Of a stretch of 32,831 nucleotides of DNA, positions 1 to 32,831 are shown piece by piece. The notes below the pieces were generated by a model. That model made no database searches and was not told the DNA's origin. It saw nothing but the letters and a program-made list of their open reading frames with translations. Source of the DNA: an uncultured Elusimicrobia bacterium (lineage in GTDB: Bacteria; Elusimicrobiota; Elusimicrobia; Elusimicrobiales; UBA9959). The translations under genes were made by a program, and so were the position numbers. The stretch is from assembly GCA_937898825.1 (NCBI GenBank), contig CALEIX010000178.1, forward strand, positions 1 through 32,831, given 5' to 3'. Positions within the stretch are counted from its first letter, which is position 1. The number at the start of each line of letters is the position of its first letter.

Positions 1-115
1 TTAGAGATAGGGCGCATATGCGCCCACGCCCACAGCTACAACCTTTTACAAATACATCCGCCATTTTCCTCTTTTCGACATCTTTTAGATAAAATTTTAG
101 CCCGTGTATCTCTAA
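1..115. repeat. Inverted-repeat element at window edge
   Basis: TTAGAGATA (1-9) is repeated inverted as TATCTCTAA (107-115). Inside lies a perfect 16-bp palindrome, GGGCGCATATGCGCCC (10-25). A small hairpin CCCGT/ACGGG (101-105 with 115-119) overlaps the right arm. The arrangement resembles a small non-coding mobile or repeat unit, but the window edge may cut it and no second copy is present. No convincing gene is seen: the minus strand has only an 11-codon ORF from a start near 82. Confidence 0.4.
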
Positions 116-412
116 CGGGGCGGCTACATTACTGTTTTTTCTCTTCACTCCTCACTTTTTACTCTTTATCCTTTCCTGCTGCCCGTCCAGCCGTGTCCAT
201 CTGTCTATCCGTCTAGCCGTCTAACCGCCCAGCCGTCCAGCTGTCCAGCCGCTATTTTGGCAGAGCCCTGTCCGCCGTTCGTTTGGCGGATGCGCTCTGC
301 AGCTACAACTGACTCCCGACTTCCGACTTACAACTTGTGCTCCTGTGTTCCTGTGCTCTTGTGATCTGTAACTTGCGACTTGTGCCTTGTAAACAGACCT
401 TTCCAGCAGACC
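116..412. other. Non-coding intergenic region with degenerate micro-repeats
   Basis: No coding frame is convincing. Three blocks of approximate short repeats are visible. A pyrimidine-rich block (about 138-178) repeats CTCAC/TTTAC/TCTTT words. A block at about 181-250 repeats 8-9 bp units of the type CCGTCYAGC. A block at about 305-392 repeats words such as ACTTG, CCTGTG and CTTGTG. A 41-nt imperfect hairpin lies at 260-300, with arms GCAGAGC (260-266) and GCTCTGC (294-300), and inner arms TCCGCC and GGCGGA. No U-tract follows it on either strand, so it is not a canonical terminator for the minus-strand operon ending at 413. Confidence 0.5.
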
Positions 413-1645
413 TTATTTAATTTCCGCTATATATTTTTTAAGAGCAGAACAGAAAATGTCAATATCCTCTTCTTTGCTGTATATGTAAAAGGAAAGCCGG
501 CCAATAGATTTGATTCCGGAATTCAGTGCGGTTAAATCCGCGCAATGTCTTCCGGTTCTTATTGCAATAAAATGCTCGTTTGAATAATTATTCAAATAGA
601 TATTAAAGTCCTCCAGAGAAAAATTTTTTTCTACCGGAGTAAAGGAAAGTATAGAACCTTTCTGCAGTTGTTCCAGATCTCCGATTATCCTGATTTCCCC
701 AAAGAGAGAAATTTTTTTATAAGCATACTTTATTACTCTGGCTATTTGTTCCCTTATTTTCTTAAAGCCAATTTTTTCTAGAACACGGAAGGATTCCGCC
801 AGTGCCACGGCCCCGGCGTAATTCTGTATGCCCGCTTCAAATGAAACGTTTCCGTCTATATATTCACAATAATATTTCCGGCCTCTTTTATAAATCTCCT
901 TCACTATGCCGCCTCCGACCTTAGCCCTGGCAAGCTCGGATAAAAGATCGCTCCTCACGTACAAAACTCCGGTTCCGTACGGCGCCCCCATCTTATGCCC
1001 GGAAAAAGCGGCAAAGTCGGTATTTATTCCTCTCATATCTTCCCTGTGACTGGGTATATACTGCGCCTCGTCCACAAAGACCTTAGCGCCGAAATCATGT
1101 GCCACATCTATGAATTTTTCCACATCAATGCTCGAACCGAAGACATTGCTCGCCCTTGTAATACACACAAGCGCGACTTTTTTGTTTATCATTTTCTTAA
1201 AAATTTCAAAATTCGGCAGACACCCTTTAAGCGGAATTATTCTCAATTTAACCCTTCCCGCGTTCTCAAGCTTAAGGAACGGAAGAAAAACACTGTTGTG
1301 TTCAAGGGGGGACAACAATACCTCTTTTCTTTCCCCGGAAAAAACGAATGCAGAGGCAAGTATATTAACTGCCTCGGTAGTTCCGCTTGTGAATATTATT
1401 TCTTCCGGGAAAGCGCCTATGCTTTGCGCTACGCAATTTCTGGCCTCTTCGTATTTTTGCCCGGCTTCCTGAGACAGGATATGAACGGATCTTTTGCCCG
1501 CGCAACCGCCGAAGTTCGCCAAAAACTTTCGTTCAGCACTGATAGAGGACGCCATCTTAAGAGCAGAGCAGGCGCTGTCAATGTAAATCATTTTTTTCCC
1601 GCGAAACCTTCTATTTAATGCAGGAAACTCTTTTTCTATATTCAT
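413..1645 (-). CDS. Class V aminotransferase, cysteine desulfurase (SufS/NifS-type)
   Basis: A 410-residue PLP enzyme of fold type I. Visible motifs are SGTTEAVN near residue 87, His116 in LEHN, Asp192/Gln195 in the VDEAQ strand, the Schiff-base lysine K218 in SGHKMGAPYGTG, and a candidate catalytic Cys368 in RTGRHCAD, the usual place for the persulfide Cys of group II desulfurases. It would take sulfur from cysteine and leave alanine. The ATG directly follows the TGA of the preceding radical SAM gene with no gap, and it is the last gene of the operon. Inference: it serves Fe-S assembly for the many radical SAM enzymes, or is itself a tailoring enzyme. No SufE/SufU/IscU scaffold gene is present in the window. 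A selenocysteine lyase-like or other class V activity cannot be excluded. Confidence 0.85.
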   Translation of the reverse strand: MNIEKEFPALNRRFRGKKMIYIDSACSALKMASSISAERKFLANFGGCAGKRSVHILSQEAGQKYEEARNCVAQSIGAFPEEIIFTSGTTEAVNILASAFVFSGERKEVLLSPLEHNSVFLPFLKLENAGRVKLRIIPLKGCLPNFEIFKKMINKKVALVCITRASNVFGSSIDVEKFIDVAHDFGAKVFVDEAQYIPSHREDMRGINTDFAAFSGHKMGAPYGTGVLYVRSDLLSELARAKVGGGIVKEIYKRGRKYYCEYIDGNVSFEAGIQNYAGAVALAESFRVLEKIGFKKIREQIARVIKYAYKKISLFGEIRIIGDLEQLQKGSILSFTPVEKNFSLEDFNIYLNNYSNEHFIAIRTGRHCADLTALNSGIKSIGRLSFYIYSKEEDIDIFCSALKKYIAEIK

Positions 1646-2488
1646 TCAAAAAACCTTGTGAATTTTAAGATAATCTTTTCTGGGTCCATAACAGATATTA
1701 GCATATTTGCATTTAAAGCATTTTTTAACGTACGTTTTTTCTCTCTCCTGAGGTCCGGGAATCTTTAATTTCATTTTTGCAATATCCACATGATAACCAT
1801 AGTACCTGCCGAGCATACACGGTGGAATATGGTCTATTTCAAACTCAACTCCGCTTCTTTCAAGAATATAACAGGCTTTTGAAAGAAAACCGGAAACCGA
1901 AGAATATTTTGGAACTATTTTTCTGGTTCGGGCTTTTCCCATAGCCTTAACGAAGCTAAACTGAACCCAGCCAACCCGAGGGCCCATCTTTTCCTTCACA
2001 AACCTGGCAAAACTCGGCAAATACCTGTAATTTAATTCGCATATTATATGGGTTATCCTAACTGCAACTTCCAATTTAAGCAAAAGATTTACGCCGCTAA
2101 TTTTCCTGTAAAAAAAGTCCCTCTGCGTTATTTTCCTGTCAAGTTTCGGATTTGCGGCTGAAATATTCACATTGAAATAGCCACCACTTGCTTTGACGAT
2201 TCTTGCAATTTTTTTCAATGCCCCGGCATCGTATCCTTCAATTAAAGAAGCGTTTGTCTGAATCTCCACCTTTTTCTTATTTTTAAGACAGCACAGCAGT
2301 ATTTCAAGCAGAACCGCCGGTTTCGCCAAAAACGGTTCTCCTCCGGAAATCTGAACAAGTTTTTCCTTTGACCTCTTAATATCGTCAAAAATAGACGTGA
2401 CTTCGATTTTTCCCCTCTGCCGCTCCGGTTCAAAAGAACAAAAAACGCAGCTTTGATTGCACCTATTTTCAATTTTTATCAAACTCAT
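1646..2488 (-). CDS. Radical SAM protein, HxsC-like with four-Cys C-terminus
   Basis: This 280-residue protein has the radical SAM cluster motif C10-x3-C14-x2-C17 close to the N-terminus, then SGGEP (the SAM-binding GGEP motif) and a TNASL strand. The C-terminus carries PPC followed by C-x2-C-x5-C-x-G (KKCFKCKYANICYG), a twitch-like auxiliary Fe-S cluster pattern shared with at least five other proteins of this operon. That pattern fits HxsC-type maturases of the His-Xaa-Ser system; assignment to the family is by pattern, not by search. It is a short version, with the start only nine residues before the first Cys. It directly abuts the desulfurase downstream (TGA then ATG). A small open frame lies upstream at 2469-2579. 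Confidence 0.85.
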   Translation of the reverse strand: MSLIKIENRCNQSCVFCSFEPERQRGKIEVTSIFDDIKRSKEKLVQISGGEPFLAKPAVLLEILLCCLKNKKKVEIQTNASLIEGYDAGALKKIARIVKASGGYFNVNISAANPKLDRKITQRDFFYRKISGVNLLLKLEVAVRITHIICELNYRYLPSFARFVKEKMGPRVGWVQFSFVKAMGKARTRKIVPKYSSVSGFLSKACYILERSGVEFEIDHIPPCMLGRYYGYHVDIAKMKLKIPGPQEREKTYVKKCFKCKYANICYGPRKDYLKIHKVF

Positions 2489-2579
2489 TTCTCAATTTTG
2501 ACTCCATGAGTTTTTTGCTCAAAGGTATCCTCAACGCCCAACCTGATTTAAAAACGCTCACCTTTTTTTCATACACCAT
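2469..2579 (-). CDS. Possible 36-residue ORF with AbrB/VapB-like motif
   Basis: An ATG at 2579 opens 36 codons ending at a TGA inside the next gene (20-nt overlap with the radical SAM start at 2488). The peptide contains VFKSGWALRIP, which resembles the VFKSGNSxALRIP core of AbrB/MazE/VapB-type antitoxin N-termini but lacks the usual Asn-Ser. Its ribosome site is weak. It is in the same frame as the orphan frame at 2598-2834, separated from it by TGA TAA. It could be an antitoxin fragment, an unrecognised small peptide, or chance. Confidence 0.3.
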   Translation of the reverse strand: MVYEKKVSVFKSGWALRIPLSKKLMESKLRNEFDKN

Positions 2580-2597
2580 TTGCGCTTGCCTGTCTTA

Positions 2598-2834
2598 TCA
2601 CCGCCTTTTCTTCTTGCCAGGCGGCAGGGTTATCTCAAACTTTTCCCAACCGGGAAGATAAACAACCTTGCGCACTTCCCTTCGCGCAAAATCCTCACTC
2701 AAGGGTTCAAAATAAACCTGCATAAAACCCTCATCCCTTTCACCAAAAAGACCGGAGAAGACTGGTTTATAAATATGAATTTTATAGTCGCCATTGACAA
2801 TTATTCTATCTAACCTGCCACCGGTAAAGTGCGC
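2598..2834 (-). pseudogene. Orphan 78-codon frame continuing the upstream radical SAM gene past its TGA
   Basis: Immediately after the TGA stop (2837-2835) of the radical SAM gene, the same reading frame stays open for 78 codons to a TGA at 2600-2598. The conceptual product runs AHFTGGRLDRIIVNGDYKIH and on to TLPPGKKKRR. It looks protein-like, with alternating hydrophobic and charged residues and few low-complexity stretches. It has no plausible start codon of its own near the front; the first ATG is about halfway along. A TGG-to-TGA change would restore a 470-residue protein reading FWRIKWAHFTGG. It is either the detached C-terminus of an interrupted gene, a UGA read-through or recoding event, an assembly error, or a random open frame. 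Confidence 0.5.
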
Positions 2835-4013
2835 TCATTTGATCCTCCAGAAATACTTGCCTTTTTTAAAAAATTTCTCGACCCTGTTCTTTCTGATGAG
2901 ACTTTCTCCCGCGTTTATTACCGCGTTCCCATCCGAACAGTCACGACAAAGCGTAATTCCTCCGGCGATTTTCAGAACCTCTTTTGTGGAAGCGGGAGAT
3001 TGGATTCTAAGCACCTCAAGAAGGCACCTTTCATTATCGGAAAGGAATACTTCCTTTATTGGTTTTCCGGGAGTCTTGAATGTCTCTTTAACGGGATTAA
3101 ACCCTTCCTCACCGAATACTTGCAGATAATTAAAATCCACTCCCCCGCACCTGGCGAAATAAGCGCATTCAAAACATGCCTTGACTCTTTTTTTGTTTTC
3201 ATTCGAGCTCAAGTCAAGATCAGTTTTTATTCCCTCCGGATCTGTCACAAGGGTATTAAACCGGTCAAGACCTATGGAAAGCGATTCCCTTCCTCTGATA
3301 AAACAGGGAGGCACATTCAAAAAAAGAATCTCATTTGAAAGCCCTACCCTCTCCATTAAGTTTATTGAGTCTCTAAAGTATTTCTGGACGTCCGGAAGAG
3401 AGATCTTAAGTTTATCACTGTTTTTTTTCATATTTCCAATATAAAGAGGATATATAATCACAAAATTGCTTATGCCGTTTTTAAGAAAGAAATGGATTAT
3501 TTCCGGCAGGCGATTGTAATTATAGCGATTTACCAGTATATTTGTTCCTAACCTGATTTTCCATATTTTAAGATTTTCAAGTCCCCGCATCGCTTGTTTC
3601 CAGGCTCCTTTGTAAACGAGTAATTTATCGTGCACCTCGGCATTATCGCTTAAAAAACTAAACTTGCAAAAAGTCAGACCCGCCCTAACCAGCCTTTCGC
3701 AGAATTTCCCGCTTGAAAGCAAAATTCCATTTGTCTGGATTCTAATAAAACCAAAACCCACTTTTTTTGCCAGGGAAATTATTTTAACTATATCGGGTCT
3801 CAAAAGCGGCTCGCCTCCAGTAAAGCCAATTCTTCTATATCCCGCGGCGTAAGCGCGGTATATGTTTTCTGCTATTGACTCAAAAGAGGCGTTCAACCTC
3901 TTGTCAAATGAACCCTGAGAGCAAAATAAACATCTTGCATTGCAATTGTAATTAAGGATTATCTCATAGCACTTGAGGTTTTCCTTTCTTTCACCAGGTG
4001 TTTTCTTTTTCAT
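2835..4013 (-). CDS. Radical SAM protein, HxsC-like, with winged-helix-like C-terminal extension
   Basis: The chosen ATG at 4013 overlaps the upstream TGA as ATGA; an upstream start at 4076 would overlap the previous gene by 67 nt. This gives 392 residues. The radical SAM motif is C24-x3-C28-x2-C31, followed by TGGEPLL. The four-Cys C-terminal pattern (VPPC, then C-x2-C-x5-C-G in KACFECAYFARCGG) marks the HxsC-like group. Unlike its relatives it continues for about 80 residues after that motif, with a helix-rich segment (SDNERCLLEVLRIQSP... LIRKNRVEKFFKKGKYFWRIK) that looks like a winged-helix or RRE-like domain, possibly for peptide binding. The frame stays open past the stop (see 2598-2834), so this protein may be truncated. 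Confidence 0.82.
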   Translation of the reverse strand: MKKKTPGERKENLKCYEIILNYNCNARCLFCSQGSFDKRLNASFESIAENIYRAYAAGYRRIGFTGGEPLLRPDIVKIISLAKKVGFGFIRIQTNGILLSSGKFCERLVRAGLTFCKFSFLSDNAEVHDKLLVYKGAWKQAMRGLENLKIWKIRLGTNILVNRYNYNRLPEIIHFFLKNGISNFVIIYPLYIGNMKKNSDKLKISLPDVQKYFRDSINLMERVGLSNEILFLNVPPCFIRGRESLSIGLDRFNTLVTDPEGIKTDLDLSSNENKKRVKACFECAYFARCGGVDFNYLQVFGEEGFNPVKETFKTPGKPIKEVFLSDNERCLLEVLRIQSPASTKEVLKIAGGITLCRDCSDGNAVINAGESLIRKNRVEKFFKKGKYFWRIK

Positions 4014-5050
4014 TGGCAGGTTAACCCCCGGTTTTTTCGCAATTCGATATTGTGAACTTCGCAAAACGCCCTGCATGTTATTGCGCTTTTTATAAGAGAC
4101 ATGTATTCTTTTCTCATAACTTTGGCCAGTTTTTTGTGGGACGCAATGGCGCTGCGCAACCTTTCACCGCTTAACTTCATACAATAATGGAAATAAGCGA
4201 AGGCCCCGGCGGAACACAACAAGCTTCTCACCCCGGCTCCATACCTTCGAGCAACAGAAAAAAAAGAGTGCCTTTTTTCCGCGTCAATCCGTAAACTAAG
4301 AAATTTTTTCATACCCGTTTTATCTGCGGAAACGGCTTTATCACAAGGAATAAAATGCCCGCTGGGAAGCAGAATAATATTCGGGCAATAACGAGGATTA
4401 TAATCCTTGTCGAGGCATTCAAAAATCAGCTCGTATACATTTCCCATCTCATATACTTTGCCCCCGCCTCTGATAATTTCAAAATACCACTTTCTGATTT
4501 TCATCATTTCCCGCTGAATAATCCTGATGTCGGCATCGGGCCATATTTCTGTTATGTCAGGAGTCCACATAATATGCCTGAAGCCGAAATTGTATATCTC
4601 TTTCACGAGTCTTGAAACCTCGCCTATTTTCTCCCTGGTTGCCACAAACGAAGCTGTGGCTCCACGCCTGGCAGATTCCCTGAAAATTTTTCTTATCTCC
4701 TTCACTTCAAAAAAATTAAATTGATTGAGACTTAAAACAATCTTGATTCTTTTATCCTGTGCAAAAGCGGCAAAATCCTTCGTCAATTTCATTCCGTTGG
4801 TAAAGATATGAATCGGACAACTGCTTTTGCGTCGTACATGTTGCACAATAGAGACAAGAAGTTTTTTATGAAGTAGCGGCTCGCCGCCCAGGAAAGTTAT
4901 TTTGGCATCTCTGCCGTAAAGTTCCAAAAATCTATTAACCGCATAGAGCGCACTTTTCCTGCTCAGAACAACAGAGGTCCCGGAATTTCTAATATAACAG
5001 TACGGACATCTTAAATTGCAGATATAACTCATATAAATGACAAGATTCAT
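4010..5050 (-). CDS. Radical SAM protein with SPASM-like C-terminus
   Basis: A 346-residue enzyme with C11-x3-C15-x2-C18 (ICNLRCPYCY), LGGEPLL and an IFTNG strand. The C-terminal half has the SPASM-type pattern C-P-x-I-x-L-L-P-S-G-x-F-I-P-C-D, then several more Cys (SLLCSAG, HYCMKL, TCRAFC). It therefore belongs to a different subgroup from the four-Cys HxsC-like enzymes around it and resembles peptide-modifying SPASM proteins such as sactipeptide or quinohemoprotein maturases. It overlaps both neighbours by 4 nt (ATGA), so translation is coupled. The substrate is unknown; by context it is the His-Xaa-Ser peptide or a partner. Confidence 0.82.
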   Translation of the reverse strand: MNLVIYMSYICNLRCPYCYIRNSGTSVVLSRKSALYAVNRFLELYGRDAKITFLGGEPLLHKKLLVSIVQHVRRKSSCPIHIFTNGMKLTKDFAAFAQDKRIKIVLSLNQFNFFEVKEIRKIFRESARRGATASFVATREKIGEVSRLVKEIYNFGFRHIMWTPDITEIWPDADIRIIQREMMKIRKWYFEIIRGGGKVYEMGNVYELIFECLDKDYNPRYCPNIILLPSGHFIPCDKAVSADKTGMKKFLSLRIDAEKRHSFFSVARRYGAGVRSLLCSAGAFAYFHYCMKLSGERLRSAIASHKKLAKVMRKEYMSLIKSAITCRAFCEVHNIELRKNRGLTCQ

Positions 5051-5973
5051 TTTATTGCCTTAAGTTCTCCGTCCCCGTAATGTTTAAGATACTCCGTCCA
5101 TATTCCCTCGCAGATATTGAAAAGGCGACAGCCGAAACATCTAGGCGTTTTCCTTCTTGAAACCATCTGCCTTGAAATCACCGCATCTGTATTTTTGAAA
5201 TCAGGCGCCCAGTGTTGCGTAAAAAACAGCACTCTTTCATTTATATCGCTTATATGGCTTAAATGGCGGTGGAAATAACACAGCGGCACATATCTCACCT
5301 TCCAACGAGGAAAACCGTTTCTATCTCCCACATTAAGGACCTTTCTCATATATAGCGCACATTCGGAAATTTTCGGCACCAGATTTTCAAAACAATCATG
5401 CGCTCCGCCATACGTCGGGTCAACAAAGATAAATTCCACATTTTTAATTCCATACTTTATGTAAAGACGACCTATTTCAGGAAGGTAGCGCATATTGCTT
5501 TTTACAACAGTAGTGTTTCCGTTTATATTCTTAAATCCTAACTTTCTCAAATTCTCTATGCCTTTGACCAATTCGGAGAAACTGCCCGGAACCCGCGTAA
5601 GACGATCGTGAACTTCGCAGTTGTGCCCGTGGATGGAAAAAATGATTCCGTCTATGCCGGCTTCCACTATCTGGCGGGCAAATCTTATATCTGAAAAAAT
5701 CCTGCCGTTAGTCGAGGTTAAAACTTCATTTATACCCAACTTTTTGGCCGTTCTTACCACGCAGGCAAAATCCCTTCTTATCGTAGACTCCCCCCCTATG
5801 ATTTCCACTATATCGGCTTTTTCTTTCTTCGCCTTGTAAAGTTCCCTCACTATCTCGGAAGTGGTTTTTTCCGGAAAATCCCTTTTCCTGGAATCAATGC
5901 AAAAAACGCACTTATTGTTGCATTTATATCCGGTGAATATCACTATCTTTTTCAATCTCGTTGGAGCATTCAT
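5047..5973 (-). CDS. Radical SAM protein, HxsC-like with four-Cys C-terminus
   Basis: This 308-residue enzyme has C18-x3-C22-x2-C25 (YKCNNKCVFC) and then IGGES instead of the usual GGEP, a Pro-to-Ser change also seen in the HxsB at 8034-9497. SIHGHNCEVHDRLT is conserved with the enzymes at 7130, 11768 and 15189. The C-terminus has VPLC plus C-x2-C-x5-C-x-G (PRCFGCRLFNICEG). It is coupled by ATGA overlaps to the protease-like gene upstream (5970) and the SPASM enzyme downstream. Proposed role: a maturase of the His-Xaa-Ser system. Assignment rests on motif pattern and context. Confidence 0.82.
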   Translation of the reverse strand: MNAPTRLKKIVIFTGYKCNNKCVFCIDSRKRDFPEKTTSEIVRELYKAKKEKADIVEIIGGESTIRRDFACVVRTAKKLGINEVLTSTNGRIFSDIRFARQIVEAGIDGIIFSIHGHNCEVHDRLTRVPGSFSELVKGIENLRKLGFKNINGNTTVVKSNMRYLPEIGRLYIKYGIKNVEFIFVDPTYGGAHDCFENLVPKISECALYMRKVLNVGDRNGFPRWKVRYVPLCYFHRHLSHISDINERVLFFTQHWAPDFKNTDAVISRQMVSRRKTPRCFGCRLFNICEGIWTEYLKHYGDGELKAIK

Positions 5974-7133
5974 AAAATTCCAGTAAGACGAAGAATATCT
6001 TTATTAAAAAGCAACATCAGCAAAACGCCGGCGAATATCCACAACGCAAAGGGTCTGCCCTTTATCACTTCTATCTTTGGGTCCTTGACATTAAGCCGTG
6101 AAAGCCAGTCTTTGAGCAAATCAATATGCTCCTTGCAAAAGCCATCCCTGAAAACATCGTCAAACGCGCCTTGAAAAACCGGGTTCTGCTTCAATAAAAG
6201 AAGTGTGGAAGTTGAAGGTATCATACCAGGCCCTAGTTCGTCCTTTCCCACGAAATAGGCGTCTTTTTTCTCCATTATAAACTCTATCATAAACCTTCCG
6301 ACAAAAAGAATGACGCTAAACTTAAAGACGTTTACGACAGCACCTGTTAAATAATTTAAAAGACGGTATGGAAAGAAGAAGTATCCACATATGAAATAGA
6401 TTAAATAAACAATACCGGAAAAGTAAAGCCATTTACGGCTTCTGAAAATTCCACCTATTCTGTCCCACAGAAAGAACAAGAAAAAAAATATTAAATCCGT
6501 CCTCTTCATAACATGTTCCAGGAAGCCCTTAAATTCCATCACGAAAATCTGATGAAATAGAAACAACATGGAAAGATTGACCGCGCAGGCCAAAAACGCA
6601 AATCTTTTTTTTCCGCCGGCCCTGGCAAGGGCAGTGAACCTCTCCTTTATTCCATTCCATTCCTCGCTAAAAAAATCCGACGGTCCAACGCGATTTATTC
6701 CTTCAGAAATATAATTGATAACGGCATAAACAGACGCCACCACAAATATATTTATCAAAACGCTTAAAAACAGGTAGCCGGGAAAAGTTTTAATAAAAGG
6801 ATTTATCAGCGGGAGTGATAACGAGCACAATATGAAAAATTTAGCATCCCCTGCCGGCCAAATCTCTCCGTACCACAAAACAACAGCGGCAATCACCGTC
6901 AGGGCAAAATGCTGAAGGAAAAGAACATAGAAAATCGGGTTCAGAAAATCCGAAACTCTGCCGTTTAAGCCGAGATAGGTGTTGACGCCTGACAGAAGCA
7001 TGGCGGCTATAAAAATCCTGGCTCCAAGCACCGTTCTTTTGTTAAATATTTTCCTGAATTCAAAATCCTCCTTGACCACGGCTACACACCATCCCAGAAA
7101 AAAAATCAAATAAGTCAGGGATATATATTTCAC
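5970..7133 (-). CDS. A24 prepilin-peptidase-like membrane aspartyl protease
   Basis: A 387-residue multi-pass membrane protein with about eight or nine hydrophobic segments. Two features fit the type IV prepilin peptidase (A24, TadV/CpaA) domain in the first 130 residues: Asp23 in KEDFEFRKIFN after the first membrane segment (D-x5-I-x-N, as in the family), and Asp96 in WPAGDAKFF (the GDxK motif). The remaining 250 residues do not match the standard peptidase: more membrane helices, then a soluble segment (about 285-360) and a last helix. It overlaps the radical SAM genes on both sides by 4 nt, so it belongs to this operon and not to a pilus cluster; no pilus genes are in the window. Inference: it cleaves the leader or membrane anchor of HxsA or another hxs product. 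Confidence 0.72.
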   Translation of the reverse strand: MKYISLTYLIFFLGWCVAVVKEDFEFRKIFNKRTVLGARIFIAAMLLSGVNTYLGLNGRVSDFLNPIFYVLFLQHFALTVIAAVVLWYGEIWPAGDAKFFILCSLSLPLINPFIKTFPGYLFLSVLINIFVVASVYAVINYISEGINRVGPSDFFSEEWNGIKERFTALARAGGKKRFAFLACAVNLSMLFLFHQIFVMEFKGFLEHVMKRTDLIFFFLFFLWDRIGGIFRSRKWLYFSGIVYLIYFICGYFFFPYRLLNYLTGAVVNVFKFSVILFVGRFMIEFIMEKKDAYFVGKDELGPGMIPSTSTLLLLKQNPVFQGAFDDVFRDGFCKEHIDLLKDWLSRLNVKDPKIEVIKGRPFALWIFAGVLLMLLFNKDILRLTGIL

Positions 7134-8020
7134 TTTGAGACCGCCTTGATCTCCGCGTCCCCGAAGAATTTATAATATTCTCTCATAAGACCCAGACAAT
7201 TTTTTCTTAACACGCATCCCCGGCATTTTTTCGTATAAATTCTTTCCTCTTTCGGCAAAGTAACCCAGGCATACCTGCGCAACACTGGAGGAAGAACGCA
7301 CAGAGGAAAATGATAAAGGCGAAATTCTTTAAACCGCTTTATGAAATTCAGATTTTTCATTATCGCAAAAGAAGAGTCTTCGAACCTGAGCGCTATTTTT
7401 TGACGGTTTTCAAAAGAGATGCCCTCTATTTCGTAATGTATCACCACCACTCTGTAGTCGCGGGCAGCAGCCAGTTTTTTCAGAAGCATTTTTACCAGGT
7501 CTCCGAAATCGGATATATTCTGTTTTATGAGGACTACTCTTATTTCCGTTTTTTGACCCCGGGAAAAGCGGAAGATATTTTTCAGGCCCTCCAGCGTTCT
7601 ATGAAAACTGCCTTTCGCTCCGCTTATCCTGTCATGCTTTGCCGCAGTTGAACCATGGATTGAAACTGCTATTTCAAAGGGAGGATTAGCTATGGCGAAA
7701 AATTTTTTTGCAAATTCTTGGTCAGCGAATTTTTTTCCGTTGGTTAAAAGGGTAACCTGAACATCTGGAACCCTTTTTCTAAGGTATGCAACAAATTTTA
7801 AAAAATCCGGATGAAGAGTGGGCTCTCCTCCGGTCAAACTTATATAGGAAGATTTATCAGCATTTTTATGGTAAACATCTTCCCCTTTCAGGTATTTCTC
7901 GAATTTCTTTATCTGCCATTTTAGCGAATACTGCCGGGGGTTTTGCAAAACGAACGAGCGCATATTGGTGCACATTATGCATTTATTATCGCATTTATTC
8001 CAAACGGCTATATCCGGCAT
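7130..8020 (-). CDS. hxsC: Radical SAM maturase HxsC-like (His-Xaa-Ser system)
   Basis: The longest frame begins at a TTG at 8104 and would overlap hxsB by 71 nt. I prefer the ATG at 8020, 13 nt after the hxsB stop, because it places the first cluster Cys at residue 10, as in the related protein at 1646-2488; the ribosome site is weak either way. This gives 296 residues. Motifs are C10-x3-C14-x2-C17 (NKCDNKCIMC), TGGEPTL, and SIHGSTAAKHDR. The C-terminus has FPLCVLPP... RRYAW followed by KKCRGCVLRKNCLG, the closest match here to what I recall of HxsC proteins. It lies directly downstream of an HxsB gene, the classical HxsB-HxsC pairing. It probably installs a modification on the His-Xaa-Ser core. 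Confidence 0.78.
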   Translation of the reverse strand: MPDIAVWNKCDNKCIMCTNMRSFVLQNPRQYSLKWQIKKFEKYLKGEDVYHKNADKSSYISLTGGEPTLHPDFLKFVAYLRKRVPDVQVTLLTNGKKFADQEFAKKFFAIANPPFEIAVSIHGSTAAKHDRISGAKGSFHRTLEGLKNIFRFSRGQKTEIRVVLIKQNISDFGDLVKMLLKKLAAARDYRVVVIHYEIEGISFENRQKIALRFEDSSFAIMKNLNFIKRFKEFRLYHFPLCVLPPVLRRYAWVTLPKEERIYTKKCRGCVLRKNCLGLMREYYKFFGDAEIKAVSK

Positions 8021-8033
8021 AGTCAGGCCAAAA

Positions 8034-9497
8034 TCAAAATTTCTCTCTGCTCTTTCTTCTTTCAGCGATACCTTCGCCCCCTGTTGACTCAAACCATGAT
8101 TCAAAAATTTTTCTATTTTTGCGGTCCTGGAGTCTTTCCGTCAAAACCTTAAAAATCCCCTTTTGCACACCACACCAATAGGAATTCCTCAAATTCCCCC
8201 ACGGAGTTTTTTGCTCCTCGTAATTATGAACCGGGCACACCCCGCAAAAAGGCTTGAAAGCACACCTGAAGCATTCGGGCTGATTCTCCAGACAGGAGGT
8301 TATTACGCACAGCTTTGAGGGGGCGCTTGCGACTACATCCGCATAAGAATGGTCCCTCACATTCCCCAACCTAAAGGAAAAATCCCTGCGGGCGCCCACC
8401 ATTCTTCCCTCATCGCAGGTGTAAACATCCCCATTCCAATTATAGGCAATCTGTCCTATAGCAGCTCCGCAGGGAGAACGCAAATCAAGATAATTCGGAT
8501 CTCTTCCAAAAAGCATTTTTTGAAGAATAATCGCCGCTGTTCGCTCGATAAATTTTTCGCCCCTTGAATTTATTTTCAGGCAATAATCCAACGCCCTTTT
8601 ATAAAAGAAAACAAAATCCTCTGCTCTATATCCAATTCTGGAGAAAACCTGCTTAGCGTATCCCACAGGGGAAAGGGGTCTTATAAAAATACCCCCCAAA
8701 CCCAGAGCACGATATTCATCTACTATCTCCCGGGGATAATCCAGCGAATATTTGGTCGTAGTCATCAAGGCAGAAGGCAGAGAGTCTTTTCTTCCCCTGT
8801 TCTTTTCGGAATAATCTGCGAAACGCTTCAGCCAGTTAACCGTAATATCGTAGGAGGAGCCACCGAAGTAAATTCTATTTCTATTGTGAACTTCTCTCGG
8901 TCCGTCAAGGGAGGTGCATACCGAAATCCGATTTTTATTGAGAAATTCAAACTTTCTTTCATCTAACAAGGTAAAATTGGTAACGACCGAAATTTCAAGA
9001 TTCTTGCCAAGACTTCGGTTCTTTCTCAAGGCGTAGTCAACCGTTTTTTTAAGCGTCCGCCAGTTTATCAGGGATTCTCCTCCCTGAAATTCTATGGTGA
9101 TATTTTTGTTTGGGGAGGACAAAGCCATGTCAACACATTTTCTGGCAGTTTCTTCGTTCATATCTGTATTTTTGAAATCCGCTCCCAGAGCACGGCAGTA
9201 AACGCAACGGTGATTGCATTTAAGGGTGAGAACAAAAATGTGAAGAGACGGCCCGTTTTCTCCAGGAGGATTTAAATCTTTAACCGCTGAAACTGCTTTT
9301 CCAAAATCGAGATGGGTTGAGAAAAAACCTTTCTTTTTCAGCTTGCGGGCTAAAGACGGTTTTTTATCAAATTTCCCGTTTTTGACCAAATCAAATTCCG
9401 AGGGTTCCAAAATCATCCAATTTCCAAAATCGTTGGAAATGAAAACCCCTTTTTCGGTCTTTTCAAAATTAAAATTTAAAAGTTTGTCTCTTTGCAT
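8034..9497 (-). CDS. hxsB: Radical SAM/SPASM maturase HxsB (copy 1)
   Basis: A 487-residue protein of HxsB type. The N-terminal 80 residues (FNFEKTEKGVFISNDFGNWM) form the family's leading domain, probably a peptide-binding RRE-like region. Next come GPSLHIFVLTLKCNHRCVYC with C94-x3-C98-x2-C101, and FQGGES (Ser in place of Pro). The SPASM region is intact: SPCGAA, TCDEGR, CFRCAFKPFCGVCPVHNYE and WGN...WCG. It resembles the protein at 19657-21099 in most blocks, so the two are recent paralogues. The start overlaps the preceding gene by 29 nt; hxsC follows. HxsB is an established partner of HxsC and HxsA; its exact chemistry here is unknown. Confidence 0.88.
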   Translation of the reverse strand: MQRDKLLNFNFEKTEKGVFISNDFGNWMILEPSEFDLVKNGKFDKKPSLARKLKKKGFFSTHLDFGKAVSAVKDLNPPGENGPSLHIFVLTLKCNHRCVYCRALGADFKNTDMNEETARKCVDMALSSPNKNITIEFQGGESLINWRTLKKTVDYALRKNRSLGKNLEISVVTNFTLLDERKFEFLNKNRISVCTSLDGPREVHNRNRIYFGGSSYDITVNWLKRFADYSEKNRGRKDSLPSALMTTTKYSLDYPREIVDEYRALGLGGIFIRPLSPVGYAKQVFSRIGYRAEDFVFFYKRALDYCLKINSRGEKFIERTAAIILQKMLFGRDPNYLDLRSPCGAAIGQIAYNWNGDVYTCDEGRMVGARRDFSFRLGNVRDHSYADVVASAPSKLCVITSCLENQPECFRCAFKPFCGVCPVHNYEEQKTPWGNLRNSYWCGVQKGIFKVLTERLQDRKNRKIFESWFESTGGEGIAERRKSREKF

Positions 9498-11766
9498 TGT
9501 TTTTTAATATCGGTCTTATCTCTCCTGAGCCGAACGTTTTCAAATAATCAGATGCCGCGCCCGCGCAATTAAGCAAAAACCTGCATTCATACTCAAAACT
9601 CATCTTGACCAGTTCATCCCCATACTGCGATTCGCGGGCATCTCCCCTGTCTTCGGGCAGAAGAACATCTGCAGCCATATCATGCTCTGGATAAAGAAAG
9701 CAAAGCGGTATATTCAATGTTTTTATGGATACATCCCCGGAAAGCGCCAAAGAAGCTTTTTTCACCGCTCTGGCGGCGGCTGTGTATGTAACGCGTAAAC
9801 TGCGTTTATTTTGAGAGTTTTTTTCAAAATTACCCGTATAGCGGGGAAACCACAAAATAAATTTTTTCACTTGATACTCGCCGAAATATCTTATCGTTGC
9901 AGTCAGAGTGTTTAAATTCAGACCCGTAAGAACGACAACCACGGTAAGGTCAATCCCCGCTTTTTTAAGATTTTCCAGCGCTTTTAAAGAAAGAGGCAAT
10001 TGCCTGCCCGTGCCAAAAAGTTCGGCATTTATCCTGTAATCGCGACTCGCCGTTTTCAGAAAAACAGAATTCAAACCAGCATTTTTAAGGAAGAGAAGGT
10101 AGTTATGATCGGCCAGCTTCATTCCGTTGGTAAGAATGGTTCTCTGAATAAACCCACTTCTTTTCGCCAACTTCAGAAAAAACCCGAGGTCCGCAGAAAC
10201 CGTCGGTTCGCCGCCCGCGAAAAGTATATTGTTAAAAAATTTTTTCGCCCGACACATATTTAGCGCCGCAACATTTCTGTTCAAAATGCCGCCCCTGTAA
10301 GAATTGGGGCAAAACAAGCAATTCAGGTTGCACCGTCCGCCGAACTGAAATTCATAAACGCTTGCTGAAAGACGATTGAAAAGAGGATTTGAAACAACGG
10401 GGAACTTTTTCTGCGCGCTTGATTTAATCTGAGAACGATATTTCCTTTCAAGAACCTTAGTTGTCCTGGCTTCAAAAAACTCTTTTTTTATCTCAAAAGC
10501 AGCTTCCTCCCTTTGCAGGACGGCATACGCCGGGCCGATGTCGGAGAGTATTTTCTTCCGTGAAAGATTCTTAATCTCTTTTCCAAAAACGGACTCAATA
10601 TTTTTCCCGAAGCGCGTTCTGAAATCTTTTTTGGGAATTCTTCCCCGGTGAAGCGTCTCAAGCAACACAAAGTTTATCATTTCGTCTTTCATGCTCAAAC
10701 CAACAAACTTTTCAATAGGATACTTTCCGCGTAAAAGCGCTTGCTCATATTTATACTCATCGCAGATATTCTGATATCTTGCCTCTCGTACGGCGTATGA
10801 AACCGCGCTGGGCCCGAGTCCCAAAATGGAATAGGATCCTTCTTCGCCCTGGTCATAACTGTATGGCCATTGATTGCCTTTCCTCTTATAGACCCAATGC
10901 CCACAGCGCATGATATATCCCGAAGAGGTAAGAATTTCAAGAGCCCTTCTTCTAAACCTCCGCGCCTCCTCCTTCGCCGCGCCGGATAAGGAGCCTTTCT
11001 TTTCCTCAAAAGCGCACTGATATCTTGGCTGAAAATCGAATATATAAATCCTTTCCAGATCCAGTTCCGCTATTTTTTTCACGTCTGCGATAAAACTTTC
11101 ATAGCCCTGATGCGGCAGACCGCACATTAAGTCCGCCTCAACCTGCTTTATGCCGATTTTCTTTGCCTTCTTCAAAATTTCAAGAGCGCGCTCTCCGTTC
11201 TGCACCCGATTATGCCTTTTCATCAATTTATCGTCAAGACTCTGAATTCCGACTGCAAGCCAGTGAACATTATTTTTCTTCAGCGTTCTAAGTTTCTCTT
11301 CTGTAAGTGTGGAGGGACTGGCTTCAAAAGCGATTTTGGTCCCAGAGGAAATATTGAAATTGGCCCTCGCAATTTTAAAAAACTCATCCAGGTCTTCAGT
11401 ATTCATAAGGCTTGGAGTGCCTCCTCCAACGCAAAAGTACCTTATTTTCCTCCCCCTGAAAGCGGATTTCATTAAACGCGCCTCCATCTCATATGCGCGC
11501 AGGAAATTTTTTATCTCTTTCCTTAAGCAGGGGACTTTCTTGTAAAACCCGCAGAAAGAGCATTCGCTCGGGCAAAAGGGGAAATGCACATACACGACAG
11601 GCTCGTTCGAATGCTTTTTGAGCGACCTGTTCCACAATTTCGTCAAATCAACGCCCTCGTTAAATCTTCCCCACGCCGCCATCGGAGGATAATTTGGCGG
11701 AAACTCGGGCAAAGTGTCGGCATCGCATTTTGAAAATAATTCCCTTAAAACTTCGTCTTTTATCAT
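9469..11766 (-). CDS. Double radical SAM fusion: HemN-like domain + HxsC-like domain
   Basis: I choose the ATG at 11766, one base after the upstream stop and preceded by a GGTGA-type site. A longer frame from 11934 would run 167 nt into the previous gene. The result is 765 residues. Residues 1-430 are HemN/HemW-like: YPPMAAW, C65-x3-C69-x2-C72 (PFCPSECSFC), VGGGTPSL, AVGIQS, DLMCGLP and LGLGPSAVSYA. Residues about 465-765 form a complete second radical SAM domain: C479-x3-C483-x2-C486, AGGEP at 517-521, TNGMK, then IPLCFLYP and a C-terminal ECRFLLNCAG. In that last motif one Cys of the usual CxxC is Glu. Start positions and motifs match the stand-alone HemN-like protein at 16586 (also C65, C69, C72). 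Possibly two successive radical steps on one peptide. Confidence 0.85.
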   Translation of the reverse strand: MIKDEVLRELFSKCDADTLPEFPPNYPPMAAWGRFNEGVDLTKLWNRSLKKHSNEPVVYVHFPFCPSECSFCGFYKKVPCLRKEIKNFLRAYEMEARLMKSAFRGRKIRYFCVGGGTPSLMNTEDLDEFFKIARANFNISSGTKIAFEASPSTLTEEKLRTLKKNNVHWLAVGIQSLDDKLMKRHNRVQNGERALEILKKAKKIGIKQVEADLMCGLPHQGYESFIADVKKIAELDLERIYIFDFQPRYQCAFEEKKGSLSGAAKEEARRFRRRALEILTSSGYIMRCGHWVYKRKGNQWPYSYDQGEEGSYSILGLGPSAVSYAVREARYQNICDEYKYEQALLRGKYPIEKFVGLSMKDEMINFVLLETLHRGRIPKKDFRTRFGKNIESVFGKEIKNLSRKKILSDIGPAYAVLQREEAAFEIKKEFFEARTTKVLERKYRSQIKSSAQKKFPVVSNPLFNRLSASVYEFQFGGRCNLNCLFCPNSYRGGILNRNVAALNMCRAKKFFNNILFAGGEPTVSADLGFFLKLAKRSGFIQRTILTNGMKLADHNYLLFLKNAGLNSVFLKTASRDYRINAELFGTGRQLPLSLKALENLKKAGIDLTVVVVLTGLNLNTLTATIRYFGEYQVKKFILWFPRYTGNFEKNSQNKRSLRVTYTAAARAVKKASLALSGDVSIKTLNIPLCFLYPEHDMAADVLLPEDRGDARESQYGDELVKMSFEYECRFLLNCAGAASDYLKTFGSGEIRPILKNNAKRQTFKF

Positions 11767-11767
11767 A

Positions 11768-12667
11768 TCACCCGCTTTTAACCGGCTTAAATTCCGACCA
11801 GCCGTAAATTTGCGGATATTCCCGCCACGGCCCCTCGCAAACATTAAAATAAGCGCATTTAGTGCACTTTTTGTGCTTGACCTTTCCCTCACTCCTGCGA
11901 TAATCCCCATAATTTTCCACATATACGTTCGCATCGACCACGGGCCCTTCAGGAATTATTCTCTCGGCCACGCACTGCTCATATCCCTTCATAAAACAAT
12001 AAGGAATGGCTTCCGTAAAACATAAAGTTTTGTTCCCAACACCTATGTCAAGTGCCCTGCGCACGTAGGGCATTATTTCGCTTTTCCTTGGAACTATCCA
12101 TTTTCTGTTTTTAAAAGCGGTCCCTATAATGTGAACAAACGCTAATTGAAACTGATCCACTTTAAGATACACAAGCAATTTGGCGAGTTCCGGAAGGTCC
12201 TTGTAATTGGCTGAAGTTATAACTGTATTCGTCAAAACATACATACCGAGCTTTTTACAATTCATTATCCCCTTCACCACCTGAGCGAAACTTCCCCTGG
12301 AATGCGTGAGACTTTCATGTATCTTGGCCCTTGAACCATGAAGAGAAGGCCCCATTTCGTTCACTCCGGCTTTCTTCAACTTAAGGCAATAATCGTAATA
12401 GGCAAACCTCCTTCCGTTTGTCTGAACCTGAATACTGGAAAAGCCCAATTTCTTTGCCTCTTTCACCGCTTCGATAAGATTCGGATGCAGAGTCGGTTCT
12501 CCACCGGTAAACACGACTCCGTTTATTTTTTTTGCTGCAGCGTCCTTTAAAATCTTTTTTATTTCCGAAAGTGGCCTGCGCTTTATTATGGAACGTTTGT
12601 CTCCCTGAGCGCAAAAATCGCAGCGATTATTGCAGTCAAATCCTATTTTAACATCTATTCTCTTCAT
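11768..12667 (-). CDS. Radical SAM protein, HxsC-like with four-Cys C-terminus
   Basis: The start is taken at the ATG at 12667, 17 nt after the upstream stop; the longer frame from 12724 overlaps the previous gene. This gives 299 residues. Motifs are C12-x3-C16-x2-C19 (FDCNNRCDFC), TGGEPTL, VQTNG, SLHGSRAKIHESLTHSRGSF, then IPYCFMKG and KKCTKCAYFNVCEG with a Tyr-rich tail. It resembles the enzymes at 5047 and 15189 most. It follows an HxsB-type gene (12685-14097), repeating the HxsB-HxsC pairing seen at 8034/7130. The gene ends one base before the start of the double radical SAM gene. Confidence 0.84.
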   Translation of the reverse strand: MKRIDVKIGFDCNNRCDFCAQGDKRSIIKRRPLSEIKKILKDAAAKKINGVVFTGGEPTLHPNLIEAVKEAKKLGFSSIQVQTNGRRFAYYDYCLKLKKAGVNEMGPSLHGSRAKIHESLTHSRGSFAQVVKGIMNCKKLGMYVLTNTVITSANYKDLPELAKLLVYLKVDQFQLAFVHIIGTAFKNRKWIVPRKSEIMPYVRRALDIGVGNKTLCFTEAIPYCFMKGYEQCVAERIIPEGPVVDANVYVENYGDYRRSEGKVKHKKCTKCAYFNVCEGPWREYPQIYGWSEFKPVKSG

Positions 12668-12684
12668 TGTCGAATTATACCGAA

Positions 12685-14097
12685 TCAAGATTCGTGAAGC
12701 GAAAGCCACTTTTTGAATATCCACATCGTTTCTCTGCTGTCAAGTTTTCGGCACAGCAATTTGAAAATTCCTCTGTAAATTTTACATCTGTCGTTCACAA
12801 TCATATTCCCCCAGAATGAATTCTGTGAGGACAGGTTCAACGCCGGCATTGCGTGGCAATAGGGATTCCAGGCACATCTGGAACACCTCACCTGATTAAG
12901 AAAATTGAAATTACTCAGAAGAAGAAGTTTGGAAAGCGGCCTGTTCAAGATGTCCTTGAAGGAATCTCTTTCAACACTGCCCAATTTAAGAGTTTCTTCA
13001 CCTGAGTTGGCGATCATTCTCGCTTCGTCACTTCCATATATTCCTCCATCCCAATTATACGCCAGACGCATGAGTAAATCTAAATTATGATATCTCGGGC
13101 GCTGGTAATTAAGCATATGACTGAGAAACAAAAAGGCACCTTTTTCATAAACGCCTATGCCTTTTTTATTGAGGGAAATAATATAATCCAGGGCCCTTTC
13201 GTAAAAAGACAAAAATTCCTCCGGCAAGTAACCGACTTTGTTCCAATGCGTTTTGGCCCTGCCGGTTTTATCCAGAGGTCCTACCTGAATTCGCACCAGA
13301 CCAAGGCGAAGATATTCATCCACTATTTCTTTGGGATAATTAAGCGAAAATCTGCTTATCGTGCATATTGCGTTCGGTTTTTCAAATTTCTTTTTAATGG
13401 CAAGAGCATTTATCCGTCCCAGCCATCTGACCGCTGCTTCGTAAGACGAACCTTTCAAGAGTTTTCTGTTAAGGTCGTGAATGAATTTAGGACCATCAAG
13501 CGAAGAGCAGACGACAACCCTGTTTGCCAACAGGAATTTTAAAATTTTCCCATCCATGACGGAGAGATTGCTTACTATGGAAAAACTTAACTCCTTTCCC
13601 TCCTTCTCACCGCGCTTCTTTGCCTTTTCAACTATATATTTCACAGCTCTAAAATTCAAGAGCGGTTCCCCTCCCTGAAACTCTATCATTATTTTCTTGT
13701 TCGGGACTGAAAAGATAAAATCAAGGGTTTTCCTGGCTGTTTCCAACGTCATGTCGCTTTCAAGCGGGCGAAACGGTCCGGCCGAGGCTCCGCAATAAGA
13801 ACAAAACGAATTGCATCTCTTTGTAACGCTGATTATATGAACATGAGGTCCTTTCCAGTCCATGAAAAAATTTCGCCGTAAACATTTCGCCGCCCTATCC
13901 ATGTCCAGATAGTCGGAAAAAAACATTCCTTTTTTCAAGCATTGTTTTGCTTTTTCTCCAACACTTTCGCCATTCACAAAAGACCTGAAATCCACACTGC
14001 TCAAAGAACAATTGAAGGAAAAAATGTTAGAGATAAAATATCTCTCTCTTATCTTCGCGAAATTAAAATCCATGGGTTTGGCGGGCGTTTTTTTCAT
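12685..14097 (-). CDS. HxsB-like radical SAM protein with degenerate SPASM domain
   Basis: The 470 residues keep the HxsB layout: N-terminal FNFAKIRERYFISNIFSF, GPHVHIISVTKRCNSFCSYC (C95-x3-C99-x2-C102), FQGGEPLL, SSLDGPKFIHDLNR and a C-terminal helical end. Several auxiliary-cluster Cys present in both other HxsB copies are gone. The PCGAA position reads DLLMRLA, TCDEGR reads GSDEAR, and CGVCPVYN reads CHAMPALN. Only CSRCAWNPYC and one Cys near the end (NDRCK) remain. The radical SAM centre is intact, so this is not a simple pseudogene. It has likely lost one or both SPASM clusters and may have changed function or act as a partner subunit. It is coupled to the gene upstream by ATGA. Confidence 0.82.
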   Translation of the reverse strand: MKKTPAKPMDFNFAKIRERYFISNIFSFNCSLSSVDFRSFVNGESVGEKAKQCLKKGMFFSDYLDMDRAAKCLRRNFFMDWKGPHVHIISVTKRCNSFCSYCGASAGPFRPLESDMTLETARKTLDFIFSVPNKKIMIEFQGGEPLLNFRAVKYIVEKAKKRGEKEGKELSFSIVSNLSVMDGKILKFLLANRVVVCSSLDGPKFIHDLNRKLLKGSSYEAAVRWLGRINALAIKKKFEKPNAICTISRFSLNYPKEIVDEYLRLGLVRIQVGPLDKTGRAKTHWNKVGYLPEEFLSFYERALDYIISLNKKGIGVYEKGAFLFLSHMLNYQRPRYHNLDLLMRLAYNWDGGIYGSDEARMIANSGEETLKLGSVERDSFKDILNRPLSKLLLLSNFNFLNQVRCSRCAWNPYCHAMPALNLSSQNSFWGNMIVNDRCKIYRGIFKLLCRKLDSRETMWIFKKWLSLHES

Positions 14098-15185
14098 GTG
14101 TAACCCTCCGCAAAAAGTTTGGCAAGATACTTCAGGTAACTCCTGAACCTCTCATGGGTATGCGATAGATGAAGGATTCGGGCAACGGCATTTTTGGCAA
14201 TCTCAGTTCTCCTGCTGTAGGCAATAGAACCTTCTTTTAGAGCCGGTAAAACATAATATTCTGCGGCACACTTTTGACAGCGCCTTGAATCCCGGCGCGG
14301 AAGACAGGCGTTAAATCTGTCTATTATCCCGCTTTCAGCAGAACCAATTGAAACTTTTCTTCTCTCCTCCATATTCGCCACAAAAGCATAGGGATAAAAT
14401 GCGAAAGTTCCGTCCGGATAGAGTTCAAGGTCCCTCAAAAAAGGACAAAAGGCGTTCGGATATTCTCTCTCTCTGAAAAATTCAAGGAAGGGTTCAAAGA
14501 GAATAAACTCGTTATTCTCGACCATCTGAAAGACGTCTCTCACAATCTCTTCCAGGTTTGCGGAAAAATTCTCGTAATCCTCCCTCCGCCACCTGAAGCC
14601 ATGAACGCATTCCAGGCCGATATTCCTGAAACCAATTCTCAAAAGTTCCCTGAAGTCCTCGTGCATACGGGTGGCCTGTTGTGGATGAACGCAGAAAATC
14701 ACATGGGCCCTTTCGCCCAATTCAGAGAGAATAAGCGAAATTTTAGGCATGAGAAGATTGTATGAACCCTGCCCGCCGGGAAGCTTTCGGGTAAAATCCT
14801 GAGTAGCAGAACTTCCCGAAAAACTTACGGAAAACCTTATATCATTTGCAGCTATATATTTCAGATGTCTTTTCTCGACCAGAAGTCCGTTTGAAGCAAT
14901 AGAAACTGAAAGTTGCTTTTTTCTTTTCGCGGCGATTTTTCTTGCCTCCTCTATTATTTTCGCGGATAAATCAAATGCAAGCATGGGTTCGCCGCCATAT
15001 ATTTCAAGGATTTTCTTTTCGCCGGGAGAGCCTATAAAAAAATCAAGTGACTTTTTTGCCTTCTCAAAAGGGATTCTCATATTCTCGCTCTTGTCGATGA
15101 AGCAATGAACGCATCTCAGGCAACAATCCGACGTAACAGCTATCTTGAATTTGTTTATCTCCTTGTTGAAAGTTGTTCTTTTCAT
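14094..15185 (-). CDS. Radical SAM protein, SPASM-like with partly missing cysteines
   Basis: A 363-residue protein with C21-x3-C25-x2-C28 (SDCCLRCVHC), YGGEPML and IASNGLLVEKRH. The C-terminal part has FCPFLRDLELYPDGTFAFYPY, which is SPASM-like, but Tyr stands where the family usually has Cys after YP. It then has ACLPRRDSRRCQKCAAEYY. The auxiliary cluster is therefore probably incomplete or unusual. The middle region has ECVHGFRWRREDY. It is an outlier relative to the HxsC-like enzymes around it. It is followed by the HxsB-like gene (ATGA overlap) and lies 3 nt after the first gene of the operon. Confidence 0.78.
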   Translation of the reverse strand: MKRTTFNKEINKFKIAVTSDCCLRCVHCFIDKSENMRIPFEKAKKSLDFFIGSPGEKKILEIYGGEPMLAFDLSAKIIEEARKIAAKRKKQLSVSIASNGLLVEKRHLKYIAANDIRFSVSFSGSSATQDFTRKLPGGQGSYNLLMPKISLILSELGERAHVIFCVHPQQATRMHEDFRELLRIGFRNIGLECVHGFRWRREDYENFSANLEEIVRDVFQMVENNEFILFEPFLEFFREREYPNAFCPFLRDLELYPDGTFAFYPYAFVANMEERRKVSIGSAESGIIDRFNACLPRRDSRRCQKCAAEYYVLPALKEGSIAYSRRTEIAKNAVARILHLSHTHERFRSYLKYLAKLFAEGYT

Positions 15186-15188
15186 AAT

Positions 15189-16256
15189 TTAGAAAATGGT
15201 TTTTACAACATTCTTCCTACGCTTTTTAATGGGCACAAACTCCGAAGTGCCGAAAATCTCTACATATTCCCTGTCTATTCCGCGACAAACCTTGCCAACA
15301 GAGCATCTCCGGCAAACAGGCAGCTTGACAGTCTGCTTGTTTTTCATAGTTGCCATATTTACCGTCTTGCCGTCCGGAAGAAGAAGGGGGTCCCCACTTT
15401 CCTCGTCCAGTTCCCAATCAGCAATAATATCCATGCAATCAGGAAAAAGGCAGGGCGGAAAATTGACAAGCATCCTTGAAAACGCAGGCATTTTATACTC
15501 GGTTAAGAGCTTAAGTCCTTCATACACTTTAGCTGCGGCCCTGGAAATGGAGATTTTGAGGGACTGAAGATTTTTGCTCATCATTCCGCGGTAATGAGCA
15601 TAAATTATGTTATAGTAATTGATACCAAGGTTCAAATAAGCCATCCTGAAAAACTCCGGAAAATTCCTGTAATTTAAGGCATTTAACACTTGATTGGTTC
15701 CGACTTCCTGTCCCATCTCCCTCACATTTTCAATCGCTCTCATCACTTTTTTAAAGGCTCCCTTTTTGTTTACAAGTTTGTCGTGGACCATTGAATTGTG
15801 TCCGTGTATGGAAATGTCAAACATATTGAAGCCACTTTCAGCAAGATGGCGAACATATGACTTATCAGAAAGTTTGAGCCCGTTAGTGCAGATTTTTACG
15901 CATTCATAACCCGCCTTTCTGGCAAAAGTCGCAATCTTGCCTATATCCTTTCTTAAACTCGGCTCCCCCCCTATAATAGCGGCTATCCAGGAGCCTTTTT
16001 TCCTACCTTCATACAGCGTTCTGTAAATCAGATTTATCTCGGGCTCGGGAAAAGCCCCGAAATCCTCAGGAGCGTTATAGCAAAACAAACATCTATTATT
16101 ACATGAGGAATTAACTGTAACCTCGCACACCCTGGCTTTCCTGTTTATCGGCCACTGAATATTTTTTACTCTTTCGCGAATGAAACTTTCGTCAGCTGAT
16201 GGGAATTTGCGCTTCAAATATTCATAATTTCTTTGGGAAACTGGCAAGACGGGCAT
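15189..16256 (-). CDS. Radical SAM protein, HxsC-like; first gene of the large operon
   Basis: The ATG at 16256 is preceded by GAGGT with about 5 nt spacing, a fair ribosome site. The 355 residues start with about 45 residues before the cluster motif (SQRNYEYLKRKFPSADESF), longer than in its relatives. The motif is C52-x3-C56-x2-C59 (SSCNNRCLFC). IIGGEPSL and SIHGHNSMVHDKLVNKKGAF follow. The C-terminus has FPPCLFPDCMD plus VCRRCSVGKVCRG and a basic tail. As first gene it sets the transcript that appears to run through eleven further genes to 413, with most junctions overlapping or spaced a few nt. A candidate promoter lies at 16314-16341. Confidence 0.85.
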   Translation of the reverse strand: MPVLPVSQRNYEYLKRKFPSADESFIRERVKNIQWPINRKARVCEVTVNSSCNNRCLFCYNAPEDFGAFPEPEINLIYRTLYEGRKKGSWIAAIIGGEPSLRKDIGKIATFARKAGYECVKICTNGLKLSDKSYVRHLAESGFNMFDISIHGHNSMVHDKLVNKKGAFKKVMRAIENVREMGQEVGTNQVLNALNYRNFPEFFRMAYLNLGINYYNIIYAHYRGMMSKNLQSLKISISRAAAKVYEGLKLLTEYKMPAFSRMLVNFPPCLFPDCMDIIADWELDEESGDPLLLPDGKTVNMATMKNKQTVKLPVCRRCSVGKVCRGIDREYVEIFGTSEFVPIKKRRKNVVKTIF

Positions 16257-16313
16257 AAAAACCTCTGTATGGCGGGAAAGTTTTGTTTTGGTAAAACAGT
16301 TCTCCCGGAAAGC

Positions 16314-16341
16314 ATTCTAAAAAACCAGATTTATTCTGCAA
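16314..16341 (-). promoter_or_regulatory. Candidate promoter of the large radical SAM operon
   Basis: On the minus strand, TTGCAG (16341-16336) and TAGAAT (16319-16314) are separated by 16 bp, a moderate sigma-70-type match (-10 five of six, -35 only three of six). It lies about 58 nt upstream of the first ATG and just downstream of the palindrome at 16350-16372. The call rests on pattern only. Confidence 0.4.
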
Positions 16342-16349
16342 ATAACGTC

Positions 16350-16372
16350 TTGTATTCACATCGTGAATACAA
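16350..16372. promoter_or_regulatory. Perfect 10-bp-arm palindrome, likely operator
   Basis: TTGTATTCAC (16350-16359) and GTGAATACAA (16363-16372) form a perfect inverted repeat with a 3-nt spacer. It lies immediately upstream of the candidate -35 box of the minus-strand operon, in the gap between divergent units, where a dimeric regulator would bind. The half-sites could equally fold as a hairpin in a plus-strand transcript. No regulator gene is in the window. Confidence 0.5.
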
Positions 16373-16585
16373 CATTTCAAAATGAAGATTGCAAAGTGCA
16401 AATTGCAAAGTCATTCTTTCCTTAATGCTACTTGCTGCAAGCTCTAATAGCCGTTCTGATAAATCGCTTCTATTTTGCATTTTTCAATCTGCATTCTGCA
16501 TTGAGCCATCGCGCTTACCGGCCTGGAATTCTGGTCAAAGTTAGAACGCCCGCGAAATACATCATATATTATATAAAATGTATAT
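16373..16585. other. Intergenic stretch with degenerate TTGCA/TGCAT repeats
   Basis: No coding frame is convincing. The segment repeats near-copies of ATTGCAAAGT and TGCAAATTGCAAAG (about 16385-16412) and CTGCATTCTGCATT (about 16490-16503), similar in style to the micro-repeats at 116-412. The last 30 bp are A/T-rich (TATATTATATAAAATG) before the start at 16586. I see no good Shine-Dalgarno for that start and no promoter I would defend. Confidence 0.4.
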
Positions 16586-17941
16586 ATGCCAAACCCAAAA
16601 AACTTTCACATAATACTTGAAAAATTCAGGGAACTGGATTACACTGGTTACAGCGAACAGTACCCGCCTTTCGCTTCATGGAACAAATTTAATTCGTCAC
16701 CAAAAGCGGTAAAGGAGGCCTGGAAGGAAAGTCTGGAAGGAGTGGGCGAAGTTGGTCTTTTCATAAACGTTCCTTTCTGCCGCAGCAAATGTTTTTTTTG
16801 TTTTTTGCCGGTGGTTTGTGTCGGTCGAAACGAAGAGAATGCCCGGGAATTTTTCAAAATATACTTCAAATCCTTAAAAAAGGAAGCCTCCTTCTTTGCA
16901 GCCGCATTTAAAAAAAACTCCTTCTCCACGGTATACATAGGCGGAGGAAGCCCATCAATGATGTCTCCTGAAGAAGTGCACGTTTTTTTCAAAATACTGA
17001 GGGAAAACTTTAATATTGAAAAAAAAGCGCAAATTATAGCCGAACTGCATCCGCAGGATGTAAATCGCGAAAGAATTGAAGCCTTTCTCGCCAATGGTTT
17101 AAACCGCTCATGCCTTGGAGTTCAAAGCATGGACGAAAGAGTTTTAACCGAAGTAAAAAGAAAACAAAACATCCATCAGGTGAAACGGGCATATTCGATT
17201 CTGAAAAAACACGGAGTGCCAGTTAACGTAGACCTTATCGTCGGACTCCCGCGTCAGAGCGAGAAAAGTTTTTTTTCCGATTTCTCGGAAATACTGCCGC
17301 TCATGCCCGATCAAATTCATCTGAACGCATTTATATGCACACCATACACGTTATACAGCATGCTTGGCGGAAAACCCCCGGATTATGCAAAAATAGAAAA
17401 ACTGCGTTTAAAGGCTTTTCAAAAATTGTTTGAAATTGGATATAAAAAGATAGATTCCGACTCGGCAGGTATTACGCCGCATTCCCGGAATTTTCAGACC
17501 ACTGATTTGTGGAAGAAAAAATCCCTGCTTGGCATGGGACCCGGGGCAATCTCTCACGCCTACGGAAAAATGCGATACATAAATTATATGGTCTGGAAAG
17601 ACTATTTCTCTCGCTTGAAGAAAGGCAATATTCCGATTGAAAGATGGGTAAAAATGTCACTGAGGGATGAAATGATTTATTATGTTGTGGAAAGACTGAG
17701 CAACGAAAAAAACATAAATCTTGAGGAATTCAGGAAATTTTTCGGCAGAGACTTTTTGAAAACTTTTTTTGCTGAATGGCACACCCTCAAAAATTCCGGA
17801 GCCACCCTGAAAAACGGAAGAATATACGTTCCCCCCAAAGCATGGAGCGACATCAGACGGGCTTTTTATTCATACCGCACGATCATCCGGGGATTAAAAA
17901 ACGCCAAACTAAAGTCCTCATTTCTAAAAAAGTTCAAATAA
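16586..17941 (+). CDS. HemN/HemW-like radical SAM protein
   Basis: A 451-residue enzyme and the only plus-strand gene of the island. Motifs are YPPFASW near residue 26, PFCRSKCFFC with C65-x3-C69-x2-C72, IGGGSPSM (Ser instead of the usual Thr in GGGTP), CLGVQSMDERV, VDLIVGLPRQ and LGMGPGAISHA. Coproporphyrinogen dehydrogenase HemN has a fourth Cys right after the third (CxxxCxxCxC); here that position is Leu (CFFCFL), so classical heme synthesis is unlikely. It is clearly paralogous to residues 1-430 of the fusion at 9469-11766. Its stop is 2 bp from the end of hxsA on the other strand, so transcripts would overlap. Proposed role: a tailoring enzyme of the same system, possibly a class C-like methyltransferase or a HemW-like protein. 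Confidence 0.82.
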   Translation: MPNPKNFHIILEKFRELDYTGYSEQYPPFASWNKFNSSPKAVKEAWKESLEGVGEVGLFINVPFCRSKCFFCFLPVVCVGRNEENAREFFKIYFKSLKKEASFFAAAFKKNSFSTVYIGGGSPSMMSPEEVHVFFKILRENFNIEKKAQIIAELHPQDVNRERIEAFLANGLNRSCLGVQSMDERVLTEVKRKQNIHQVKRAYSILKKHGVPVNVDLIVGLPRQSEKSFFSDFSEILPLMPDQIHLNAFICTPYTLYSMLGGKPPDYAKIEKLRLKAFQKLFEIGYKKIDSDSAGITPHSRNFQTTDLWKKKSLLGMGPGAISHAYGKMRYINYMVWKDYFSRLKKGNIPIERWVKMSLRDEMIYYVVERLSNEKNINLEEFRKFFGRDFLKTFFAEWHTLKNSGATLKNGRIYVPPKAWSDIRRAFYSYRTIIRGLKNAKLKSSFLKKFK

Positions 17942-17943
17942 GC

Positions 17944-18228
17944 TCAACACCATCCGCCTCTCGCATGCGATCCGTGGGACCCATGGGAGCCGTGAGAGCC
18001 GTGAGAACCGTGACTCTGATGACTGACATGGTACCTTGAAGTAAAATAATTGGTGTGAATCTTGGCGTATGCCAGACCCGAATCCAGTATGGCTCCTCCA
18101 AGTATTCCCAACGCAAGACCTGTCTTGACTATGTCCGAGTCAAGCATCTTTCCCTCTTCGCTGCTTAAAAACAACTTCACATTCTTCAATGCCCGGTTTT
18201 TTCTTTTTTTATCATTTTTCTTCTTCAT
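17944..18228 (-). CDS. hxsA: His-Xaa-Ser repeat peptide, HxsA-type precursor
   Basis: A 94-residue protein in three parts: a very basic N-terminus (residues 1-18, mostly Lys/Arg), a hydrophobic segment (about 33-54, GLALGILGGAILDSGLAYA), and a C-terminal core with seven His-Xaa-Ser triplets at residues 67-87 (HVS, HQS, then HGS five times), His88 and a tail ending GGWC. The triplets are the mark of HxsA, the substrate of HxsB/HxsC. The five HGS units use five different nine-base spellings, which points to selection on the peptide rather than a recent DNA expansion. The ATG at 18228 has AAGGAG seven nt upstream and overlaps the preceding gene by 17 nt. The basic leader followed by a hydrophobic helix gives a pilin-like membrane topology. 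The terminal Cys could form a disulfide, thioether or lipid link. Confidence 0.88.
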   Translation of the reverse strand: MKKKNDKKRKNRALKNVKLFLSSEEGKMLDSDIVKTGLALGILGGAILDSGLAYAKIHTNYFTSRYHVSHQSHGSHGSHGSHGSHGSHARGGWC

Positions 18229-19309
18229 ATTCCGACTCCTTCAGAAATTTCCTGACATCCTTATTGATCTTTTCCATTAATTCCTGTTGTTCTTTCTTGA
18301 ACTTCTCCTCTTCCATTTTCTTTCTCTTCTGTTCAGCTAAATACTCCTTTCTTTCCTCTTCGCTCATTCTTGTAATATCATTTTCCGCCTTGTCCACGTT
18401 GGTGAGAAACCGGCAATAATCTTTGGAAATCCTGGCAGCTATCTGAAAACATATATCTTGTGATTTTTTCAGATAAGCCCTGCATATATCCCTTTTGCTT
18501 CCCGAAAAACGCAAGCAGTTTTGTTTTTTAAATGCATGGTAAAAGTTGTAGAGCGCCACGCAGGTGTCCCTGTTGTTGCAGTCGGATAATTTAGCCGGCA
18601 AATTAGAAAGGCACTCTTTTTTCATTGAAGGAGACAGATACTTATGTTCCACCCCCGCCGAACATATCCCCTCCAGTCCCCTGGCGGCTTCTTCGCAAAA
18701 TACATCTTCGGGAACGTGTGGCGCTCCTTCCGGCCACAACGTCATAAACCGGCGGCAAATTTTCTCATCCTTTCTTCTTCCGGCCACGTATCCGGCAAAA
18801 TCTATCACCTTACAAAATCTTTCACAATCTTCTATCAGCACATCCGCCTTTTCGGCATTTCCCTGGATTTTTGGCAAAGATTTACAATATATATTCTCAC
18901 CCGAAACAAGAGAGCGGCAAAGCATATAATCGGTCAAAAGTGTGTAAATCTGAAAGCTTTCTTTGTCAGTGAACGTTCTCCTGGAGGGTTTATCCACGCC
19001 CCACATGCTCCCGCGCTCTGCCATAATATTTTCAATACTTCCCTGTTCGCAGGCAAGTTTATAGTTTCCATCGGCGGCAAGAACAGATATATTGCCCGAA
19101 ATATCGCCTATATCTATATCCACATCCACATCCTTTGCCAAAGACATTTCTTCAGTAGCTCCCTTCGGCAAGGGAACTCCAATACTCCCCTTTTTTTGCT
19201 GAGATATCTTACTTACCGGGATACTCTCGGTACTCTTTTGTTCTATATATCGCAAAACCAGAATGAGGATAAATATACCGACGATGATTATTATTCCCTT
19301 TTTCTTCAC
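18212..19309 (-). CDS. Membrane-anchored Cys-rich protein of unknown function, GTG start
   Basis: A GTG start at 19309 with AAGGAGGT five nt upstream gives 365 residues. The N-terminus is a short basic leader (KKKG) and one membrane helix (about 5-19), so the rest should lie outside the cytoplasmic membrane. The body has 15 Cys, mostly within recurring short helical motifs (EDCERFC, KICRRF, SDCNNRDTC, DICRAY, DICFQI, DYCRFL), suggesting several disulfides and an internal repeat fold. An acidic stretch DVDVDIDIGDISG sits near residue 60. The last 60 residues are highly charged and probably a coiled coil (EERKEYLAEQKRKK). I do not recognise the family. It lies directly upstream of hxsA in the same operon and overlaps it, so a role as anchor or assembly partner of the mature peptide is plausible. 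Confidence 0.7.
   Translation of the reverse strand: MKKKGIIIIVGIFILILVLRYIEQKSTESIPVSKISQQKKGSIGVPLPKGATEEMSLAKDVDVDIDIGDISGNISVLAADGNYKLACEQGSIENIMAERGSMWGVDKPSRRTFTDKESFQIYTLLTDYMLCRSLVSGENIYCKSLPKIQGNAEKADVLIEDCERFCKVIDFAGYVAGRRKDEKICRRFMTLWPEGAPHVPEDVFCEEAARGLEGICSAGVEHKYLSPSMKKECLSNLPAKLSDCNNRDTCVALYNFYHAFKKQNCLRFSGSKRDICRAYLKKSQDICFQIAARISKDYCRFLTNVDKAENDITRMSEEERKEYLAEQKRKKMEEEKFKKEQQELMEKINKDVRKFLKESEYEEEK
18236..18241 (-). promoter_or_regulatory. Ribosome binding site of hxsA
   Basis: AAGGAG on the minus strand, 7 nt before the ATG at 18228 and inside the end of the upstream gene. It fixes the hxsA start and indicates strong independent translation of the precursor. Confidence 0.8.
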
Positions 19310-19314
19310 TTAAC

Positions 19315-19322
19315 ACCTCCTT
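19315..19322 (-). promoter_or_regulatory. Ribosome binding site selecting a GTG start
   Basis: A full AAGGAGGT on the minus strand, 5 nt before GTG (19309). It supports the GTG as the true start of the Cys-rich protein. Confidence 0.8.
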
Positions 19323-19351
19323 AACCAGATGTTAAAAAAATTACCCATAAG

Positions 19352-19373
19352 GTGAAAAAATATCCGTTTTCAC
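19352..19373 (-). terminator. Weak hairpin in the only sizeable gap of the hxs operon
   Basis: GTGAAAA (minus strand, 19373-19367) and TTTTCAC (19358-19352) can pair over an 8-nt loop. It begins at the stop of the small hxsD-like gene, and a run of seven T follows about 12 nt after the hairpin. It may be a partial terminator or attenuator that alters the ratio of maturase genes to hxsA. The stem is A/T-rich, so this is tentative. Confidence 0.25.
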
Positions 19374-19675
19374 ACTAACCTTTCTTTCACATTTTCGCCC
19401 ATCGCTGAAAGCAATGCTTTTGTTACTATGATTTGAGCAACCTTTCCGTTTTTGCCGTGCAAATCAAGCCTGCACTGCTGATTCAGCGCTTCGTTTAAAA
19501 ATTCGCCCATTTTACTTTCATTTTCGCCGGAAACCCTGATTCTCAAAAACCTGCCGCTTCTCGAAAGGGTTATTTTCATTTCATCTGCGTAGATATTTGC
19601 CGCAAGCTTTACAGCCTGGCGCGAATAGAGTCTTTCGTCAACCAAAATTTCTCTTTTTATTTCTCCGGTATCCAT
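19370..19675 (-). CDS. hxsD: HxsD-like small protein (short copy)
   Basis: The 101 residues fit the HxsD pattern: an N-terminal strand followed by YSRQAVKLAANIYADEMKITLS, a strand RIRVSG, and FLNEALNQQCRLDL, the equivalent of the HxsD motif recorded as LLNDYxLRE. A helix IIVTKALLSAM follows. It starts 19 nt inside the upstream hxsB gene. HxsD is a conserved non-enzymatic member of the His-Xaa-Ser system; a peptide-binding or scaffold role is inferred. This copy is more diverged than the one at 21071-21520 (for example ANIYADEMK where that copy has AYSLTDEAY). Confidence 0.7.
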   Translation of the reverse strand: MDTGEIKREILVDERLYSRQAVKLAANIYADEMKITLSRSGRFLRIRVSGENESKMGEFLNEALNQQCRLDLHGKNGKVAQIIVTKALLSAMGENVKERLV

Positions 19676-21099
19676 TTTTTCAAAATCCTCTCCTTTTTTT
19701 TGTCCTGCAGAAACTTAAAAATCAAATCAAATATTCCCATAAAAATAGCACATCTTTCATTGGACAGCATATTCCCCCACACACTTTTCTGCGCCTCATG
19801 GTTATATACGGGACAAACGCCGCAATAGGGCTTATAAGCGCATCTGAAACATACCGGCTGCTGCTCCAGATTTGAAGAAAGAGCGCACAGCCGACAAGCA
19901 CCGCTTTTCACTATACTCTCATATTCGTCATGCACAGTGCCAATTCTGAAAACATCGTCCCCCTGCTGGGCTATCATCCTGCCTTCGTCGCAGGTGTATA
20001 AGCCGCCGTCCCAATTATAGGCGATCTGACCTACAGCCGCTCCGCAAGGATATCTCAAATCCAGATAACCCGGGTCCCTCCTGTTAAGAATCTTTTCAAG
20101 AAGCAAGGAAGCATTTTTTTCCCTTATCCTTACCCCTTTTTCGTTCAATTTAAGTATATACTCCAGAACCTTTCCGTAAAAAGAAAGGAATTCCCGGGAA
20201 TTGTATCCTATCTTATCCCAGACTCTTGCGGCATAACCTATAGGCGACATCGGTCTTACAAAAATATCTTCCAACCCCAATTTTACGTATTCGTCCACAG
20301 TCTCTTCAGGATATCTCAAGACAAATCTGGTTACGGTAAGAAGGGCGCTCGGTTTAAATATCCTGCTTCCGCCTTTTTGAGTATCATGCCTCCTCATAAA
20401 ATATTTAATCCATTTTACCGCAAGGTCATACGAACTTCCTTTTGAATACGGCCGGTTCCTGTCATGAACTTTGCGCGGCCCATCTAAAGATGTGCATAAG
20501 GAAACCTCATTGGCAAGCAAAAATTCGGCTTTTTCCGCGTCCATAAGGGAAAAATTCGTCACCAGGGCAAGACTTAATTCTTTGTTTTCAGACACCTCTT
20601 TTTTTCTCGCATACTCTATGGTTTTCTTCAGGGTTTTCCAGTTTAAAAGCGGCTCCCCGCCCTGGAATTCGATGGTTATGGAGGGAGCGGGACTTTGAAA
20701 AGCAATATCAACCGCCCTTCTGGCTGTTTCAAAGCTCATATCCGTCTTATGAACCCTTTCCGGAAGCGCTCCGGATTGACAGTAAAGACAGTTATAGTTG
20801 CATCTCAGGGTTATTACGAAAATATGAAGCCCCGGTCCAAAATGCAAAAAGGCATTTTTCAGGCGCCACGTTTCGCTCAGGGAATCAAAATCCATCCAGT
20901 TCCTGACAAAACCTTTTTTGCTTAAATCCTGGTGAAGAGCAGGTCGTAGGTTAGAAGTACCAGACATAAGCCTTGTAAACTCTTTCTCACTCAAAAAGCG
21001 AAAATAACCAAAATCATTGGTAATGAGGCGTTTCCCCGAAACCTTACGCCAATTCAAAAGATAGGCTCTGCTATTTTTTCCCTTCGCTCCTGGCGCCAT
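19657..21099 (-). CDS. hxsB: Radical SAM/SPASM maturase HxsB (copy 2, core operon)
   Basis: A 480-residue HxsB-type protein: leader domain LLNWRKVSGKRLITNDFGYFRFLSEKEF, then LHIFVITLRC with C100-x3-C104-x2-C107 (RCNYNCLYC), FQGGEPLL, LVTNFSLMD and TSLDGPRKVHDRNR. A full SPASM set follows: YPCGAA, YTCDEGR, CRLCALSS, CFRCAYKPYCGVCPVYNHE and NERC. It sits between two HxsD genes in the same operon as the His-Xaa-Ser peptide, so it is the best candidate for the primary maturase of HxsA. The start overlaps the upstream hxsD by 29 nt with GAGAG before the ATG. No HxsC gene is in this operon; the HxsC-like enzymes are all in the large operon to the left. Confidence 0.9.
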   Translation of the reverse strand: MAPGAKGKNSRAYLLNWRKVSGKRLITNDFGYFRFLSEKEFTRLMSGTSNLRPALHQDLSKKGFVRNWMDFDSLSETWRLKNAFLHFGPGLHIFVITLRCNYNCLYCQSGALPERVHKTDMSFETARRAVDIAFQSPAPSITIEFQGGEPLLNWKTLKKTIEYARKKEVSENKELSLALVTNFSLMDAEKAEFLLANEVSLCTSLDGPRKVHDRNRPYSKGSSYDLAVKWIKYFMRRHDTQKGGSRIFKPSALLTVTRFVLRYPEETVDEYVKLGLEDIFVRPMSPIGYAARVWDKIGYNSREFLSFYGKVLEYILKLNEKGVRIREKNASLLLEKILNRRDPGYLDLRYPCGAAVGQIAYNWDGGLYTCDEGRMIAQQGDDVFRIGTVHDEYESIVKSGACRLCALSSNLEQQPVCFRCAYKPYCGVCPVYNHEAQKSVWGNMLSNERCAIFMGIFDLIFKFLQDKKKERILKKWIPEK

Positions 21100-21520
21100 A
21101 TCTCTCTTCCCATGTCATCGTTACTTGCTTTCCGCCTTCCTTCTTGTTTTCCCGCTCTATTTCTTCCTCAACCTGTTTTATCAACTCGTCCAGTTCCTTT
21201 TCCTGCTCAGGAGTGAGGCCGTCTTCGGTTTTTGGAACCTTCCCGTCGTCGGTTAAAGCTTTTATTACCAAAAACTCTCTCAAGGCGGCGTTTTCCCTAA
21301 ATAATCTTTCACGTAGTTTTTCATCCTCGAGCTCGCGCAAAAATCTTTTTCGCAGGGTGTTTAAATTGGCATTAGATTTGGGGGTTATTTTCACTTCAAC
21401 GGCGCCCCTTCCGGCAAATCTTAAAAAAACATAAGCCTCATCTGTGAGGGAATAAGCCGAATATCTTATGGTTTCAAGGGAGTATTTATTGAGACCCACC
21501 TTAACGGAAATTTCCTTCAC
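21071..21520 (-). CDS. hxsD: HxsD protein (long copy), GTG start
   Basis: The start is GTG at 21520, preceded by AAGGAGG 4 nt away. The 149 residues begin with a typical HxsD domain: VGLNKYSLETIRYSAYSLTDEAYVFL, a strand VEVKITP, then FLRELEDEKLRERL (the LLNDYxLRE-like motif) and FLVIKALTD. After about residue 98 it adds an acidic tail of about 50 residues, predicted helical (TPEQEKELDELIKQVEEEIE), absent from the short copy. It lies 12 nt after the first gene of the operon and overlaps hxsB. The tail may be a docking element for HxsB. Confidence 0.82.
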   Translation of the reverse strand: MKEISVKVGLNKYSLETIRYSAYSLTDEAYVFLRFAGRGAVEVKITPKSNANLNTLRKRFLRELEDEKLRERLFRENAALREFLVIKALTDDGKVPKTEDGLTPEQEKELDELIKQVEEEIERENKKEGGKQVTMTWEERYGARSEGKK

Positions 21521-21532
21521 GCACCCTCCTTG

Positions 21533-22330
21533 TTATTGTATCCTGCAGCAAAGTAACCAGCCCGACCTATCGCACTGGGTGGAAGTATAAACCCAGTTCC
21601 AACGACTCTGCAGTCTTCCACCCAAAAAAAGCATGCCTCTCACGCACGAACCCGCGCCATAAGTCGCAAAAACCCTTTCATTCCAGCCACATCTCTCATT
21701 CGTGTTTATGCCATACCATACATACCTGCACATGCCTCTGATTCTGCCGGTAACCCTTAAATCTCCATTAACCCGCGCATCTCCCTGAACATCCAGGGGA
21801 TAACTGGGATTTCTGCCTATACCAACCCGCGTGCCGTCAAATCTAAGAGAATCGTTTCCGGTCAGGATTATCCTGGCGTCATAATCGCACCAGCGATCGT
21901 TTGCGAAATCAATATAGGGAGTGCCCTGTCCGCCCAGCTCTATCGAAGAACCCTGGTCGCTACTTAAAATGCCTTTATGCGGATACTTCGAACCCCAGTA
22001 TATCTGTTGCCTGGACCTGACATTTCCAACTACATCCAGTCTCTGGGTAGGCGAAGTAGTTCTGATGCCCACATTTCCGTTAACCGCCAGTTTGGCGCTG
22101 CCCGGGGAGGTATATCCACCTACAGCGACTCCGCTTCCATCCCTTGCCAGAACTGTCAGATTGGTTGTAAGAAGCCTGGCATATCCCCCATAAGGAGAGG
22201 GATAATAGGTGGTAAGAGTTAATTGTTCAGAACCCAAAATTTTCGGATGAAAGCACAAAAAAGCAAGGCAGATAATTCCAACCATCGCTTTCTGTCCAAA
22301 TCTAATACTTATTATTATTTCCCGCTTCAT
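21533..22330 (-). CDS. Secreted fibre-like protein, first gene of the hxs operon
   Basis: The 265 residues begin with a signal peptide (basic start, hydrophobic 15-27, probable cleavage near 33-34 before SEQLTL). The mature part opens with LTLTTYYPSPYGGYARL and contains two copies of a tail-fibre-like motif: VGIRTTSPTQRLDVVGNVR and VGIGRNPSYPLDVQGDAR. These repeats usually form beta-rich trimeric shafts in fibre or adhesin proteins. The last 60 residues are rich in Cys, Trp and Gly (MCRYVWYG, ERCGWN, SCVRGM, STQCDRSG, LLCC), suggesting a disulfide-bonded head. The gene follows a consensus promoter and GGGAGGTG. It is not an obvious hxs component, so its place at the head of the operon suggests a product displayed on the surface. 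Confidence 0.75.
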   Translation of the reverse strand: MKREIIISIRFGQKAMVGIICLAFLCFHPKILGSEQLTLTTYYPSPYGGYARLLTTNLTVLARDGSGVAVGGYTSPGSAKLAVNGNVGIRTTSPTQRLDVVGNVRSRQQIYWGSKYPHKGILSSDQGSSIELGGQGTPYIDFANDRWCDYDARIILTGNDSLRFDGTRVGIGRNPSYPLDVQGDARVNGDLRVTGRIRGMCRYVWYGINTNERCGWNERVFATYGAGSCVRGMLFLGGRLQSRWNWVYTSTQCDRSGWLLCCRIQ

Positions 22331-22360
22331 AAAGCACCTCCCTGAGAGGCTAATATTGAT

Positions 22361-22389
22361 ATTATAAGGGAAAAAATAACGGTTGTCAA
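22361..22389 (-). promoter_or_regulatory. Consensus sigma-70 promoter of the hxs operon
   Basis: On the minus strand TTGACA (22389-22384) and TATAAT (22366-22361) are separated by exactly 17 bp, a perfect consensus. Transcription should begin near 22354, giving a leader of about 25 nt with a strong GGGAGG site. No operator-like symmetry is visible, so expression may be constitutive and high. Confidence 0.88.
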
Positions 22390-22441
22390 GGTTACCCAGG
22401 GGGGTGTGGAACTTCGGTAAATTTACATATTAGAGTTTAAC

Positions 22442-23746
22442 TTATAAAATCGTGGAAACCAAGTCAGCCAGCGGACTCCTTTCAGTTTTGGTGAAAGTCA
22501 AATGCCCGTATATCTTCTGTCCTCTGAACCTGTCAACAATGTAAATGAGACCGTTGGATTCAAGGTCCAGATAGGGATTGTCTATCTGAAATGGGTCCCC
22601 GGTAACCACTACCTTTGTTTTCTCCCCGGCGCGCGATAAAATAGTTTTTATCTCGTGTGGTGTGAGATTTTGCGCATCGTCAACTATCATGTATTGCTTG
22701 GGCAGGGACCTGCCCCTGATGTGAGTTACAGAGGCTATTTCTATTTTCTCGTTTTGCAAAAGATATTCAAAATGCTGGAGACCTTCATCCGGATGCCTTC
22801 TGTCCATAATGAATTCAAGGTTATCATAAATCGCCCCCATCCAGGGGGTGAGTTTTTCTTCCTTTGTCCCCGGAAGATACCCAATGTCTTTGCCGACCGG
22901 GATCACTGAACGGCAAATTATAAGTCTCTTGTAAATATTTTCATCTATTGCTTTCTGCAAGCCGCACGCAAGGGAAATAAGAGTCTTGCCGGTTCCCGCC
23001 GTCCCCAAAAGAGTCACCAACTTCACAGAATCGTCAAGAAGCAGGTCTATAGCGCATTTCTGCTCCCTGTTTCTCCCCTTTATCCCCCAGACTGAAGCAT
23101 CCTGCCTCATAAGTCTAATGGTGCCCTGCTTAAAAGGCAGTGTCCTGGCGGCTGCGGTTTTTTGGGGATCCTGGTGCGCCCTAAAAAAAATAAATTCATT
23201 CGAAGTCATATCACTAGTGTCAAATTCAATTTCCTTGAATTTATATAGTTTATCAATGATATTTCCCGGAACCTCCATATCTCTTGAACCCGAATACACC
23301 CCCTCAAATTTTACCTTGCCCGATTCATAGTCCTGAGATACAAGACCTATAGCTTCAGCCTTTATTCTCAAATTGGTGTCCTTGGTAACCAGAATTACTT
23401 TTTCTTTCTCGTTTTTTTTGTACCAGAAGGCTGTATTCAATATCCTGTTGTCCATTTCCTGGAGTTTAAATTCGGAAGGAAGCACAGCGGCGCGGTCAAG
23501 GTCCACCTTCAGAAGCCCCCCGCCATTTACTTCAACACCTATATCCAGCCTGCCTTTTTTTCTCAATTCATCAAGATTTCTTGACACTACTCTGGCATTT
23601 TTGCCCCTTTCATCCGGGGATGTTTTAAATCTGTCCAACTCTTGAATCACGGAAATTGGAATCACAACCGTATTGTCCTCAAATCTGGAAAAAGAATACG
23701 GGTCGTGAATAAGAACATTGGTGTCCAATATGAAAATCTTTTTCAT
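22442..23746 (-). CDS. phoH: PIN-PhoH family ATPase
   Basis: The 434 residues combine an N-terminal PIN ribonuclease domain (acidic residues D8 in LDTN, D99 and D123) with a C-terminal PhoH NTPase (Walker A GTAGTGKT at 248-255, VIPVGKDIGYLPG, VDDAQNLTPHEIK as Walker B). Full-length fusion proteins of this type are thought to act as RNA helicase/ribonucleases. A candidate promoter on the minus strand has TACAAT as -10, about 30 nt upstream of the ATG. The gene is not obviously related to the hxs genes downstream, which have their own promoter beginning 53 nt after its stop. Confidence 0.93.
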   Translation of the reverse strand: MKKIFILDTNVLIHDPYSFSRFEDNTVVIPISVIQELDRFKTSPDERGKNARVVSRNLDELRKKGRLDIGVEVNGGGLLKVDLDRAAVLPSEFKLQEMDNRILNTAFWYKKNEKEKVILVTKDTNLRIKAEAIGLVSQDYESGKVKFEGVYSGSRDMEVPGNIIDKLYKFKEIEFDTSDMTSNEFIFFRAHQDPQKTAAARTLPFKQGTIRLMRQDASVWGIKGRNREQKCAIDLLLDDSVKLVTLLGTAGTGKTLISLACGLQKAIDENIYKRLIICRSVIPVGKDIGYLPGTKEEKLTPWMGAIYDNLEFIMDRRHPDEGLQHFEYLLQNEKIEIASVTHIRGRSLPKQYMIVDDAQNLTPHEIKTILSRAGEKTKVVVTGDPFQIDNPYLDLESNGLIYIVDRFRGQKIYGHLTFTKTERSPLADLVSTIL

Positions 23747-23849
23747 TATTTTCGTTCAACCTTTTCTAATTGTAGCAAAAATCCGCGCAGATTTAACTTG
23801 CACGTAAAAAAATTGGTATGATAAGTTTAGATTAGAAAGGAGAAACAAT
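23747..23849. promoter_or_regulatory. Divergent promoter region between phoH and inositol-phosphate synthase
   Basis: A short, A/T-rich gap. On the plus strand TTAACT-N18-TATGAT is a weak promoter match, followed by AAAGGAG 7 nt before the ATG at 23850. On the minus strand TTAAAT-N16-TACAAT is a possible promoter for phoH. Both are moderate pattern matches only. Confidence 0.4.
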
Positions 23850-25238
23850 ATGAAAACCAATTTCAACCGAATTTCTCCCGCAAAAGGTCGTTTAGGGGTT
23901 CTAATACCCGGCATGGGAGCAGTAACAAGCACACTCATAGCAGGAGTAGAGCTAGTAAAGAAAAAACTTGCCAGGCCATTTGGATCTATCACTCAGATGC
24001 AAAGAATCAGATTGGGTAAAAGATATGAAAACAGGAACCCGCTCATAAAAAACTTCATGCCCCTTGCCGATCTGCGGGACCTTGTTTTTGGCGGCTGGGA
24101 CATATTTGAAGATTCCATGCATGTGGCGGCTCTCAAGGCGGGGGTTCTCTCCCCGGAGCAAATACTTCCTGTCAAAGAGGAACTCCGGTCTATACACCCG
24201 ATGCCAGCTGTTTTCGACAAAAAATTTGTCAAGAACCTTAAACCCAAACAGATAAAGCGACTAAATAATAAAATGGCGCAAGCAGAGGCATTAATCGAAG
24301 ATATACAAAATTTCAAAATGCGACACAATCTTTCGCGCCTTGTAATGGTATGGTGCGGTTCAACCGAAATTTTTATAAGCCCTTCCGCCATTCATGAAAA
24401 CCTACAAGACTTTGAAAAAGGTCTCAAGGAAAACTCGGCTTTGATATCTCCTTCTATGATTTACGCCTATGCCGCCATGAAAAGTGGCGTGCCTTTCGCC
24501 AACGGCGCTCCCAACCTTTCCATTGACGCGCCCGTTTTTGTTCATCTCGCGGAAGAAAAGAGAATTCCCATTGCGGGAAAAGATTTTAAAACCGGGCAAA
24601 CCTTGATGAAAACGATTCTGGCGCCCGGCCTTAAATCCAGAATGTTGGGGCTTAGTGGCTGGTACTCGACAAATATACTTGGCAATAGAGACGGAGAAGT
24701 TCTGGACGATCCAAAGTCTTTCAGGACAAAAGAGAAAAGCAAAATGTCTGTGCTTGACACCATTTTGGACCCCGACCTCTACCCGGAACTTTATTCCAAA
24801 TATCATCACAAGGTGCGGATAGACTATTACCCGCCGCGGGGAGACGCCAAGGAAGGATGGGATAATATAGACATCTTTGGCTGGCTTAAAATGCCTATGC
24901 AAATTAAAATAAACTTCCTTTGCAGAGACTCAATACTGGCAGCGCCGGTAATGCTGGATATTATTCTTTTTCTGGACCTTGCTCAACGAGCAGGGCTTAA
25001 AGGCATTCAGGAATGGATGTCATTTTTCTTCAAATCCCCGATGCACCGGCCAGATCTTAAGCCCGAAAACGACCTTTTCCTGCAACACATCAAACTGAAA
25101 AACACTTTGAGGATACTTGCCGGAGAAGAGGTTTTAGACCATTCGGGATTGGATTACTATGAGGGTCCAAAAGCCTCTCCGAAGGTTGCCCCTTCTCCCA
25201 AACCATACAAGAAGCGCGCAAAGACATGCAAAAAATGA
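23850..25238 (+). CDS. ino1: Inositol-3-phosphate synthase family protein
   Basis: The 462 residues match the myo-inositol-1-phosphate synthase family: an N-terminal NAD-binding loop (VLIPGMGAVTSTLIAGV), WDIFEDSMHVAALKAGVL, NGAPNLSIDAPVF, GKDFKTGQT, STNILGNRDGEVLDDPKSF, and the late Lys-rich region VRIDYYPPRGDAKEGWDNIDIFGW. The enzyme converts glucose-6-phosphate to inositol-3-phosphate, used for phosphoinositol lipids or compatible solutes. A strong AAAGGAG precedes the ATG. The end overlaps the bamA start by about 13 nt (or 4 nt if bamA starts at 25235), so it heads the envelope-gene operon. Confidence 0.92.
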   Translation: MKTNFNRISPAKGRLGVLIPGMGAVTSTLIAGVELVKKKLARPFGSITQMQRIRLGKRYENRNPLIKNFMPLADLRDLVFGGWDIFEDSMHVAALKAGVLSPEQILPVKEELRSIHPMPAVFDKKFVKNLKPKQIKRLNNKMAQAEALIEDIQNFKMRHNLSRLVMVWCGSTEIFISPSAIHENLQDFEKGLKENSALISPSMIYAYAAMKSGVPFANGAPNLSIDAPVFVHLAEEKRIPIAGKDFKTGQTLMKTILAPGLKSRMLGLSGWYSTNILGNRDGEVLDDPKSFRTKEKSKMSVLDTILDPDLYPELYSKYHHKVRIDYYPPRGDAKEGWDNIDIFGWLKMPMQIKINFLCRDSILAAPVMLDIILFLDLAQRAGLKGIQEWMSFFFKSPMHRPDLKPENDLFLQHIKLKNTLRILAGEEVLDHSGLDYYEGPKASPKVAPSPKPYKKRAKTCKK

Positions 25239-27817
25239 AGATTTTTTTCCCAATCGTTCTTCTCTTCATTTTGCAATCCGGATTTTCGCAGGTAACTGCG
25301 CCTGCTGCAGATAAAAAATCCCCAGAAGCATCGTCAAGCGAAAACGGTGGTTTGAGCAAGATACTGGATGAACTTTGGCAAACCCCGACTCTGCCTCCCG
25401 AAACAAAAAAGACATCATTGAAGGAAACAGATTCACTCCCCCCGGAAAAAACGAGCCAGAACCAGGATATTAATTCGTTGCCGGGCATAGCGAACATTGA
25501 ATCCACAACCGAAACTATACCGGCAGAAAGTCCCGAGCTCATAATTCCGGAAGAGGGAACAGAAGACAAAGGCCCCTGGGAAATAGGCGACATGCGCGTG
25601 GAAGGCAACATGCACGTGAAACCAAAAGTAATATTAAAGACATCGAAGGCGAAAAAAGGAAAACTCTACTATCAAAGCGACATCGATGCCGACATGGAAG
25701 CGATTTTGAACCTTGGAAGCATTGAAACAGTAACAATAGATTTAAGCCCCCTTGATAAAAAGCTTTCCCCTGAATATGCCGAACTGACAAAAAGTACATC
25801 GACATTTCGCATAGTTTATAAAATCCGCGAAAAGCCGCAAATAGAAAAAATACTGGTGGAAGGCAATGAAAAGTTATCTGATTCTTCCATAAAAAGAGCG
25901 ATGGAACTTGCGGAAAAAGATTTTTGGGATGAAATACAAATGAAGGAAGACATCGTAAAAATAACCGAGAAATACGTTAAAAGAGGTTTTATAAACGCAA
26001 AAGCGAATTATGTAATTGAAAAATCGCCGAAACCCAGCGCCATAATCGTGAAAATCAAGATAAATGAAGGAAAAAAGTGCCGGGTAAAAAGCGTAGAAAT
26101 CAAAGGGGTAAAATCTTTCAAAAAAAAGAAGCTCATCAAGAAGATGAAGAATCGTCCCAGGAAAATATACCGTGAGGAAGAATTCGAAAATGACATAAAA
26201 GAAATCTCGGATTTTTACAAAAACAAGGGTTTCAGCAATTTTAGAATAATTTCCTCGTCGGTAGCATTTAACGACGAGAAAAGCGAGGCCATGATTCAAA
26301 TAATCCTATCCGAAGGCAAAAGATACAACTTCGGAAAAACCTATTTCTCAGGAAACAGCGTTTATACGTCCCTGGAGTTGAAGGAGACTTTGGCACACAA
26401 AGTAAACAAACTATTCAAGCAAAATCTTCTCGACGACAGCTTGAGGGCACTGCAAAATAAATACGCCGACAGGGGATATCTGCGGGCGAAAATAGACATA
26501 ACAAAGAAGGAAAATCCAAAAACGGGCGAGTTAGACATATATTTTGACATAGAAGAAAACAATCCAATATATGTCGCGCACATAGACATAGCAGGCAATA
26601 AAGCCACAAAAACCTTTGTCTTCCGCAGGGAAATAGTACAAAAAGAAGGCGAGGTTTTCAGCTCCTCCAAAATCCGGAGAAGTCAGGAGAAAATATTTAA
26701 CCTGGGTTTCATAGACGACGTGCAACTGGCAATAAATCCAACCTCGGACCCCGACCATGTTGACCTTGTATTTGACATAGCCGAGGGCAAGCCCGGCATG
26801 CTTACCGCCGGGGCAGCGGTATCCTCAAACGAAGGTCTTATGGGTACTCTGTCCATTAATCACCTTAATCTTTTCGGCAGGGCCCAGAGACTTTCGCTGT
26901 CATGGCAGTTCGGCAAAAGAGTGCAGGATTATTATTTAAGCTGGACAACCCCATGGATAAAAGATCATCCCACGAGTCTTGGCGTTGACATCTTTAACAC
27001 AAGAAGGTACCGCCCTTACAAAGATTCTTTATCTGCTTACACTCAAAAGAGAAGCGGTTCCAAAATAACTATGGGCCCGAGATTTGAAAACGACAAGTAT
27101 CACTTAACCGCTTCCTACACATGGGAAAAAATCAAAATAACCGGCATCGAGGACCAATTCAAAACCGAATTAACCGGGGGCACAAGCGTAACATCTTCCA
27201 TTTACCTGGAATTTGCCCGGGACACACGAGACAATATATGGGACCCGACAAAGGGCTCCCGGGCCTCCATTGGAATTGAATTAAGCGGCGGTCCTTTGAT
27301 GGGTGATGTAAACTTTTACAAACCCAATTTTTCCTATAGCAATAACTTCAAGCTCTTTTCAATAGGTGATTATCCGTTTGTTTTGTCCTTCGCAAACAAA
27401 TTCGGATACGTCGCAAGGTTTGGTTCCACAAAAAGCGTGCCGGTATACGAGAAATATTTCATTGGTGGAGCTGACACCGTGAGAGGATACAATTCAAACG
27501 GACAGATAGGCCCTCCGAATGGAGGAAAAATCTACAACGTGTTCAATATGGAATTCAAATTTCCCCTGGCTCGTGAAAGGAAAAGAACAATCGTCCAATG
27601 GGGATTCTTTCTGGATATAGGAAATTCGTGGGAGGATTTTAGCGATATATCTCTGGGAATCGGCTCAAGCCAGAATCAATTAAAAGCCGGTGCCGGCTTC
27701 GGCATAAGATTTACGACTCCCGCCTTCCCGATAAGATTGGATTGGGGTTACGGTTTCAACCACAAATCGGGAGAGGATAGAAGCGATATATATTTTACTC
27801 TCGGGAATCTGTTTTAG
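25226..27817 (+). CDS. bamA: Outer-membrane assembly protein BamA (Omp85)
   Basis: The 863 residues start with a signal peptide (IFFPIVLLFILQSGFS) and a Pro/Thr/Ser-rich linker to about residue 110. About five POTRA domains follow (roughly 115-205, 205-285, 285-362, 362-442, 442-520), and then a C-terminal beta-barrel containing the VRGY motif (DTVRGYNSNGQIG) and ending in Phe (FTLGNLF), the signature of outer-membrane proteins. An alternative start at 25235 would overlap the upstream stop as ATGA. BamA inserts outer-membrane proteins, so the organism has a true outer membrane. The unusually long linker before POTRA 1 is notable but not unprecedented. Confidence 0.94.
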   Translation: MQKMKIFFPIVLLFILQSGFSQVTAPAADKKSPEASSSENGGLSKILDELWQTPTLPPETKKTSLKETDSLPPEKTSQNQDINSLPGIANIESTTETIPAESPELIIPEEGTEDKGPWEIGDMRVEGNMHVKPKVILKTSKAKKGKLYYQSDIDADMEAILNLGSIETVTIDLSPLDKKLSPEYAELTKSTSTFRIVYKIREKPQIEKILVEGNEKLSDSSIKRAMELAEKDFWDEIQMKEDIVKITEKYVKRGFINAKANYVIEKSPKPSAIIVKIKINEGKKCRVKSVEIKGVKSFKKKKLIKKMKNRPRKIYREEEFENDIKEISDFYKNKGFSNFRIISSSVAFNDEKSEAMIQIILSEGKRYNFGKTYFSGNSVYTSLELKETLAHKVNKLFKQNLLDDSLRALQNKYADRGYLRAKIDITKKENPKTGELDIYFDIEENNPIYVAHIDIAGNKATKTFVFRREIVQKEGEVFSSSKIRRSQEKIFNLGFIDDVQLAINPTSDPDHVDLVFDIAEGKPGMLTAGAAVSSNEGLMGTLSINHLNLFGRAQRLSLSWQFGKRVQDYYLSWTTPWIKDHPTSLGVDIFNTRRYRPYKDSLSAYTQKRSGSKITMGPRFENDKYHLTASYTWEKIKITGIEDQFKTELTGGTSVTSSIYLEFARDTRDNIWDPTKGSRASIGIELSGGPLMGDVNFYKPNFSYSNNFKLFSIGDYPFVLSFANKFGYVARFGSTKSVPVYEKYFIGGADTVRGYNSNGQIGPPNGGKIYNVFNMEFKFPLARERKRTIVQWGFFLDIGNSWEDFSDISLGIGSSQNQLKAGAGFGIRFTTPAFPIRLDWGYGFNHKSGEDRSDIYFTLGNLF

Positions 27818-27837
27818 TTTTTTGTACAATTACTAAT

Positions 27838-28755
27838 ATGCGACATTTTCTCGCCAAAACCACGATTCTTGCCTTGCTACTCTTTGCCTTCCTGCCAGCG
27901 GTCATTTTTTCCCTTGAAATCTCGCTCGAGCAAAACAGAGCGGAAAGCGGAACCATCGGCTTTGTGGACATAGACAAGGTTTTTGCCATGTATTCCCTGA
28001 CGAAAGAGGAAAGAGAAAAATTCAAAAAAGAAGTGAAGAAAAGGCAGGATTTCATCAACCGGAAAAAAGAACAAATAACCCTTCTCGAGAGCGAGATAAA
28101 TAAACTCGAAAAAGAAAAAAAGATTGCTCTTGCCCTGATTCAAAAACAAAAGGAAGAGATTGCCTTATCAACTCCCACAGCCTTTGAATTTTCAGCGGGC
28201 GCCTCAACCTCTACAACCAACGCGCAGGCAAACGGCGCGGCAGTCCCCTCATCCTCCACTGTTTTGAATCAATCCACGACCACCGCGCCCTCCATGGCGG
28301 CTGTAAACATCTCCTCTTCCTCACATAAGTCTCCGGAGAAAAAACCTGCCGAACCTGAACCCGAGAACGACAAACCGTCTTCCCCTTCTTCATCAATTCT
28401 AATTAACCTGCCCGGCGTGGGAGATGTCCCCATCCCCTCACATAAATTTTCAATCTCGACATCCCCTGCCGAAATCCAGAAGGCGATTGAAGACAAAAAA
28501 TCCGAAATCCTTGAAATAAAAAGGGAAATAAGCGAATTCAGGGAAAAAGCCGAAAAAGAACTTTCAAATTACGAGAATTATAAAACCCAGCAAATCATTC
28601 TTAATATTTACAGGGCAATACGAGAACTCGCCCTCAAAGAAGGCGCAAGCGTGATAATAGACAAAAAATCAATCCTTTTCGGCAACGCCGCAGTGGACCT
28701 TACCAGCAAACTCCTGAAAAGATTAGAAGAAAAAGATACCAATGAAAATCAGTGA
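27838..28755 (+). CDS. skp: OmpH/Skp family periplasmic chaperone with Ser/Thr/Pro-rich insert
   Basis: A signal peptide (residues 1-25) precedes [25 protein letters not shown], the usual OmpH/Skp start. A coiled coil runs to about residue 110. About 80 residues rich in Ser, Thr, Pro and Ala come next ([19 protein letters not shown]), then the second coiled-coil strand and the typical C-terminal core ([37 protein letters not shown]). At 305 residues it is nearly twice the usual length because of the insert at the tip of the coiled coil. Skp carries unfolded outer-membrane proteins to BamA, and its position between bamA and lpxD is classical. It overlaps lpxD by 14 nt. Confidence 0.87.
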
Positions 28756-29755
28756 AATAGCCAGAGTTTTCGATTGTAAATTTTATGGCGCCGACGCCGA
28801 CATTAACCGCGGCGCCGCTCTCGAGAAAGCCCGCAAGGGAGACATTGCCTATCTTGAAAATGTTAAAAAAGCAGGCCTCTTGAAAAACTGCGCCGCCTCC
28901 TGTATAATCCTACCCAGGAACCTGCCTGAGGAAAATCTCCCTGAAAAGTCGGCGGTGATTCTTACTTCCAATCCTAAACTCCTGTTCGCCAGATGTATGA
29001 AACTTTTGGAAGAAAAAAAGGAAGTCAAATCAGGTATCGATTCCTCGGCAAAGATATCAAAAAACGCCGAAATTGACAAAACCGCCTGCGTGGGACCTTT
29101 TTGCGTTATAGAAGAAAACGCAAAAGTAGGGAAAAATTCAGTGGTAGGCGCCGGTTCCTACATAGGTAAAAACTCAAAAATAGGGGATAATTGCCGCATA
29201 TATCCAAATGTCGTCATACTGGAAAACTGCGTGATAGAAAACAATGTCATAGTTCACAGCGCTGCTGTCATAGGTTCCGACGGCTTCGGGTATGTCCGCT
29301 CGGAAAAAGGACACGAGAAAATTCCGCAAATCGGCAAGGTAATAATAAAAGAGAACGCTGAAATAGGTGCAGGCTGCGCCATAGACAGGGGAGCACTCGA
29401 TGAAACAGTTATAGGCAAGGGCAGTAAAATAGACAATAATGTTCACATAGCACATAACGTAAAAATAGGGAAAAACTGCCTGGTGCTGGCGCAGGCCGGC
29501 ATAGCCGGATCCGTAACTGTGAAAGACAATGCAATAATAGGCGGACAAGCAGGTCTTGCAGATCATATAACCATAGGCGAAAACGCCGTAATAATGTCCA
29601 AGACCGGCGTCATGTTCGACATAAAAGACAATGCCGTGGTCTTCGGTCATTTCGCCAAGCCGAGAAGAGACGCTCTAAAACATGAGGTTCTTATATCAAA
29701 ACTTCCGGAAATGTATAAAATCCTAACAAAAATAAAGAAAAGACTTGGCGTATAA
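28742..29755 (+). CDS. lpxD: UDP-3-O-(3-hydroxyacyl)glucosamine N-acyltransferase LpxD
   Basis: The 337 residues have an N-terminal uridine-binding domain (about 1-95) and then many hexapeptide repeats forming a left-handed beta helix ([17 protein letters not shown] and so on). The catalytic His is in NNVHIAHNV (H238), with DGFGY upstream. It adds the N-linked acyl chain in lipid A synthesis. It is tightly packed with skp upstream and lpxC 3 nt downstream. Confidence 0.94.
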
Positions 29756-29758
29756 AGA

Positions 29759-30637
29759 ATGTTCAGAAGAACTATATCCGCAAAAGTTTCGCTTGAAGGA
29801 CGCGCCCTTCACACAGGAGAACATTCAAAGGTAACTTTCCTGCCTTCTCCCACCCCTTCGGGAATCAGATTTATTCGCTTTGAAAATGGGGAAAAAAGAA
29901 TCCTTCCAGCCAACCTGGCAAATGCCGCTGAATCTGTCCGCGGAACAAACCTCAAAAAAAACGGGACTTCCATCCGTACAATCGAGCATATCATGTCGGC
30001 AGCTTTCGGGCTTTCTCTGGATGATCTGGACATTGAGATTAGCGCTTCAGAGCCGCCGGCTATGGATGGGTCGGCGAAAGAGTTTGTGTGCGCCCTTCTG
30101 AAAGCGGGCATCAGAGAAAAAAGACAGCAGAAAAAAAACCCTTTTTCAATCTCAAAACAATTTGAATTCGTGTCCCGGGAGTCTACCTATAAAGTTTTCC
30201 CGTCAGAAAAGTTTTCCGTCCGACTCAGATATTTAAACAAACACCCTTTAATCGGCGTTGAGGAGGCAATTTATTCGGAAGGAGACAATTATTTAAAGGA
30301 AATTGCTGGAGCGCGAACATTTTGTTTAATGGACGAAATCGAGTTCCTCCGCGCCAGAGGGCTCGGCAAAGGGGGTTCCTTAAAAAACGTAATCGTGGTT
30401 GACTCCGACAAATTCCTGGCGGAAGGAGGCTTGAGATTTACAAACGAACTGGCCCGCCACAAGCTTCTGGACTTTCTCGGCGACCTGAAACTCCTTAACC
30501 TGAATTTCAGAAATTTCAGCGTAGAAGCCGAAAGAACGGGACACGAACAAAACATAAAATTCGCGAGAATCCTTTTTGAAAAGTTGGAAACGCAGGAGGA
30601 TAAATGGAAAAGAGACTACCGCAAGGTAAACCTTTAA
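29759..30637 (+). CDS. lpxC: UDP-3-O-acyl-N-acetylglucosamine deacetylase LpxC
   Basis: The 292 residues contain the zinc ligands and catalytic residues of LpxC: E76-H77 in TIEHIMSA, H234 and D238 in ARHKLLDFLGD, and H262 in GHEQN. The start FRRTISAKVSLEGRALHTGE is typical. It performs the committed step of lipid A synthesis. The gene is separate from fabZ but overlaps it by 34 nt, whereas in some phyla the two are fused. Confidence 0.94.
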   Translation: MFRRTISAKVSLEGRALHTGEHSKVTFLPSPTPSGIRFIRFENGEKRILPANLANAAESVRGTNLKKNGTSIRTIEHIMSAAFGLSLDDLDIEISASEPPAMDGSAKEFVCALLKAGIREKRQQKKNPFSISKQFEFVSRESTYKVFPSEKFSVRLRYLNKHPLIGVEEAIYSEGDNYLKEIAGARTFCLMDEIEFLRARGLGKGGSLKNVIVVDSDKFLAEGGLRFTNELARHKLLDFLGDLKLLNLNFRNFSVEAERTGHEQNIKFARILFEKLETQEDKWKRDYRKVNL

Positions 30638-31062
30638 GGGTTTTAAGCTGCCAGGAAATCTTAAACATAATACCGCACAGATACCCGTTTCTTCTCGTGG
30701 ACAAAGTGGAAATATACGAAGAAAACTCTCTTGCGGTTGGGATTAAATGCGTAAGCGCCAACGAACTTTATTTTCACGGACATTTCCCAAAAAAACCGGT
30801 GATGCCCGGCGTTTTCATACTCGAGGCGATGGCTCAGACGGCTGCCGCCATGATGCTGCAAAAAGCAGAGCTTGCAAGTAAATTTGCTTATTTTGCGGGA
30901 ATAAAAAATGCCAGGTTTAAAAAGCAGGTTCTCCCGGGCGACATTTTAAAATTGCACGTAAAAATGCTTAAATTTAAGAGAAAAATAGGAAAGGTTGAAG
31001 GCACCGCATTTGTAAACGGAGAAATTGCATCTCAGGCTGAATTGATATTCGCCGTCGATTAA
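30604..31062 (+). CDS. fabZ: 3-hydroxyacyl-ACP dehydratase FabZ
   Basis: The 152 residues have HRYPFLLVDKV, the catalytic His60 in HGHFPKKPVMPGV and Glu74 in ILEAMAQT, the hot-dog-fold dehydratase signature. The start lies inside lpxC behind AGGAGG with good spacing, so it is independently translated from an overlapping frame. It supplies dehydration in fatty acid synthesis and competes with lipid A for hydroxyacyl-ACP. Confidence 0.94.
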   Translation: MEKRLPQGKPLRVLSCQEILNIIPHRYPFLLVDKVEIYEENSLAVGIKCVSANELYFHGHFPKKPVMPGVFILEAMAQTAAAMMLQKAELASKFAYFAGIKNARFKKQVLPGDILKLHVKMLKFKRKIGKVEGTAFVNGEIASQAELIFAVD

Positions 31063-31079
31063 CTCTGGATGAAAACATT

Positions 31080-31874
31080 ATGGCTATAAAAATTCACAAT
31101 ACCGCAGTGATAGACAAGCGAGCTGCCATAGGAAAAAATGTGGAAATCGCACCCTATGCAGTCATCGGCGAAAACGTGGTTATAGGAGACGGAACATTCA
31201 TCGGTCCTCATTCGGTGATAGAACACGCTGTAATAGGCAGAAACAATTACCTCAGCGCTCACGTCTTTATCGGCTTTGCTCCCCAGGATTTCAAATACAA
31301 AGGAGAAAGAACAAAAGTTCTTATAGGGGACAATAATATAATTCGCGAGGGGGTGTCCATTCACCGCGGCAGCGCCTCAACCAAAGTCACTATCATAGGC
31401 AGCGGCTGCATGTTCATGGCAAACTCTCACGCCGGTCATGATTGCAGAATCGGGAACAATGTGATAATGACCAATTCGGCCGCTGCCGCCGGACATGTGG
31501 AAATAGAGGACAACGCAATAATAAGCGGTTTGAGCGCCATTCATCAATTCGTGCGAATAGGCCGGCTTTGCATGATAAGCGGCGGAGCAATGGTAAATCA
31601 GGACATCATTCCGTACACCACGGCTCAAGGTGACAGGGCGCGTCCTGTATGTTTGAATGTCGTAGGACTTAAAAGAAACGGGATAAATGCTGAAAGCATA
31701 CGCTCCATCAAACGCGCCTTCAGAATTCTGTTCTTCGAGAATCTTTCCCTTGAAAAAGCTCTGGCTAAAATAAGAAGCGAAAACCTTTCCCCCGAGGCCC
31801 GGCACATAGCCGATTTTTGCGAAAGCTCCCGACGGGGAATAGCAAGACCCACAAAACAGAGGGGCGAAAAATGA
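31080..31874 (+). CDS. lpxA: UDP-N-acetylglucosamine acyltransferase LpxA
   Basis: The 264 residues consist of left-handed beta-helix hexapeptide repeats, with catalytic His120 in NSHAGHDC, HRGSAS, HQFVRIG and a C-terminal helical domain (LKRNGINAESIRSIKRAFR). It performs the first acylation in lipid A synthesis. The stop overlaps the lpxI start as ATGA. Confidence 0.95.
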   Translation: MAIKIHNTAVIDKRAAIGKNVEIAPYAVIGENVVIGDGTFIGPHSVIEHAVIGRNNYLSAHVFIGFAPQDFKYKGERTKVLIGDNNIIREGVSIHRGSASTKVTIIGSGCMFMANSHAGHDCRIGNNVIMTNSAAAAGHVEIEDNAIISGLSAIHQFVRIGRLCMISGGAMVNQDIIPYTTAQGDRARPVCLNVVGLKRNGINAESIRSIKRAFRILFFENLSLEKALAKIRSENLSPEARHIADFCESSRRGIARPTKQRGEK

Positions 31875-32734
31875 GCGATAAAAAAATAGGATTGATAGCC
31901 GGAGCCGGTCTTTATCCTCTCTCATTTGCCGAAGAAGCATCTAAAATGGGATACAAGGTCTATGTGGTATCCTTCAAGGGAATAACAAATAGCGGCATTG
32001 AAGACATCTCAGAAAAGGTGAAATATTTCAATCTTGGTCAGATAAGTGCGCCAATAAAATTTTTCAGGGAAAATGGCGTAAAGAAAGTTGTCATGGCCGG
32101 GAATGTTCCGCATATCTCCATATTCGGAAATCTCTACCCGGATTTGAGAGCCGCAAAAATACTTTTCCGTTTGAAAAGCAAGAGGGCTAACGCCATACTA
32201 AATGCAATTTCAGACGAACTTAGAAAAGACGACATAGAACTTGTCAATTCGGCGACTTTCCTGGAAAACCTTCTGCCAAAGCCCGGACTCCTGACCTCCC
32301 GCAAACCGTCAAAAAAACAAGTGGCGGACATAGAGTTCGGCTGGAAAATAGCGAAGCAAATAGCCGAAATGGACATAGGACTGACAGTGGTTGTAAAGGA
32401 AAAGACCATAATTTCAGTGGAGGCGCTTGAGGGAACGGATGAATGTATAAAAAGGGCGGGACAAATCTTTAAGCGAAATTCTCAAAACCCTGAAAACCTT
32501 GTCGTCGTGAAGGTGGCGCGCCCGCGTCAGGACATGCGTTTTGACCTGCCGGTCGTCGGCGCCAAAACCATAGAAAGCATGATTTCGGCAAACGCGACTC
32601 TCCTCGCCATCGAAGCCTACAAAACCCTCATACTTGAAAAACCTAAATTCCTGAAAAAAGCGAATGAAAACAGAATATCAGTTCTGGCCGTAAATCCCGC
32701 CGTAATGATTTTTCGGCGCGGGTGCTCAATATAA
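31871..32734 (+). CDS. lpxI: UDP-2,3-diacylglucosamine pyrophosphatase LpxI (DUF1009)
   Basis: I choose the ATG at 31871, overlapping the lpxA stop as ATGA and preceded by GAGGGG, rather than a start at 31817 inside lpxA. The 287 residues begin KKIGLIAGAGLYPLSFAEEA and contain VVMAGNVPHIS, the C-terminal block RPRQDMRFDLPVVGAKTIES and an ending rich in Ile/Val. It is the LpxI-type alternative to LpxH for hydrolysis of UDP-diacylglucosamine. The next enzyme, LpxB, is not in the window and probably lies just beyond it. Confidence 0.92.
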   Translation: MSDKKIGLIAGAGLYPLSFAEEASKMGYKVYVVSFKGITNSGIEDISEKVKYFNLGQISAPIKFFRENGVKKVVMAGNVPHISIFGNLYPDLRAAKILFRLKSKRANAILNAISDELRKDDIELVNSATFLENLLPKPGLLTSRKPSKKQVADIEFGWKIAKQIAEMDIGLTVVVKEKTIISVEALEGTDECIKRAGQIFKRNSQNPENLVVVKVARPRQDMRFDLPVVGAKTIESMISANATLLAIEAYKTLILEKPKFLKKANENRISVLAVNPAVMIFRRGCSI

Positions 32735-32831
32735 ATCACAGGTTCTGGCACAACCCGCGCTACGCGTAAGCGGAGTGAAACGCATACTACTTTTTTAACA
32801 CCGATTTTAACGTCAAAAGAGAAATTAAGAC
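32735..32831. other. Short end region without a gene
   Basis: 97 bases after lpxI. It includes a GC-rich near-palindrome (GCTACGCGTAAGC, about 32758-32770). No start of the next gene and no U-tract terminator is visible before the window ends. Confidence 0.4.

What the first reader, a model, noticed from the sequence alone, without database searches (positions are those of the whole stretch)
413..22330. Giant expansion of a His-Xaa-Ser maturation system: 14 radical SAM domains for one visible precursor
Seen directly: 13 radical SAM proteins (14 CxxxCxxC centres) in two minus-strand operons plus one plus-strand gene, all around one His-Xaa-Ser peptide. The known system has four genes (hxsA-D). 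Here there are three HxsB-type, six or seven HxsC-type, two HxsD-type, two HemN-like and two other SPASM-type enzyme domains, plus a protease and a desulfurase. This suggests a multi-step pathway making a heavily modified surface peptide, or enzymes that act on several products including unlinked precursors elsewhere in the genome.
Basis: partly seen in the sequence, partly recalled or inferred. Interest (0 to 1): 0.93.

Follow-up and report, generated by a model that had tools for sequence, protein, structure and literature searches.

The report
Elusimicrobial His-Xaa-Ser radical-SAM megacluster
A bacterium of the phylum Elusimicrobiota devotes a conserved block of 13 radical-SAM enzymes, which carry out difficult radical chemistry, to what looks like one small secreted His-Gly-Ser-repeat peptide; across relatives one group of these enzymes is present only when the peptide ends in Arg-Gly-Gly-Trp-Cys, which suggests which enzymes work on which part of the peptide.

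Summary
Thirteen radical SAM (rSAM) proteins with 14 Radical_SAM domains lie at 1646-21099, in two minus-strand operons and one plus-strand gene, around one HxsA. All 14 domains pass the Pfam cut-off; the whole draft genome has 42. The cluster is neither an artefact nor peculiar to this genome: HxsB occurs in 77 of 295 Elusimicrobiota genomes, and the gene order is conserved in many members of the window's family.

The new result is that the cluster is modular. A core (TTYYP protein, HxsD1, HxsB1, HxsD2, Cys-rich protein, five HxsC-like rSAMs, an A24-type membrane protease, a desulfurase) occurs whatever the HxsA tail. A second set (the PapB/CteB-like SPASM enzyme S2, a second such enzyme S1, HxsB2, HxsB3, C6) occurs only with HxsA ending in GGWC. 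S2 is in 35 of 35 genomes with that tail and in 0 of 30 whose observed HxsA lacks it. HxsB3 has universally lost auxiliary-cluster cysteines.

Best model: the core modifies the His-Xaa-Ser repeats, and the S1/S2/B2/B3/C6 set modifies the RGGWC tail, probably through its cysteine. Export by Sec is likely. The chemistry is not shown. Verdict: a new variant of the known His-Xaa-Ser system.

The parts
17944..18228 (-). HxsA precursor (94 aa): basic N-terminus, FLSSEEGK motif, hydrophobic stretch, AxA site, HxN motif, His-Xaa-Ser repeats, C-terminal ARGGWC
   Evidence: Translation; weak HxsA3/HxsA4 hits; alignment of 23 homologues; AxA-like site in 55 of 56 homologues
17944..17961 (-). RGGWC-stop, the C-terminal tail that co-varies with S2, S1, B2, B3 and C6
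   Evidence: Pattern search in 78 genomes against the S2 search
21533..22330 (-). TTYYP protein: secreted, invariant TTYYPxPYG-Y motif, C-terminal CC; first gene of the hxs operon
   Evidence: the motif occurs once in the genome; next to hxsD in most family loci
21071..21520 (-). HxsD1
   Evidence: TIGR03976 50.0 bits, exactly at the cut-off; predicted beta-alpha-beta-beta-alpha, pLDDT 84
19657..21099 (-). HxsB1, rSAM/SPASM with full auxiliary cysteines; core
   Evidence: TIGR03978 488 bits; cysteine census
19370..19675 (-). HxsD2-like
   Evidence: TIGR03976 36 bits, below cut-off
18212..19309 (-). Cys-rich protein with N-terminal membrane anchor, just upstream of hxsA
   Evidence: Alignment with 12 relatives: six invariant cysteines; no Pfam/NCBIfam match of note
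16586..17941 (+). HemN-like rSAM, optional; nearest solved structures HemN (1olt) and the class C methyltransferase NocN (9p2u)
   Evidence: orthologues only in GGWC-type loci
15189..16256 (-). C6, HxsC-like rSAM; tail-linked set
14094..15185 (-). S2, SPASM-like rSAM related to PapB/CteB; strict partner of GGWC-tailed HxsA
   Evidence: PapB model 129 bits, cut-off 340; CteB 5wgg 130 bits over 315 positions; co-occurrence
12685..14097 (-). HxsB3, a clade that has lost the cysteines aligned with B1 C352, C370, C405 and C429; tail-linked set
   Evidence: TIGR03978 372 bits; 26 of 26 orthologues lack all four; one clade, support 100
11768..12724 (-). C5, HxsC-like rSAM (nearest model HxsC4); core
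9469..11934 (-). HemN-like domain fused to an HxsC-like domain, two CxxxCxxC centres; optional. True start probably lies further in, since it overlaps C5 by 167 bases
   Evidence: fused orthologues in six other loci
8034..9497 (-). HxsB2, full auxiliary cysteines; tail-linked set
   Evidence: TIGR03978 473 bits; one clade, support 100
7130..8104 (-). C4, HxsC-like rSAM, best TIGR03977 score of the set (171 bits); core
5970..7133 (-). PPep: multi-pass membrane protein of the A24 (prepilin peptidase) type with a long C-terminal extension; core
   Evidence: Invariant D23 and WPAGD96; PF01478 over cut-off in two orthologues and full-length but below cut-off here; in 61 of 77 HxsB+ and 3 of 218 HxsB- genomes
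5047..5973 (-). C3, HxsC-like rSAM (nearest model HxsC4); core
4010..5050 (-). S1, SPASM-like rSAM; tail-linked set
   Evidence: found only in GGWC-type or tail-unknown genomes of the family
2835..4076 (-). C2, HxsC-like rSAM; core
1646..2488 (-). C1, HxsC-like rSAM; core
413..1645 (-). SufS-type cysteine desulfurase; core (present also with tails that lack Cys)

Best explanation
This is a modular His-Xaa-Ser RiPP (ribosomally made, enzyme-modified peptide) pathway with one precursor. Step 1 (inferred): HxsB1, with HxsD1/HxsD2, recognises the conserved FLxSEEGK leader of HxsA. Step 2 (inferred): the core enzymes (B1 and the HxsC-like C1-C5) modify the His-Xaa-Ser repeats, possibly by linking His to the Ser two residues on. 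Step 3 (membership shown by co-occurrence, reaction inferred): the set S2, S1, B2, B3 and C6 acts on the C-terminal RGGWC tail; S2, a relative of the thioether synthases CteB and PapB, most likely bonds the tail's cysteine sulfur to a nearby carbon. HemN-like enzymes, where present, probably add methyl groups. Step 4 (inferred from the AxA site): the peptide is exported by Sec, cut by signal peptidase I and displayed in the envelope with the TTYYP and Cys-rich proteins. The A24-type protease cuts one of these substrates. The desulfurase most likely supplies sulfur for the many Fe-S clusters, because it is also present where HxsA has no cysteine.
For: S2 against tail: in the window's family, 25 of 25 genomes with RGGWC-tailed HxsA have S2 and 0 of 13 with another observed tail do. 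In the other families, all 10 genomes with a GGWC-containing HxsA have S2 nearby (in G202 and one G200 locus a divergent copy; in G293 in frame-shifted pieces), against 0 of 17 without. For G219 and G289, S2 was found first and the GGWC tail was read only afterwards. S2 occurs in no HxsB-negative genome (0 of 218). In G115, G087 and G231 S2 lies more than 20 kb away or on another contig but is still present, so it is not mere adjacency. S1, B2, B3 and C6 follow the same pattern (S1 genome-wide). Tyr-tailed HxsA systems carry B4, X379 and Y321 instead. At least five tail changes on the HxsB trees all coincide with S2 changes. Each paralogue scores higher against its own orthologues than against its window paralogues and nearly all keep CxxxCxxC. 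B3's auxiliary-cysteine loss is complete in 26 of 26. CteB is S2's nearest solved structure; CteB and PapB form Cys thioethers (PMC11002830). Single precursor. AxA site.
Against: Co-occurrence does not prove that the enzymes touch the tail. The independent changes are few (4-5), so the sign test cannot reach 0.05 (p = 0.125). In several Tyr-tailed genomes the core (TTYYP-D1-B1-D2-C4-PPep-C3-C2-C1-desulfurase) sits away from hxsA, which has its own HxsB4, so the core may act on something other than HxsA. S2 is below the PapB model's cut-off. PPep's A24 assignment is weak in this genome and its model matched nothing in the PDB. The HxsD model shows no match to a known recognition domain. No product of any HxsB is known from the papers searched.
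Confidence: 0.6

Rival explanations
1. The cluster makes two products: the core (B1, C1-C5, PPep, desulfurase) matures the TTYYP protein or the Cys-rich protein, and only the B2/B3/S1/S2/C6 enzymes (or B4/X379/Y321 in Tyr-tail genomes) mature HxsA.
For: In Tyr-tailed genomes the TTYYP-D1-B1-D2-core block stands apart from hxsA, which has its own HxsB4. TTYYP has an almost invariant tyrosine-rich motif and is a constant neighbour of hxsD.
Against: In GGWC loci, in G045 and in several loci of a second family, TTYYP-D1-B1-HxsA form one gene run. TTYYP is a protein of about 265 aa, unlike known RiPP precursors, and lacks the SEEG leader motif.
Confidence: 0.2
2. The S2/B3/C6/S1/B2 genes and the RGGWC allele of hxsA are inherited as one linked haplotype, and the perfect correlation reflects cassette exchange, not enzyme-substrate pairing.
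For: The genes are usually within 20 kb (26 of 29 loci) and the number of independent switches is small.
Against: In G115, G087 and G231 S2 is unlinked but retained. The rule holds in a second family with a different tail (CRGGWC[NC]PRC) and different gene order.
Confidence: 0.12
3. Many of the paralogues are redundant or decayed copies left by tandem duplication.
For: HxsB3 has lost four SPASM-region cysteines, and HxsC-like domains number seven.
Against: Every paralogue has its own long-standing orthologue line, keeps CxxxCxxC in nearly all members, and B3's loss is identical in all 26 orthologues, which fits specialisation rather than random decay.
Confidence: 0.05

Closest known systems
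His-Xaa-Ser system hxsABCD (Haft and Basu; TIGR03976-TIGR03979)
   Same: His-Xaa-Ser-repeat precursor, HxsB over cut-off three times, HxsD at cut-off, HxsC-like enzymes
   Different: 13 rSAM proteins instead of two; HxsC-like proteins and HxsA below the curated cut-offs; extra SPASM, HemN-like, A24-type protease, desulfurase, TTYYP and Cys-rich components; tail-specific enzyme set
HxsA3/HxsA4 and HxsC4 (NF038309, NF038313, NF038332)
   Same: Nearest NCBIfam names for the precursor and for C3 and C5
   Different: All scores far below the curated cut-offs
Ranthipeptide maturases CteB and PapB
   Same: S2 aligns with CteB over the rSAM and SPASM regions (130 bits) and best with the PapB model; substrates share a cysteine
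   Different: Below the PapB cut-off; no Asp/Glu/Thr acceptor next to the tail cysteine; works within a multi-enzyme Hxs cluster
Triceptide three-residue cyclophane enzymes (XncB, OscB, MscB, HaaB)
   Same: They link an aromatic residue i to the beta-carbon of residue i+2, MscB to a Ser (PMC11002830); His-Xaa-Ser has the same spacing
   Different: HxsB is a separate family; this is an analogy of motif, not a test of membership
A24 prepilin peptidases
   Same: Two invariant aspartate motifs; PF01478 hit over cut-off in two orthologues
   Different: Long extra C-terminal half; lives in an rSAM cluster; most relatives searched also have a separate ordinary prepilin peptidase
Class C radical SAM methyltransferases and HemN
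   Same: 16586-17941 best matches HemN (1olt) and NocN (9p2u)
   Different: Below every HemN/HemW/HutW cut-off; optional in the cluster

Membership tests
His-Xaa-Ser (Hxs) maturation system | HxsB radical SAM/SPASM maturase | tested here: met
   Three proteins above the TIGR03978 cut-off
His-Xaa-Ser (Hxs) maturation system | HxsC radical SAM maturase | tested here: inconclusive
   TIGR03977 is the top or second model for the six free-standing C proteins, but the best score is 171 against a cut-off of 267.9
His-Xaa-Ser (Hxs) maturation system | HxsD | tested here: met
   21071-21520 scores 50.0 at a cut-off of 50; 19370-19675 scores 36
His-Xaa-Ser (Hxs) maturation system | Precursor with C-terminal His-Xaa-Ser repeats | tested here: met
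   HxsA 17944-18228 and homologues in sequence; the HMM scores themselves are below cut-off
His-Xaa-Ser (Hxs) maturation system | rSAM modification of the repeats | not testable with these tools
   Needs expression and mass spectrometry
Ranthipeptide maturase (S2) | Score above the PapB model cut-off | tested here: not met
   129 bits against 340
Ranthipeptide maturase (S2) | Cysteine in the partner precursor | tested here: met
   35 of 35 GGWC-type genomes have S2; 0 of 30 observed non-GGWC genomes do
Ranthipeptide maturase (S2) | Forms a non-alpha-carbon thioether | not testable with these tools
   Experiment needed
A24 prepilin peptidase (PPep) | PF01478 match over cut-off | tested here: inconclusive
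   Over cut-off in two orthologues, 17.9 bits (cut-off 26.5) in the window
A24 prepilin peptidase (PPep) | Two catalytic aspartates, the second in a GD motif | tested here: met
   D23 and GD96 invariant in 17 sequences
A24 prepilin peptidase (PPep) | Fold | tested here: inconclusive
   Mostly helical model, pLDDT 84, no PDB match
RiPP recognition element (HxsD) | PqqD-like winged-helix fold | tested here: not met
   Model is beta-alpha-beta-beta-alpha and no PqqD-like match appears among the hits listed

The most novel reading that the evidence does not exclude
More than ten rSAM enzymes act in sequence on one exported peptide of about 40 residues: repeated His-Ser cross-links along the HxS array by the HxsB/HxsC core, and a separate thioether- or Trp-linked ring at the RGGWC end made by S2, S1, B2, C6 and a one-auxiliary-cluster HxsB3, followed by an unusual prepilin-peptidase-type cut. 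This would be the most rSAM-rich RiPP pathway that I know of, and a new surface biopolymer.
Probability: 0.3. Interest if true: 0.92.

Novelty: new variant of a known kind. Interest (0 to 1): 0.76.

Why it matters
The His-Xaa-Ser system has been known by name for over a decade with no product; the papers I could search hold none. The natural pairing of tail type and enzyme set narrows the problem: it says which enzymes to co-express with which end of the peptide, and gives paired wild cases (RGGWC, CRGGWC[NC]PRC, GSY, GQW) as ready controls. It also shows that one mostly uncultured phylum keeps a very large rSAM pathway for a single exported peptide, which implies an important envelope role.

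Tried and rejected
Other precursors in the genome: the His-Xaa-Ser pattern also hit C178:21679 (antisense, inside the TTYYP gene) and C190:16518 (no in-frame His-Xaa-Ser repeat in the ORFs there); the HxsA leader found only HxsA itself.

Small hidden precursors in window gaps: no convincing short ORF.

RGGWC pattern hits away from hxs loci in G153, G213, G282 and G210 are chance. G293 looked like an exception (GGWC HxsA, no S2 hit) but holds S2 in frame-shifted pieces.

PPep and HxsD structure models gave no significant PDB match. A profile search of PDB sequences with PPep gave none.

One family alignment (A3) holds a wrong-frame row for L039, and the S1 alignment (A7) holds one loosely placed row (L118). 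A3 was used only for display. The A7 search result rests on strong hits (E below 1e-57) at cluster positions.

The original Haft and Basu paper is not in the held library, so its content is from memory. Literature searches found no description of this cluster.
Full report
OBSERVATION. The window is contig C178 of a draft genome of 2.27 Mb in 368 contigs, 87.6% complete. Pfam Radical_SAM gives 14 hits in the window, all over cut-off, out of 42 in the genome. They sit in 13 proteins: eleven in the minus-strand operon 413-16256, HxsB1 in the minus-strand operon 17944-22330, and one HemN-like protein on the plus strand. Most genes in the large operon overlap or abut.

CONSERVATION. HxsB occurs in 77 of 295 sampled genomes of the phylum and in nearly all members of the window's family, with one to four copies. 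Reading the loci of about forty relatives shows a repeated order: TTYYP-HxsD1-HxsB1-HxsD2-CysRich-HxsA; then S2, C6, B3 and sometimes HemN; then C5-B2-C4-PPep-C3-S1-C2-C1-desulfurase. Paralogues within the window are about 25-50% identical. C1-C6, S1 and S2 each score far higher against their own best orthologues than against one another; HxsB2 and HxsB3 each form one clade at full support.

MODULES. HxsA tails come in classes: RGGWC; CRGGWC followed by [NC]PRC; and tails without this motif ending GSY, GQW, GSW, GAW or FSF. In the window's family the core genes (TTYYP, D1, B1, D2, CysRich, C1-C5, PPep, desulfurase) occur with either tail type. S2, S1, B2, B3, C6 and the HemN-like genes appear only in genomes of the RGGWC type or with unread tail (genome-wide for S2 and for S1). 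Genomes with GSY tails mostly have instead a different HxsB (B4), an unknown protein (X379) and another rSAM (Y321).

STRENGTH OF THE S2-TAIL LINK. Counting only genomes whose HxsA tail could be read: 25 of 25 RGGWC genomes in the family have S2 and 0 of 13 others do; in other families 10 of 10 GGWC genomes have S2 nearby and 0 of 17 others do. Two of the ten (G219, G289) had their tails read only after S2 had been found, and G293 needed a nucleotide-level check because its S2 gene is frame-shifted in the assembly. G202 and one locus of G200 carry divergent S2 relatives (about 170-210 bits). S2 is absent from all 218 HxsB-negative genomes. At locus level, 26 of 29 GGWC loci have S2 within 20 kb and 0 of 25 others do; the three exceptions carry it elsewhere in the genome. 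On trees of HxsB the tail changes at least five times and S2 changes with it each time, but only four such pairs rest on well-supported branches, so a strict sign test gives p = 0.125. The association is therefore complete but rests on few independent events.

MECHANISM. HxsA has a conserved FLxSEEGK motif, then a hydrophobic stretch and an AxA-like site, most often 27 residues further on, found in 55 of 56 homologues just before a conserved HxN motif. With no transporter gene of the RiPP-export type recognised among the window ORFs examined, Sec export and signal peptidase I cleavage are the simplest reading (inference). S2's nearest solved structure is entry 5wgg (130 bits over the rSAM and SPASM regions), which I identify from memory as CteB; CteB joins Cys to Thr and PapB joins Cys to Asp or Glu (PMC11002830). 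As S2 is present exactly when HxsA has the GGWC tail, a thioether at the tail cysteine is the leading proposal (inference; I put it near 0.4 by itself). His-Xaa-Ser has the i to i+2 spacing of three-residue cyclophanes, and MscB links Phe to the beta-carbon of a Ser two residues on (PMC11002830); this makes His-Ser cross-links plausible for the core, but it is an analogy only (about 0.25).

HxsB3. All 26 HxsB3 sequences keep the three CxxxCxxC cysteines and the cysteines aligned with B1 C417, C420, C426 and C450, and all lack those aligned with C352, C370, C405 and C429, while B1, B2 and B4 mostly or always keep them (C405 is less constant in B1). By comparison with anaerobic sulfatase maturase, as I recall it, this is loss of one auxiliary Fe-S cluster. 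Such a uniform change argues for a separate role rather than decay.

PPep. The 387-residue membrane protein has invariant D23 and WPAGD96, matches Peptidase_A24 over cut-off in two orthologues and weakly but over its full length in the window, and occurs in 61 of 77 HxsB-positive against 3 of 218 HxsB-negative genomes. Ten of the thirteen genomes searched have another, ordinary A24 peptidase, so PPep is not simply their pilin peptidase. Its substrate is unknown.

WHAT IS NOT SETTLED. Whether the core acts on HxsA, on the TTYYP protein or on both is open, because Tyr-tailed genomes keep the core apart from hxsA. No reaction has been shown. The genome is a draft, so a second precursor could be missing. 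The correlation for B2, B3 and C6 rests on fetched loci rather than a genome-wide search.

VERDICT. A real and broadly conserved new variant of the His-Xaa-Ser system. The number of enzymes is striking; the most useful result is the natural partition of enzymes by peptide tail.

Noticed in passing
window 21533-22330: A secreted protein with an almost invariant TTYYPxPYGxY motif and a C-terminal CC is the constant first gene of Elusimicrobiota hxs operons; no Pfam or NCBIfam match. The exact motif occurs once in the window's genome.
   Followed up: partly
L080:16340-17479 (+) and L080:17472-18437 (+): Tyr-tailed HxsA systems carry their own cassette: HxsB4, an unknown protein of about 380 aa without rSAM motif, and another rSAM.
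   Followed up: partly
L115:15100-15522 (-): HxsA variant whose repeats are His-Xaa-Asn (HGNHGNHGNHSNHGSGGWC), with divergent S2 relatives nearby: a natural change of the repeat residue.
   Followed up: no
L114, L116, L118, L119: A second family has HxsA with the tail CRGGWC[NC]PRC next to two HxsB and S2; several of its genomes also hold a separate HxsA system with a different tail.
   Followed up: partly
G087:C36:375-20985: A run of at least nine S1-related rSAM hits in about 20 kb of one contig of relative G087, not on the contig of its hxs locus: another rSAM array.
   Followed up: no
window 22442-32734: Next to the cluster lie PhoH, a myo-inositol-1-phosphate synthase family protein, and by sequence reading BamA-, Skp-, LpxD-, LpxC-, FabZ- and LpxA-like genes: a chromosomal outer-membrane neighbourhood.
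   Followed up: no
window 2489-2834: A 346-base gap without a convincing ORF inside the large operon, between C1 and C2; absent in relative G083.
   Followed up: partly

Follow-up and report, generated by a model that had tools for sequence, protein, structure and literature searches.

A minus-strand open reading frame at 17944–18228 of the 32,831-nucleotide stretch of Elusimicrobia DNA analysed here (the window) ends in RGGWC, and among its relatives this ending strictly co-occurs with one radical-SAM enzyme related to CteB and PapB, P14094, encoded at 14094–15185 on the minus strand and proposed here as the tail enzyme. The pairing of tail and enzyme is well supported by comparison across genomes. 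With modest confidence, we favor the reading that the frame encodes an Hxs-type radical-SAM precursor, that P14094 cross-links the cysteine of its tail, and that leader cleavage and export follow.

Precursor gene and operon

The frame runs from an ATG at 18228 to a stop at 17944 and encodes 94 amino acids (MKKKNDKKRKNRALKNVKLFLSSEEGKMLDSDIVKTGLALGILGGAILDSGLAYAKIHTNYFTSRYHVSHQSHGSHGSHGSHGSHGSHARGGWC); the plus-strand frame of the same interval is interrupted by stops. The HxsA-like product carries a SEEGK leader with a basic N-terminus and the motif FLSSEEGKMLDSDIVK, a hydrophobic stretch that is modest for a membrane helix (19-residue Kyte-Doolittle maximum of 1.45 at 37–55) and leads to AYA, and seven consecutive HxS triplets (HVS, HQS and five HGS) directly ahead of the last residues. 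Its C-terminus is HARGGWC, with the RGGWC codons AGA GGC GGA TGG TGT at 17947–17961 and the stop TGA at 17944–17946. The final residue is the only cysteine of the precursor, and repeat and tail contain neither Asp nor Glu. Each of the five HGS units is spelled differently (CACGGTTCT, CACGGCTCT, CACGGCTCC, CATGGGTCC and CACGGATCG), which is uncommon: of the loci that have four or more units, only the window and L044 show it. The triplet count, the varied spellings and the RGGWC end had all been reported in the preliminary description and are confirmed on the minus-strand frame. A search for a second precursor in the gaps at 2489–2834 and 16257–16585 found no repeat-bearing frame.

The basic, hydrophobic leader with its A-x-A makes export or membrane targeting plausible, in line with the membrane insertion proposed earlier, although the conserved SEEGK motif that precedes the hydrophobic part more closely resembles a leader for enzyme recognition.

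The precursor closes a core operon, with a Shine-Dalgarno-like AAGGAG ahead of its ATG and a start that overlaps the 3' end of the gene upstream. In order, the minus-strand genes encode a conserved, secreted-looking protein of no known family at the operon head (21533–22330), HxsD (21071–21520; 50.0 bits at a cut-off of 50), HxsB proper (19657–21099; 488 bits, cut-off 370), an HxsD-like protein (19370–19675; 36.1 bits, cut-off 50) and a cysteine-rich protein with a hydrophobic N-terminus, likewise outside the known families (18212–19309), whose gene immediately precedes that of the precursor in most f1 relatives.

The window holds 13 radical-SAM genes with 14 CX3CX2C motifs; thirteen such genes in about 20 kb (413–21099) is the top count among compared loci, for which the median is 5 per 20 kb. 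Groundwater Elusimicrobia are reportedly rich in radical-SAM genes. HxsB is present in three copies that exceed the curated cut-off of 370 bits (488, 473 and 372 bits); the 473-bit copy lies at 8034–9497 on the minus strand. On that strand are also an HxsC4/HxsC-like gene (11768–12724; 156 bits to HxsC4, cut-off 500), an 821-residue, two-domain HemN-like and HxsC-like fusion with two CX3CX2C motifs (9469–11934), an HxsC4-like gene (5047–5973), a PapB-like gene (4010–5050; 76 bits) and HxsC-like genes at 7130–8104, 2835–4076 and 1646–2488. None of the window's HxsC-like genes exceeds the curated HxsC cut-off, the best being that at 7130–8104 (171 bits against 267.9). A SufS-like cysteine desulfurase (413–1645, minus strand; 299.5 bits, cut-off 475) possibly supplies Fe-S clusters; it was rejected as a companion of GGWC tails, as its relatives are mostly at non-GGWC loci (1 vs 9).

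The precursor itself falls below the NCBIfam cut-offs for HxsA3 (26.4 bits, cut-off 65) and HxsA4 (27.5 bits, cut-off 55); the 24 relatives in the alignment all hit HxsA4 with E values no higher than 0.01, the best being 4.9e-26. Since HxsB is a true member and the precursor is below both cut-offs, the locus works like an Hxs system whose precursor is not a strict HxsA. The earlier assignment to the HxsA type thus draws its support from the neighboring genes and from these weak profile matches.

Selection and tail forms among relatives

Homologues of the precursor turned up in 34 of the 61 near genomes and, phylum-wide, in 89 of 341, mainly in three families (f1, f14 and f15); the relatives are Elusimicrobiota MAGs. 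Against 20 GGWC relatives, pS was near saturation in the repeat, tail and leader (0.80, 0.93 and 0.82) and pN was far lower (0.145, 0.042 and 0.175). The tail value is biased because rows were picked by GGWC, as they were not for repeat or leader, and the way the tract is defined makes its H and S positions partly constant. By these substitution patterns the peptide is under purifying selection, which upholds the earlier view that selection on the peptide maintains the repeat, but this does not extend to triplet number, which spans 1–34 and was rejected as a conserved feature. Such repeats expand and shrink easily, as expected if the tract were a low-complexity accident and the frame not a gene. 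We give that reading almost no credence in view of the conserved leader, the purifying selection, the ribosome site and a fixed place in the operon in dozens of genomes.

The C-termini of 84 distinct copies, surveyed in the neighborhood set, fall into a few discrete forms: GGWC, GSY and GQW/GAW/GSW, with others rare. GGWC ended 38 copies, Y, W or F ended 43, and three ended GSGT. The GGWC tail is almost always xRGGWC. Part of f15 (L147, L148, L149 and L195–L201) keeps RGGWC within CRGGWCNPRC or CRGGWCCPRC, with three or four cysteines altogether, and one precursor (L156:9801-10322), whose repeat is mostly HxN (HANHGNHGNHGNHSN), ends in GSGGWC. At L140–L155 and L177–L194, the non-GGWC precursors are nearly all aromatic-ended (GSY, GQW, GAW, GSW, FSF) and adjoin radical-SAM genes specific to GxW or GSY tails. 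A whole-genome search for the DNA pattern of the GGWC codons was uninformative because a reversed control pattern was equally or more frequent.

The preliminary description had named random loss of the cysteine among homologues as evidence against its proposal. The cysteine is indeed absent from about half of them, but its absence is non-random: the cysteine tail tracks P14094. This distribution also bears on whether the product is a His-rich metal-binding peptide, with the terminal cysteine as a free, uncross-linked metal ligand. Histidine recurring at every third position, over as many as 34 units, together with a single cysteine would suit metal binding; left unexplained are why half of the relatives have no cysteine at all and why cysteine tails require a specific radical-SAM enzyme, and we judge this reading improbable.

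Co-occurrence of the GGWC tail and P14094

Across f1 and f14/f15, all 38 genomes carrying a GGWC copy had a P14094 orthologue and none of the 48 lacking such a copy did. These counts cover part of the extra precursor copies; G030 and G231, in which a contig end cuts the precursor, and G023, in which no precursor was found, fall outside this scoring. Scores were bimodal, with orthologues at 143–822 bits, a broken copy in G203 aside, and other, partial radical-SAM matches at 82 bits or less. In f1, orthologues occurred in 27 of 59 genomes (218–822 bits, the one in G015 being split over two contigs) and the remaining genomes scored at most 70 bits. The first 33 genomes gave P14094 in 21 of 21 with GGWC and 0 of 12 without, and tail predictions written for 20 further genomes before their precursors were read were correct in all 20 (5 GGWC, 15 not). 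The comparison of the 34 f14/f15 genomes was not blind, as some tails were known beforehand; it gave P14094 in all 12 with GGWC forms (143–254 bits except the broken G203 copy, and including a 190-bit match cut by a contig end in G209) and scores of 82 bits or less in the 21 readable genomes without them. Where both kinds of tail occur in one genome (G009, G006, G016 and G147), P14094 adjoins the GGWC copy. It is often the next gene, for example 27 bp past the precursor in G232 and some 20 bp past it in G018. At L195 (G203:C1:1588772-1589819), the orthologue next to an intact GGWC precursor is fragmented and carries an in-frame TGA, from either sequencing error or decay.

The ending is present in relatives only together with P14094 and is therefore probably its target. 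Cross-linking, one of the roles proposed earlier for the terminal cysteine, accordingly gains strong indirect support, because in each of the genomes read the cysteine tail tracks a radical-SAM enzyme of CteB/PapB-like type. Lipidation, another of those roles, found no support and was rejected: the precursor lacks a lipobox cysteine after the signal helix, and its sole cysteine is the last residue.

On a tree of the HxsB copy adjacent to the precursor, the tail label switches six times, four of them on well supported branches, and 3.2 of 4 independent pairs point in the same direction with none opposite; the tree-corrected test was not significant, and its sign test cannot reach 0.05 because there are so few independent pairs. 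With only four to six switches, tail and enzyme might simply have been inherited together with no functional link. We nevertheless consider shared ancestry alone very unlikely, given the success of the held-out predictions, the recurrence of the pairing in both families and in genomes with both tails, and L144, where a GGWC copy sits within an otherwise non-GGWC HxsB clade and has divergent P14094 paralogues nearby.

Other companions of the tail

Further genes follow the GGWC tail. The second HxsB copy of the window (B12685; 12685–14097, minus strand; 372.4 bits, cut-off 370) belongs to a clade found only at GGWC loci (18 of 18 rows). Within 10 kb, the group of an HxsC-like radical-SAM gene (C15189; 15189–16256, minus strand) was found at 21 of 39 GGWC loci, that of a HemN-like radical-SAM gene (N16586; 16586–17941, plus strand) at 14 of 39 and P14094 at 24 of 39, each with 0 of 46 at other loci. 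A membrane protein with a type IV prepilin peptidase signature (5970–7133, minus strand), in which D23, KI.N and PAGDAK are invariant, was found near GGWC loci only, six in all. A Peptidase_A24 match was obtained for 3 of 5 of its relatives (best E 1.6e-5), and its predicted model had no fold match in the PDB. On the motif and the Pfam match, this protein could be the leader peptidase; it also has a long C-terminal extension.

As several radical-SAM genes accompany the tail, the module could act through one other than P14094. GGWC might then be a signal for recognition, sorting or processing, or provide a cysteine for a disulfide or dimerization, handled by another protein of the module, with P14094 modifying, for example, the repeat. 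We regard this as rather unlikely, though it is the alternative that the co-occurrence of the second HxsB clade, C15189 and N16586 with the tail, and the restriction of the prepilin-peptidase-like protein to GGWC loci (6 vs 0), would fit. Against it, f15 retains P14094 as the sole companion at loci whose surroundings lack the others linked to GGWC (N16586, and often C15189), and the mature peptide's only cysteine appears exactly with the CteB-like enzyme. P14094 stands out among the companions because f15 keeps it and because it is often the adjacent gene.

Other tails have radical-SAM companions of their own: groups of 445 and 322 amino acids were found at GSY loci only (19 and 13), and further groups with GxW tails only. 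It seems, then, that tails are traded together with their enzymes in modular fashion.

Relationship of P14094 to thioether-forming maturases

A profile of 20 P14094 orthologues matched PDB 5wgg at 3.9e-43 over residues 8–322, nearly the full length. The HxsB copies, used as a control, also match 5wgg first, over the radical-SAM core only, and the kinship of P14094 to 5wgg is therefore closer but not unique. The predicted model of P14094 (pLDDT 91) had 5wgg and 5why as its nearest Foldseek matches (E 2.7e-21, TM-score 0.71 by query length), followed by anSME (1.5e-15). Both entries are titled 'Thioether Bond Formation', and 5wgg is the structure we take to be CteB. The conserved cysteines of P14094 are C21, C25 and C28 (CX3CX2C) along with C247, C294, C303 and C306. 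By sequence profile and predicted fold, P14094 is kin to the thioether-forming maturase CteB, its nearest solved relative. CteB is described as the first structure of this kind, and in it a substrate cysteine is bound to an auxiliary cluster (PMC8172795). No full-length relative of P14094 was found on the plasmids searched.

Proposed maturation and implications

In the pathway we propose, the basic leader with its SEEGK motif and hydrophobic part would be read by HxsB/HxsD-type proteins, which would modify the His-x-Ser repeat, and the last residues would form an interchangeable tail module. Where this is GGWC, P14094 would act on it with the single cysteine as thiol donor, and a thioether or other cysteine cross-link to a nearby Gly, Trp, Arg or His would close a small C-terminal ring. 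The leader would then be removed, at the A-x-A site or by the prepilin-peptidase-like protein, and the mature peptide would leave the cytoplasm. These steps differ in how probable we hold them to be: action of P14094 on the tail is likely, a cysteine thioether as its product has about an even chance, and leader cleavage with export could equally well prove right or wrong.

More tentatively, Elusimicrobiota Hxs loci may use a tail code, in which a common repeat body bears GGWC, GSY, GxW or, in f15, CRGGWCNPRC, each with its own radical-SAM enzymes. If this holds, a new CteB-like clade would form a new cysteine cross-link at the extreme C-terminus of GGWC peptides, its acceptor being neither Asp nor Glu. 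Neither such a code nor the pairing of GGWC with a CteB-like enzyme was found in the open-license papers searched, which are part of the literature, and no characterization of Hxs chemistry was found there. The loci offer a matched natural comparison, the repeat with and without a cysteine tail and one enzyme coming and going alongside, which suggests that the question of enzyme function can be reduced to a two-gene test and that tails are exchangeable together with their enzymes.

Comparison with known systems

The Hxs kind is already known from NCBIfam (HxsA/A2/A3/A4, HxsB, HxsC and HxsD). The window shares with it a HxS repeat near the C-terminus and a compact operon with HxsB above its cut-off and HxsC-like genes; of the two HxsD-type genes, one scores right at the cut-off and the other below it. 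It differs in its three HxsB copies, its 13 radical-SAM genes and its RGGWC end, and in that the precursor is under the HxsA3 and HxsA4 cut-offs and the HxsC-like genes are all under that of HxsC. The annotated HxsA/HxsA2 proteins of Aeromonas, Acidiphilium and Nostoc plasmids have a longer C-terminal part (Aeromonas) or end in ..HYSSSY or ..HYSSSR, unlike the RGGWC of the window.

With CteB, the radical-SAM/SPASM maturase of SCIFF (PDB 5wgg and 5why), P14094 has in common the radical-SAM core, auxiliary cysteines and the fold. It is only about 23% identical to CteB, lacks the N-terminal recognition domain and has fewer SPASM cysteines, and whereas SCIFF is a six-cysteine peptide, P14094 would act on a His-rich repeat that carries a single, terminal cysteine. 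The best NCBIfam match of P14094 is the ranthipeptide maturase PapB (NF047865), at 129 bits, far under the cut-off of 340. The cross-links that PapB makes connect Cys with Asp or Glu (PMC9413430). The Cys-X3-Asp/Glu acceptor arrangement is absent from the window's tail, which, having no Asp or Glu, therefore does not carry the PapB motif, and the acceptor must be another residue.
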